Below are positions 1-49,114 of a stretch of 49,114 nucleotides of DNA, piece by piece (the first letter of the stretch is position 1; the number at the start of each line of letters is the position of its first letter). Position numbers and translations under genes: made by a program. Under the pieces are notes generated by a model. That model was not told where the DNA came from. It saw nothing but the letters and a program-made list of their open reading frames with translations, and did no database searches. The DNA lies in assembly GCA_018064885.1 (NCBI GenBank), contig JAGHUI010000034.1:1-49114 (forward strand). Reading direction: 5' to 3'. This stretch comes from Candidatus Minthosoma equi (GTDB lineage: Bacteria; Bacteroidota; Bacteroidia; Bacteroidales; Bacteroidaceae).

Positions 1-31
1 TTTTTACTTTTTTACTTTTTTACTTTTTACC
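1..31. repeat. 8-bp tandem repeat (ACTTTTTT units), cut by the window edge
   Basis: About four units of ACTTTTTT, cut by the window start. Read on the minus strand the unit is AAAAAAGT, the same unit as the array at 444-491 but in the opposite orientation. The two arrays therefore bracket the intergenic region as an inverted pair. Confidence 0.7.
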
Positions 32-443
32 ATGACATTGCTACGTTTCCTGTGGAGGATGAATCGATGACTGAGCATAACGACAAGCATTTTACGCTTG
101 TTTGCTAACTGGAGATTGCAAAATAGCGTGTAAAATCCATAAATTTTATTAATTTTTCGAGATTTTTAAGCAGTGCTTAATCTTGCACAAATGCACCAAA
201 AAACGCCTAACTTTGCAACGCTTTTGAAAAGCACACCAATTGAGAGTGACCGTCGCAGAGGTTCGAGCCTCGAAGGGCAAGAGGTTCAAGGCTCAGCGAA
301 GATGAGGAACAAGGCTAGCCCCCCCTCCTAGCCCCCCCCATAGGGGAGGGACGCCATGCGGACGTAAATAAAACGAAAACGAAAACGAAAACATCATTCT
401 TTATCGGATGGCGTGGAGTTTTGTTTTTGTGGTCGCAGAGAGT

Positions 444-491
444 AAAAAAGTAAAAAGGTAAAAAAGTAAAAAGGTAACTTGGTAACTTTCC
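444..491. repeat. 8-bp tandem repeat (AAAAARGT) after the GH35 gene
   Basis: Six consecutive 8-mers: AAAAAAGT, AAAAAGGT, AAAAAAGT, AAAAAGGT, AACTTGGT and AACTTTCC. It abuts the GH35 stop codon at 493-495. Variation is at one purine position in the first four units and decays in the last two. Confidence 0.8.
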
Positions 492-492
492 C

Positions 493-2631
493 CTATTCCA
501 CTTTTCTTTCCATCACTTTCACATCGTCAAGAGACAGGAGGTAATCGCCTGTGGCAGATTGGAGCTGCTCTTTCTGCGGTGTCTGCAAATAGATAGGATA
601 GTCCTTGCCAAGGGGGAGAATCTTGATTTCTACGGCTTTGCCGACAAGGTCGCTGAGACGCACGAGCATCGGTTTGCCGTTCCAGAAGTTGTCTTCCACA
701 AGTTTGCCGTCGGCATATACTCGCGCCACATCGCCTCGGTAGCTGATCTGCAGGTAGAGGTCGAGGTTTTCGTTGAAGTCGCCAAGGTTGGTGAGTCGCC
801 AAACGGCTGCCTTATCGAAATCTGCCTCTACAGGCATGGCTGCCACTTTCTGACTGCCCATGGCTACGGTGCGAAGTCCTGCGGTTTGCTTGCTGAGAAC
901 TACGGCTGCCTTGCCCAAGGTCTTCCAGTACTCTTCTGCTATTCCCTCTCCATCCTTGTAGAGTATGCCGCCATTCTCGGCATAGTGCATCTTGCCGTCG
1001 ATAACGTATGCCCTCTTTGCCTTCTCGGGAGAAAGGACGGTGATGGTCTTTCCCTTGATGCGGAATGGCTTGTCGAGTTTCAGTTTATAGGTTGTGCCGT
1101 CGATGGTGATGAGCGGACTGTCAAAGAACTTTCTCATTTTCTTTGTCATCGCATTAGGACGAACGGTGATGAGATACAGCTGTCCGTCTGCCTTGGCAAA
1201 TGGCTGAACACGGTTGGAGGTGATGGTGAGTCCTTCCCATTGCATGCCGTTAGGACAAACGCTGGTGAGCCCTTCCTCGTTGAGGATTCTGACGTACGAA
1301 TTGCTGAACTCGAAACAGCCGCGGCGAGCATAGTGCTCGCTGAGTGTGTCAACGTCCATCATGCTGAGTTCTTCGCCCCAGTCGGCAAGGAACTGATGGA
1401 ACCAGCGTGTCTGGTGAAAAGCATTCTCATTAGGCTGTCCCATCTCGCCAAGCGGTGCTTGGAAGTCGTAGGTCATGAGAGGCATGTCGTTGTAGTTGGT
1501 AACCTTCGTTGCCTGAGTCTCAGCCATGGTATGGTCGGGGTTGTAAGGGTTTGTGCCGCCATGATACATGTAGTAGCCTGGAAGATTGCTGCCCGAGCCA
1601 ACCTTGCACACAGCCAATGGGAAAGCCTCATAGCCGCTCATGTTTATGCGACGATGATAGCTTGGCATCATGCCGCCGCCAAGCTCGCAGGTGAGGTATG
1701 GATAGACTAATTTACTATTTTCGGATTTACTATTTACTATTGGGGATTTATTATTTTCGGATTTACTATTTCCAGAAAGCTCATCTTTGGTGAAGGTTTC
1801 GGTGGCGATGACACGAGACATGCGCTCGTCCTTCATGATGAAAGCATCTTTGTATGCTCCAGGCATATCGTCGAGGGTGCGATCCCAGAATCCGTCGGCA
1901 TAGTCGCCATAGAGTGGAAGGAGCTTTCCGAACTCTTCCTTGCCATTAAGCTTCGGCCATCCTGTGCGAGTGTAGAAAGGTGTGTCGAAACCTACCTTGA
2001 CAGCAATGTCTTTCAGAGCCATGTAGTAGTTCCAAGGACCACGGCATTCGTTCTCTATCTGCACTCCCACAACAGGACCGCCGTCTTTCCAGAGCATGCC
2101 TTTTGCCTGTGAGAAGATGTTGGCATAGAGACTCTCCGTTGCTTTCATGAAGCCTGGAGCCATTGAGCGAAGCTTATACTGATTGGGATCGGCGGCAGCC
2201 TTGTCTGTAAGCCATACAGGGAAACCACCCTGATACACCTCGCCATGGCAGAAGGGACCGAGACGAAGGACAACAGGCATCTGCTCCTGCTTGCACACCT
2301 CAAGGAAGTGGCGCAAGTTCTTGTTGCCCGACCAATCCCATTTGCCTTCCTCTGGCTCGTGATGAATCCAGAAGCAGTATGTGGCAAGCATGGTGATGCC
2401 GCCAGCCCTCATCTTCTGGATCTCGCGTCTCCATTCCTTTTCTGGCACACGAGCATAATGCATCTCGCCCATCACAGGCAGCACGTGTTTGCCGCCAATG
2501 ATGAAGCCATGACTATCAACTTCCAGTTTCACGCCATCGGGATTCACGTTCGTGCCAAAGGAGAACGTGTCTTGCGCCCCTGCCGACAGCGACATCAGCA
2601 GAGCGCCTATTGCTATAAGTGTTTTCTTCAT
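493..2631 (-). CDS. Secreted GH35 beta-galactosidase with a repeat-derived insertion
   Basis: Glycoside hydrolase family 35, a retaining beta-galactosidase that removes terminal galactose. Residues 1-20 (MKKTLIAIGALLMSLSAGAQ) are a signal peptide, so it acts in the periplasm or outside. The TIM barrel covers about residues 30-410, with acid/base Glu195 in QIENE and nucleophile Glu316 in TCELGGG. Beta-sandwich domains follow to 712. Residues 287-308 (rich in S, K, N) are encoded by tandem repeats at 1709-1771 that match the repeats in this operon's leaders. They lie about eight residues before the nucleophile and look inserted. The ATG overlaps the TAA of the upstream TPR gene by one base, so translation is probably coupled. 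Family assignment is firm; substrate is inferred. Confidence 0.93.
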   Translation of the reverse strand: MKKTLIAIGALLMSLSAGAQDTFSFGTNVNPDGVKLEVDSHGFIIGGKHVLPVMGEMHYARVPEKEWRREIQKMRAGGITMLATYCFWIHHEPEEGKWDWSGNKNLRHFLEVCKQEQMPVVLRLGPFCHGEVYQGGFPVWLTDKAAADPNQYKLRSMAPGFMKATESLYANIFSQAKGMLWKDGGPVVGVQIENECRGPWNYYMALKDIAVKVGFDTPFYTRTGWPKLNGKEEFGKLLPLYGDYADGFWDRTLDDMPGAYKDAFIMKDERMSRVIATETFTKDELSGNSKSENNKSPIVNSKSENSKLVYPYLTCELGGGMMPSYHRRINMSGYEAFPLAVCKVGSGSNLPGYYMYHGGTNPYNPDHTMAETQATKVTNYNDMPLMTYDFQAPLGEMGQPNENAFHQTRWFHQFLADWGEELSMMDVDTLSEHYARRGCFEFSNSYVRILNEEGLTSVCPNGMQWEGLTITSNRVQPFAKADGQLYLITVRPNAMTKKMRKFFDSPLITIDGTTYKLKLDKPFRIKGKTITVLSPEKAKRAYVIDGKMHYAENGGILYKDGEGIAEEYWKTLGKAAVVLSKQTAGLRTVAMGSQKVAAMPVEADFDKAAVWRLTNLGDFNENLDLYLQISYRGDVARVYADGKLVEDNFWNGKPMLVRLSDLVGKAVEIKILPLGKDYPIYLQTPQKEQLQSATGDYLLSLDDVKVMERKVE
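1709..1771. repeat. TTTACTATTT repeat inside the GH35 coding sequence
   Basis: Two copies of a segment resembling TTTACTATTTTCGGAT, with intervening TACTATT units, lie in frame in the GH35 gene. The same words (TTTACTATTT and GGATTTACTATTT) make up the leader arrays at 5925-5990 and 7359-7428. On the coding strand they read AATAGTAAATCCGAAAATA and encode Asn/Ser/Lys/Glu-rich peptide. Confidence 0.85.
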
Positions 2632-5600
2632 TATTCTTTATTCAGTCCATTTTCTCCAAGTGCTATCATGCTTTCACAATGCTTGCGGTTGCGGACATTG
2701 AGGTCTTCGTCCCAAACGAGAAGGTCTGGGAGCGATACGGCAAAATAGTCCATGCGTACAGTATCGAAATAATGCTGCTTTCCGTAGTTGACAAGCTTGT
2801 GGAAAAGACCTGTTGCTTTGTCCTCATCGCCTAATGCCCGATAGCATAGGGCTGCAAAATAGATCTTCTCAGGCTTGGCATCGTTGTAGTAGAGTGCAGC
2901 TGCTGGCTCAGTAGGTCCTGCGGTTCCGAGTCGGAACATCTTGCTTGCCTTGTTGAATGTTCGCTCCGATTCGTAATCCTGACCATTGCGCTTCTGCATG
3001 CGTCCCTTCAGCTCGAATGCAAGACCAAGATAATAGTAGAAATCATTGTCCTGAGCACCATAGAGCTTGCCTTCGCCAAGTGAGTGTGGGAATACAAGAC
3101 ATTCTTCAAGCAACTGGATGGCACGAGTGACATCTGGCATTGAGGAACGAGCCTCATCGTCATGCTCTTTAGCGGATGCTTCTTTGATTATTGCCTTTGC
3201 CATCTCAAGTCGGCATAGCTGATACTGACCGCTCACCTTGCCTTCGCCACCTTCCCAAGGATGGAACACATGGGTGTCGATGATGCTCTTTGCCTCCTCG
3301 TAGCGACCGAGCTGATTGAGAAGTGTGGCATGCTCAAGAATGAGGTCGTCACGCTGAGCCACCAGCAGTGGGAGTGCTTCGAAGTTCTGAAGACGCTCAG
3401 CGAATGGCTTTTCCAGTTTCTTGTAGAGCTGATCGAGTTCCATGAAGATACGCGCATCTGACTGATCGAGGGTGAACGCCATTTCCATTTCCTGAAGAGC
3501 ACGATCGGCATCCTGCTGCTTGTTGTAATAGAGCAAAGCAAGATTGCGATGAACAGTTGGAAGTGCAGGATTGAGTGCTTCTGAGCGTTCCCAGCATTCC
3601 TTTGCCACATCATACTGACGCTTATCGTAATACAGGTTGCCAAGCAGATAGAGGGCATTGGCATCATCAGAGAATATTGACAAAGCCTGCACAGCTTCAA
3701 GACGGTTTGGGAAACAGTATTCCACGCTCTGCTGTGCTGCTTTCTCGGCATCGGCGGCAGAGCCTGTGAGCCATGCTATATAATAATATGTAAGGGCTGT
3801 GGCGGCATGTTCTTCTATTGCTATCTTCCATATTGCCAAAGCAGATTCGCAGAGTCCTGCAGCAACATAATCAAGGGCAAGCTCGTCGTAGTTGTTAGCA
3901 TCCTTGCGCATCAATTCTTTCATTTCTGCTGTTTTGCCCTGTTCAAAGAGGATGGCGAAGTTGAATGGATTGATCTTGAGAGATTCTTCGGCGAATTCAG
4001 TTGAGGAAGTTGAGGGAGTTGAGGATGTTGACTGAGTTGACTGAGTTGAGGGAGTTGAGGAAGTTGAGGGAGTTGAGGAAGTTATTTTCAAGAGAGCTGC
4101 CTTGAGAGCACGCGCCTTGTGGTTGTGCCATCCGTAAATAAGCGATTTGTCTATGAGCATGAGAGCCTCATCGTATTCTCTTCGCATTGTGGCTATCTGA
4201 GCACACATCATGAAACCTGCCTGCTGCCACGCTGCATTCCATGTTGACTTGTAAGCCCAATCGAAAGCTTCATCATACCTGCCCTGATACTTGAGACAAA
4301 GAGCAAGATTGTAGAGAGGCTCGCCATCGTACGGATTGAGATTTCGCTTCTGCAATACCCTGACAGCTGTGCGGAAGTATGGCTCTGCCTTCTGGAAGCG
4401 TCCACGACGAAGATACCACAGTCCGACAGCGTTGTTGCAGCGCACATCCAGAGGATCACGGCGCAGAGCTTCCTCGTAATAGTCGAGGGCAGACCATGTG
4501 GCATGGCGGTATTGCTCAAGGTGAAGACCTGTGAGGTACAGCTGCTCGGTGGTCTTTATCTCGTTTGGCAAGAGAGCTGCCTCTGCCGCATCTGGTATAG
4601 GCTGAATTTCGTCTGGCTCTGGTTCCCAGCTCAGAAGCACTCGTCCGCTGGATGGATGGAGAATGTCGAAACGCAAGTTCTTTAGAGGTTCGCTTGCAGG
4701 TAATGTAGCATCGAATATGCTTTCTGGCGAGAGTGTCTGCAAGCTATTGTAGTATTCACTCTCCTTGCCTCTCAGCACAAGGCGCACTTGCTGTTTGCTT
4801 GTGGCAAGCACCTTGATGCTGATGCCTTGTTCTGTCTGCTGAACATTGAGTATGAAGTCTTTGCTTGCATTCTTCACGATGCCGAGTTCACGATATGGCA
4901 TGAAGTACTGGACAAAGGATTTTTCCTCGTATGGCATGAGCCAAGTGAAGTCGGGCTGATTTTCGGTGAACACACCTGCCATGAGCTCGATGTATGGTCC
5001 GTCCTCATCTGTAAGGTTGCGATCCCACGCACGACCGAAGTCGCCATTGCCCCATGTCCATTGCTTCTTGCCTGGCGCAATATGATGGTCAGCAACATGA
5101 AGCATGCCGCCATGCGTGTCGTTCTCGTAGCCACCTTCAAAGTTGTATTTCGATTTTGCCACCATGTAGCTTGTCGGAACAAATATGTTCTTGTAGTTGG
5201 AGATGTCAACGCCTGCGCTGTAGTCCATCTTGTAGTATGTTCCTGTGGCTATTGGGAAGGATGATACGGCACGCTTGCCATGGTCGAAAACGGCATTGAC
5301 ATCTGGTGGGAACACGCTCTGATAGGCATCGTTGACCGCCACGGCAGGGTTTGCCCACCAGAGGAATGTCTGCGGCACTTCGGTTGGGTTGTATAGCTTT
5401 CCCTGAATTTCAAGATAGGCGCACCCTGGACGAAGAGTGAAGCCAGCCTGTCCCTGCTGATGGAACATGCGCTCTCGCTCGTTCACCCACACAGTGATGC
5501 TGCCATCGCTGCCCTCTTCTATCTTGCAGTCAACAGGCATGAAGGTGCTGGGGCGATGGTGCTGAGGCCAGTTGAACTCGATGCCGCCACTAATCCAAGG

Positions 5601-5924
5601 GCCAGCGAGTCCCACGAGAGCAGGCTTGATGACTTGATTGTAATAGATGAAATGGCGACCCTTGATTTTGTCGTATGCCATCTGCACACGTCCTCCAAGC
5701 TCAGGGAGTATCATCACCTTTATGTATTCATTCTCAATGTAAACCGCCTCGTACTCATGGTCGGTTTTCTCATCGGAGATACTTTCTATAACTGGGTATG
5801 GATAAACCACGCCGCTTGATCCCTGATACACTCGCTTTTCAAGGAAGATTGGATTCTTCTCTGGCTTACCAGGCTCGTAGGTTGGAATAACAACCTTTTC
5901 TTTCCACGCTTTGACCATATTCAT
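2631..5924 (-). CDS. DUF5107-like beta-sandwich plus TPR protein (1097 aa)
   Basis: The N-terminal part, about residues 30-370, resembles DUF5107 domains, which have a galactose-mutarotase-like beta-sandwich. Conserved-looking stretches include ELGGRVQ, GGIEFNWPQHH and WWANPAV. From about residue 470 to the end there are many tetratricopeptide repeats (for example NNAVGLWYLRRGRFQKAEPY and YNLALCLKYQGRYDEAF). There is no signal peptide, so it is probably cytoplasmic. Residues 615-641 are a Ser/Thr/Pro/Gln linker encoded by a 9-bp tandem array. It lies between an MFS sugar porter and a GH35 gene and overlaps the GH35 start by one base. A carbohydrate-processing or sugar-binding role is inferred; the catalytic activity, if any, is unknown to me. 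The start ATG directly follows a repeat array. Confidence 0.85.
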   Translation of the reverse strand: MNMVKAWKEKVVIPTYEPGKPEKNPIFLEKRVYQGSSGVVYPYPVIESISDEKTDHEYEAVYIENEYIKVMILPELGGRVQMAYDKIKGRHFIYYNQVIKPALVGLAGPWISGGIEFNWPQHHRPSTFMPVDCKIEEGSDGSITVWVNERERMFHQQGQAGFTLRPGCAYLEIQGKLYNPTEVPQTFLWWANPAVAVNDAYQSVFPPDVNAVFDHGKRAVSSFPIATGTYYKMDYSAGVDISNYKNIFVPTSYMVAKSKYNFEGGYENDTHGGMLHVADHHIAPGKKQWTWGNGDFGRAWDRNLTDEDGPYIELMAGVFTENQPDFTWLMPYEEKSFVQYFMPYRELGIVKNASKDFILNVQQTEQGISIKVLATSKQQVRLVLRGKESEYYNSLQTLSPESIFDATLPASEPLKNLRFDILHPSSGRVLLSWEPEPDEIQPIPDAAEAALLPNEIKTTEQLYLTGLHLEQYRHATWSALDYYEEALRRDPLDVRCNNAVGLWYLRRGRFQKAEPYFRTAVRVLQKRNLNPYDGEPLYNLALCLKYQGRYDEAFDWAYKSTWNAAWQQAGFMMCAQIATMRREYDEALMLIDKSLIYGWHNHKARALKAALLKITSSTPSTSSTPSTQSTQSTSSTPSTSSTEFAEESLKINPFNFAILFEQGKTAEMKELMRKDANNYDELALDYVAAGLCESALAIWKIAIEEHAATALTYYYIAWLTGSAADAEKAAQQSVEYCFPNRLEAVQALSIFSDDANALYLLGNLYYDKRQYDVAKECWERSEALNPALPTVHRNLALLYYNKQQDADRALQEMEMAFTLDQSDARIFMELDQLYKKLEKPFAERLQNFEALPLLVAQRDDLILEHATLLNQLGRYEEAKSIIDTHVFHPWEGGEGKVSGQYQLCRLEMAKAIIKEASAKEHDDEARSSMPDVTRAIQLLEECLVFPHSLGEGKLYGAQDNDFYYYLGLAFELKGRMQKRNGQDYESERTFNKASKMFRLGTAGPTEPAAALYYNDAKPEKIYFAALCYRALGDEDKATGLFHKLVNYGKQHYFDTVRMDYFAVSLPDLLVWDEDLNVRNRKHCESMIALGENGLNKE
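4000..4083. repeat. 9-bp tandem array (GTTGAGGAA) inside the TPR gene
   Basis: Nine exact 9-bp units on the plus strand: GTTGAGGAA, GTTGAGGGA, GTTGAGGAT, GTTGACTGA (twice), GTTGAGGGA, GTTGAGGAA, GTTGAGGGA, GTTGAGGAA, then GTT. Because the unit is three codons, every copy encodes a T-S-S, T-P-S or T-Q-S triplet. The same 9-mer occurs in the ABC-F gene at 29221-29274. Confidence 0.95.
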
Positions 5925-5990
5925 TTACTATTTTACGATTTACTATTTACTATTATATTTATTTTTGGATTTACTATTTTACGATTTACT
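5925..5990. repeat. TTTACTATTT array in the leader of the TPR gene
   Basis: The array runs directly into the start codon of the TPR gene (ATG at 5924-5922) and fills half of the 132-bp gap to the MFS gene. Words are TTTACTATTT, TTACGATTTACT and ATTATATTTATTTTTGG. It shares a nearly identical core of about 40 bp with the array at 7359-7428. Confidence 0.9.
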
Positions 5991-6056
5991 CAAGTTTCTT
6001 TGCAAGCTCAACTTTAACCTTTACTACAACTTGAGCACATGCGAAAGTTGAATTAT

Positions 6057-7358
6057 TTAGCAATTTGAGGAGAGGGTCTTTTCAAGCTGCTCAAGAGTCT
6101 TGCCCTTCGTTTCTGGGCACGCCTTGAAGAGGAAGGCAAAGGCAGCGAAGCATATTCCGCTATATATCCAGAATGAGCCGCTGCTGCCAAGTGCGGCATT
6201 CATGCTCGGGAAGGAGAATGTGAGAGTGCAGCACCCCATCCACAGAGCAAAGGTGCAAGTCGCCATTGCCTTGCCGCGAATCCTGTTAGGGAAGATTTCG
6301 GACAAAAGCACCCATGTAACAGGTCCGAGCGTCATGGCGTAGCATGATATTGCCATGACAACAAGGATGACCATGAACACGCCTGTCACATTCATGGCAT
6401 AGCATGTGCCAAGAATGAGATAGATGAGTCCGAGACCTGATGCGCCGATGAGCATGAGTGTGCGCCGTCCCCATTTCTCAACTGTATATAGTGCTACGAA
6501 TGTGAAGATCACATTTGCAACACCTGTTATGACGATATTGATGAACATGCCATCAACATTGTAGCCTGCCCCTGCAAATATCTCTTCCGCATAGTTGAAG
6601 ATGACATTTGTGCCGCACCATTGCTGGAACACAGCTATGACAAGTCCCAAGAGCAGCAGTTTGCTGTATTTGCTGGAAAAGACTTCTCCGAGCGTTACAG
6701 CATCGGCAACGGATGCGCTGGCAGCATTGCGGCTTCCTTTTGTCAATTTTGATTTTTCGTTCAGATACACAGGGCTTTCAGGAATGAAGAATGCCATGAC
6801 GAGGAAAAGAGCCGCAGGCACAGTCTCTGCCCAGAACATCCAGCGCCATCCCCATTCTGCGCCCCATGCCGTTTCCACTCCAGAGCCAATGAGCATATTG
6901 ACGATCTGCGCCGACAGGATGCCAAGCACGATGGTCATCTGATTAAGGCTGACAAGGCGACCTCTGATATTCGCAGGCGACACCTCAGCAATATACATCG
7001 GCGACAGGGCAGATGCCACGCCTATGCCTATGCCGCCTATGAAGCGAGCAAGATTGAACAGCACGAAATCGTTGAACACTCCTGTGGCTATGGCACTCAC
7101 GGTGAACATCACGGCAGCCGCTATGAGCAGCGGCTTGCGTCCGTACCTGTCTGCCATGGCACCTGCCACCATTGCACCTATCAAGCACCCCACAAGGGCT
7201 GTACTCATTGCCACACCCTGCATAACAGGATCATTGGCAATACTGAAAAACTGTTCGTAGAACGGCTTTGCTCCGCCAATGACCACCCAGTCATAGCCGA
7301 ACAGAAGACCGCCCATTGCACTTACGCTGCAAATAAAATACAGAAAACCCTTTTTCAT
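6057..7358 (-). CDS. MFS sugar porter family transporter
   Basis: Twelve-helix major facilitator of the sugar porter family (XylE/GLUT-like), inner membrane, probably sugar:proton symport. Visible family motifs are GGLLFGYDWVVIGG at the first helix, DRYGRKP after helix 2, RFIGGIGIG and PMYIAEVSPANIRGR around helices 4-5, PESPVYL (usually PESPRWL) before the central loop, EKWGRRT after helix 8, SEIFPNRIRGKA after helix 10, and CPETKGKTLEQLE at the C-terminus. Length of 433 aa is normal for the family. It is first in a minus-strand cluster with the DUF5107/TPR protein and GH35 beta-galactosidase, so galactose or a galactoside is a plausible substrate; that is inference. Confidence 0.93.
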   Translation of the reverse strand: MKKGFLYFICSVSAMGGLLFGYDWVVIGGAKPFYEQFFSIANDPVMQGVAMSTALVGCLIGAMVAGAMADRYGRKPLLIAAAVMFTVSAIATGVFNDFVLFNLARFIGGIGIGVASALSPMYIAEVSPANIRGRLVSLNQMTIVLGILSAQIVNMLIGSGVETAWGAEWGWRWMFWAETVPAALFLVMAFFIPESPVYLNEKSKLTKGSRNAASASVADAVTLGEVFSSKYSKLLLLGLVIAVFQQWCGTNVIFNYAEEIFAGAGYNVDGMFINIVITGVANVIFTFVALYTVEKWGRRTLMLIGASGLGLIYLILGTCYAMNVTGVFMVILVVMAISCYAMTLGPVTWVLLSEIFPNRIRGKAMATCTFALWMGCCTLTFSFPSMNAALGSSGSFWIYSGICFAAFAFLFKACPETKGKTLEQLEKTLSSNC

Positions 7359-7428
7359 TTACTATTTGACTATTTACTATTTACTATTATATTTATTTTT
7401 ATTTTTGGATTTACTATTTGACTATTTA
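7359..7428. repeat. TTTACTATTT array in the leader of the MFS gene
   Basis: The array abuts the MFS start codon and uses the words TTTACTATTTGAC, TATTTACTATTA and TTTATTTTTGGATTTACT. It shares its central 40 bp with the array at 5925-5990. The main difference is a TTTGAC word in place of TTTTACGA, and one extra ATTTTT unit. Confidence 0.9.
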
Positions 7429-7480
7429 ACGCAAATTTGCGAAAAATATCCGACACAACGGTAAACTTTTGTCATATTTT

Positions 7481-7511
7481 TTTGAAAAACACGCAAAACA
7501 GCATAACTTTG
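7481..7511 (+). promoter_or_regulatory. Promoter of the gamma-carbonic anhydrase gene
   Basis: TTTG (7481-7484), 19-bp spacer, TAACTTTG (7504-7511). This matches the Bacteroidota -33/-7 consensus exactly. The transcript would begin about 40 bases before the start codon, so most of the leader is the GATAAC/GAAAAC repeat. Confidence 0.85.
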
Positions 7512-7518
7512 CAAAAAG

Positions 7519-7555
7519 ATAACGAAAACGATAACGAAAACGATAACGAAAATAT
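7519..7555. repeat. GATAACGAAAAC array in the carbonic anhydrase leader
   Basis: Three 12-bp units, GATAACGAAAAC twice and GATAACGAAAAT, directly before the ATG at 7556. The 6-bp words GATAAC and GAAAAC recur at 368-392, 8133-8160 and 13322-13356. Confidence 0.9.
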
Positions 7556-8119
7556 ATGGCACTTATAAAAACAGTATGCGGTCTTACACCCCGATGGGGC
7601 AAGGACTGCTATTTCAGCGAGAATGCAACAATAGTGGGCGATGTCGAGATGGGCGACCAGTGCACCGTATGGTTCAATGCCGTTGTTCGCGGCGATGTCA
7701 ACTACATCAAGATTGGCAACCGTGTGAACATTCAGGACGGCTCGTGCCTCCACACCCTCTACCAGAAAGCAGCCATCGAGATTGGCGATGACGTTACGAT
7801 AGGCCACAACGTGACACTTCATGGATGCACAGTGAAGAGCGGCGCACTCATCGGCATGGGAGCCACAGTGCTGGACAATGCCGTCATTGGCGAAGGAGCC
7901 ATCATCGCCGCAGGTGCACTGGTGCTAAAGAACACACAGATTGGCGATGGCGAGCTGTGGGGCGGTGTGCCTGCTAAGTTCATCAAGAAGGTAGATCCAG
8001 AGCAGGCGAAGGAACTGAACATCGGCATTGCCAAGCACTACATCATGTATGCCGATTGGTATAGAGAAGAAGACTCTCGCAACAGCCCAAAGGGCGAGGG
8101 AGACAATGCGAAGGGGTAA
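7556..8119 (+). CDS. Gamma-carbonic anhydrase family protein (left-handed beta-helix)
   Basis: Trimeric hexapeptide-repeat protein of the gamma-carbonic anhydrase/YrdA family, 187 aa. Repeated turns of the form [IV]G-D-x-V are visible through residues 24-130. The three zinc-ligand histidines are His66 (GSCLHTL), His84 and His89 (IGHNVTLHGC), with the 5-residue spacing of the last two as in archaeal Cam. Carbonic anhydrase activity is likely but not assured, because many members are weak or inactive. The tail after residue 171 (RNSPKGEGDNAKG) is unlike the family and contains a GCCCAAAGGGC palindrome at 8085-8095, so it may be a late extension. It is monocistronic and converges on the AsmA-like gene. 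Confidence 0.93.
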   Translation: MALIKTVCGLTPRWGKDCYFSENATIVGDVEMGDQCTVWFNAVVRGDVNYIKIGNRVNIQDGSCLHTLYQKAAIEIGDDVTIGHNVTLHGCTVKSGALIGMGATVLDNAVIGEGAIIAAGALVLKNTQIGDGELWGGVPAKFIKKVDPEQAKELNIGIAKHYIMYADWYREEDSRNSPKGEGDNAKG

Positions 8120-8132
8120 GCAAGAAAAAAGA

Positions 8133-8160
8133 TTTTCGTTTTAGTTTTTGTTTTCGTTAT
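8133..8160. repeat. GAAAAC-type repeat at the 3' junction, containing a stop codon
   Basis: Minus-strand words GATAAC, GAAAAC, AAAAAC and TAAAAC run across the end of the AsmA-like gene. They encode its last residues (DNENKN) and supply its TAA stop at 8141-8143. This is the same word family as the leader array at 7519-7555. Confidence 0.7.
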
Positions 8161-10165
8161 CCTTCTTCTTGAACGGATTGATTTTTTTCGCCATTTTGGC
8201 AGCGCCATTAACGACGTTGTCAACAATTGGCTTTGCCTTTGCTTTCGGATTTATATTTTCTGCAAAAGTTGGGGAGGGTTTCACTTTCAGGCTCTTTGGG
8301 AAATCGGTGTCGGTGAAGCTGAATGTGCAGAGTTTGTTGAATATGCCGCCTTTTGTGCCTATCTCGCCATTCACAGCTTCGCCATCGCTATCCATGACGA
8401 AGGTGATGTTGTGAATCTTTATCTTTTTATATCCAGCCTCGTAAGCCACGCCTTTTGCCCAGCCCTGGGGCAGCTTGGTAAATTTTCTACCTAAACGCTT
8501 GCAGGCTGCACGACTGGCTACGTCGAAATTGAAATCTACCTTGAAAGATACGTCGTCCACATTCTTATTATTCACTATTGGTTGAAGACTGAGTTTCTGA
8601 CTCTGCAGCGTTCCTGTCATGTAATGCGTGGCGTTGTCCAGCCTGAAAGCAACGCCCATCGTTCCCATTGCCGTTCCTAATTTTCCATTGAAAATCTGCT
8701 TGCGGTAGGGTATGGAGAGTGAACCCTTATATGACACATCGCCCAGTTTTTTCAGCAATCCCAACATGGATTGCTTGACCTTGAAATGGCCTACGATCTG
8801 CTCTTTTATGCCTCGCTTGGCTGTCATCTTGTTCACTTGGAAAATGATGCCCATTTCACGTTTTTCGTTCATTCTCGTGATGTCGCCTGTTGCGGAAAGC
8901 TGAAGCCGCTTGTCGGGAGTGCAGACGATGATGTTTCGGAAATGGCAATCTACGGGACTGCCCTGAATGTCGGCAGTCACATCAAGCGGAGTGGTAAAGT
9001 TTGCCAGCGCAGGCGAGAAAGGTTTGGCAATGTCGCAAAGCTGGGTAGTTGCCTTGAAGCCTGTGGTTCGGAAACTCAGCATCTCTTCTTTCTTCATGTC
9101 CTTATACTGGCGCTTTTCTACATACATCCTTCCTGCAACGGTATCTTCGACAAGTTCTGGTTTTTCTGGCAGGGTAAGGTCGAAGCGCTCCATAGTGATG
9201 AGCGTATGTTGGTTTTTCAGATACACATCTGTAATGGCAATATCTCGCTTGACGGCAGAGACGTGCATTGTCAGCGTATCTATTTGCAAACCAGATGCAA
9301 GGTCAACAGCAGAAAGATGATTTACAACATATTCCATGCGTCCTTTACCTATCTGGTGTATCGTCACATCAACATCTGCCACAACATCCATGTGACCTGC
9401 ATCGAAAGCACCTCTCTTCGGCTTGCCTTCGTTCTTTCTCGGTTTGCCATTGTCCGTCTTGAAATAGAGTGAATCCACCCTGACATCCTTGCAGGAATGT
9501 CCATCGTCTTCATAATCGACATGAAGGGCAGAGACGTGGTGTCCTTGACGGACAATATCTACATTATGAACGTGTGCGCACTTGTCCTTGAAATGGTATG
9601 CAGCATCGTCAACATGTGCCTGTATCTTGGAGTCTGCCAACCATCGGTCTTCCCAAATCAGGTGAGTCGAATGAGCACAAATGCTATCAACATCAAGTTT
9701 CAGTTTTTTCTTATAGCTACCTGACACCTGTTCTACTTTTGCTGTATCCTTCTTAAAAGCATCTACAAGGAATTGAAAATTCGCTTCCCCACCCTTTTCA
9801 AGCCTGTAGCAGTTCGCTTTTGCACCAGCAATTTCAATATCCACAATCCTTACATGCCCTTCCATAACATCGGTCAGATCGACCTTGCCGTAGAGCGTGT
9901 CAACATGCAGCATTAGCTCACCCTGACGGTCATCTACACCAAGACCGTAGATTGCCACGCTCCTATCCCTAATCACCACACTTGTGCTATCTATCGTCAC
10001 ATTTGTTTGAAGTTTGTCGCAAAGCATGGCAAGTGCTTCCTGCTTTATTTTCTCTTGGACAAAAGGCAGGAACAGCGCACCTATTGCCAATCCTGCAAGC
10101 AACAGGGGAACAAGCAACAGGAGGCAGGCAATTTTAAGTATTTTATTTGCTTTGCGGTTGAGCAT
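8141..10165 (-). CDS. AsmA-like envelope protein (674 aa)
   Basis: Large single-span protein with an N-terminal anchor (residues about 9-33, rich in L, A, I) and a long beta-rich body, which resembles the AsmA/TamB repeating beta-groove group. The opening FLPFVQEKIKQEALAMLCDKLQTNVTIDSTSVVI follows the usual AsmA-family pattern (short amphipathic helix, then beta strands). Such proteins span the periplasm and are linked to lipid transport or outer-membrane homeostasis; the specific role here is inferred. I start at ATG 10165 (MLNRKANKILK), because the further upstream ATG at 10231 lies before the -7 box at 10199-10192. The C-terminus is encoded by repeat DNA. Confidence 0.75.
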   Translation of the reverse strand: MLNRKANKILKIACLLLLVPLLLAGLAIGALFLPFVQEKIKQEALAMLCDKLQTNVTIDSTSVVIRDRSVAIYGLGVDDRQGELMLHVDTLYGKVDLTDVMEGHVRIVDIEIAGAKANCYRLEKGGEANFQFLVDAFKKDTAKVEQVSGSYKKKLKLDVDSICAHSTHLIWEDRWLADSKIQAHVDDAAYHFKDKCAHVHNVDIVRQGHHVSALHVDYEDDGHSCKDVRVDSLYFKTDNGKPRKNEGKPKRGAFDAGHMDVVADVDVTIHQIGKGRMEYVVNHLSAVDLASGLQIDTLTMHVSAVKRDIAITDVYLKNQHTLITMERFDLTLPEKPELVEDTVAGRMYVEKRQYKDMKKEEMLSFRTTGFKATTQLCDIAKPFSPALANFTTPLDVTADIQGSPVDCHFRNIIVCTPDKRLQLSATGDITRMNEKREMGIIFQVNKMTAKRGIKEQIVGHFKVKQSMLGLLKKLGDVSYKGSLSIPYRKQIFNGKLGTAMGTMGVAFRLDNATHYMTGTLQSQKLSLQPIVNNKNVDDVSFKVDFNFDVASRAACKRLGRKFTKLPQGWAKGVAYEAGYKKIKIHNITFVMDSDGEAVNGEIGTKGGIFNKLCTFSFTDTDFPKSLKVKPSPTFAENINPKAKAKPIVDNVVNGAAKMAKKINPFKKKDNENKN

Positions 10166-10191
10166 GATTATCTTCAAGTCATCTTTGCAGA

Positions 10192-10199
10192 CAAAGGTA
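10192..10199 (-). promoter_or_regulatory. -7 box of the AsmA-like gene
   Basis: TACCTTTG on the minus strand, 26 bases before the ATG at 10165. No clear TTTG is seen at -33. It fits a short leader and argues against the upstream in-frame ATG at 10231. Confidence 0.55.
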
Positions 10200-10250
10200 C
10201 TGCAAATATTCCAGAAACTGCGCATCTTCATTCACTTTTTTCATTTTTTC

Positions 10251-10282
10251 TTTGTATGAAAAAAGAAAAGTATTTATCTTTG
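10251..10282 (+). promoter_or_regulatory. Promoter of the GH30 gene
   Basis: TTTG (10251-10254), 20-bp spacer, TATCTTTG (10275-10282). The leader of about 58 bases contains a possible hairpin with arms ACATTA and TAATGT at about 10288-10307. Confidence 0.8.
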
Positions 10283-10345
10283 CCAATACATTATATATTA
10301 TTAATGTGGAAAAATTATTATTAATGCTGAAACTTACTTACATTT

Positions 10346-11920
10346 ATGAATAAGACATTTTTAGCCATATTAATTTCTGCGCTTTGTGCTAGTTCTATTT
10401 CTGCACAAAAAACGAGCAATACAAAACCAATAGAATTCAAGGTGACAGACCGGGTATGCCAAACGATAGACGGTTTTGGTGCGAGTGATGCTTGGAGCAT
10501 GTGGCAGATAGGCACATGGGAAGATTCCTTGCAGACAAAAGTGGCTGATTGGCTTTTCTCAAACGAAAACGATTCACAAGGCAATCCAAAGGGCATCGGA
10601 CTGAGCATCTGGCGTTTCAATGCGGGTGCTGGCAGCGCCACTCAGGGCGATTCGGCACAGATAAACCGTGACACTCGCACCGAATATTTCTGCAACCAGA
10701 CAGGACAGCGGCGTTTCCTCAAACTGGCAAAGGAGAGAGGGGTGCCAGTATTCCTTGCTTTCTTCAACACTCCTCCTGTTGAGATGACCATCAACGGTTT
10801 AGGCACCAACACTGGTCGTGGCGGCACTTTCAATCTGAAGGACGACTGCTATGACGACTTTGCCCGATATGCTGCCGACATGATTCAGACCGCAGAAAAG
10901 GAAGATAACATACATTTTGACTATATCTGTCCTGTGAACGAGCCTGATGGACATTGGAACTGGCAAGGGCCGAAGCAGGAAGGAACACCTGCAACAAACC
11001 GTGAAGTGGCAAGAATAGCAAGAGAGTTCGATAAAGAGTTCGTAAACCGTGGAATCACAACAAAGATTCTTGTGAACGAATCAAGCGACTACCGCTGCAT
11101 GCTTGGCGAATATCAGGCAGGATGGGAAAGAGGCAACGAAATACAATGTTTCTGGAACCCAGACTCTACCGACACCTACGTTGGCAACTTGAAGAACATT
11201 GCCAAGGTAATGGCAGGACATTCCTATTGGACAAACACACCAATCCTTAAGCCTGGAGACAAGAAATACGACACCATTGGACTTTACGGCTACCGCAAGC
11301 GCATTGCCGATGCCTTCAAGAAGGTTGATGCTGAATTTTGGATGACAGAGCTATGCATCATGGGCAATGATGAAGAGATACATGGAGGCTCACCATACGA
11401 CTTCGGCATGGACGTAGCCCTATATGTGGCTCGCACTCTGCACTTTGACCTCACTGTAGCCAACGCTCGAAGCTGGCAATGGTGGCGTGCCGCTGGCGGC
11501 AATTACAAGGACGGACTTATCCGCATGTATAGCAAAGGAGAGAGAGTGGGCGCTCGCAATGGAGAGCGACATGTGAACAGAGTAATGACAAACATGGTTC
11601 GTGATTCACGCCTCATGTGGGCACTTGGCAATTACAGCCGCTTCGTGCGTCCTAACGCTGTCCGCCTTGATGTAGAAGGTACACAGAACACAGACGGAGT
11701 CATGGTGTCAGCATACAAGAATGTAGATGGTTCAACAGTAATCGTTGCCATCAACTATTCCAAGCAGGAACATAGTGTCAATTTCGCTTTTAATGCTAAA
11801 AAAGCAACAGCATACCGAACTTCAGACACTGATGGCGAAACCCTGAAGAACATTGGTGAAGTGAATCTGAGAAAAGCAGCACTTATGCCACGATCCATCA
11901 CAACATTCATTTGCAAGTAA
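10346..11920 (+). CDS. Secreted GH30-family glycosidase, probable endo-beta-1,6-galactanase
   Basis: Glycoside hydrolase family 30, a retaining clan GH-A enzyme. Residues 1-20 form a signal peptide. The barrel opens with QTIDGFGASDAW, a typical family start. The acid/base is Glu199 in PVNEPDG and the nucleophile Glu335 in FWMTELCIMG. A C-terminal beta-sandwich occupies about residues 430-524. The sequence resembles the subgroup of endo-beta-1,6-galactanases that act on arabinogalactan side chains; the exact substrate is inferred. A beta-1,6-galactanase would feed a GH35 beta-galactosidase such as the one at 493-2631. It has its own promoter and a strong downstream hairpin, so it is a single-gene unit. 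Confidence 0.87.
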   Translation: MNKTFLAILISALCASSISAQKTSNTKPIEFKVTDRVCQTIDGFGASDAWSMWQIGTWEDSLQTKVADWLFSNENDSQGNPKGIGLSIWRFNAGAGSATQGDSAQINRDTRTEYFCNQTGQRRFLKLAKERGVPVFLAFFNTPPVEMTINGLGTNTGRGGTFNLKDDCYDDFARYAADMIQTAEKEDNIHFDYICPVNEPDGHWNWQGPKQEGTPATNREVARIAREFDKEFVNRGITTKILVNESSDYRCMLGEYQAGWERGNEIQCFWNPDSTDTYVGNLKNIAKVMAGHSYWTNTPILKPGDKKYDTIGLYGYRKRIADAFKKVDAEFWMTELCIMGNDEEIHGGSPYDFGMDVALYVARTLHFDLTVANARSWQWWRAAGGNYKDGLIRMYSKGERVGARNGERHVNRVMTNMVRDSRLMWALGNYSRFVRPNAVRLDVEGTQNTDGVMVSAYKNVDGSTVIVAINYSKQEHSVNFAFNAKKATAYRTSDTDGETLKNIGEVNLRKAALMPRSITTFICK

Positions 11921-11922
11921 AG

Positions 11923-11959
11923 AAAATGGCAAGGAGCATTGAGAGTTCCTTGCCATTTT
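11923..11959. terminator. Terminator hairpin between GH30 and MetY
   Basis: Perfect 13-bp stem AAAATGGCAAGGA / TCCTTGCCATTTT with an 11-base loop. A- and T-rich flanks on both sides mean it could serve both converging transcripts. Confidence 0.85.
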
Positions 11960-12034
11960 GTTACTGTTACATGTTACATCAAGATAATCTGTCTTTCGTA
12001 TTTTCGAGGTTGAAAGATTCCGAGTATAATCGTC

Positions 12035-13312
12035 CTACATCTTGCTCATTGCCTGTTCCAAGTCGGCAATGATATCTTCTGCATTCTCTATACCTACCGA
12101 GAGGCGCACAAGATCTGGAGCGACACCTGCTTCGCGGAGCTGTTCCTCGCTCATCTGACGATGGGTATGGCTTGCTGGGTGAAGCACACAGGTGCGTGCA
12201 TCGGCAACATGTGTTACAATGGAGATGAAGTCAAGGTTGTCCATAAACTTGATAGCCTCATCTCTTGTGCCGTTCAATCCAAATGCGATAACGCCGCAGG
12301 AGCCGTTTGGCATGTATTTCTGACCAAGCTCGTAGTACTTATCTGATGGAAGTCCGCAATAGTTCACCCATCCTACCTTCTCGTTCTTCTCCAGCCATTC
12401 TGCCACCTTCTGAGCATTGGAGCAATGCTGTCTCATGCGAAGGGCGAGTGTCTCAAGACCGAGGTTGAGGAGGAAGGAGTTCTGAGGTGCAGGAATGGAG
12501 CCAAGGTCACGCATAAGCTGGGAAACAAGCTTTGTGCAATATGCCATCTTTCCGAAAGACTTTGTGTATGTCAGTCCGTGGTAGCTCTCATCTGGAGTGG
12601 TGAGTCCAGGGAACTTGTCTGCATGGGCATCCCAGTCAAAGTTGCCGCTATCAACAACACAGCCGCCAACCTGACTTGCATGACCATCCATGTATTTTGT
12701 TGTAGAATGAGTTACGATGTCGCACCCCCACTCGAAAGGACGGCAATTGATTGGAGTAGCAAAGGTGTTGTCAACAATCAATGGCACGCCATGCTTATGA
12801 GCCATCTTTGCAAAACGCTCAATGTCGAACACGTTGCCGCCAGGGTTGCTGATTGTCTCGCCAAAGAAACACTTTGTATTCTCCTTAAAGCAAGCCTCAA
12901 TCTTCTCATCGTCCCAATCTGGATCAACATAAGTGCACTCAATGCCAAGCTTCTTCATCGTAACACCGAAGAGGTTGTAAGTGCCGCCATAGATGTTGCA
13001 TGAGGTGATGAAATGATCGCCAGCCTCACAGATATTGAACACTGCATAGAAGTTTGCAGCCTGTCCGCTTGATGTGAGCACAGCACCCACACCTCCTTCA
13101 AGCGCAGCAATCTTCTTTGCCACAGCATCGTTTGTAGGATTAGCAAGGCGTGTGTAGAAATATCCCTCATCCTTCAAGTCGAAAAGACGAGCCATCTGGT
13201 CGCTTGTCTCGTAACGGAAGGTTGTACTCTGATAGATAGGCAGCTGCTGAGGCTCACCTTTTTTTGCTTTCCATCCGCCATGAATGCAGATGGTTTCAAG
13301 ATTCTTTGCCAT
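12035..13312 (-). CDS. metY: O-acetylhomoserine sulfhydrylase (PLP enzyme)
   Basis: Fold-type I PLP enzyme of the Cys/Met metabolism family, 425 aa. It converts O-acetylhomoserine plus sulfide or methanethiol to homocysteine or methionine. Visible features are YFYTRLANPT (residues 51-60, substrate/PLP contacts), SSGQAA (81-86, phosphate binding), the loop DNTFATP (181-187) and the PLP lysine Lys206 in THSTTKYMDGH. The length of about 425 aa favours MetY over the shorter cystathionine synthases. It has its own promoter at 13368-13398. The leader carries GAAAAC repeats up to the start codon. Confidence 0.95.
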   Translation of the reverse strand: MAKNLETICIHGGWKAKKGEPQQLPIYQSTTFRYETSDQMARLFDLKDEGYFYTRLANPTNDAVAKKIAALEGGVGAVLTSSGQAANFYAVFNICEAGDHFITSCNIYGGTYNLFGVTMKKLGIECTYVDPDWDDEKIEACFKENTKCFFGETISNPGGNVFDIERFAKMAHKHGVPLIVDNTFATPINCRPFEWGCDIVTHSTTKYMDGHASQVGGCVVDSGNFDWDAHADKFPGLTTPDESYHGLTYTKSFGKMAYCTKLVSQLMRDLGSIPAPQNSFLLNLGLETLALRMRQHCSNAQKVAEWLEKNEKVGWVNYCGLPSDKYYELGQKYMPNGSCGVIAFGLNGTRDEAIKFMDNLDFISIVTHVADARTCVLHPASHTHRQMSEEQLREAGVAPDLVRLSVGIENAEDIIADLEQAMSKM

Positions 13313-13321
13313 TATTTATGT

Positions 13322-13356
13322 TTTTTAGTTTTCGTTATAGTTTTCGTTATTTTAAG
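13322..13356. repeat. GAAAAC/TATAAC array in the metY leader
   Basis: On the minus strand the leader reads AATAACGAAAACTATAACG then AAAACTAAAAAAC, ending six bases before the metY start region. It is the same word family as the array before the carbonic anhydrase gene. Confidence 0.8.
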
Positions 13357-13367
13357 TTTACAAATCA

Positions 13368-13398
13368 CAAAATTACATGTTTTTATTCTTATGGCAAA
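13368..13398 (-). promoter_or_regulatory. Promoter of metY
   Basis: Minus strand: TTTG (13398-13395), 19-bp spacer, TAATTTTG (13375-13368). A full match to the Bacteroidota consensus. Confidence 0.85.
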
Positions 13399-13449
13399 AC
13401 TTTACGTCAATTTTATCCATAACATGATGCTCATTTATACAGAAAAGCA

Positions 13450-13457
13450 TAACTTTG
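13450..13457 (+). promoter_or_regulatory. -7 box of the DUF1460 gene
   Basis: TAACTTTG, 32 bases before the ATG at 13490. No clear TTTG stands at -33. Confidence 0.55.
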
Positions 13458-13489
13458 CAAAAAACTCATAATTCAAAACTCAATAACTC

Positions 13490-14368
13490 ATGCACAAATG
13501 GATTATAGCCCTGAGCACCATCTTGATGATCTCTCTCTCAAACATAGCAAATGCTCAGGATGCGGAATATACCAAGGAGGACAGCACTCTCGTTGTTAAG
13601 CTTCTCAATGAAGCTAAGACTAAACGCGGCAATGAAAACCGAATCTTCTATTTCGGAAAGAAATTCCTCGGCATACCATACGTTGGTCATACTTTGGAAA
13701 ATGGCACGAAGGAGCATCTCATCGTCAACCTTCATGAACTGGACTGCACCACATTCGTGGAAACGGTCGTGGCTCTATCACTCTGCGACAAGGAAAATGC
13801 CCGCACCTTCAAGGACTATTGCCGCAACCTGACAAAGGTGCGTTGGAGGGGCGGCAAAATGGGCGATTACACCTCACGCCTCCACTACTTCACTTGGTGG
13901 GGCATAGACAACGAGGAACTGGGCATCGTCAAGGAAGTGGCTAACTACCAAGAGCCTTACGGACCTTTCACAGCCGTTCAAACTGTGAACATCAACTACA
14001 TGACTCAGCATCCACAGTCGTACAAGCATCTCAAGGCAAACCCTGACTTTGTGCCTGTAATCAAGAAATACGAGCAGCAGACAAACGGCATGAAATTCCG
14101 CTACATCCCAAAGAAAAACATGCAATGGTCACAGTCCACATCACTCGGCGAAGCTGTTCATGATGGCGACATAGTAGCCATGCTCACTGACAGCGACGGA
14201 CTCGACACACGCCACATAGGCATTGCCTTCTGGAAAAACGGCAAGCTATATTTCCTCCATGCCTCAAGCCTTTACAAGAAGGTGCTTCTCAACCCAGAGA
14301 CTTTCTACCTGTATGAAATGAAGCAGCCTAAGCACACTGGCATCAGGGTATATCGATTTGTGGAATGA
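13490..14368 (+). CDS. DUF1460 family N-acetylmuramoyl-L-alanine amidase-like protein
   Basis: Secreted cysteine hydrolase of the DUF1460 family, structurally related to NlpC/P60. The signal peptide is residues 1-22 (ending ANAQ). The likely catalytic Cys86 is in HELDCTTFVETV, and His242 is in DTRHIGIAFW, the expected Cys...His order. Length of 292 aa is typical. The likely substrate is peptidoglycan or its muropeptides in the periplasm; that follows from family knowledge. Its TGA stop lies at the edge of the MITE-like element at 14376-14624. Confidence 0.9.
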   Translation: MHKWIIALSTILMISLSNIANAQDAEYTKEDSTLVVKLLNEAKTKRGNENRIFYFGKKFLGIPYVGHTLENGTKEHLIVNLHELDCTTFVETVVALSLCDKENARTFKDYCRNLTKVRWRGGKMGDYTSRLHYFTWWGIDNEELGIVKEVANYQEPYGPFTAVQTVNINYMTQHPQSYKHLKANPDFVPVIKKYEQQTNGMKFRYIPKKNMQWSQSTSLGEAVHDGDIVAMLTDSDGLDTRHIGIAFWKNGKLYFLHASSLYKKVLLNPETFYLYEMKQPKHTGIRVYRFVE

Positions 14369-14375
14369 ACTATTT

Positions 14376-14624
14376 CAAGCTGTACGGTTAAAGAGTGCCC
14401 TTTGGGCCAATTAGAAAAACAAGGTCAAAACAAAAGAAAACCGAACTCGTCGTTCGCGATGAAGGAATTAGCAGGAAAGCAATTGATGCTGTTTTCTTTT
14501 GTTTTCCTATGTTTTGGCTACGCCGAGCTGAAGGTTCTTTTGTTTTTCTAATTAGCGGTTCTTTGCGAGCAAAGCGCTTCGCGATAAGCGCACAAACTTA
14601 TTTTTTGTTTTAACCGTACAGGTC
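14376..14624. mobile_element. MITE-like element with nested inverted repeats
   Basis: A non-coding element of about 249 bp. The outer inverted repeat is perfect over 13 bp: CTGTACGGTTAAA (14380-14392) and TTTAACCGTACAG (14609-14621). Nested inside are a 14-bp pair (AATTAGAAAAACAA, 14409-14422; complement at 14540-14553) and a 15-bp pair (14427-14441 with 14491-14505). Further small hairpins include GCGCTT/AAGCGC. The 9-bp sequence GAACTATTT flanks it on both sides (14367-14375 and 14625-14633), as for a target duplication. No transposase is encoded, so mobility would be in trans. Confidence 0.75.
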
Positions 14625-14627
14625 GAA

Positions 14628-15518
14628 CTATTTTTTCAGGAAATTGAGAATGATCTCGTTGAAAATGTGGGGTTGCTCCATGTTGGACATGTGTCCGCAG
14701 TCGGGAATGACGATGAAGCGTGAGTTGGGCAGATGGTCGAGCATTCCTGGACGGCGTTTCTTTTCTTTGTCTCCACATATATATAATGCAGGAACTTCTG
14801 GACGATGCTGTTTCAGTACAGGCAGGGCTGTACGAGCATAATAAAGATGCGGTTCGTGGTGGGTGAGAAGCCATCCGTCCCAATCTCCGATAATTGCCGT
14901 TAGTTCGCTGCGCATGTTTTCTGCTTTCGTTCCCCCACCCTTCACGAGCTGTTCTATCCATTCCTCTCTGCAAGCATCTATACCTTTGGCAAGATTGCTC
15001 TGCACTCGTGCTTCCTCTTCGGCATATTCGGCAGAATCGACAGGTTCGCTGAATCCCTTGCGGCTGCGAAGGGCTCCGCTTGCCATGATGCAGGAGAGCA
15101 TTCTTTCTGGGTGCATAGCCACCATGTCTGCTGTTATGAATCCTCCCATAGAGAGTCCGACGACGTGCGCTTTGTCTATATGCAGAGAGTCCATGAGGGT
15201 TAGCAAATCGTCAACATGAGTTGTATGTATGCTGTCGCTCAATTTTGAGGAGCGTCCATAGCCTCGCATATCGGGTGTGACGACTCGGAAATGCTTGGAG
15301 AGACATTCTACCTGAGTGCGCCACATCCTGCGGTCAAGCGTATGTCCGTGAACAAGGATTACTGGTGTGCCTTCGCCTTGTGACTCCCAGTACATCTTGC
15401 CTCCGCTGCTAATGCTCACATAGCCAGAATCTCTGTTCTTCTGGGCTTTCATTGGCGTGCTTGCCATGAACAATAACATAAAAAGAAGAGCGGCACAAAG
15501 TGGATGCAGGTATTTCAT
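14628..15518 (-). CDS. Secreted alpha/beta hydrolase
   Basis: Alpha/beta hydrolase, about 296 aa, with a signal peptide of about 26 residues. The oxyanion motif LVHGHTLD precedes the nucleophile elbow GLSMGG (Ser123). Asp250 (YICGDKEK) and His276 (DCGHMSN) complete the triad. The lid region is at about residues 150-230. I start at ATG 15518 (MKYLHPLCAALL); a TTG three codons upstream is possible but less likely. The substrate is unknown. The leader is entirely an 11-bp repeat array, and the stop codon lies in the flanking repeat of the MITE-like element. Confidence 0.85.
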   Translation of the reverse strand: MKYLHPLCAALLFMLLFMASTPMKAQKNRDSGYVSISSGGKMYWESQGEGTPVILVHGHTLDRRMWRTQVECLSKHFRVVTPDMRGYGRSSKLSDSIHTTHVDDLLTLMDSLHIDKAHVVGLSMGGFITADMVAMHPERMLSCIMASGALRSRKGFSEPVDSAEYAEEEARVQSNLAKGIDACREEWIEQLVKGGGTKAENMRSELTAIIGDWDGWLLTHHEPHLYYARTALPVLKQHRPEVPALYICGDKEKKRRPGMLDHLPNSRFIVIPDCGHMSNMEQPHIFNEIILNFLKK

Positions 15519-15540
15519 AACTTTCAACTTTTAATTCAAA

Positions 15541-15650
15541 CTTCAATCTCAAATCAATCTCAAATCAACCTCAACCCAACCTCAACTCAATCTCAACCCA
15601 ATCTCAACTCAACCTCAACTCAATCTCAACTCAATCTCAACCCAATCTCA
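15541..15650. repeat. 11-bp tandem array (TCAATCTCAAC) filling a gene-gene gap
   Basis: About ten consecutive 11-bp units of pattern YCAAYCTCAAM, for example TCAATCTCAAA, TCAACCTCAAC, CCAACCTCAAC, TCAATCTCAAC and CCAATCTCAAC. Only three positions vary: T/C, T/C and A/C. The array includes the TGA stop of the DUF3943 gene (15650-15648) and ends shortly before the hydrolase start. Confidence 0.95.
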
Positions 15651-17246
15651 CAACGCATAAACGATTCCTAATTTGAGTTCGTGAGATCTGGCTATGCGGT
15701 TTGGATAGTAGCGATATTGTCCTTGACGGAAATAGAGTTCGGAGGAAGCGCAAAAGCGGAGATCTGGAGTGATGTTGACATCGAAGAACAGGGTGTTCTG
15801 AATGATGCTCTGCTCTCCCTTGTCGCCCCATGCGTTAATACCATCCTCTATTTCTTCTCGGTAATGCTCAGGGTCTTTCTGGAAGTTTTCAAGGTCGGAA
15901 AGCTTGGCTCCTTTGAGAATGAAGAGGCGCATGAAGTAGAACTTATTGCCAAAGGAGATGTGCTTGTTATAGATAAACTTAAATTTGTGTCTGACGGAGA
16001 ATCCTGTACCGAAATTATAGCGTCGCAATGGGTAGTAGTCGGCTGTGCTTCCACCAAGTGGTACGGCAGAAAACATGAAGTCGTGCAATACGCTGACAGC
16101 CTTGCCCTGACGAGCTGCATGGAACCCTGCGCCAAAACTTGCAGCCTCGGAGATTACGGCAAGGTTGCCTGCTACGCCATCAGCATTGGAATAGTGATCT
16201 ACATATTTGAGGTTCTGGTAAAATCCGATGTCCATCTTCCAGCGATGCGGGAACTGTCGCTGAATAGAACCGATACGTCCTGTAATTTCAAATTCTCCAA
16301 TAGTAGGATTGTCTGGAGCGAGGTTCATGAGGGCATACATTTCGAAATAGTCGTATGCTCGTGACGCTATGCCTTCGTCAAGGTCGTTGAAGTGATTGCC
16401 GTAGTTGAACGTGATGTCCAGATATGGCACATTTTCATGGTAGCGTTTGCCTGTGAGCGGATGAACAGAGCCGAAATCGTTGGTGTAGCGATTGCCCAAT
16501 CCTATCTCAAAAGAGTATGGTTCGGGTGCTTCTTTCTTGCCAGCAAACCCTGGGGTGACATGGAACATTTCTCCAGACACTAAACGATGGAATCCTCTGA
16601 CAGGATTGAGGAATGTACCTAAAAATTCTCTTATCACTCGCCTTGAGCCTCTTGCCCTGTTATCGAAGAATATGTCTGATATTCTGTGTCCTACCTCGCC
16701 AATAGCTGCACCGCCAATACCTGTGGAAAGGAAGTCGTTGATGGCAGGACGATTGGTTTCGCAGAACACCTCCCATGTGCCAGAACCCACCAAAGGATAG
16801 ATGAGGGACACGCCGTATGATAGCCCATGCTCGCGAGCTGCATTGTAGAACATGCCTCCATGATAGGGATGGGCAAACTGATTGCCTGAGAAGCTGTCGT
16901 TATCCCACACCCATCCACCTGTGAGATTACGTTTAAGAACTTTGTTGGTGATGTAGGCATAATCCCTGTCTTGGACAAAGCGATCCCAAGCAAGAATGCC
17001 TGCATTGATGCCAAGATCGAGAGCAAGGGATTGGAGTGCTGGCGATTTGCAAGTTCCGTCACAATTCTTTCCGAAAAGATGGATGGGACAAGTGAACTTT
17101 GCAAAAGAATCCACTTGCTGTATGTGCATTTTCACACCTGAGATTGAGTCATACCAGACTGAATCTGTTTCTTCGTACGCTGATGCCGAAAATGCGAAAA
17201 AGAATGAAACAACTATGATAATTACCTTAATAAAAACTGATTTCAT
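15648..17246 (-). CDS. DUF3943 domain protein with outer-membrane-like C-terminal half
   Basis: 532 aa with a signal peptide (residues 1-23, ending SASA). The central part matches the DUF3943 pattern: GTWEVFCETNRPAINDFLSTGIGGAAIGEVGHRISD and an FLNPVRGFHRL stretch. The C-terminal half is a series of alternating aromatic/hydrophobic strands (SFEIGLGNRYTND, YLDITFNYGNHF, WKMDIGFYQNLKY) ending in KLGIVYAL, consistent with a small beta-barrel, so an outer-membrane location is likely. Function is unknown. A -7 box (TAACTTTG, 17278-17271 minus) lies 25 bases upstream. Confidence 0.85.
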   Translation of the reverse strand: MKSVFIKVIIIVVSFFFAFSASAYEETDSVWYDSISGVKMHIQQVDSFAKFTCPIHLFGKNCDGTCKSPALQSLALDLGINAGILAWDRFVQDRDYAYITNKVLKRNLTGGWVWDNDSFSGNQFAHPYHGGMFYNAAREHGLSYGVSLIYPLVGSGTWEVFCETNRPAINDFLSTGIGGAAIGEVGHRISDIFFDNRARGSRRVIREFLGTFLNPVRGFHRLVSGEMFHVTPGFAGKKEAPEPYSFEIGLGNRYTNDFGSVHPLTGKRYHENVPYLDITFNYGNHFNDLDEGIASRAYDYFEMYALMNLAPDNPTIGEFEITGRIGSIQRQFPHRWKMDIGFYQNLKYVDHYSNADGVAGNLAVISEAASFGAGFHAARQGKAVSVLHDFMFSAVPLGGSTADYYPLRRYNFGTGFSVRHKFKFIYNKHISFGNKFYFMRLFILKGAKLSDLENFQKDPEHYREEIEDGINAWGDKGEQSIIQNTLFFDVNITPDLRFCASSELYFRQGQYRYYPNRIARSHELKLGIVYAL

Positions 17247-17270
17247 CTATCTCCAAAAGTTATGCGAGTG

Positions 17271-17278
17271 CAAAGTTA
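17271..17278 (-). promoter_or_regulatory. -7 box of the DUF3943 gene
   Basis: TAACTTTG on the minus strand, 25 bases before the ATG. No clear -33 box is visible. Confidence 0.55.
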
Positions 17279-17335
17279 CGAACATTTTTCTAAAAAATTG
17301 AGTTCTATTTGGTTGTAGCATTATTCTAAAAATCG

Positions 17336-17343
17336 TATCTTTG
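17336..17343 (+). promoter_or_regulatory. -7 box of radA
   Basis: TATCTTTG, 29 bases upstream of the radA ATG. The best -33 candidate is a weak GTTG at 17312-17315 with a 20-bp spacer. Confidence 0.55.
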
Positions 17344-17372
17344 CAAAAAATATCAATTTTCACACCTTTTTT

Positions 17373-18776
17373 ATGGCAAAAGAAAAGATAGCATACGTAT
17401 GCACTTCCTGCGGTTATGACACTCCGAAATGGATTGGCAAATGTCCTGCCTGTGGGGAATGGAACACTTTTGTTGAACAGAAACTTGGCAAGACAAAGGT
17501 GCAGAATACTGTAAACGAAACTTTCAGCTTACAGTCTAAAAGCAGTCCTATTTCCATGTCTAAAATCAAGACGGAGGATGAACCACGAATAAACCTGCTT
17601 GACAGCGAACTGAACCGTGTGCTGGGAGGCGGACTTGTGCCTGGAAGCATGACTCTGCTTGGCGGTGAGCCTGGCATCGGAAAGAGCACGCTGATTCTCC
17701 AGACTGTGCTGCGGCTGAAAGGCAAAAGAATCCTCTATGTTAGCGGCGAGGAAAGTGCAAGACAGTTGAAACTGAGGGCTGACAGACTTGTTGAGAAATA
17801 TGATGGCGAAGCATCGAGCGAAGCTTTGGCTGATGTGCAGGTGGTTTGCGAGGCTGTCATAGAGACGGTGTTCGAGCATGTCAAGGCCGTAGATCCTGAT
17901 ATTGTGGTTATTGACTCCATACAGACCATGGCAACAGAGAGCGTTGAGTCAAGCCCTGGCAGCGTGAGCCAGATTAGGGAATGTGCTGCTATGGTTCTGA
18001 AATTTGCCAAAGAGACAAACACTCCTGTCATAATGATTGGCCACATAAATAAGGAAGGTTCCATTGCTGGGCCAAAAATCCTTGAACACATGGTAGATAC
18101 GGTGCTTCAATTCGAGGGTGACCAGCATTACATGTACCGCATTGTCCGAGCAATAAAAAATCGTTTTGGAAGCACAGCAGAACTGGGAATCTACGAAATG
18201 GTTCACAACGGACTGCGCCCTGTGGAAAATCCTTCCGAACTGCTCCTTTCCGATGTACAGAACGGCGAGGAACTGAGCGGTGTGGCTGTAGCATGCTCCA
18301 TCGAGGGCGTGCGCCCTTTGCTCATCGAGACTCAAGCTCTCGTAAGCACAGCAGCATACGGCACTCCGCAGCGTTCTGCCACAGGTTTTGACTTGAGAAG
18401 ACTCAATATGCTTCTTGCCGTCCTGGAAAAGCGAGTCGGATTCAAGCTGCCTCAGCGCGACGTCTTTCTTAACATTGCTGGCGGTATCAGAGTGACAGAT
18501 CCTGCCATTGACCTTAGTGTTATTGCAGCCGTTCTATCAAGCAACATCGACACAGCCATAGACAGAAGCATCTGCTTTGCCGGAGAAGTGGGACTAAGTG
18601 GAGAGGTGCGTCCTGTGAGCCGTATTCTTCAACGAATAGCAGAAGCAGACAAACTGGGATTCGGCAAGATTGTCATTCCAAAAGCTAACCTGAATGGTAT
18701 TGACAAGACGAAATTCAACATTAAAATTGTTGGCGTGAGAAAAGTTGAAGAGGCACTAAGAGAGCTTTTCGGGTAG
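17373..18776 (+). CDS. radA: DNA repair protein RadA
   Basis: RadA/Sms, 467 aa, a RecA-like ATPase that promotes branch migration during homologous recombination. The N-terminal zinc finger has Cys10, Cys13, Cys24 and Cys27. The Walker A motif GGEPGIGKST covers residues 97-106. The RadA signature KNRFG is at residues 262-266. The Lon-protease-like C-terminal domain runs from about residue 290. Length and architecture are complete. It has its own -7 box and is followed by 174 bp before a TetR gene. Confidence 0.98.
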   Translation: MAKEKIAYVCTSCGYDTPKWIGKCPACGEWNTFVEQKLGKTKVQNTVNETFSLQSKSSPISMSKIKTEDEPRINLLDSELNRVLGGGLVPGSMTLLGGEPGIGKSTLILQTVLRLKGKRILYVSGEESARQLKLRADRLVEKYDGEASSEALADVQVVCEAVIETVFEHVKAVDPDIVVIDSIQTMATESVESSPGSVSQIRECAAMVLKFAKETNTPVIMIGHINKEGSIAGPKILEHMVDTVLQFEGDQHYMYRIVRAIKNRFGSTAELGIYEMVHNGLRPVENPSELLLSDVQNGEELSGVAVACSIEGVRPLLIETQALVSTAAYGTPQRSATGFDLRRLNMLLAVLEKRVGFKLPQRDVFLNIAGGIRVTDPAIDLSVIAAVLSSNIDTAIDRSICFAGEVGLSGEVRPVSRILQRIAEADKLGFGKIVIPKANLNGIDKTKFNIKIVGVRKVEEALRELFG

Positions 18777-18856
18777 AAAGACAATAGTGTGCATTTTTCT
18801 TCTGCTACTTTTAACATTATTTGTGCATTATATAACATTTTGATATTCCACAGAAT

Positions 18857-18953
18857 AAACATCATATCACAAAATATTGTGCAAAATAAATTTTGTCATA
18901 TAAAAGAAAATGTGTAATTTTGCAGTCGAAATCAAACATCATACCACAATATG
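18857..18953. promoter_or_regulatory. Paired candidate operators around the TetR promoter
   Basis: Two direct copies of AAACATCATAYCACAA (18857-18872 and 18934-18949), each followed by an ATAT- or TAT-like end, flank the promoter boxes. The first continues into CACAAAATATTGTG, a near palindrome. The second ends at the start codon of the TetR gene. This is consistent with autoregulation by the TetR protein; that is inference. Confidence 0.5.
18892..18922 (+). promoter_or_regulatory. Promoter of the TetR gene
   Basis: TTTG (18892-18895), 19-bp spacer, TAATTTTG (18915-18922). A full match to the Bacteroidota consensus. Confidence 0.85.
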
Positions 18954-19550
18954 GCAGCTTCAAAAACAAGGCAACTTTTAGTTGACAAAGCACGACAATT
19001 GTTCGCATTGTATGGTTTTGAAGAGACCTCAATGAACGACATTGCCGTTGCTGCAGGTAAAGGACGCCGTACTTTATACACTTATTTCAACAGCAAAGAC
19101 GAAATCTATCTTGCCGTTATCGAGACAGAACTTGACAGACTCTTCGAAGGCATGGAGGAAGTGGCAAGAAAGGACATTTCCCCTGAAGAGAAAATCATTC
19201 AACTCATTTTCAAGCATCTCAACGTGTGCAAGGAAGCCGTTTACAGAAACGGAAACTTGCGTGCAGAATTCTTCCGCGACGTTTGGAAGGTGAAGGCTGT
19301 GAGAAAAAATTTCGACAAGAACGAGATCAACCTTTTCCGTCGTGTTATGAACGAAGGTGTTGACAAAGGTGTGTTTGATATTCGCAACACCCGTCTTATG
19401 GCAGAAATATGCATTTACTGCTTGCAAGGATGCGAAGTTCCTTATATCTACGGACGCTACGCTCTACAAAGCCCAGACGAACTCCTTCCATACGTTCGGA
19501 GAATGGTGCTTAAGCAGTTGTGCAACCATTCAATATACAATCCATATTGA
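18951..19550 (+). CDS. TetR/AcrR family transcriptional regulator
   Basis: 199 aa. The N-terminal helix-turn-helix is at about residues 8-53: LLVDKARQLFALYGFEETSMNDIAVAAGKGRRTLYTYFNSKDEIY is the classic TetR layout. The remaining helical part is the ligand/dimer domain; the ligand is unknown. It stands 71 bp upstream of fabG, so control of fatty acid synthesis is one possibility, but the stronger clue is the paired direct repeat around its own promoter. Confidence 0.93.
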   Translation: MAASKTRQLLVDKARQLFALYGFEETSMNDIAVAAGKGRRTLYTYFNSKDEIYLAVIETELDRLFEGMEEVARKDISPEEKIIQLIFKHLNVCKEAVYRNGNLRAEFFRDVWKVKAVRKNFDKNEINLFRRVMNEGVDKGVFDIRNTRLMAEICIYCLQGCEVPYIYGRYALQSPDELLPYVRRMVLKQLCNHSIYNPY

Positions 19551-19621
19551 CATCAAACCGACACATATTTATATAATATAAATAGAACATATATTAAATC
19601 AACAAAAATAAAGTAAAAATT

Positions 19622-20380
19622 ATGGGACTCTTATCAGGTAAGACAGCGATCGTAACAGGCGCTGCACGTGGTATCGGCAAAGCCGTTGCCATGAAATTTG
19701 CTCAGGAAGGTGCTAACATTGCTTTCACTGACCTTGTACTCAACGATGATATGGCTGCTGGTCTTGAGGCAACTCGCAAGGAAATCGAAGCACTCGGCGT
19801 AAAGTGTAATGCATACGCAGGAAATGCTGCCGACTTCGCAGAGACAGAAGCTGTTGTTGCAAAGATCAAGGAGGATTTCGGCACAATCGACATTCTCGTA
19901 AACAACGCTGGTATCACTAAGGACGGTCTTATGCTTCGTATGACAGAGCAGCAGTGGGATGCTGTTCTCAGCGTAAACCTCAAGTCTGCATTCAACTTCA
20001 TCCACGCTTGTGCTCCAATCATGCTTCGTCAGCGCGGCGGTTCTATCATCAACATGTCTTCTGTTGTTGGTGTTCACGGTAATGCTGGACAGTGCAACTA
20101 CTCTGCTTCTAAGGCTGGTATGATTGGTCTTGCAAAGTCAATTGCTCAGGAGCTCGGTCCTAAGGGTGTTCGTGCTAACGCTGTTGCTCCAGGCTTCATC
20201 GAGACAGCTATGACAGCTCAGCTTCCAGAAGAAATCCGCAAGGACTGGATGAAGAAGATTCCACTCCGTCGCGGCGGTCAGGTAGAGGATATCGCAAACG
20301 TATGCCTCTTCCTCGCATCTGACATGTCAAGCTACGTTTCTGGACAGGTTATCCAGATTGATGGCGGCATGAACATGTAA
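19622..20380 (+). CDS. fabG: 3-oxoacyl-ACP reductase FabG
   Basis: Short-chain dehydrogenase, 252 aa, that reduces 3-oxoacyl-ACP with NADPH in fatty acid elongation. The nucleotide motif TGAARGIG is at 12-19, NNAG at 94-97, Asn119, Ser147 in NMSSVVG, and Tyr160/Lys164 in YSASK. The C-terminal VSGQVIQIDGGMNM is the usual FabG ending. The next gene starts three bases after the stop, so the two form an operon. Confidence 0.95.
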   Translation: MGLLSGKTAIVTGAARGIGKAVAMKFAQEGANIAFTDLVLNDDMAAGLEATRKEIEALGVKCNAYAGNAADFAETEAVVAKIKEDFGTIDILVNNAGITKDGLMLRMTEQQWDAVLSVNLKSAFNFIHACAPIMLRQRGGSIINMSSVVGVHGNAGQCNYSASKAGMIGLAKSIAQELGPKGVRANAVAPGFIETAMTAQLPEEIRKDWMKKIPLRRGGQVEDIANVCLFLASDMSSYVSGQVIQIDGGMNM

Positions 20381-20383
20381 TTT

Positions 20384-21058
20384 ATGACCGTAGTTTACGA
20401 AGATAATCACGTAATTATTGTTTCGAAGAACTCCAGCGAGATTGTTCAAGGCGACAAAACCGGCGACACTCCGCTGAGCGAAACAGTAAAGCAATACATC
20501 AAGGAAGCGTATGCCAAGCCAGGCAACGTCTTCCTTGGTGTTGTTCATCGTCTTGACCGTCCAGTAAGCGGACTTGTGCTGTTTGCACGAACTTCCAAGG
20601 CATTGCCTCGTCTGAACGCAATGTTTGCAAACGGAGAAGTACACAAGAAGTATTGGGCAATAGTCAAGAATCAGCCTCCACAGATGGAAGGCACACTCAT
20701 TCATTGGCTTGTACGCAATGAAAAGCAGAACAAATCATACGCTTACGAAAAGGAAGTACCCAACTCAAAGAAAGCCATTCTCAGCTATCGTGTCATAAGC
20801 AAATCAGACAATTACTACCTACTTGAGATAGACTTGAAGACAGGACGCCATCACCAGATCCGCTGCCAGCTTGCCAAGATGGGATGCCCGATAAAAGGCG
20901 ACCTCAAATATGGAGCAAAGCGCAGCAATCCCGATGGAAGCATCTCCCTGCTCAGCCACAGCATGGAGTTTATCCACCCTGTTTCAAAAAAAGAAATTGC
21001 CGTCACAGCACCTCTGCCCGACGACAATCTCTGGAAATCTTTAACCAAGGATTTTTAA
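20384..21058 (+). CDS. RluA-family pseudouridine synthase
   Basis: 224 aa, with the RluA signature VHRLDRPVSG and catalytic Asp58. It lacks an N-terminal S4 domain, like TruC/RluA-type members, and includes the conserved LKTGRHHQIR segment near residue 155. It isomerises uridine in rRNA or tRNA; the target base cannot be deduced from sequence. Translation is probably coupled to fabG, whose stop lies three bases upstream. Confidence 0.92.
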   Translation: MTVVYEDNHVIIVSKNSSEIVQGDKTGDTPLSETVKQYIKEAYAKPGNVFLGVVHRLDRPVSGLVLFARTSKALPRLNAMFANGEVHKKYWAIVKNQPPQMEGTLIHWLVRNEKQNKSYAYEKEVPNSKKAILSYRVISKSDNYYLLEIDLKTGRHHQIRCQLAKMGCPIKGDLKYGAKRSNPDGSISLLSHSMEFIHPVSKKEIAVTAPLPDDNLWKSLTKDF

Positions 21059-21070
21059 CTAATTGGTCCT

Positions 21071-21151
21071 ATTAGTCCCATTAGACTTATTAGTCCCATT
21101 AGACTCATTAGTCTCATTAGACTTATTAGACTTATTAGCCCTATTAGACCA
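21071..21151. repeat. 9-bp tandem array (ATTAGNNNN) between converging genes
   Basis: Nine perfect 9-bp units: ATTAGTCCC, ATTAGACTT, ATTAGTCCC, ATTAGACTC, ATTAGTCTC, ATTAGACTT twice, ATTAGCCCT and ATTAGACCA. ATTAG is invariant and the last four bases vary. It fills the gap between the pseudouridine synthase stop (21058) and the cyclophilin stop (21169). Confidence 0.95.
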
Positions 21152-21168
21152 ATCCCTCCCATTCAACC

Positions 21169-21996
21169 TTATTCCACCACATATGCTTTAGTGATTCTAA
21201 TTTCTTTCAGAGGCACTTCAGCTGCATTTGTCCTCACCTTCTGAATATCCTCCACAACCTTCATTCCCTCCACAACTTCTCCAAACACAGTATATTCGCC
21301 ATCCAGCCAAGGAGCACCGCCATGCGTTCTGTAAGCTTTGTGTTGTTCCTGATTGAACTCCAAAGGAAGTTTCTCAGCCACTTCATCCTTTGCTTCATAT
21401 TGCAGTTTCTCAAGCATATCGCTCAATCCATCCCTATCCCTTGCTGCACGAAGCGCATCTAGCTTTTCCTTATTCTCCATCTGTTTTTTCTGGAAAAGAA
21501 TCTCCGCATCTCTCTGCTCACGAGCAATCTCATAATTTCTCAAATCCTCGTCAGAGCAGTTCTTGCCTGTAACGATGTAGAACTGAAACTTATCGCTCTC
21601 ACGCTTTGGGTTTACATCATCACCATCGCGAGCTGCAGCAAGCACGCCACGCTTGTTGAAATGCTTCGGATAGACAAACTCTGCAGGAATTCTTTCGGCA
21701 AGCGTATCACCATCAGCATCCTGTTTCACCTCATAACCCTCCGGACGAGTCTTAGGATCACCCGTCTGAATCATGAAATAGCGCACCACCCTATGGAAAG
21801 TCACTCCTGTGTACATTCCATCTTTCACATTTTTAATAAAATTATCACGATGACCAGGAGTGTCATTATATAATTTCACCCTGATCTCACCATAAGTTGT
21901 CTCAAACACAACTTCCGTCTCTTTCTCGCCATTATCTGTGCATCCTGCACAAACCAGACAGCAAGCCCAAAGCGCAATAGTAAGCAATTTCTTCAT
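21169..21996 (-). CDS. Cyclophilin-type peptidyl-prolyl isomerase lipoprotein
   Basis: 275 aa. The lipobox LVCAGC places the lipidated Cys at residue 19, so it is probably anchored in the periplasm or outer membrane. The cyclophilin core starts at VFETTYGEIRVKLYNDTPGHRDNF and includes TFHRVVRYFMIQTGDP. A charged helical insertion (about residues 140-215, NYEIAREQRDAEILFQKKQ...) splits the fold before HGGAPWLDGEYTVFGEVVEGM. The enzyme catalyses proline isomerisation of envelope proteins. A TAACTTTG box (22026-22019, minus) lies 23 bases upstream. Confidence 0.93.
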   Translation of the reverse strand: MKKLLTIALWACCLVCAGCTDNGEKETEVVFETTYGEIRVKLYNDTPGHRDNFIKNVKDGMYTGVTFHRVVRYFMIQTGDPKTRPEGYEVKQDADGDTLAERIPAEFVYPKHFNKRGVLAAARDGDDVNPKRESDKFQFYIVTGKNCSDEDLRNYEIAREQRDAEILFQKKQMENKEKLDALRAARDRDGLSDMLEKLQYEAKDEVAEKLPLEFNQEQHKAYRTHGGAPWLDGEYTVFGEVVEGMKVVEDIQKVRTNAAEVPLKEIRITKAYVVE

Positions 21997-22338
21997 AATG
22001 ATTTGGTATTCTTTTTTGCAAAGTTAATCTATTTTCATGACTTCAACACCATTTTAAATCAAAAAAGTGAAATCCTCCCGGACTCCACCTCTCAAATTTT
22101 AGCATCTTTTCGCTAAAATCAACCTAATTTACCAAATCTAAAACCTATTTACTAAACCTAAACCTTTTATTATGTTGTATTTCACAACACGTTACCCTTT
22201 ATTAACAATCTTTTTTACCCTTTATAAAAAACAATTCCTATTGAATCTTACCTTAATACTAATACCTTAACCTATTTACCTTTTTAACTTTTTGTGTTCG
22301 TGTTATGTGTATTATGTGCTTGTTTTCTTAACACGATG

Positions 22339-22370
22339 CAAAGTTACAGCCTTTTGCACTCTCTGTCAAT
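22339..22370 (-). promoter_or_regulatory. Leftward promoter-like pair in the 500-bp gap
   Basis: Minus strand: ATTG (22370-22367), 20-bp spacer, TAACTTTG (22346-22339). The next minus-strand gene begins 340 bases downstream and has its own -7 box, so this would give a long-leader transcript or a separate RNA. Confidence 0.5.
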
Positions 22371-22406
22371 AGTTTTTTAGATGTTTTTTCAAAAAATAGT
22401 CATTTA

Positions 22407-22422
22407 TTTGATGTATATCAAA
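22407..22422. promoter_or_regulatory. Crp/Fnr-like palindrome
   Basis: TTTGAT-GTAT-ATCAAA is a perfect palindrome apart from its 4-bp centre and contains the FNR-type pattern TTGAT-N4-ATCAA. It stands about 80 bp upstream of the expected start of the leftward promoter at 22339-22370. Confidence 0.45.
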
Positions 22423-22528
22423 TTTTGTGCACGCACACACAATAAAAACGCACAATTGTGTACGCACACAGCGCATTTACGTCATATAAGCAAAACTGCA
22501 TTCATTCTACCGAAAAAACGCAATCTTA

Positions 22529-23119
22529 CTACTTCAACACAAAAATTTCTACAGGAACAACGCCGTCAGCAATCATACTTATCTCACTGGCAGCACGGTT
22601 GCTCAAATCAACAATCCTGCCTTTAGCAAAAGGACCGCGATCAAGCACCTCAACAATAACTTCCTTACCATTTTTCTTGTTCACCACCCTAAGCATTGTG
22701 CCGAAAGGCAATTTCTTGTGAGCGCAAAACAGAGCATCCTTATCATACCTCTTGCCACTTGCCATCATGTGCCCATGAGATTTTGCAGAATAGTAAGTCG
22801 CCATACCCGTCTCATAAGGAACGCTCGCCCCCTGCAAATAATTATCCGCTTCCTCCTGAGCCCTCTTCTTAGCCTCAAGGTTAGCATAAGGTATAATCGG
22901 CTCCTTCAATTCTTTCGCATGAGCAGACTCCTTATCTCCCTCTTTCATTCCAGTAACCCATCCTGCAGGCTCAACAGAAGAATGCAATCCACTCACCCCC
23001 CAATGCATTGGCAACTTCGGATCAAGCGATGAATGCAGATTCTCCTGAGCCACACAGCACACACACGGCGAGGCTACACATATTATTATATATAGGAGCT
23101 TAAAAAAATCTTTTCTCAT
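22529..23119 (-). CDS. rlpA: RlpA-family septal ring lytic transglycosylase-like protein
   Basis: 196 aa with an N-terminal signal sequence. The C-terminal double-psi beta-barrel (about 101-196) has the RlpA motifs: ETGMATYYSAKSHGHMMASGKRYD, AHKKLPFGT, and VEVLDRGPFAKGRIVDLSNRAA with Asp160. RlpA proteins cleave denuded glycan strands in some bacteria. Here there is no SPOR domain, so septal targeting is doubtful; the enzyme activity is inferred. Confidence 0.9.
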   Translation of the reverse strand: MRKDFFKLLYIIICVASPCVCCVAQENLHSSLDPKLPMHWGVSGLHSSVEPAGWVTGMKEGDKESAHAKELKEPIIPYANLEAKKRAQEEADNYLQGASVPYETGMATYYSAKSHGHMMASGKRYDKDALFCAHKKLPFGTMLRVVNKKNGKEVIVEVLDRGPFAKGRIVDLSNRAASEISMIADGVVPVEIFVLK

Positions 23120-23224
23120 AGAAGGGAATTTAGGTGATAAATGATTTTTTGAACAAGAAAGAAGTACAAAGTAACGGAAATTTCCCGATTAATGCAATTT
23201 TTCAACAAAAAACCTTCAAAAAGT

Positions 23225-23255
23225 TTTGTCATTTCGCCAAAATGCGCTAACTTTG
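23225..23255 (+). promoter_or_regulatory. Promoter of the tRNA genes
   Basis: TTTG (23225-23228), 19-bp spacer, TAACTTTG (23248-23255), about 45 bases before the initiator tRNA. A full consensus match. Confidence 0.85.
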
Positions 23256-23299
23256 CACTCGCAAATGAGAAATAAGCGTTTCTCACAACACTTTTATAT

Positions 23300-23372
23300 C
23301 GCGGGGTGGAGCAGTTGGTAGCTCGCCAGGCTCATAACCTGGAGGTCGTTCGTTCGAGTCGAGCCCCCGCAA
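23300..23372 (+). tRNA. Initiator tRNA-fMet (anticodon CAT)
   Basis: A 73-nt cloverleaf. The acceptor is CGCGGGG pairing with CCCCGC, with the initiator C1/A72 mismatch. The D-stem is GAGC/GCTC with the initiator-type A11:U24 pair. The anticodon stem is CCAGG/CCTGG with loop CTCATAA, and the T-arm is GTTCG-TTCGAGT-CGAGC. The three stem pairs next to the anticodon are A-U, G-C, G-C instead of the usual three G-C. The CCA end is not encoded (AACAA follows). Confidence 0.93.
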
Positions 23373-23380
23373 CAAAGCGA

Positions 23381-23411
23381 AAGAAGTTCCCCCAAAAGAA
23401 CTTCTTTTTTT
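23381..23411 (+). terminator. Terminator between the two tRNA genes
   Basis: Stem AAGAAGTTC (23381-23389) / GAACTTCTT (23398-23406) with a short C/A-rich loop, then a T-run. It lies only eight bases before tRNA-Leu, which has no obvious promoter of its own. Confidence 0.75.
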
Positions 23412-23418
23412 GAAGGTC

Positions 23419-23502
23419 GCCGAAATGGTGGAATGGTAGACACGAGGGACTTAAAATCCCTTGAGCATTGCGCTCGTGCGGGTTCGAGCCCCGCTTTCGG
23501 TA
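23419..23502 (+). tRNA. tRNA-Leu (anticodon TAA)
   Basis: An 84-nt class II tRNA with a long variable arm (TGAGCATTGCGCTCG). The acceptor stem is GCCGAAA/TTTCGGT, and the anticodon loop CTTAAAA gives TAA. The T-arm GCGGG-TTCGAGC-CCCGC is complete. CCA is not encoded. Confidence 0.93.
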
Positions 23503-23565
23503 CTTCTTTTTTCTCAATCACATTTATTAAAGTAATCCACTTTACCTTATTCCCCAAACAAAATC

Positions 23566-24285
23566 ATGAAAAAAATTTTCTTTCCAGTTATTGCTGCAGC
23601 TATGATGGCATGCAACAGCAACGCCGCAAACAATCCCACTGATTCAGAAGAAAATGCACCAGCAGAATCAAGTGAAGCACCATCTACAGCAGAACCACAA
23701 AAGAAGTTCCTCTCCCCAGACCTCGCAATGCTCAACCTCTGCGGCCAGGTGAAGAAAGTCACAATCGAAAAGACACAATGCAACGACTACGGAGAACCGC
23801 TCGAAGGATACGATTCAGAAGAAGAGGAAATAATTGAATTCGACAAGAACGGAAAGATCATCTCCGGCTCAATATATGGTTTGGACATTAGCCTTGAAGA
23901 GACAGAAATCAACCGCGACTCAAAGGGCCGCATCATCAAGATTGTCCAAGGCAACACAACCTACGAATACACATGGGAGGGCAACCGCCTCTACACCATC
24001 GACACCTACTGGGAAGGCGAGCTCACAGGCGCATCAACTGAGGCACTCGCATACAATGCAGACGGCACACTTGTCGTTAAGTTCGACGAATCCGTTGGCG
24101 ACGGAGTAGAATCTAACAGCCGCATCAAGTGGAGTCAATCAGAATTTGACGACAAAGGAAACTGGACAGTAGCCTACCAAAACTACCTCTTCTGCGACCA
24201 AGAAGGTGACGGCGAAGAAGGAAAAGAATTCAGCAACCAATACTTGCAGTACAAAGTAAAGCGAACAATAGAATATTACAAGTAA
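23566..24285 (+). CDS. Putative lipoprotein of unknown function
   Basis: 239 aa. A short hydrophobic N-terminus ends in AAMMACNS, a plausible lipobox with Cys at residue 16. Residues 17-45 are a Ser/Glu/Pro/Ala-rich linker. The folded part contains YD/RHS-like beta stretches (DKNGKIISGSIYG, RDSKGRIIKIVQGNTTYEYTWEGN, DDKGNWTVAYQN). I do not recognise a named family beyond this resemblance. It follows tRNA-Leu with no clear promoter and is followed immediately by the promoter of the candidate small RNA. Confidence 0.75.
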   Translation: MKKIFFPVIAAAMMACNSNAANNPTDSEENAPAESSEAPSTAEPQKKFLSPDLAMLNLCGQVKKVTIEKTQCNDYGEPLEGYDSEEEEIIEFDKNGKIISGSIYGLDISLEETEINRDSKGRIIKIVQGNTTYEYTWEGNRLYTIDTYWEGELTGASTEALAYNADGTLVVKFDESVGDGVESNSRIKWSQSEFDDKGNWTVAYQNYLFCDQEGDGEEGKEFSNQYLQYKVKRTIEYYK

Positions 24286-24288
24286 ACA

Positions 24289-24320
24289 CTTGACAATCTC
24301 ATTATTTTTTTGTAACTTTG
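24289..24320 (+). promoter_or_regulatory. Promoter-like pair after the lipoprotein gene
   Basis: CTTG (24289-24292), 20-bp spacer, TAACTTTG (24313-24320). The only protein-coding candidate downstream on this strand is a 45-codon frame crossing a terminator, so the product is probably an RNA. Confidence 0.6.
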
Positions 24321-24326
24321 CAAACA

Positions 24327-24461
24327 GAATAATGCACAGATAACAGCAAAACATAAAAAAAACAATAAACAAGACAAAGCTTTTGGCTAATGAATCAAAA
24401 GCTTTGTCCAACGAGACAAAAGCTTTGTCGCATGAGCCAAAGCTTTTGTCTCGTTTTTTTT
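24327..24461 (+). ncRNA. Candidate small RNA with four mutually complementary arms
   Basis: It lies between a promoter-like pair at 24289-24320 and an intrinsic terminator. Hairpin 1 has a perfect 13-bp stem, GACAAAGCTTTTG (24373-24385) and its complement (24396-24408). Hairpin 2 has a perfect 16-bp stem (24412-24427 with 24438-24453) followed by eight T residues (24454-24461). The four arms all contain AAAGCTTT or a close relative, so arm 1 could also pair with arm 3 and arm 2 with arm 4. Alternatively it is only a terminator for the lipoprotein gene or another repeat array. Confidence 0.5.
24412..24461 (+). terminator. Intrinsic terminator
   Basis: A 16-bp perfect stem, 10-base loop and eight T residues on the plus strand. 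It would end the candidate small RNA and any read-through from the lipoprotein gene. Confidence 0.85.
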
Positions 24462-24509
24462 GCGGGCATTTACATGAAGGCTTATCGGGCAAAAGCACGA
24501 AGCAAATAC

Positions 24510-24536
24510 GAGTGGAACGTTCTATGAGTTTTTGGT
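24510..24536. repeat. 27-bp direct repeat, left copy
   Basis: A 27-base sequence starting GAGTGGAACG and ending GAGTTTTTGGT, repeated in the same orientation at 25771-25797 with one mismatch. The two copies bracket the Y1 transposase gene. Confidence 0.9.
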
Positions 24537-24570
24537 TAATGAAAACATAGAGGTGTATTTATCGCAATTC

Positions 24571-24632
24571 CGTCAGCAAAACTGACGTGGACAGCACCCC
24601 AAGAGCTACTGTCCAAAGCGGTTTTGCCGCTT
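24571..24632. repeat. Three adjacent hairpins (REP-like) downstream of the transposase
   Basis: Hairpins: CGTCAG/CTGACG (24571-24587), TGGACAG/CTGTCCA (24588-24615) and AAGCGG/CCGCTT (24616-24632). They stand in tandem between the transposase stop and the left direct repeat. Family knowledge: REP-associated Y1 transposases bind such small palindromes. Confidence 0.6.
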
Positions 24633-24649
24633 GCCTTTGTCTGTTGTTT

Positions 24650-25711
24650 TTACTCATTACAAGCAACCCTTTCTGCCATTGCGTTTAGGTGAAGGCATTG
24701 CGCCCTCGTTATTACTTTCTTTTCCATATGGAACTCCCAAGGACTTATCTGCAACAGCAATCCCGCTGCACATGTATCAAAGGCTTCACCAGCTGGTTTA
24801 TAGAGCTTTGGGAAACCATTTTCCCTGAGCAGGATAATATTGTAACCTCGGTTCATGGCTTCACGCAACACCTCCTTTTCCTTGGGCGAAATGGCTGCAC
24901 TTACCAACACACCACCTCGCTCACCGCATGCCAACCATTCTTCTCTCAATCGTGCGTTTTCTTCGTCCGTATATCTCCGATGCACAATAACAGCCATCTT
25001 GTCGGGAATGTCAATCAAAAAACGATTGCCCACCACTTGGCATTGTTCTCCTGCAACTTCCATACCCGTCAGCACAGTAAACAGTTCTGGATGCAGTCGT
25101 TTCATCATCAGACGTCGAGGGTTGTCATCAAGATAATGTTTCCAATTATCCAACTGTCCTTCGTGCATAAGAATCTTGTCGCAGTAACCTTCCTCAAAAA
25201 TCACAGGACGCAAGCCTTCGGGAGATGCCGAAGGTACAGTATTTGCTACCTGCTCCTGTTCTTTGTCCTTTTCTCCCTGCCGCCGTTCCTTGGGCATCTC
25301 CCCAAGGTCCTGCAACTTCCACCATGCCCTGGTGCAACCGGTCTTAAATCCTCTCACCACCATGCCCAGATGCTTCCCTTCTCCCAGATCTTCATTCACT
25401 CTCACTATCATGTGAAGGTGGTCTGGCATGACACAAAGCTTCCAAACCTCCACCTGAGGATAGAAGTGGTGGATCTTCTGAATTTCTTCTTGTTTAATAG
25501 CCGTTCCGAGCATGGAACAATCAACATAAGGAGCAATATTACCATTCAAATCTCCTTTCAACTGACCAAACAAAGCCGCACGTTCCCTCACCACAAGAGT
25601 CAGCATATATGTACCCTTGCGACTGTAGTCGTGCCATGGAGTGCGCCTCTTCATTGAGTGCTGTATATCATGCACCTCCATGCCTGCTACTATGGCTTCT
25701 TCGCGTGTCAT
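24650..25711 (-). CDS. REP-associated Y1 (HUH) transposase with extra C-terminal domain
   Basis: 353 aa. The N-terminal Y1 domain (about 20-215) starts at KGTYMLTLVV and carries the HUH motif as HLH (His98, His100) in VMPDHLHMIV. The catalytic tyrosine is probably Tyr193 in NWKHYLDDNPRR, the RAYT-type pattern. Such enzymes cut and join single-stranded DNA at REP hairpins. Residues about 228-353 form a second domain (GVLVSAAISPKEKEVLREAMNRG, ILLRENGF, FDTCAAGLLLQISPWE) that recurs with this transposase type in Bacteroidota and has a Rossmann-like look; its function is unknown to me. It lies between 27-bp direct repeats. Confidence 0.87.
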   Translation of the reverse strand: MTREEAIVAGMEVHDIQHSMKRRTPWHDYSRKGTYMLTLVVRERAALFGQLKGDLNGNIAPYVDCSMLGTAIKQEEIQKIHHFYPQVEVWKLCVMPDHLHMIVRVNEDLGEGKHLGMVVRGFKTGCTRAWWKLQDLGEMPKERRQGEKDKEQEQVANTVPSASPEGLRPVIFEEGYCDKILMHEGQLDNWKHYLDDNPRRLMMKRLHPELFTVLTGMEVAGEQCQVVGNRFLIDIPDKMAVIVHRRYTDEENARLREEWLACGERGGVLVSAAISPKEKEVLREAMNRGYNIILLRENGFPKLYKPAGEAFDTCAAGLLLQISPWEFHMEKKVITRAQCLHLNAMAERVACNE

Positions 25712-25770
25712 ACTTTATATTCTATTGTTTTTGAACAAATACTCCACTGGAATCTGGAATCACTGTCGCA

Positions 25771-25797
25771 GAGTGGAACGATCTATGAGTTTTTGGT
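25771..25797. repeat. 27-bp direct repeat, right copy
   Basis: Matches 24510-24536 except one base (A for T at position 11). It lies in the gap between the transposase start and the helicase stop. Confidence 0.9.
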
Positions 25798-25821
25798 AGA
25801 GGAACATTGTTGCGATTTGAA

Positions 25822-28752
25822 TCAATTATTCTGTTCCATCCACCTCTTCACCTGATTCACGCACCAAGGCAGTTGGTCACGCACTTGCTGCACCCAAAAG
25901 CGCATTACGTCCCACCCTTGTCGCATAAGAGCTTGATTGCGAAGTTGATCATTGTAACAGAGTTCGCCTGTCCATGTTTGGTGGTACATTGCTCCATCCA
26001 CTTCTATGTCGAGTTTCTTGCCGTTGTAGAATAATGCAAGGTCAAGATAATACTTGTCAACGTGATACTGAGCCGTTACAGGAATGCCTGCATCAGAAAG
26101 TGCTTGCTGCAAAATGTGCTCCCACTCTGATGCTTCAACTGGAGCTTCTTGTCCTCCGCTGTATTCCGCGAAATGCTCAAGGTAACTCACACCACAGTTT
26201 TTACAGAACTCCTTATCACCAACCGTAACGAGAAGGGATCTTGCACGAGTAATGGCTACGTTGAACAGATTGCCTGTTGATTTCAGGAACATAAGGCTCT
26301 GCGACATTGTGCCATTAGACACTACAGGCGAGAACACTATCACGTCACGTTCGTCACCCTGGAATTTGTGGACAGTATCAATGAGCAACTTATTATGAAG
26401 TTCAAGATGGTTCCGCAGTTCTGAATCACTCTCCAATGCCTTAGATATCATTTCTGCTTGTAGATGGAATGGGGTGGTCACACCAATGGTTCCTTCAAAA
26501 CCAAGTTCAATTGCAAGTCTACGAAGAATGCGGATTACACCCTCTGCTTCTTTCATATTGTATGCGCCACCTCTCTCTGGTCGAATGGTTTGTCCTTTCA
26601 CATTCATCCACTGCATACCAAGAATTGGCTTTCCGTTATTTGGTGATTGCAAACGGCTATAATCTGTAGCTATGCGCAATGTATTGTCATAGAACTCCTG
26701 ATTGGAGAACTGGATAATATCTAAGAAACTACGATGGTGATCACGAAGCTGGATGATGTTTTCAGCCTCTGCCATGCTTTCCGCAAGGTCATACATCGAA
26801 CTACCTCTGTATGACCAACGCGCCTCTATACCATGTGTATTGATGAGCGAGAGATCGGTTTGTTTGCTGAGCATGCAAATATGACTCAACTGTTGTTTGT
26901 CACCAATTACAGCAATACGCTTTGCACGCATCATCAGCGGTATCATCGATGCAATGTCACATTGACTTGCCTCATCGATAATCAGCAAATCATAGACGGC
27001 TTCCTTGAATGGCAATCGTCTGCGAGCGCTGAGCGAAGTGATAGCACTAACGGGTAGCACTGTTTTGAGCTGATGAGTATAAGCATCCACATTGTCATGC
27101 TCAACCATGCTGATGTAATCATGCATTGCGCCACGATTCTCTGTGCCGAACACAAATGTATGTTGATCAAGCCAGTAATTCCATGCTTTCTTTGCCTTAG
27201 CTTCAAGCTCAACATGCTCGGCCATCATTGCCGCATCAAGTTGCTCCAATGATGCCGAATCACGCAAAACATTCAGCTGATGATTGTAATCGGCAATAAG
27301 TCGTAGGTCGTAAATCAACTGCTTGAAAATGGTGTCGAAATGCAACCATTCACGCTCTGACATTTTATGTGACAGTTTCAGCTCCGGATGATGCTTCGCC
27401 ATGAACGAATTTACGACTTCACTTGCTCGCTCAACACCTTCCGTAGAACGTCTCTCCCATTTAGAATGAAACAACTTATCCATGAAACTTTGAGGGCCTT
27501 CTGCTAATGCTTTTCTTCCAGAGCAAAACTCAGAGTAAGCAGATTCCGCGTCATGAACTTCACCATCCATCAACACTCCTATCAGCGAACCATATGTATT
27601 ACGCAAAGCACAAACATTCTGCTCCAATTCGTCAAGACGATTACGTGCTTCTACTATCTGCTGCTTCTGAGTGCGTTTTCCTTCGTAGCTTTCACACACT
27701 CTCTTATATGCATCATAATCCGCAGAAGAAGATTCCTTGGCACGTGCATTTTCCCATTGTTGAATATACTCGGAAATGCATTGTTTGGCACTTTTTTCAT
27801 AACGCAGTACCAATGGTAGCTTCTTATTTAGCGAATTGACTCGCTTAACAACCACATCAACAGCATTGTTGTTCTTGCTGGTGAACAATACGTTCTGCCC
27901 ATTGATGGCCGCATTTATAATGAGGTTGGCTACGACTTGCGTCTTACCTGTTCCCGGAGGTCCTGCTATCAATGTTACATCGGCAGAGAGAGCCGACTTT
28001 ACGGCTTCCTTCTGCTCATCATTAAGAGGGAGAACTTCAAGTATTTCTTTGTTGAATGACTTTGCTTTGTCAAATTGCTTATGAATGAACTTCCACAGAA
28101 TGGAATGACGAATATCCTGGTCGTCCCATTCCTCTAATCTGGCAAGTTCATTTTCCAAGCCCACGGTATAAGGAGTAGGATCCTTCGCAAACAATATGGC
28201 TCTATTGAGAATGCCGTCTGCATCTGTAGGGCGGACCGCACCTTTGCGCATATTACCATAATCAAGAGCGTCAACCCATTCCCAGTTAGGTCGAATGGTT
28301 TGTAGCAGTTTTACCTTGTCTGGAAGGTCTGAGAACAAAGCATGTCCTTCAGCGAAACCAAGCTCAGCTTCCAACTCGCGTAGCTCGTAAATATTCTCTG
28401 TCTTATCGTTTGTGGAGTATTTGTCTATAACATCCTTGTTGATTAGCAACTCATCATCTACAACGAATCCCTCTGGTTTGCCATGTTGGCCATCATTATA
28501 AGTGACATGTATGATAAAAACAGGTGATAGGAAATGCTTTGTCTTCAGTATAGGGTATCCTATCAGCAATTCTTTCTCCTTCTCGCAGTTACCACGGAGA
28601 AAAGCGCCCACCTCTGCACTCTTCAATATCTTATTGCTAATCCATGGCAATTCCATGAAAGATTTTTCATCCTTCATGGAAGCTCTCAGCGTTGTATTGT
28701 TCTCAAACTCCACACAGCTGATATAGTATTTACAAAGTCCTTTGAGTGTCAT
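25822..28752 (-). CDS. Superfamily 1 helicase fused to a Vsr-like nuclease domain
   Basis: 976 aa from ATG 28752 (a TTG two codons upstream is less likely). Helicase motifs of the UPF1/DNA2 type are visible: Q motif LNDEQKEAV (243-251), Walker A GPPGTGKT (264-271), Walker B LLIIDEA (589-595), motif III GDKQQL (617-622), motif V VHKFQGDERDVIVFS (794-808) and motif VI FNVAITRAR (830-838). The last 100 residues resemble Vsr-fold nucleases of the MTES_1575/DUF559 type: DLALFYNGKKLDIEVDGAMYH with Asp904, Asp915, Glu917 and Asp919. This architecture is common among candidate phage-defence proteins; the role is inferred. No partner gene is adjacent. Confidence 0.85.
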   Translation of the reverse strand: MTLKGLCKYYISCVEFENNTTLRASMKDEKSFMELPWISNKILKSAEVGAFLRGNCEKEKELLIGYPILKTKHFLSPVFIIHVTYNDGQHGKPEGFVVDDELLINKDVIDKYSTNDKTENIYELRELEAELGFAEGHALFSDLPDKVKLLQTIRPNWEWVDALDYGNMRKGAVRPTDADGILNRAILFAKDPTPYTVGLENELARLEEWDDQDIRHSILWKFIHKQFDKAKSFNKEILEVLPLNDEQKEAVKSALSADVTLIAGPPGTGKTQVVANLIINAAINGQNVLFTSKNNNAVDVVVKRVNSLNKKLPLVLRYEKSAKQCISEYIQQWENARAKESSSADYDAYKRVCESYEGKRTQKQQIVEARNRLDELEQNVCALRNTYGSLIGVLMDGEVHDAESAYSEFCSGRKALAEGPQSFMDKLFHSKWERRSTEGVERASEVVNSFMAKHHPELKLSHKMSEREWLHFDTIFKQLIYDLRLIADYNHQLNVLRDSASLEQLDAAMMAEHVELEAKAKKAWNYWLDQHTFVFGTENRGAMHDYISMVEHDNVDAYTHQLKTVLPVSAITSLSARRRLPFKEAVYDLLIIDEASQCDIASMIPLMMRAKRIAVIGDKQQLSHICMLSKQTDLSLINTHGIEARWSYRGSSMYDLAESMAEAENIIQLRDHHRSFLDIIQFSNQEFYDNTLRIATDYSRLQSPNNGKPILGMQWMNVKGQTIRPERGGAYNMKEAEGVIRILRRLAIELGFEGTIGVTTPFHLQAEMISKALESDSELRNHLELHNKLLIDTVHKFQGDERDVIVFSPVVSNGTMSQSLMFLKSTGNLFNVAITRARSLLVTVGDKEFCKNCGVSYLEHFAEYSGGQEAPVEASEWEHILQQALSDAGIPVTAQYHVDKYYLDLALFYNGKKLDIEVDGAMYHQTWTGELCYNDQLRNQALMRQGWDVMRFWVQQVRDQLPWCVNQVKRWMEQNN

Positions 28753-28812
28753 AATCAATCTTTTTGTTTACATGTACATAACCTACGCTTTTGTTTAGCA
28801 TGAGCTATAACG

Positions 28813-28869
28813 ATGCAATGGTGAAGAGTGGTGACGAGTCACTTAGCACTCTTCACCTATGTATTGCAT
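28813..28869. repeat. Long palindrome upstream of the helicase gene
   Basis: The outer arms are ATGCAAT / ATTGCAT, the middle arms a perfect 10-bp GTGAAGAGTG / CACTCTTCAC (28821-28830, 28847-28856), and the inner arms GTGA/TCAC around CGAG. It lies in the 212-bp gap between the helicase start and the ABC-F stop, where no clear promoter boxes are seen. GTGACGAGTGATGAGT follows at about 28898. Confidence 0.7.
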
Positions 28870-28964
28870 TGTATTTTATGCAGTTAAATGCCTTTTGTGA
28901 CGAGTGATGAGTAAATGACAAAATTCAATGGAAAATGGCATACAGACGCAAGAAACTGTTGGTG

Positions 28965-30950
28965 CTACCCTTCCAATGCAGCACAGGCATCTGCCCATTC
29001 ATCTTCTGCTGCAGCAAGTTGTGATTTCAATTCACTATATTTTGTGAAGAGAGATTGATCGGAAGCACCTGATGGAGTGGCAAGTTTTGCTTCTACTTCG
29101 GCAATTTGTTCTTCTATCTTCATCACTTTCTGCTCAGCTGCCTCAACAGCTTTTTCCAGACGCTTCTGCTGCTTGTTGCGCTCCTTGAGTTCTGCGTATG
29201 AAAGAGGGGATGATGAATGAGTTGAAGATGTTGAGGAAGTTGATGGAGTTGAAGATGTTGAGGATGTTGAAGCAGATGGGCTTCCTGCGCTATTCATTGT
29301 GCGCCCAAGTTCATTTAGACTTTCTATCTGCTTCTTCTGCAAGAAGTCGTAAATGCCACCAATATGCTCACGCACTTTGCCTCCTCCAAACTCATAGACT
29401 TTATCTACGAGTCCATCAAGGAAATCACGGTCGTGGGAAACAACTATGACTGTTCCGTCAAACTCACGAATTGCCTGTTTAAGAACATCTTTTGACTGCA
29501 TATCAAGATGGTTGGTTGGCTCATCGAGAATGAGAAGATTGACTGGTTCGAGAAGCAAACGTATCATGGCAAGACGAGAACGCTCACCACCAGAGAGAAC
29601 CTTTACGAACTTATCGCTTGCTTCGCCTCCAAACATGAAAGCACCAAGGATATCACGTATCTTCAAACGAATGTCACCCTTTGCAACACGATCAATAGTA
29701 TCAAACACAGTAATGTCACCATCAAGCAATTGTGCTTGATTCTGAGCAAAATATCCTATTTGAACATTATGGCCAATCTTCAAGTTTCCATTGAAGCCTC
29801 CCTGTATTGGCTCTATGCCTGCAGAGTCCATTATGCACTTCACAAGGGTTGATTTTCCTTCACCATTATTTCCCACAAATGCAACCTTCTCGCCACGCTT
29901 GATAGTGAGATCTACGGATGAGAACACAGTATGATTGCCGTATGATTTCTCCACACTATCACAAATGACAGGATAGTCGCCAGAACGGAGACAAGGAGGA
30001 AACTTGAGATGGAGAGAAGATGTGTCAACCTCGTCAACCTCAATAGGCACAATCTTTTCCAGCATCTTTATGCGCGACTGTACCTGATTGGATTTTGTTG
30101 GCTTATAACGAAACATCTCAATAAACTGCTTGATTTCAGCAATTTCTTTTTGTTGATTCTCGTATGCTCGCAACTGCTGTTCACGGCGCTCATCACGAAG
30201 CTTCACATATTCATCGTACTTTACCTTGTAGTCATTGATGCGGCGACAAGTGATCTCTATGGTGCGATTAGTGACATTATTGATGAATGCGCGGTCGTGA
30301 GACACAAGAATGACAGCATTAGCTCGCTGAGCAAGGAACTGCTCAAGCCATTGGATAGAACCGATGTCAAGGTGGTTGGTTGGCTCATCGAGAAGAAGAA
30401 GATCTGGTTTCTGAAGCAGAAGCTTTGCCAACTCAATACGCATGCGCCATCCTCCAGAGAACTCGCTTGTAGGACGGTCGAAGTCGCTGCGTTGGAAGCC
30501 AAGTCCTTGAAGAGTACGCTCCAATTCTGCATGATAGTTCTGTCCACCCATCATATTGAAACGATCGTTCTCGTGAGTGAACTTCTCTATCAGTTCCATA
30601 TAAGATTCTGATTCATAATCAGTGCGCGATGCAATTTCTGCATTCATCTTGTCAAGACGTTCCTGCATTTCGCTGATATGAGCGAAGGCTGTCTCTGCTT
30701 CTTCCATCACGGTATGGGTGTCTGAAAGCACCATGACCTGAGGAAGATAACCTATCGTAACATCCTTCTGGCGAGCCACCTGACCGTATGTTGGCTGTTG
30801 CATGCCTGCAATGATTTTGAGCATGGTGGATTTGCCTGCACCATTCTTTCCTACGAGAGCGATGCGGTCTTTTGGATTGACAACGAAATTTGCGTCTATG
30901 AATAGCGGTGTAGCTGAGAATTCGACACCAAGATTATTTATACTGATCAT
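28965..30950 (-). CDS. ABC-F family ATPase with a repeat-encoded linker
   Basis: 661 aa, with two ABC modules in one chain and no membrane part. ABC-F proteins act on the ribosome (translation factors or antibiotic protection). Walker A motifs are GKNGAGKST (34-42) and GNNGEGKST. Signatures are FSGGWRMRIELAKLL and LSGGERSRLAMIRLL, each followed by LLDEPTNHLD or LILDEPTNHLD. The P-site linker has YKPTKSNQVQSR. A Ser/Thr-rich stretch at about 559-583 is encoded by a 9-bp array, and a C-terminal coiled coil (about 590-661) resembles Uup. I start at ATG 30950, which overlaps the end of the EFR1 gene by 17 bases, rather than 105 bases further upstream. Confidence 0.93.
   Translation of the reverse strand: MISINNLGVEFSATPLFIDANFVVNPKDRIALVGKNGAGKSTMLKIIAGMQQPTYGQVARQKDVTIGYLPQVMVLSDTHTVMEEAETAFAHISEMQERLDKMNAEIASRTDYESESYMELIEKFTHENDRFNMMGGQNYHAELERTLQGLGFQRSDFDRPTSEFSGGWRMRIELAKLLLQKPDLLLLDEPTNHLDIGSIQWLEQFLAQRANAVILVSHDRAFINNVTNRTIEITCRRINDYKVKYDEYVKLRDERREQQLRAYENQQKEIAEIKQFIEMFRYKPTKSNQVQSRIKMLEKIVPIEVDEVDTSSLHLKFPPCLRSGDYPVICDSVEKSYGNHTVFSSVDLTIKRGEKVAFVGNNGEGKSTLVKCIMDSAGIEPIQGGFNGNLKIGHNVQIGYFAQNQAQLLDGDITVFDTIDRVAKGDIRLKIRDILGAFMFGGEASDKFVKVLSGGERSRLAMIRLLLEPVNLLILDEPTNHLDMQSKDVLKQAIREFDGTVIVVSHDRDFLDGLVDKVYEFGGGKVREHIGGIYDFLQKKQIESLNELGRTMNSAGSPSASTSSTSSTPSTSSTSSTHSSSPLSYAELKERNKQQKRLEKAVEAAEQKVMKIEEQIAEVEAKLATPSGASDQSLFTKYSELKSQLAAAEDEWADACAALEG
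29221..29274. repeat. 9-bp tandem array (GTTGANGAN) inside the ABC-F gene
   Basis: Six 9-bp units: GTTGAAGAT, GTTGAGGAA, GTTGATGGA, GTTGAAGAT, GTTGAGGAT and GTTGAAGCA, in frame and preceded by degenerate copies. It is the same 9-mer and orientation as the array in the TPR gene at 4000-4083, and encodes a Ser/Thr/Pro linker. Confidence 0.95.
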
Positions 30951-31677
30951 TCTTTTGTCCTTTATTCTTTGTGAATGAGCCAAACTCGATGGCACGGTTT
31001 GGGCATTGATGGTAGCAACGGAGACAACCGGTGCAGTTTTCATGATTCCATACAATCCTGTCGTTCTGCATGCTTATATTATGCAATGGACATTGACGGA
31101 TGCATCGTTTGCAAAGGCTGCATGACTGAGTGGCACGGAAATAGCTGTCTGTGACGAGAAAGCAGTTAAACAGGGGACGAAGCACATAGGTTTTCATCCA
31201 AGGCATAGCACCACGAACTACATCGGTTTTCTTTTCTTCAGTTCTAATGCTTTCTGCCACCTCAGGAAGCTTAGCAAGAGTTGACTGCACTTTGGCATCT
31301 GCCACTTCCTTGCTGTCCACATCAAAACCAGGCAGACATACATAAGTGTTAGGCATTTGCAACGAGAATGTTGCATCGAGTTTTCTTCCAAGCGCTTTAG
31401 AGAGTATGTTATCGGCATATCCCATATCGTCGCCGCAGGTCATCACAGTATATAAATAATGTGCATTTGACAATGCATCTTTATGCTTACTTATGAACTG
31501 TGTTACTATCTGCGGCAATCCCCATGCATAGACAGGAAAAACTATGCCAAGAGAGTCGTCATGAGAACACAAAACAGCAGCATCGGCAGTCATCTCAACG
31601 AGAGTGTCATTGAGAAGAGAGCCTAACCGTTCTGCAACAAAGCGGCTGTTTCCTGTGCCTGAGAAATAGTAAATCAT
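30934..31677 (-). CDS. EFR1-family ferredoxin (flavodoxin plus 2[4Fe-4S])
   Basis: 247 aa. The N-terminal half is flavodoxin-like with MIYYFSGTGNSRFVAERL (FMN phosphate loop). The C-terminal part has two 4Fe-4S motifs, CxxCxxCxxxCP at Cys186, Cys189, Cys192, Cys196 and Cys215, Cys218, Cys221, Cys225. It probably transfers electrons in the cytoplasm; the partner is unknown. The ABC-F start codon lies inside its last codons, so the two are co-transcribed. Its -7 box is part of a divergent promoter with the EamA gene. Confidence 0.92.
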   Translation of the reverse strand: MIYYFSGTGNSRFVAERLGSLLNDTLVEMTADAAVLCSHDDSLGIVFPVYAWGLPQIVTQFISKHKDALSNAHYLYTVMTCGDDMGYADNILSKALGRKLDATFSLQMPNTYVCLPGFDVDSKEVADAKVQSTLAKLPEVAESIRTEEKKTDVVRGAMPWMKTYVLRPLFNCFLVTDSYFRATQSCSLCKRCIRQCPLHNISMQNDRIVWNHENCTGCLRCYHQCPNRAIEFGSFTKNKGQKNDQYK

Positions 31678-31698
31678 AACGGATTGTTGGAATTACGG

Positions 31699-31740
31699 TG
31701 CAAAGTTAGCAAAAAACGGTGCATTTGTCGTAACTTTGCA
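31699..31740. promoter_or_regulatory. Divergent promoter with mirrored -7 boxes
   Basis: TGCAAAGTTA (31699-31708) and TAACTTTGCA (31731-31740) are a perfect 10-bp inverted repeat. Each contains a -7 box, leftward TAACTTTG (31708-31701) for the EFR1 gene and rightward TAACTTTG (31731-31738) for EamA. Only 22 bases separate the boxes, so each -33 region overlaps the other promoter. Confidence 0.7.
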
Positions 31741-31761
31741 GCCACAAAATAAACAAAAGAC

Positions 31762-32730
31762 ATGAATCGTAACATTCAAGGACATCCTTGCATGGCTATT
31801 GCCGCTGCTTGCTGGGGACTTATGGCACCTCTCGGCAAGGATGCAATGGCGCATGGGATTAGCGGATTTGACATGGTGGGCATACGTGTGACAGGCGGTG
31901 CTTTGTGCTTTTGGCTGGCAAGCCTATTTGTGAAATATGTAAAAGGAAAGAAAACGGAAAACAACAATAACACTGCTGAAAACGAGGACAAGATTACCAA
32001 AAAGGAGTATTTACGTCTGTTTGGCGCTGCACTTTTTGCCATCGTTTTCAACCAATGCAACTATATCGTTGGGCTCAGCATCACATCTCCTCTGAATGCA
32101 AGCATCATGACAACGACGATGCCAATCATCACAATGGTATTGGCTGCAATCATCATTCGCGAGCCTATCACATGGAAAAAGCTTGGAGGTGTGATTCTCG
32201 GTGCTTCAGGCGCTGCGACTCTTATTCTTGCATCGGCAGGAGGCGTAAAAGAAGGTGGCGTGCTGCTTGGTGACCTTATGTGCATTGGCGGTCAGCTGAG
32301 CTATGCCATCTATCTAACAGCCTTCAAGGATGTGATTTCACGACATAGTGCTATCACATGCCAGAAGTGGATGATGACCTTTGCTGCCCTTGCCGTACTT
32401 CCGTTCGCATTGCCATCACTCATCAAGGTTCCTTGGCAGGAACTGTCCGCAACAACATACGCAGAAACTGCTTTTGTGGTGCTTGGAGGCACATTTCTCA
32501 GTTTCCTCTGCTGCACAACAGCTCAGCAGATATTGCGTCCAACAGTCATTGCAATGTATAACTATATGCAGCCAATCGTAGCGTGTATTGTATCTGTAAT
32601 GATAGGAATTGGCGTGTTCGGATGGAGCCACGCCGTAGCGGCAGGACTTGTATTCTTGGGCGTATATCTCGTAAATGCTTCTAAAGCAAAGGCATCAGAA
32701 CGGATAGCCGACAGCAAAGTGAAATCCTAA
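31762..32730 (+). CDS. EamA/DMT superfamily transporter
   Basis: 322 aa with ten predicted hydrophobic segments in two EamA halves. The first half begins IAAACWGLMAPLGKDAM. A hydrophilic loop at about 66-88 (KGKKTENNNNTAENEDKITKKE) separates helices 2 and 3. The first half closes with PLNASIMTTTMPIITMVLAAIIIREPITWKKLGG, a typical family motif. The substrate (amino acid, metabolite or drug) cannot be deduced. Its last 36 bases overlap the 3' end of tamL on the opposite strand. Confidence 0.93.
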   Translation: MNRNIQGHPCMAIAAACWGLMAPLGKDAMAHGISGFDMVGIRVTGGALCFWLASLFVKYVKGKKTENNNNTAENEDKITKKEYLRLFGAALFAIVFNQCNYIVGLSITSPLNASIMTTTMPIITMVLAAIIIREPITWKKLGGVILGASGAATLILASAGGVKEGGVLLGDLMCIGGQLSYAIYLTAFKDVISRHSAITCQKWMMTFAALAVLPFALPSLIKVPWQELSATTYAETAFVVLGGTFLSFLCCTTAQQILRPTVIAMYNYMQPIVACIVSVMIGIGVFGWSHAVAAGLVFLGVYLVNASKAKASERIADSKVKS

Positions 32731-35073
32731 GCTATCCTTGAATTTCGGGATATTGTAATAGCCAGACTTTCCTGTGTCGTAAGGAGCATGGATTCCCACG
32801 CCAAGATCAAGACGAAGGATGAGGTAGCCAAAATCATAGCGAAGTCCGAAACCCGTGCCAAGTGCAAGCGATTTGAGGAATGTGTCGCCTGTAAGTTGAC
32901 CTCCTGGGTGTTCTTCATCATCATGCATCAGCCAAACATTTCCAGCATCAACAAAGAGTGCGCCTTGCAACTCTTTGATGATTGGGAATCTGTATTCCGC
33001 ATTCATTTCCAAACGCAAGTCACCTGACTGATCGAGATATGTTCCCTTACCCATTCTATCCTGATAGCTACCCGGGCCTATGCTTCTAACAGCAAATGCT
33101 CGTACGCTGTTTGCACCACCTACATAGAAGAGTTCGCTATAAGGAGCATAGTTGGAGTTTCCGTAAGTCCAAATGCCTCCCACGCCTACTCGTGTTGCAA
33201 TCTGTGATGCTTCTCCTATGTGGAAAATGTTCTTAAGCTCAAAATTGAACTTCAGGAACTGAGAGTATGGGTTGTAGAGAAGTTTCTTGTCCTTCTGATA
33301 ATAGTCAAAACCGAGAATGGAATTAACTGTATTCAACATATTACCTGACTCCTTGACAGATGCTTCAAAATGCATCGTGTTGGTGATGCGAGTATTCCAT
33401 GTATTATCATAAATGATAGAATACTGAACAGCAGGAATAAACTGATCACGAAGAGACACGAAGAGTGCAGAATTGTGAGATACGATGGAATCAAATCGCG
33501 CTGTCTGCTCTTGCATCTTATTATATGTAATTGTAAGAGGAGACAATTCATGACTCCATGAACGGCTTGTCTGGAAGCCATATTTAGCATCAACTGTGAA
33601 TGACATCAAGCGATAGTAGTTCGCTCTATTCAATTGATTGATTGACAGCCCGAACTGCGTTGACGTCGGATACTTATAAATCTTCTTATTCAACCAAGGA
33701 AAAGCAATCCAAGGATAGGACAGAGAGTTGTCAAGCTCTATCTCATACGAGTCAATGCGATGGTTCTCTCCAAATTGCTTTTGCGTCTGCCATTCGTAGC
33801 TTCCTTTAAGTCCAACGGAGAAGGTTTCTCCATGATGGAAGGCATTACGCTTTGAAAGCGTCACTCCAAGGTGGGGGCCTATTTGAGAATTTGATTTCTG
33901 TGTGATATTGAAATCCAGTTCTGCATTGATAAGTTTGTCCATAGTAAGATCAAGTCGCACATCAAGAGTATCGTCTGACAAACCGTTTGGCATTGTGTCG
34001 CGAGGCGTGAATGTAAGCTTTGCAGATGAGAACATATCCATACTGTAAAGATTGCTTATGGTCTTATCTACTCTTGACTGATCGTAAAGACGTCCTTTCC
34101 AGAACTTGAAATTCTTGAACAGCACACGAGGCTTGATAGGCATTCTATTTCCTTGATATGCTATCTTCAATCCGTATGGAGCAAAGGATATGGAATCATC
34201 ATAAACAAGGTATCGTCCAGAACGCCTGCGCTCTGTGCCTTTTACACTTGTGGAGCTCTGACGGATGTAGGCATTGATATTTCCGAAATAATACTGACGA
34301 TTTGCCTTTTCTGGCATCTTCAGATCAGGCACAGCAACTAAGTGTATTCTGTATGGAGTGTTTGTTGTATCAGCAAGATATGTGACATAATCAGGGCGGA
34401 AGTAATAGAATCCTTGATTATGAAATTCATTGGTAATACGCTCTTTTTCGCTCGTAAGGTCAAGAGTGGAGAACTGTCCATTCTTGTGCAAATAGGAATC
34501 TTTTATTGTCGCGTTTATAATGGAATCCTGAATGCCCTTGAATTTGAATCTTATTGAATCGTAAATATATGGATCGCCCAAATGAACATCATAACGAATT
34601 TTCTGTTTCTTTGGATTCTTCTGATCAACAAGAGAATAGTCAACCTTTCCTTGGAAATATCCATAGTTCTGGAGCAAGTTTGTTGCCACCTTTGCACGAA
34701 CATCTGGAGACACATGGTTAATAGTTGTTGGCGTGGAAGCAAAGGAATTGAACATCCATTTATTGAATCCAACACGAGGCTTATTAACTAACGCATTGTA
34801 AGTCCAAAGACCTATCTGAATAGGATTCCTTGCGTATGAGCTTCCTAAAAGAGCGCCATTAGGAGCATAATCGAGTGCAGCTTCAACTTCGGCAATAGCT
34901 AATTCCTCTGCATCGGTGCCTTTTTTATCATGCACTTTCACCTTGTCAATGCCAATGTAAAGCACTTCGTCCTCTTCCAATGCGCTTGTTGTGGAACAAG
35001 AGAAGAACGTGAACAACGTGGAACTGACAAACAACAATAATAGTAATATGTGTAGTTTATGTTTCTGCATCAT
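32695..35073 (-). CDS. tamL: TamL, BamA/TamA-family outer-membrane lipoprotein
   Basis: 792 aa. A signal sequence ends in FFSC with the lipid-bearing Cys at residue 26, which marks the Bacteroidota TamL form rather than TamA. POTRA-like domains occupy about residues 40-380. The C-terminal barrel closes with Omp85 motifs (GGANSVRAFAVRSIGPGSY, LRLEMNAEYRFP, GTGFGLRYDFGYLILRLDLGVG) and a terminal aromatic (GYPF). It works with TamB in outer-membrane protein or lipid delivery. Its ATG overlaps the tamB stop by four bases (ATGA), so the two are translationally coupled. The 3' end overlaps the EamA gene. Confidence 0.92.
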   Translation of the reverse strand: MMQKHKLHILLLLLFVSSTLFTFFSCSTTSALEEDEVLYIGIDKVKVHDKKGTDAEELAIAEVEAALDYAPNGALLGSSYARNPIQIGLWTYNALVNKPRVGFNKWMFNSFASTPTTINHVSPDVRAKVATNLLQNYGYFQGKVDYSLVDQKNPKKQKIRYDVHLGDPYIYDSIRFKFKGIQDSIINATIKDSYLHKNGQFSTLDLTSEKERITNEFHNQGFYYFRPDYVTYLADTTNTPYRIHLVAVPDLKMPEKANRQYYFGNINAYIRQSSTSVKGTERRRSGRYLVYDDSISFAPYGLKIAYQGNRMPIKPRVLFKNFKFWKGRLYDQSRVDKTISNLYSMDMFSSAKLTFTPRDTMPNGLSDDTLDVRLDLTMDKLINAELDFNITQKSNSQIGPHLGVTLSKRNAFHHGETFSVGLKGSYEWQTQKQFGENHRIDSYEIELDNSLSYPWIAFPWLNKKIYKYPTSTQFGLSINQLNRANYYRLMSFTVDAKYGFQTSRSWSHELSPLTITYNKMQEQTARFDSIVSHNSALFVSLRDQFIPAVQYSIIYDNTWNTRITNTMHFEASVKESGNMLNTVNSILGFDYYQKDKKLLYNPYSQFLKFNFELKNIFHIGEASQIATRVGVGGIWTYGNSNYAPYSELFYVGGANSVRAFAVRSIGPGSYQDRMGKGTYLDQSGDLRLEMNAEYRFPIIKELQGALFVDAGNVWLMHDDEEHPGGQLTGDTFLKSLALGTGFGLRYDFGYLILRLDLGVGIHAPYDTGKSGYYNIPKFKDSLGFHFAVGYPF

Positions 35074-38000
35074 CTTTCATTTTTCTTGTTATCAAATGAT
35101 TCACGCTGTGTACTTTCTGATTCTCGTCGCGGTTCTGTAGCATCGGAGTTCCTGTTGTTTGATTCTGTTACAGGTTCTTCTTTCTTCTTTTTCCAAATCA
35201 TAAGATCAGAGAGTTTGTCCACTTTCTTCTTTAGCAGCAAACCCACACCATTCTTATCCACTTCACCTTCCACGAGATTTGTGTAATCTTTCTCATGGAA
35301 AAGACGGATGTACTGCGTGCCGCCATTATCAAGTCGCCATTCAAGAGAGACGTCATCAATATAAGCACCAGACTCGTTGTTAGTCTTATTTCCATCTGCG
35401 CTGACTTTTCCGCCAACAACGACATTAAGGCGATCGGAGAAGAAACGACGAGAGAACTGGAATGAGTAGTCGGTGCGCTTAGTTCCATCGTCACGTGTGG
35501 TTTGAGACATACCCACATTCACATCCACCATAGTGCTAAGTGCTTGACCAGCAATGTTATTTATCTCATTTTGCAAGAAATTATTGAGAGCATTACCCGC
35601 CGTCACGCCACGAGAATTTGTGTCGGACACATAGAGTCCGGTAGCAATAAGAGCAACGGCAAGCTTATTCTTTTCTTCTGGAGAGAAACCTGCAAGTTCA
35701 TTCTGAACATTAACATCCTCAGGCGCATCAATAACAAACTGTATCTGCATGTTTTCAAGAGTGTTGGAAATCTTCAAGCCTGTATCGAATGCTACACTTC
35801 GGCTTGTTCCATCGCTTGCACCAACAGTAGTCTTGACTCTTTCTGTTGCTGTGATATTAAGAATAGGATTAGCAGGAGCACCAGTAAATTCAATGTATGA
35901 ACCGCTATGAATAGTGAACACACGCAATGGAATGACAGGCATGGTGTATTTCATGTCACCTTCATTGATTGTGTAGCGTCCTTGCAAGTTGAACACGCCT
36001 TCTGGAGTGTAAGACATTGTGAGAGTTCCACCTCCCTGAACATTGACGTAGCTTTCGCCATCGGCAGAAAGTTCTGCACGAAGCAAAGCACCATCTTCGA
36101 CAACAAGGGATAGGTTCATGTCAATACCCATGAACGATTTAACTTCTATCTCATCCAATGGTGGAGGAGGAGCACTGAAATCAACAAACGTCACAATATC
36201 TTCCAGACGATCACCCTGGTAGAGTGGCGTTTCAGACATGATATAAGTGGCATTTGTTGTTGGCAGAACACGCACCAATCCACGAACAGTGAGGTCTTTT
36301 GTCGATCCAATAACACGAGTGAAGAAATCGCCATACATTTCTCCGAAAAGAACTTTCTTTGCTGTACGCTTAGAGTCAACAAGCTTGAAGTTCTTTCCGC
36401 GCAAAGAAAGCGACATGAATATCTCATCAAGATTGGCAAAATCAACATAGCCATTAAGAGAAAGAGGATTAGTTTGTTCTTTATCCTCTGCTGCATAGAA
36501 ACTGAACTGATTAAAATCTATGCGGCTATTATTAAAGGCAATAAAATCATTGGCAAGCGCAAGGTCAATGCTATACTGATTCGACATCACATGAACATCA
36601 GAAGGCTGAAGCGCACCATTTATGCGGAAATCATCAAGAGGACCTGTTACAGCCAAATCACCATCAAGATTTCCAGAGAACTGAACTAACTGATCTGGGA
36701 CAAATGGAGATACGAGAGACATTGGGATGTGAGCGAGCAGAAGCCTTGCATCAACATTTCCCTCTCCTTCAGAATCGTACGTTCCTGATACAGTTGCTAT
36801 CTTGTCTCTATTATAACCGATAACGGCATTAACACTATGCTTTGTCTGACCTTGTGGAACGTATGAATAAGCAGCACTAACCATGCCGACATCCATGCCT
36901 TCATACTTAAACTTTTCCGTACAAAGCTGACCTTCAACAAGGAAATTATCATCTGTCTCCGCATACTCTGCATATCCTTCAAGCATACCAGACATGCTTG
37001 GAAGTCCTGGAACAGGAATAACTGCTAATAATTTCTCTATATTTAAAGATGTGAAAGCGACTTCTGCCGTTTGCCGGCTATCTGTATCATTGGCATACAG
37101 CTCAATAGCACAACTATCTGCTGTACTCTTAAGCCTGATATCTGCTTCAATTGGTTTATTAGGACGCAAACGTATGAAGTTTTCTTCATTTATTGCAAAT
37201 TCTCTATAGGCAATAATCGGACGCTCAGGATAGAGATTCATGTTTACGCACGAATCATTGGCATGAGCAAAAAGTCCAAGATCAATACCTTTCTTACCTT
37301 CTTTATCATAATACTTAAGATGCGCATCAGCCTTATCTGCCATGAGATAGCCATCAAGAGTAGCAGTAAAGGCTGGCAACTGAGGCTGTTCTTTGCATTT
37401 CACTCCTGCTTTGAAATCAAGCTTTGAACTGTCTTGAGACACAATGAAGAAAGCTGAATCCACCTTAATGCTATCTGTCATGAAAGAATACACATGGCCC
37501 TTTCCATCAATACCAGTTTCTGGAGAGACATCAACATTTGCAAAGAACTCTCGGAAACTATAGCCAAATGTTCTAAGTACATCAGAGACAGGGTTATGTT
37601 CTCCTGCAGTAACATGAAAAGTTGCATCTGGAAGGTATGTTTTCAGATAATCAAGATTAACTTTACGTTCCTTAAACTGACGAGTTGCCACTCTGAGAAA
37701 TTTATCAAGCTGAGGCTGCAGTTTGAACATATTTTCTGGAGCGCAGAAATCAAAACTAAGATCACCTGTTCGCACAACAGCAATAGTGCTGTCTTTTTGC
37801 GCTTCGGCAAGAAGATGGAACTCATCAGTCACAATGGAATCTTTTCCAAGCACTAACGACAAAGCATCAATATTGGAATCTATGTGGAAAAGTTTATCGA
37901 AATTGTATGAGAAATCAAACACTCCACTGGTTCTTGCCGTTAAGACATCATCACTAAAGCCCATTGATTGGACATCTACATTAGATAAATCAATATCTAA

Positions 38001-39686
38001 TATGCCGGCAATCAAATTTTTATTTATTTGGGCATCAAGTGTCAAATCTGTCGTTATCTGTTTATTGTTACAAAGCAAATCAAGAACAAGTTTTCCTCCC
38101 TTAAACTGAGCATCAGCATCGATATTGCTCAAGTCAATCTTTCCCATTCTGCTTTCATCAAGATGGGCAGTAGCGTTCATTACTGTAGAAGGAGCATAGA
38201 AATCAAAACCTTTGCCATCTGCCTGAATATTACCAGAAAGCACGGTGCGATCGGAAATGTCAACAAACTTATTCAGCAGCACATTCTTGAAGATTGCATC
38301 GACCTTATAAGCTTCACTTGCCATCACATAGCTGCCATCTATATTTACTGTAGAACTATTGCCAAAATCTCCATTCAAAGTTGCTTGCAAGGATAAGTCA
38401 TCTCCCGCAACATCCCATAGCATAGCTTTTCCATCAGCTGTCAACATTCCTGGAACCTTAAAGTACATCTTCTCCACATCTAAAGTCTGAAGATTACCTT
38501 TTGCTTTCATCTGCATTTGAACAGGTTGTGCAGGCAACTGCTGGTTCATCATCTGACATACATCCTTTGTACTTTCACCACCCATTCTTGTGAAATAGAT
38601 AATGTCGCCCTTGCCGATCTGTCCTTCTGCCAAAACAGAAAATGCGCCAGGAGCAACATCATCAAAGGCATTCATATCCATACGGTATGAAAGACTGACA
38701 GAACTATCATCAGTCATCACTTTCATTTTAGGAACAGTAAGTGAGAGAGAATCCATCTCCACCCTGCCTCGTGCTTCTTTTATATGAAGACCACTCTGTT
38801 CTTTTGCATGAAACGTGCTAATATCCAATGCTAATTCACCCGTGCCGAGATAGCACAAGGAATCTATAGAAAGATTAACATCCTTAAAAAACAAATGATT
38901 AGGATCAAGTACATTCGGATTTGTGAGACTTAATCTTGGCTGTTTACGCAGTTCGTATCTTGCCGATGATTCCTTTATTTGAAGTTTGTCAACTTTGTAT
39001 ATCTCCTCTCCAAGATCAATAAAAGCAGAAGCGTGAGCGCTATTTATATCAGCATAAGCATAGGTGCTATCAGCTTGCGGTGTAAGCAATACTGTTGTTT
39101 TAACATTTTGCAATTCAACATCATCTAATCTAATCTTCCATGTCTGCGGTTCGCTTTCTGTTGTATCCTCCGGAACACTATCAGCAAGCATCACAAACAA
39201 ATCAGCATCTCGCAGCAATGCCTTGTTTACCACAGCAAGCTCTTCCTTCAAATCTGTACTGTGGGAATCAAGACTTAGTTCTGATATTCTTCCTTTAATA
39301 ACACAAGCGTCAACAAATTCTTTTGTATAAATCTTTGCATCATATAGATGAACAGCATCAACCTCGGCCTTCAACTCAAATAATGGTAATGCTCTTACAC
39401 TAACATCAAGTTCACGAGCATCAATAACGGTATCTCCTTCCTGAATAGCAAGCATTCCTCCCATTGAGAGATCAAGAGGGAACTTCAGTCGTACATTATC
39501 GACCGTAACTTTCATGTTCATCTCTTCACTCAGTACATCACACGCCTTATCAACTGCCCATTTCTGCACAGGAGGCAAGTAAATTATTATTGCTGCAAGA
39601 AGAAACAACGCAAAAGGGGTTAGCGCAACCCACAAAAATATGCGCCAACCCCATCCGAGTATGGTATGTTTACCGTATTTTTTCAT
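35070..39686 (-). CDS. tamB: TamB-like translocation/assembly module protein
   Basis: 1538 aa. An N-terminal anchor (about 10-35) is followed by AsmA-like opening sequence (YLPPVQKWAVDKACDVLSEEMNMKVTVDNVRL) and a long beta-repeat body. The C-terminal TamB (DUF490) domain carries conserved-looking pieces: GYLYS-type strands, YTINEGDMKYTMPVIPLRVFTIHSGSYIEFTGAPANPILNITA, LQNEINNIAGQALSTMVDVNVGM and the ending SFQFSRRFFSDRLNVVVGGKVS. It forms a periplasm-spanning groove with TamL. It starts directly after the mdh stop (TAA then ATG), so mdh, tamB and tamL are one operon. Confidence 0.93.
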   Translation of the reverse strand: MKKYGKHTILGWGWRIFLWVALTPFALFLLAAIIIYLPPVQKWAVDKACDVLSEEMNMKVTVDNVRLKFPLDLSMGGMLAIQEGDTVIDARELDVSVRALPLFELKAEVDAVHLYDAKIYTKEFVDACVIKGRISELSLDSHSTDLKEELAVVNKALLRDADLFVMLADSVPEDTTESEPQTWKIRLDDVELQNVKTTVLLTPQADSTYAYADINSAHASAFIDLGEEIYKVDKLQIKESSARYELRKQPRLSLTNPNVLDPNHLFFKDVNLSIDSLCYLGTGELALDISTFHAKEQSGLHIKEARGRVEMDSLSLTVPKMKVMTDDSSVSLSYRMDMNAFDDVAPGAFSVLAEGQIGKGDIIYFTRMGGESTKDVCQMMNQQLPAQPVQMQMKAKGNLQTLDVEKMYFKVPGMLTADGKAMLWDVAGDDLSLQATLNGDFGNSSTVNIDGSYVMASEAYKVDAIFKNVLLNKFVDISDRTVLSGNIQADGKGFDFYAPSTVMNATAHLDESRMGKIDLSNIDADAQFKGGKLVLDLLCNNKQITTDLTLDAQINKNLIAGILDIDLSNVDVQSMGFSDDVLTARTSGVFDFSYNFDKLFHIDSNIDALSLVLGKDSIVTDEFHLLAEAQKDSTIAVVRTGDLSFDFCAPENMFKLQPQLDKFLRVATRQFKERKVNLDYLKTYLPDATFHVTAGEHNPVSDVLRTFGYSFREFFANVDVSPETGIDGKGHVYSFMTDSIKVDSAFFIVSQDSSKLDFKAGVKCKEQPQLPAFTATLDGYLMADKADAHLKYYDKEGKKGIDLGLFAHANDSCVNMNLYPERPIIAYREFAINEENFIRLRPNKPIEADIRLKSTADSCAIELYANDTDSRQTAEVAFTSLNIEKLLAVIPVPGLPSMSGMLEGYAEYAETDDNFLVEGQLCTEKFKYEGMDVGMVSAAYSYVPQGQTKHSVNAVIGYNRDKIATVSGTYDSEGEGNVDARLLLAHIPMSLVSPFVPDQLVQFSGNLDGDLAVTGPLDDFRINGALQPSDVHVMSNQYSIDLALANDFIAFNNSRIDFNQFSFYAAEDKEQTNPLSLNGYVDFANLDEIFMSLSLRGKNFKLVDSKRTAKKVLFGEMYGDFFTRVIGSTKDLTVRGLVRVLPTTNATYIMSETPLYQGDRLEDIVTFVDFSAPPPPLDEIEVKSFMGIDMNLSLVVEDGALLRAELSADGESYVNVQGGGTLTMSYTPEGVFNLQGRYTINEGDMKYTMPVIPLRVFTIHSGSYIEFTGAPANPILNITATERVKTTVGASDGTSRSVAFDTGLKISNTLENMQIQFVIDAPEDVNVQNELAGFSPEEKNKLAVALIATGLYVSDTNSRGVTAGNALNNFLQNEINNIAGQALSTMVDVNVGMSQTTRDDGTKRTDYSFQFSRRFFSDRLNVVVGGKVSADGNKTNNESGAYIDDVSLEWRLDNGGTQYIRLFHEKDYTNLVEGEVDKNGVGLLLKKKVDKLSDLMIWKKKKEEPVTESNNRNSDATEPRRESESTQRESFDNKKNER

Positions 39687-40673
39687 TTAGAGATTAGGAT
39701 TCTCTGACTTCCATTCAGCAACTGCAGGAATGATGCCGAGAGAGATAATCTCATCACGCATCTTCTGAAGATGAGCATAAGAAGCATCGAGAGCTGCCAT
39801 TTCCTCAGCAGTGCCTTCTGGCTCTGTGAAATGAACACCAGTAGCATCGATTGTTGTAGGCATAGCCATCATTACATTCTGATACTTAGCGTTGTTTACA
39901 TAGCAACCTGCTGGCCAATTGAACTTCTCACCGCCCATAGCGCCTTCAATCATCTTTACAGCCTGATATGCAGGGCTTTGGAAAGAAGAGCGACCACGAA
40001 GCTTAATGATGTTAGAACCACCCTGAGTTGTCATGTGCTTGATCTCAGCCCAACGCTCAGCAGAAGGCATCATGTCTGCAAGAGGCTTGCCATCGATGAG
40101 AGCCTTAGAAGCAAATACAGCCATCTGCTCACCGTGACCACCATAAGTGTATGCATTAGTAACCTTATCCTGCTGTACACCGAACTCAAGAGCAAGCTGC
40201 TGCTGAAGACGAGTTGAGTCGAGAGCTGCAAGTGAAGTGAGCTGGTTTGGCTTCAAGCCTGAGTGGATGAGAGCAGTAAGAGCTGTAACGTCAGCTGGGT
40301 TGAAGATAACAACAACATGCTTTACATCTGGACAATACTTCTTGATGTTCTCACCGAAGTCTGCTGCGATCTGGCAGTTACCCTTGAGGAGGTCCTCACG
40401 AGTCATACCTTCCTTACGTGGAGCACCACCTGAAGAAATGATGTACTTTGCACCTGAGAATGCTTCTGCAGGATCAACTGTGTAAGAGAGGTTTGCACCT
40501 GGGAACGCACAGTGGCACATTTCGTCATATACACCATGAACACCTGGCTCATAGATATCGTAAAGACAAATGTTTGGAGTAAGACCAAGCATAAGCACTG
40601 ACTGTACCATGTTAGAACCAATCATACCGCCGGCTCCAACAATCAAGAGTTTTTCATCTGTTAAAAATGCCAT
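39687..40673 (-). CDS. mdh: Malate dehydrogenase
   Basis: 328 aa NAD-dependent malate/lactate dehydrogenase-type enzyme of the TCA or succinate route. The Rossmann motif is GAGGMIG (13-19). Substrate arginines are Arg86 (APRKEGMTR) and Arg92; Asp152 and Arg155 lie in LDSTR; the catalytic His180 is in YGGHGEQM. The choice of malate over lactate rests on APRKEGMTREDLL. It has a full promoter at 40725-40756 and heads an operon with tamB and tamL, an unusual pairing of a metabolic enzyme with envelope assembly genes. Confidence 0.93.
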   Translation of the reverse strand: MAFLTDEKLLIVGAGGMIGSNMVQSVLMLGLTPNICLYDIYEPGVHGVYDEMCHCAFPGANLSYTVDPAEAFSGAKYIISSGGAPRKEGMTREDLLKGNCQIAADFGENIKKYCPDVKHVVVIFNPADVTALTALIHSGLKPNQLTSLAALDSTRLQQQLALEFGVQQDKVTNAYTYGGHGEQMAVFASKALIDGKPLADMMPSAERWAEIKHMTTQGGSNIIKLRGRSSFQSPAYQAVKMIEGAMGGEKFNWPAGCYVNNAKYQNVMMAMPTTIDATGVHFTEPEGTAEEMAALDASYAHLQKMRDEIISLGIIPAVAEWKSENPNL

Positions 40674-40724
40674 AATTGATTGTTTTTTTTATTTATGATA
40701 TTTGATTTATAGTCTTTCAACTCG

Positions 40725-40756
40725 CAAATTTATCCTTTTTATTTATTCTTTACAAA
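40725..40756 (-). promoter_or_regulatory. Promoter of mdh-tamB-tamL
   Basis: Minus strand: TTTG (40756-40753), 20-bp spacer, TAAATTTG (40732-40725). The leader to the mdh ATG is about 47 bases. Confidence 0.85.
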
Positions 40757-40805
40757 CAAACTAACTGTTTTTTTCAGTAAAACACAAAAGATTTACTTTT
40801 ATTCA

Positions 40806-40854
40806 CAAAAAATAAGGGAGTTATTGCAAAATAGAACATACAATAACTCCCTTA
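40806..40854 (-). terminator. Terminator of the nitrilase-family gene
   Basis: A 14-bp perfect stem (TAAGGGAGTTATTG / CAATAACTCCCTTA, 40813-40826 and 40841-40854) followed, on the minus strand, by TTTTTTG. It separates the YfhO-nitrilase operon from mdh. Confidence 0.85.
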
Positions 40855-40872
40855 CGAATACATTTATATAAA

Positions 40873-41622
40873 TTAGTCCGCATCATCTAATACGGGGAAC
40901 TTTTTCCGGAAAGCGGCAAGTGCTTCCATATCAAGATCAGCCGTAATAGCACATTGCTTGTTGAGTTCACATTCTGCAATAGTTCTGCCATACGCATCGA
41001 TGAGCATGGTGCCGCCGCAATACTTGCAAGCCAGATCTTCCCCCACACGATTAACAGCTGCTACATAGCATTGATTCTCTATGGCGCGAGCATGAAGAAG
41101 AGTGTTCCAAACCTCAATTCTGCTTGTTGGCCATGAAGCCACATAAATGGCAACATCATAAGGCGTTTCATCATTGTTGCGAGCAAAAACCGGGAAACGG
41201 AGATCATAGCATACTTGAAGAAGGAAGCGCACTCCTCTAAAATCCACAACAACTCTTTCTTCTCCTTTCGTATATCTTTTATGCTCGCCTCCATAAGTGA
41301 AAAGATGACGTTTGTCATAATAGATACACTCACCATCAGGCTTAACGAAATAGAAACGATTTGCAAACTTACCGTCTTCCTCGATTGCCACGCTGCCGCA
41401 AATAGCAGCATCCAACTTAGCTGCTATCATCTGCATCCAGCGAAGAGACAAACCATCCTTCTCCGCAACATCTTCTGGATGAACAGCAAATCCTGTGGAA
41501 AACATTTCGGGAAGAACATACACATCGCTCTTCTCTAAGTCTCTGAGCACACCCTCTGCCACTTGCTGATTAGCAGAGGGATTTGCCCAAATGATATCTT
41601 GTTGCAGAAGTGATATTTTCAT
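40873..41622 (-). CDS. Nitrilase-family amidohydrolase (omega-amidase-like)
   Basis: 249 aa of the carbon-nitrogen hydrolase superfamily. The catalytic triad is Glu39 (LPEMFSTGF), Lys104 (YDKRHLFTYGGE) and Cys138 (LLQVCYDLRFP). The close match to YafV/Nit2-like sequences suggests omega-amidase activity on alpha-ketoglutaramate or similar; the substrate is inferred. It is cytoplasmic. Its ATG lies one base after the YfhO stop, so they are co-transcribed. Confidence 0.9.
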   Translation of the reverse strand: MKISLLQQDIIWANPSANQQVAEGVLRDLEKSDVYVLPEMFSTGFAVHPEDVAEKDGLSLRWMQMIAAKLDAAICGSVAIEEDGKFANRFYFVKPDGECIYYDKRHLFTYGGEHKRYTKGEERVVVDFRGVRFLLQVCYDLRFPVFARNNDETPYDVAIYVASWPTSRIEVWNTLLHARAIENQCYVAAVNRVGEDLACKYCGGTMLIDAYGRTIAECELNKQCAITADLDMEALAAFRKKFPVLDDAD

Positions 41623-41623
41623 T

Positions 41624-44254
41624 TTATTCCTTTTTCTTGCAAATCACAGGAACAGCTATCAAACCAGCAATGAGCAGTACGAGCAAACCGAGGGCTGTGT
41701 ATGCTATGCTTTCTGTTGTGCGGACCGTTTGTGGATCAAACGTAAACACAACCTCATGCTTCCCTGCAGGAACATTGATTGCACGAAGTACATAGTTAGC
41801 ACGGCCAACTTCTGTTTCTTGTCCGTCAATAGTAGCAACCCATCCAGGATAGTAAACCTCAGAAAACACTACAAGACCTCCCTTTGCAGAATTAACCTCA
41901 TATCTCGCTTCATTAGCACCATAAGAGGTAAGTTTAACCGTTCCTTCGCCTCCAGCCTTGAGGAAGCCGAAATCATTTTTAGCAACAACGGCAGTATTGC
42001 GTAGATTTACCTTGCCAAGAGCATCAATTTCTTCATTAGCATTGCTTGCCCATTCCACATTTGTTGCAAACCAAGCATTTCCGAATGAAGTTTTATTTTC
42101 CACAGGAAGCTTAACTTCACCATTCTCACCAGCACCAAGAATGAACCAGCGTGTGTTGAGCATATTGATTACAGGGAAGAGAGAATCCGTCATTTCAGCA
42201 TCAAGCTTATAGATTGGGAACTGGCTCACCTGCTCTGTCATTGCCATAGTATCAACAGAAGCGCTTCTCAATGCTTCATACACCTTTGGCATTTCTGAAG
42301 AAATATGAGTTTCAATAAGTTCCTGATAGCGGCGAAGCTTTGCAGCATGATAACCGCCAATTGAGCTGTAGAATGCACTTGTGTTGTTATCATTAAATGT
42401 AGAAACAGTAAAATTCAGAACACGATATGTTCTATCCTGCAAACCTTCTGCCTTGCTTGTCTCAAGAATATAATTGTCAGCATCAGTCTTCTGAATGCGA
42501 GCAACACCCTGAGGCTCTCTGAACATATCATCATTAAGGTAGCGCTTATTCACCTGCCACATATCTATAAGGCATACAGCAAGAAGAGCTACGCTCAGCA
42601 CTGTAACCTGAACAGGTTTCAACTGGCCTTCATTTTTCTTTGATGCATGCATATACCAATACATAGCTGCAGTTCCAAGAAGGATGAAGAGAATGCTTCT
42701 CCATGCATCTGCACTTACCATTGCAGCACGCATATCAGAGATGCTGCGAAGAATGTTCTGTCCAAAAGTATCGTCAAAATATCCCTGACCTACATACTGA
42801 GCGATAGCATTGCGGTCATTTGTGCTTACGCAATCACCGCCAAGACCTGGCATCACCACATATACAAGACAAATGACTACAGTAAATATAACAGCACACA
42901 GAAGCTGCTTCTGGTCAGGCTTTTTCACCCAAAGCTTTAATCCCCAAAGGGCAATAGCAGGCACGACAAATTCCACAACCACAAGAATACTTGCAACGGT
43001 ACGGAACTTAGCATACATTGGAACATTGTCGATGAAGAAATCTGTCAATGGCATAAAGTTCTTGCCCCATCCTAACATGAGCGTCAGCAATCCAGCAGCA
43101 ATAAGCGCCCACTTCATCGGATTCTTGTTAGGAATGACAATAAGTCCGAGGATGAAAAGCATGCAGACAAATGCACCTAGATAAACAGGACCGCTTGTGC
43201 CTGGCTGTTCACCCCAATACTGCGTAAAGGCATTGTAAATACCCATTTGTTCAAACTGACCGTCAGCCTTTTTCATTGCTGTGCTGCTCAAAGACAGAGG
43301 CATGCTTGCTCCACCTTTGAGGTTAGGAATAAGGAATGTCATTGTCTCGTCAATACCATAGCTCCAAGCAGTAATATAGCTGCGTTCAAGTCCGCTATCT
43401 GTCTGGTCTTCAGCCTTAGCACCTGGCTTTACAAGCTCACTCTTGCCACGCATTGTATCCTTAGCATACTCATATGTATGGTAAAGGTTTGACGCATTGA
43501 GACATACAGCTATCACAACACCGACGACAAGTGCAGCAAAACCTTTTCCGAAACCAGCAATCACCTTCTTCTGGACAGCCATAACAAGGAACGCCACCAC
43601 CATAAGAAGTTCAGGCACAAGGAAATAGTATGTCATCTGAACATGGTTTGCCTGAATCTGCAATGCGCCGAAGATTGCCACCATGATTCCGCCAAGCAGC
43701 ACACGACCAAGGCTGTAAGGCTTTTTCCCTTCTTTCACAACAGGATTAAGCGCCACGACCATACCTGCTATTGTTGGAGGAATATATGCCAATGCCATAA
43801 CCTTCCAAATGTGTCCTGCAGCAATGATAATAAAGAAATAACTGCTGAAAGCCCACACTATTGCTCCAAGAGCAGACATCCACTGACGGAAATCGAATGC
43901 TCTGAGCAGAATATAGAATCCAAGCATTGAAGCAAAAATGTACCACACATAATCAGGGAACCAGAGATGGTAGGCTTTTTCTACAACTGTCATTGTCTTT
44001 GTAGAGTTGTAAGAAGGTGCTATCTGGTAGGTTGGCATACCTCCAAAAAGACTCGTCACCCATCGTGGTGTCTCTCCATCATGGCTGTCCCGATACTGGT
44101 TTATTTCCACATTGATACCATCGTTTGCACCGCTATCGTGCTGTTCCAAACGATACCCCTTGCTCACTGGCGAAGCAAAGTAAGTGAAGGCTATAACCGC
44201 AAACAAAGCAATGCAGCATACGTCTGGAAAAAGCCTCTTAATGTCAATTTTCAT
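41624..44254 (-). CDS. YfhO-family membrane protein
   Basis: 876 aa with about a dozen hydrophobic segments, residues about 10-560, followed by a soluble C-terminal part and a last helix near the end (YTALGLLVLLIAGLIAVPVI). The pattern YRLEQHDSGANDG, WVTSLFGGMPTYQI and VVFSEVYYPGWVATIDGQETEVGRANYVLRAINVPAGKHEVVFTF matches the YfhO/GT-C-like family. YfhO proteins are thought to glycosylate envelope molecules; the role here is inferred. I start at ATG 44254 (MKIDIKRLFPDVC), since a -7-like box (TACATTTG, 44298-44291) lies between it and the further upstream ATG. Confidence 0.9.
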   Translation of the reverse strand: MKIDIKRLFPDVCCIALFAVIAFTYFASPVSKGYRLEQHDSGANDGINVEINQYRDSHDGETPRWVTSLFGGMPTYQIAPSYNSTKTMTVVEKAYHLWFPDYVWYIFASMLGFYILLRAFDFRQWMSALGAIVWAFSSYFFIIIAAGHIWKVMALAYIPPTIAGMVVALNPVVKEGKKPYSLGRVLLGGIMVAIFGALQIQANHVQMTYYFLVPELLMVVAFLVMAVQKKVIAGFGKGFAALVVGVVIAVCLNASNLYHTYEYAKDTMRGKSELVKPGAKAEDQTDSGLERSYITAWSYGIDETMTFLIPNLKGGASMPLSLSSTAMKKADGQFEQMGIYNAFTQYWGEQPGTSGPVYLGAFVCMLFILGLIVIPNKNPMKWALIAAGLLTLMLGWGKNFMPLTDFFIDNVPMYAKFRTVASILVVVEFVVPAIALWGLKLWVKKPDQKQLLCAVIFTVVICLVYVVMPGLGGDCVSTNDRNAIAQYVGQGYFDDTFGQNILRSISDMRAAMVSADAWRSILFILLGTAAMYWYMHASKKNEGQLKPVQVTVLSVALLAVCLIDMWQVNKRYLNDDMFREPQGVARIQKTDADNYILETSKAEGLQDRTYRVLNFTVSTFNDNNTSAFYSSIGGYHAAKLRRYQELIETHISSEMPKVYEALRSASVDTMAMTEQVSQFPIYKLDAEMTDSLFPVINMLNTRWFILGAGENGEVKLPVENKTSFGNAWFATNVEWASNANEEIDALGKVNLRNTAVVAKNDFGFLKAGGEGTVKLTSYGANEARYEVNSAKGGLVVFSEVYYPGWVATIDGQETEVGRANYVLRAINVPAGKHEVVFTFDPQTVRTTESIAYTALGLLVLLIAGLIAVPVICKKKE

Positions 44255-44338
44255 ATATAAATAATGTATTTTGATTATTCTAAACGGATGCAAATGTACG
44301 AAATTTATCCTTTTATTCTTTGGGTTTATGCTTATTAT

Positions 44339-44370
44339 TTTGCTAATGTGTGTCATTTTTCCTACCTTTG
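44339..44370 (+). promoter_or_regulatory. Promoter of gltX-waaA
   Basis: TTTG (44339-44342), 20-bp spacer, TACCTTTG (44363-44370). The gltX ATG follows 22 bases later. Confidence 0.85.
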
Positions 44371-44392
44371 CACAAAATTCAACTAACTAATT

Positions 44393-45952
44393 ATGACAGA
44401 AAGAAAAGTTCGTGTGCGCTTCGCACCAAGTCCAACAGGACCACTTCATATCGGCGGTGTACGTACAGCCCTCTACAATTACCTCTTTGCAAAGCAGCAT
44501 GGAGGCGACTTCATTTTCCGTATCGAAGACACAGATTCCACTCGTTTTGTTCCAGGAGCAGAGGAATATATAATAGAATCTTTCAACTGGCTCGGCATCA
44601 AGTTTGACGAGGGCGTGAGCTTCGGAGGGAACCACGGTCCATATCGCCAGAGCGAGCGTCGTGACATCTACCGCGAGTATGTCAAGATTCTTCTCGATAA
44701 CGACAAGGCATACATTGCTTTCGACACTCCAGAGGAACTTGATGCAAAGCGTACCGAAATTGAGAATTTCCAGTACGATGCAAAGACACGAGGCATGATG
44801 CGCAATTCTCTTACCATGAGCAAGGATGATGTTGATAGCCTTATCACAGCTGACACACCTTACGTTGTGCGCTTTAAGATTGAGCCAGGACGTGATGTTG
44901 TCGTTGACGACCTTATCCGTGGTGAAGTGACTATCAACTCAAGCATTCTTGACGACAAGGTGCTTTACAAATCTGCTGACGACCTTCCAACATACCATCT
45001 CGCAAATATCGTAGATGACCACCTCATGGAAGTAACTCATGTAATCCGCGGTGAAGAATGGCTGCCAAGCGCCCCACTCCATGTACTTCTCTACGAAGCA
45101 TTCGGATGGGCAGACACAATGCCACGCTTTGCACACCTTCCACTTCTTCTCAAGCCAATCGGCAACGGAAAACTCTCAAAGCGCGATGGCGACAAACTGG
45201 GATTCCCAGTATTCCCACTTGAATGGCACGATCCAAAGACAGGCGCTATCTCTTCTGGCTACCGCGAGAAAGGCTACCTCCCACAGGCAGTCATTAACTT
45301 CCTTGCACTTCTTGGATGGAATCCTGGCAACGATCAAGAGATGATGACTCTCGACGAGATGGTTCAGTTTTTCGACCTTTCTAAATGTTCAAAGAATGGC
45401 GCTAAGTTCGACTACGTCAAGGCTGCATGGTTCAATCATCAATATCTCATTCAGCAGCCAGACAGCGCATGGATTCCTGCATTCGACGCCGTACTCAAGG
45501 AAGCAGGCATTGAGGCTACTGCAGAACAGGAGGCTGAGGTTGTACGTATGATGAAGCTTAAGGTCATTGAGTACGTTGATGGTCTTGGCAACAAGAAAAA
45601 ACGCAACATATCTTTCGCTTCAGACCTCTGGCCACTAACAAAGTTCTTCTTCGTAGCGCCAACAGAGTTTGACTGTGAAGACAAGTTCATCAAGAAAAAC
45701 TGGAAAGAAACAACAGCAGACGAGATGAAACAGATGCTCGCTGTGATCAAGACTATTGAGGACTTCAGCGTTGAAAGTCAGAAAGCTGCCATTGATCCTT
45801 GGACGGAAAGCACAGGCATTAAGCCTTGGAACGCATGGCGTGTAGCCCTCGTAGGTGCAGGCCAAGGTCCAGACATGTACGAACTTGCTGCATTCCTCGG
45901 AAAGGAAGAAGTCATAAAGCGCATGGAATTTGCCATCCAAACACTCGGATAA
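44393..45952 (+). CDS. gltX: Glutamyl-tRNA synthetase
   Basis: 519 aa class I aminoacyl-tRNA synthetase. The HIGH-type motif is in [14 protein letters not shown] (10-22), and the KMSKS-type motif is KLSKR near residue 260. ALLGWNPG and the C-terminal anticodon-binding helical domain follow. It charges tRNA-Glu; no separate GlnRS is seen in this window. The stop TAA is followed one base later by the waaA start. Confidence 0.97.
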
Positions 45953-45953
45953 A

Positions 45954-47180
45954 ATGTACTCATTAGGATTATATCTTTATTCCTTCTGCGCAGTTTGTGC
46001 ATCACTCTTCAGCAAGAAGATTCGCAAGATGGTGTACGGCATAGGACAAACATACATACTATTGCACCGTCACATCAAGCCGACGGATCGCGTAGCATGG
46101 TTCCATGCAGCATCTTTAGGTGAATTTGAGCAAGGACGCCCATTGATGGAACGTCTCAGAGTGGAGCATCCTGAATACAAGATACTGCTCACGTTTTTCT
46201 CCCCTTCTGGATATGAAGTCCGGAAAGACTATGAAGGAGCAGACCTTGTATGCTATCTTCCGTTCGACACCCCAGGTAATGCCATGTCATTCCTAAGGCT
46301 TGCACATCCAGAGATTGCGGTATTCATCAAGTATGAGTTTTGGACAAATTATCTCACCTTGATGCACAAGCGAGGCATCAAAGTCTATAGTGTCAGCAGC
46401 ATCTTCCGTGAAGACCAGCATTTCTTCAAATGGTACGGTTCGCTGAAGCCAATACGACAGTTTGACCATCTGTTTGTTCAGAATGATTTTTCCAAGCAGA
46501 TACTTGCCAAGCACGAAATCACCAACGTCACTGTTGTGGGTGACACACGCCTTGATCGTGTCATCGACATCAAGAATGCAGCTGCTCCTCTGCCATTAGT
46601 AGAGAAATTTGTTGGCAATTCACCATGTTTCATAGCAGGTTCATCATGGGGACCTGACGAAGAAATATACATTCCATACTTTGCAGAGCATAAGGACTGG
46701 AAACTCATAATTGCCCCTCATGTCATAAGCGAGACACACCTTCGCGAGATAGAGAAACTGCTTGCCGATAACAATCTCACATTCGTAAGATACACAGACA
46801 TTGAAAACGGCAAAGCTACTTCCAACAATGAAAATGTTCTTATCGTAAACTGCTTCGGCAAGCTCTCAAGCATCTATCGCTATGGCAAGATAGCACTTGT
46901 CGGAGGAGGTTTCGGAGTCGGCATACACAATGTTCCAGAAGCTGCTGTCTATGGAATACCAGTGCTCTTTGGACCAAACAACCAGAAGTTCAAGGAAGCT
47001 CAGGAACTAAAAGCATGCGGAGGGTCTTTCGAATATACCGACAAAGAGTCATTCGCAGCAATCATCAACGGATTCATCAGCGATCCATCTTCTCTTGAGA
47101 AAGCAGGCAATGCTGCAGGAACATACATCAACAGCAATGCTGGAGCAGCCGACAAATGTTTCCGCGCCATCTTTGGATAA
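45954..47180 (+). CDS. waaA: 3-deoxy-D-manno-octulosonic acid (Kdo) transferase
   Basis: 408 aa GT30 glycosyltransferase that adds Kdo to lipid A precursors at the inner membrane. An N-terminal membrane segment (MYSLGLYLYSFCAVCASLF) is followed by WFHAASLGEFEQGRPLMERL, with the catalytic Glu in GEFEQ. The C-terminal half has AGSSWGPDEE, LVGGGFGVGIHNVPEAAVYGIPVLFGPN, a typical nucleotide-sugar site. I start at ATG 45954, one base after the gltX stop. An in-frame ATG at 45930 lies inside gltX and adds only eight residues. Confidence 0.95.
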   Translation: MYSLGLYLYSFCAVCASLFSKKIRKMVYGIGQTYILLHRHIKPTDRVAWFHAASLGEFEQGRPLMERLRVEHPEYKILLTFFSPSGYEVRKDYEGADLVCYLPFDTPGNAMSFLRLAHPEIAVFIKYEFWTNYLTLMHKRGIKVYSVSSIFREDQHFFKWYGSLKPIRQFDHLFVQNDFSKQILAKHEITNVTVVGDTRLDRVIDIKNAAAPLPLVEKFVGNSPCFIAGSSWGPDEEIYIPYFAEHKDWKLIIAPHVISETHLREIEKLLADNNLTFVRYTDIENGKATSNNENVLIVNCFGKLSSIYRYGKIALVGGGFGVGIHNVPEAAVYGIPVLFGPNNQKFKEAQELKACGGSFEYTDKESFAAIINGFISDPSSLEKAGNAAGTYINSNAGAADKCFRAIFG

Positions 47181-47186
47181 CAAATA

Positions 47187-49109
47187 TTACTGAACAGTGA
47201 ATGTCACAACGACATTCACTTTCTTTTTCCCATATTTGTACTGCATGGTGACGGTGTGCTTGTCACCTGCATGACAATTGTTTGGATGGCAGCCGTATGC
47301 CCATGAGTAGAGCTCGTTGCTTTCTATATACACATGTCCAGAGTTCCAGCTGCATGTGCCTCTATCGTTGAACCATGCTCCGTAAATTCCTGCTGCTGTA
47401 TTTGTGCCTGTTGAACCGTCAGCATTCATTGGAGAAAGACTTGCGGGAGTGCTGCCAAGAAGTTCTGCAATGACATTCTCGTCTATAGTGATGCGTGAGG
47501 ATTGCGAATAGCCGTTGGCAAATATAATTGGCGCAGATACATACACCTCGCCATCAACGACTGTCACTTCTGGTTCTTCAACATTAACCTTTTCATTGTT
47601 TCCGGAAGGATAAGCTGCAATGACATCATCCATGTATGTCTTTCTGTTCCGGAGCCATATTTTCATTTTTTCCATCTCTGCAGCAGGTTCAAATTTTGAG
47701 GAATTGCCGTTTCCTCCCCAGCCTCCCCAGTTCCATCCGCTGTCAGATTTCACAAGAGGCCATTTGTCCGTGTCACGAGTGTAGGCACCTTCCTTTGTCA
47801 TGGCATCGGCATACTTCTGCGTTTCTTTCCAAGGAGCGAGATAGACAGAATCGCTGATTGCCGCCCATGTGTCTTTATACTGTTTCACAAATTCGGCATT
47901 GCCAAACATGTCGCGCCAGAAACGATTAACTTTCTGGTATGCTCCTGTTGCATTCACTGGGTCTGTGCCGAGAACAAGCTCGCGATAATCTGTGAAGAAA
48001 GTATGTCCTGTGTACATGTCGCTCCAATCAAAGTCAAAAGCTGCATCCCAATCCCAAACGGGTCCGAAAGTGTATTTGCCATCTTTATCCTTATACATAT
48101 ACATACTGCGTGGCGCACCTATCTCAACATTGAAAAGATACTCATGCATCTGCAACATTCCGATGTATGAAGGTATGTCCATAAGTTTTTCTACCAACGC
48201 ATAATCGCGGCTCTGCACAGCTTTCTCTAGTTTTGCGAAATCCTGCTTGACACTTTCAAGCGTCTCCGCATCAGGGTCTTCAGGATACTTCACGCACATT
48301 GGCAAAGAATACACCGATGACCAGAAATTGTCAGTTGCTTCGGGCGAAAGACTTGGGCCGTCATCAAGATCGAAGGAAAGCATCACACCACTCTCTTCGT
48401 CAATTTCGACACGGTTCTTTGCCACTTCAATTTTCTCTGTAAGCTGATAAACTCCAATATACTCTCCATTCAGGAAAACCTCAACAAAACGAGTGTGATT
48501 CGTGTTTGGCATTCCCATGTAGCGTGCGGCTTCAAAAGCAAACACATTCATCATGTCTGTCACATCGCGATAGTTGGCAAGCAGGTTCCAGTTCTTTGCC
48601 TTGCTGAGTCCTAACAGTTTGCTCTTTTCGTCCAGTTTGAACTTGTACGGCTTCTTGTCGTACCATTCCCAGCTGGAATTGCCTCTTCCGCGGATTCTTC
48701 CTGTGCCGCTGTAATTCGAGTACTCTCCCTTGCCATCAATCGTAATGTGGCAATTCTGCCACACTTCTTTTTCCACAATGTTCACATAGTCTTCCGTAGT
48801 AATACTCATTGTGAATGGGCGGTATTTGTTGTGTCCTTTCTGTTCATCAGCAAGATCGTAGGAGAAATCGATGCTGTCAATGTTTTCCACGGCAAAAGGC
48901 ACAATCATTTCCTTTCCATCATCCTTAACGCTGAAAGCACGCAAAGTCTTTTTGTCTGATGAAAAATCATAATCACGGTATTTCGACATTTCTAAAGGAA
49001 ACACCATTTCTGCACCGTTATAGGTCTGATGCACATTCATCCATTCCTGCGCTTGTACAGATAGCGCAGACAAGGATAACGATAGTATTAGTAATCTATT
49101 CAGTTTCAT
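47187..49109 (-). CDS. Secreted CotH-kinase family protein
   Basis: 640 aa with a signal peptide (residues 1-20, ending VQAQ). The CotH domain starts near residue 115 with GRIRGRGNSSWEWYDKKPYKFKLDEKS and includes LLANYRDVTDMMNVFAFE, VFLNGEYIGVYQLTEKIEV and GPVWDWDAAFDFDW, the metal-binding part of the atypical kinase. The C-terminal section (about 520-640) is a beta-domain with a GIYGAWFNDRG-type pattern, possibly DUF4859. CotH family members phosphorylate proteins in some bacteria; the substrate is unknown. It converges on waaA, six bases apart. Confidence 0.9.
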   Translation of the reverse strand: MKLNRLLILSLSLSALSVQAQEWMNVHQTYNGAEMVFPLEMSKYRDYDFSSDKKTLRAFSVKDDGKEMIVPFAVENIDSIDFSYDLADEQKGHNKYRPFTMSITTEDYVNIVEKEVWQNCHITIDGKGEYSNYSGTGRIRGRGNSSWEWYDKKPYKFKLDEKSKLLGLSKAKNWNLLANYRDVTDMMNVFAFEAARYMGMPNTNHTRFVEVFLNGEYIGVYQLTEKIEVAKNRVEIDEESGVMLSFDLDDGPSLSPEATDNFWSSVYSLPMCVKYPEDPDAETLESVKQDFAKLEKAVQSRDYALVEKLMDIPSYIGMLQMHEYLFNVEIGAPRSMYMYKDKDGKYTFGPVWDWDAAFDFDWSDMYTGHTFFTDYRELVLGTDPVNATGAYQKVNRFWRDMFGNAEFVKQYKDTWAAISDSVYLAPWKETQKYADAMTKEGAYTRDTDKWPLVKSDSGWNWGGWGGNGNSSKFEPAAEMEKMKIWLRNRKTYMDDVIAAYPSGNNEKVNVEEPEVTVVDGEVYVSAPIIFANGYSQSSRITIDENVIAELLGSTPASLSPMNADGSTGTNTAAGIYGAWFNDRGTCSWNSGHVYIESNELYSWAYGCHPNNCHAGDKHTVTMQYKYGKKKVNVVVTFTVQ

Positions 49110-49114
49110 TACAA

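Follow-up and report, generated by a model that had tools for sequence, protein, structure and literature searches.

Short tandem repeats in bacteria are usually treated one locus at a time. In the phase-variable simple sequence repeats of contingency loci, for example those of Haemophilus, slippage alters the unit number in leaders and genes, while the cyanobacterial short tandemly repeated repetitive (STRR) heptamers form several degenerate families scattered over the genome. In eukaryotes, the satellite-DNA library model holds that a common set of satellites runs through related species, each of which amplifies different members of it. The available extracts on the TAACTGA repeats (MacGregor 2015, PMC4679880) describe 7-bp direct repeats of Beggiatoaceae, cyanobacteria and a few Bacteroidetes, which are mostly intergenic, with many right before start codons and some in genes, and which other heptamers may accompany. 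BrickBuilt, according to the available part of its report (PMC4596501), is a minisatellite-holding MITE of Porphyromonas gingivalis (Bacteroidales) with inverted ends and dispersed copies; its 23-nt units combine conserved and variable sites and are always intergenic, its unit number varies by strain, and both filled and empty sites occur. Word searches of the open-access literature for species dialects of tandem words in the Bacteroidales group returned nothing beyond these closest known systems.

The window analysed here is a 49,114-nucleotide stretch of DNA, one contig of a Bacteroidales genome, and the comparison covered 45 species genomes of the genus. The short tandem arrays that an earlier note had named were confirmed by Tandem Repeats Finder and direct reading, with 14 arrays within 1-29274. 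Six sampled genomes of the genus had roughly 8-20 arrays of 6-12-bp units per 100 kb, and two others had 0-2.5. In a 368,515-base sample of the window's own genome, 52 intergenic arrays were seen, compared with 0-2 in ten order-2 Markov copies modelled on the sample's 41,874 intergenic bases, and the window arrays were confirmed to exceed chance expectation. Since genes were called by a crude longest-frame rule, the labels "in gene" and "gap" are approximate. At the gathering threshold, Rfam returned two tRNAs in the window and nothing else. The nearest named relatives of this genome are mostly Prevotellaceae/Bacteroidaceae MAGs, and strains of Palleniella muris and P. intestinalis are also found among its relatives.

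Several arrays lie at the contig end or in gaps. An 8-bp array of TTTTTACT (x3.5, no strand assigned) occupies the contig end at 1..28, followed on the plus strand by a 6-bp AAAACG array (x3.8; 370..392) in the gap left of a GH35 gene and by the AAAAARGT array at 441..477. The latter belongs to a plus-strand composite at 441..488, in which the 8/16-bp array AGTAAAAA runs into the non-periodic GGTAACTTGGTAACTTT. A weak TTTTCG array of the GATAAC/GAAAAC kind (score 38; 8133..8158, minus) overlaps the stop end of a minus-strand gene (8141-10231) whose match to DUF748 falls below the cutoff, and a 9/18-bp array of ATTAGNNNN (21058..21149, plus) nearly fills a convergent-gene gap, starting from the stop codon at 21058. 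The intergenic element at 14395..14610 (no strand assigned) is a mosaic, whose module TTGGCTACGCCGAGCTGAAGGTTCT is also present in three relatives (G004, G017 and G055) and of which other parts recur in the own genome at L196 and L114. Inverted arms were seen by eye in this element.

Three arrays are placed in frame in the loops of proteins. In the GH35 gene (493-2631, minus), a ATTTACTATTT array (1710..1771, minus) encodes the in-frame insert GNSKSENNKSPIVNSKSENSKL; among 29 genus orthologs, 28 lack an insert at this site and one (G041) carries a different one. A 9-bp array of GTTGAGGNN (sense CTCAACTNN; 3999..4083, minus) encodes SSTPST repeats inside a DUF5107/TPR gene (2631-5924, minus) and is missing from all 10 of the orthologs aligned over the site. 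The same unit returns at 29209..29272 (minus), where it encodes an SSTSSTPST linker in an ABC-F-type ATPase gene (28965-31043, minus; two ABC_tran domains plus ABC_tran_Xtn), and in G017 and G055 this linker holds heptamers of their own. Where in-gene arrays were compared between relatives, length differences were multiples of three with the exception of L225:5043, which differs by 11; the frame there may not be a gene, and the array was scored as in-gene for G017 but as intergenic for G055.

Other arrays form leaders. Two ATTTACTATTT arrays on the minus strand, which have a non-periodic core in common, each end at an ATG: the one at 5923..5990 makes up the TPR gene's leader, and the one at 7352..7428 lies in the leader of a sugar-porter (MFS) gene (6057-7358, minus). 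On the plus strand, the 12-bp array AAAACGATAACG (GATAAC/GAAAAC; 7513..7552) lies between a -7-like element, TAACTTTG at -52, and the ATG of a gamma carbonic anhydrase-like gene (7556-8119). The AAAACTCATAACTC array (13461..13490, plus) is likewise positioned between TAACTTTG, here at -40, and the ATG of an AmiA-like gene (13490-14368). A further GATAAC/GAAAAC array with a 12-bp unit (sense TAACGAAAACTA; 13326..13350, minus) stands in the leader of an O-acetylhomoserine sulfhydrylase gene (12035-13312, minus). A conserved regulatory element in this leader was considered and rejected: in a comparison by eye of 50 of 80 relatives, the array was not conserved and a few relatives carried other words.

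At the 3' side of genes, the 11-bp YCAAYCTCAAM array (sense GTTGAGATTGA; 15543..15650, minus) begins in phase with the TGA that ends a DUF3943 gene (15648-17246, minus). Stop edges within 3 nt of an array numbered 36 of 150 compared with 5.4 expected, a raw count that is inflated because stop-rich arrays terminate any frame running into them. After 28 stop-rich arrays and nine word-selected stretches had been dropped, 16 of 122 remained compared with 4.5 expected and a maximum of 13 in 2000 placements. Start-codon adjacency is not secure, because the 9 of 132 start edges in the corrected set (3.8 expected) stay under the placement maximum of 11.

The earlier note had further claimed that differences between units are limited to a few fixed positions, and had taken this to argue against plain slippage. 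As a tendency, the pattern is real: in 107 ungapped arrays from six genomes, the most variable third of positions held on average 77% of substitutions, compared with 65% under a uniform null, and significance (p<0.05) was reached in just 14 of the 107. In the window, the arrays at 15543 (p 0.007) and 21058 (p 0.002) fell below 0.05 and the five others tested did not. The pattern is nevertheless compatible with slippage, because multi-unit duplication copies substitutions too. Of 45 array rows compared between sibling species, 27 were equal in length, often with point mutations, and the changes included whole-unit steps: -11 for an 11-bp unit, +49 and -35 for 7-bp units, and +32 for an 8-bp unit. 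The unit-number polymorphism of a slippage minisatellite (VNTR) is therefore found between siblings of the genus, and arrays change in place by whole-unit slippage or unequal exchange together with point mutation. Variability at array loci did not stand out strikingly from that of intergenic control windows: 18 of 45 array rows and 50 of 199 control rows were unequal in length (both directions summed). In one sibling comparison, one word array had been swapped for another between 98%-identical flanks. Apparent array gains in G011 relative to G010 were dismissed, as one array was present in both with point changes and another locus had diverged.

The claim that a given word family turns up again at distinct loci was borne out genome-wide. 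In the cleaner test, which covered three genomes (the own-genome stretches L097-L115 and L181-L184, plus G057 and G017, two genomes picked as rich in one word and with contigs picked by gene search), 10.3% of distant within-genome array pairs had a 9-mer in common; the figure was 1.9% for pairs from different genomes and 0.3-0.5% once units had been shuffled. Sharing within a genome was thus some 20-fold higher than in the unit-shuffled control and fivefold higher than between genomes, and none of 5000 label permutations reached the within/between ratio. The larger sharing sets are partly word-selected, as eight own-genome stretches and L096 were chosen for known words and the G008, G004 and G001 stretches came from contigs with word matches. 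Whole-genome pattern tallies found GTTGAGNNN x3 in 1 of 45 genomes, the ACGAWA-type x3 in 8 of 45 (34 matches in the own genome) and ATTTACTATTTACTATT in 15 of 45, its letter-reversed word being abundant in G057 (47) and G017 (19). The letter-reversed GTTGAG control matched 10 times in the own genome and once in G051, probably because it picks up these same arrays in a different phase. A few composite arrays reappear at other loci together with their non-repeated parts; the 441..488 composite, for example, recurs at L108:155-191 in the own genome (contig C13). Each sampled species prefers its own words and so has a dialect, and the presence of species-own words at many sites suggests site-to-site copying besides in-place stretching.

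These features set the arrays apart from the described systems in several ways. They resemble the TAACTGA repeats, as far as these are covered by the available extracts (PMC4679880), in being short direct repeats in gaps, before starts and in genes, and differ in having many words per genome, several periods and species dialects; stop-codon adjacency and in-frame loop inserts are features of the genus arrays. Membership in the TAACTGA group was rejected, as TAACTGATAACTGA had 2 matches in the own genome and 3 across the 45 genomes (in 2 of 45). Measured against the available part of the BrickBuilt report (PMC4596501), a MITE of G055 and G017 is of the same kind, and the G055 element has comparable ends and a target duplication. 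The window arrays have units of 6-12 bp or multiples rather than 23 nt, they lie inside GH35, TPR and ABC-F genes rather than strictly between genes, and such ends and target duplications were not found in the own genome, as judged by the relatives' MITE and its end motif. The likeness to STRR families lies in dispersed families of degenerate heptamers, and that to contingency loci in slippage-driven changes of unit number, both in leaders and inside genes, although most of the compared in-gene arrays step by three and do not resemble on/off switches. As in the satellite library, words are shared and amplified differently per species; here, the host is bacterial and the arrays are very short and scattered over many sites.

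Could all arrays be cargo or debris of such BrickBuilt-type, MITE-like elements? The element of the relatives is about 200 bp long, encloses heptamer arrays between imperfect ends and has an 8-bp target duplication; it occurs as filled and empty sites in G055 and G017 and has matches in 19 of 45 genomes. A block at L139:14290-14400 further gave 50 matches in G055 and 55 in G017 (E up to 10), many of them array-only, while at least 27 besides itself extend at least 25 nt into its non-array head or tail. The own genome, however, yielded no match to this MITE at E 1e-5. A stretch at 5985..6050 (no strand assigned) resembles the MITE ends (CAAGTTTCTTTGCAAG / GCACATGCGAAAGTTG), but the motif count is not significant, with 6 matches in the own-genome sample and 1-7 for shuffled motifs. 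Dispersed non-array flanks were found beside 6 of 63 own-genome arrays, compared with 18% of control positions (130/739). In the relatives, the corresponding values were 4/38 and 9% (G008), 3/17 and 9% (G004), 9/21 and 12% (G057), 7/29 and 21% (G017), 4/14 and 4% (G055), and 0/19 and 0% (G001), so that clear enrichment was seen in just G057 and G055 of seven genomes; the G001 sample thus holds 19 arrays and no dispersed non-array repeat. Moreover, orthologs align on both sides of in-gene arrays with no element around them. General carriage by MITEs was rejected because it fails in the own genome on all three counts (the E 1e-5 search, the end motif and the flank test); it is unlikely for the window arrays and very improbable as a source of all arrays. 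Still less credible is an artefact of assembly or binning: the window does resemble a contig of a metagenome-assembled genome (3.51 Mb in 114 contigs) and a 21-bp repeat lies near contig ends, but arrays sit within reading frames that are intact, and other genomes have arrays of these kinds at orthologous positions.

Words might instead be bound, as RNA or DNA, by a species-specific protein and so serve as signals in translation or transcription, as proposed for the TAACTGA repeats in the extracts available (PMC4679880). Array leaders between a -7-like element and an ATG are consistent with this, as is the GAWAAC family, which was mRNA-sense in 17 of 18 co-directional gaps (13 of 13 without word-selected stretches), and the part of the Flavobacterium johnsoniae report available (PMC6847099) indicates that adenines upstream of the start promote initiation. 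Forward orientation close to start codons holds for three window leaders and for GAWAAC; five other word families, each with at least five co-directional arrays, had no orientation bias (p 0.5-1), and words also occur in genes and convergent gaps, which makes a signal role for the words improbable. Plain slippage with point mutation had been the earlier note's null against active copying; as a rival here, it would act independently at each locus, with likeness arising from similar seeds in AT-rich leaders and trailers. Within a locus it fits, as seen in the whole-unit sibling steps, the many rows of equal length and the fixed-position clustering. Between loci it fits badly, because 9-mer sharing exceeds both controls, and because recurring composites and the replaced block differ from slippage of one seed; as a full account, we consider it rather unlikely.

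We therefore favor, as the probable explanation, a genus-wide library of minisatellite words, in which slippage enlarges the arrays and short ectopic copying carries words to other sites. The library would comprise words of 6-12 bp, with heptamers commonest in the relatives, and each species would amplify its own subset. Copying in trans, suggested by the sharing pattern, would let words hop between loci as gene-conversion-like patches or by template switching among arrays, and in some relatives words would also travel inside the transposing MITE. Words would persist where DNA tolerates them, namely in gaps that run from a stop codon to the following start, in leaders from the promoter to the ATG, and in protein loops whose inserts keep the frame, and the A-rich GAWAAC family may additionally be kept mRNA-sense as an unstructured leader. 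A dedicated word-copying machinery, perhaps RNA- or ssDNA-templated, or self-spreading patches that write species words into tolerant sites, is a distant prospect, and no enzyme or dedicated copying element was found for the own genome. Were such an activity real, it would write protein loops as well, and dialects would diverge between species like eukaryotic satellites.

A word library shared by the genus and amplified species by species would be a bacterial counterpart of satellite-library evolution, and also of concerted evolution between scattered sites, in siblings so closely related that single events can be caught. Low-complexity linkers in the species dialect are gained by GH35, TPR and ABC-F loops, and a genome-wide repeat process therefore visibly makes new protein sequence. 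If words are indeed copied in trans, short ectopic copying between non-homologous loci would be measurable in ordinary gut bacteria.

The window corresponds to contig C9 of a 3.51-Mb genome in 114 contigs (hereafter the source genome), which was compared within a set of 45 genomes of the genus that includes it. The O-acetylhomoserine sulfhydrylase of the window finds its best match (94% identity) in a Prevotellaceae MAG, its close matches coming mostly from rumen or other gut MAGs assigned to Prevotellaceae, Prevotella, Bacteroidaceae or Bacteroidales, and the closest other genomes of the genus share about 81% DNA identity over the gene. The word (repeat unit) families named in the earlier note were borne out by TRF and direct reading of the window. 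Sampling 368,515 bases of the source genome (the window plus 20 stretches) yielded 68 arrays with a score of at least 50 and a period of 4–40, 52 of them intergenic, versus 0–2 in order-2 Markov copies of its intergenic DNA. Stretches of the source genome not selected by word carried 16.6 arrays per 100 kb (8.4 with 6–12 bp units), and six genomes sampled from the genus carried 17–32 (8–20 with 6–12 bp units), two others, G010 and G011, being poorer (8–11 arrays per 100 kb, 0–2.5 with 6–12 bp units). The heptamer is the commonest period in the five other sampled genomes, while the source genome uses periods of 7, plus 6, 8, 9, 11 and 12. Long 9-bp arrays with the core CTAGA were also observed in the source genome (L181:4494 and L181:5442), and the sole Rfam matches in the window at the gathering threshold were tRNA-Met (CAT; 23300–23373) and tRNA-Leu (TAA; 23419–23503).

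The words proved to be shared between distant loci in a species-dependent manner. GTTGAGNNNGTTGAGNNNGTTGAG gave 19 matches in the source genome, 16 of them on contigs other than that of the window, and none across the 44 other genomes of the genus. ACGAWAACGAWAACGAWAACG gave 34 matches in the source genome and was present in 8/45 genomes, chiefly G008 (33) and G001 (9); ATTTACTATTTACTATT was present in 15/45, its letter-reversed control being common instead in G057 (47) and G017 (19). For arrays separated by more than 3 kb or lying on different stretches, a 9-mer was common to 8.0% of within-genome versus 3.1% of between-genome pairs once nine word-selected stretches were excluded. Restricting three genomes to stretches not chosen by word gave 147/1431 (10.3%) within and 56/3024 (1.9%) between genomes, a ratio reached by 0/5000 label permutations, and shuffling the units lowered sharing to 0.5% and 0.3%. 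Within-genome sharing was 40/739 (5.4%) in the source genome, 28/351 (8.0%) in G057 and 79/341 (23.2%) in G017. These counts and controls thus establish both a genus-level word library and species dialects, for which base composition offers no explanation, and uphold the earlier observation that the same word family returns at separate loci. Keyword searches of an open-access library listed no description of species dialects in this group.

At single loci, change was followed in sibling genomes. G017 and G055 are 96.4% identical across 19.4 kb. In this pair, 12/51 arrays of the former and 13/26 of the latter were comparable, the remainder having no collinear partner in the sampled stretches. 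After hand merging, about 13 loci comprised eight of equal length, three that changed by whole units (by −11 where the unit is 11 bp, by 49 and 35 where it is 7 bp) and two with block differences. The pair G006/G056 contributed one difference of 32 at an array of 8-bp units, one of 27 inside a gene and one of 3 at a 15-bp array, while three loci did not differ in length. Local slippage at a locus is demonstrated. Across all four pairs in both directions, 18/45 array rows versus 50/199 control intergenic rows were of unequal length, and thus the arrays are not hypervariable at sibling divergence. Differences between units do cluster at fixed unit positions, as had been noticed earlier, a pattern that multi-unit duplication can equally yield.

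Arrays also enter protein-coding genes. The insert in the window's GH35 gene (493–2631, minus strand) has no counterpart in 28/29 orthologs, the remaining one carrying a different insert. By eye, a second GH35 loop holds word-like inserts of varied words and lengths in 12/30 orthologs (87–90 nt when empty, 102–126 nt when filled), one of them with a dispersed module nested inside. The insert of the DUF5107/TPR gene (2631–5924, minus strand) is absent from 10/10 orthologs aligned at its site. In the linker of the ABC-F-type ATPase (28965–31043, minus strand), 9-bp words occur in the window and heptamers in G017 and G055, and neither word type in two other relatives, in an alignment that left out five further partial or distant matches. 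Loop inserts matched arrays of their own genome at 9/43 in G017 and 5/23 in G055, versus about 7% of the arrays of unrelated genomes, and at 2/8 in G006 and 2/18 in G056, versus 5% (0/2 in G016).

The earlier note had opposed an active process that copies or edits words to slippage plus point mutation as the null explanation, and its interpretation is partly supported. Slippage holds at the level of the locus, and the words held in common are best explained by spread between loci, the basis for which is statistical, together with a small number of composites and with events observed in related genomes. Three kinds of observation point to such copying: recurring composites, a block replacement and a MITE insertion, the last two in relatives. 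Dispersed non-array flanks accompany 6/63 arrays of the source genome, below the control of 130/739, so in this genome a word common to several loci mostly comes without common flanks; in G057 they accompany 9/21 arrays versus 12% in the control. Among the composites, one with a non-periodic part (window 441–488) recurs on another contig (L108:155–191), window segments 5923–5990 and 7352–7428 have a common non-periodic core 1.4 kb apart, and another composite recurs 13 kb apart on one contig (L100:17569 and L195:10991). The word of window 7340–7440 has more relatives on contigs C18, C87, C38, C4, C35, C31 and C40. In G004, two different word arrays occur with an identical junction in two separate positions. 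Comparison of G017 with G055 showed one heptamer array, of ACGATGT type, replaced by another, of GGAATGA type with its own tail, within flanks 98% identical. At E values up to 10, the replacing block matched G055 50 times and G017 55 times, in many cases over the array only; besides itself, at least 27 extend at least 25 nt into the non-array head or tail, and the twenty copies inspected form a mosaic of recurring modules.

Mobile and dispersed elements were also noted. G055 carries a MITE of about 200 bp with heptamers inside and an 8-bp duplication (TTACTTAT), the G017 site being empty; the family (L139:11985–12195 and L227:7469–7720) has imperfect ends, an 8-bp target duplication and presence/absence between the two sibling species. 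It matched 19/45 genomes of the genus, the source genome not among them. A mosaic element at window 14395–14610 contains a module 92–100% identical to copies in other species of the genus. The source genome also contains a dispersed multi-copy element, perhaps of the longer-unit minisatellite class, built from a 21-bp repeat of AAAGCTTTTGGCTCATTAGAC type (about 3.5 copies, with the palindrome AAAGCTTT). It recurs at window 24376–24446, L100:312, L104:349, L106:5, L108:16260, L110:12014 and L114:12158, and in 6/7 cases the nearest contig end is no more than 1 kb away. G057 harbors two copies of a hairpin-like element (L220:3513–3613 and L222:7144–7244) with identical spacing and arms of inverted heptamer arrays (TAAAGTT/CTTTAAA). 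Intergenic arrays of 23–24 bp palindromic units (CGGTGTGAGTCACACCG, CGACGTCG; L128:3671, L129:3381, L130:3450, L134:2629 and L218:12602), partly kept in siblings, probably represent another hairpin repeat class. The nearest described cases are the TAACTGA repeats (PMC4679880) and the BrickBuilt MITE (PMC4596501); the window arrays lack defining features of each.

In gaps between genes, distances to stop codons, tabulated in the sampled genomes as proposed earlier, revealed that arrays adjoin stops: after removal of arrays intruding into frames, 16/122 stop edges lay within 3 nt of an array, versus 4.5 if arrays were placed at random within these gaps. In many cases the stop codon itself forms the first unit of the array, in register, as at window 15648, where the protein end matches that of the G057 ortholog. 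Nearly gap-filling arrays lie between co-directional genes in 25 of 27 cases. In leaders of the window, arrays 7513 and 13461 lie between TAACTTTG, which resembles the −7 element of Bacteroidetes, and the ATG, and array 13326 lies downstream of a TAATTTTG. The A-rich GAWAAC family stands in mRNA sense in 17/18 co-directional gaps (p = 0.00014), and in 13/13 when word-selected stretches are excluded; five other word families with enough cases displayed no orientation bias. In Flavobacterium johnsoniae, whose phylum is without Shine-Dalgarno sequences, adenines upstream of the start favor initiation (PMC6847099). Taken with the sense bias, this adenine effect suggests that the GAWAAC family may be kept for translation, while the other word families look tolerated rather than selected.
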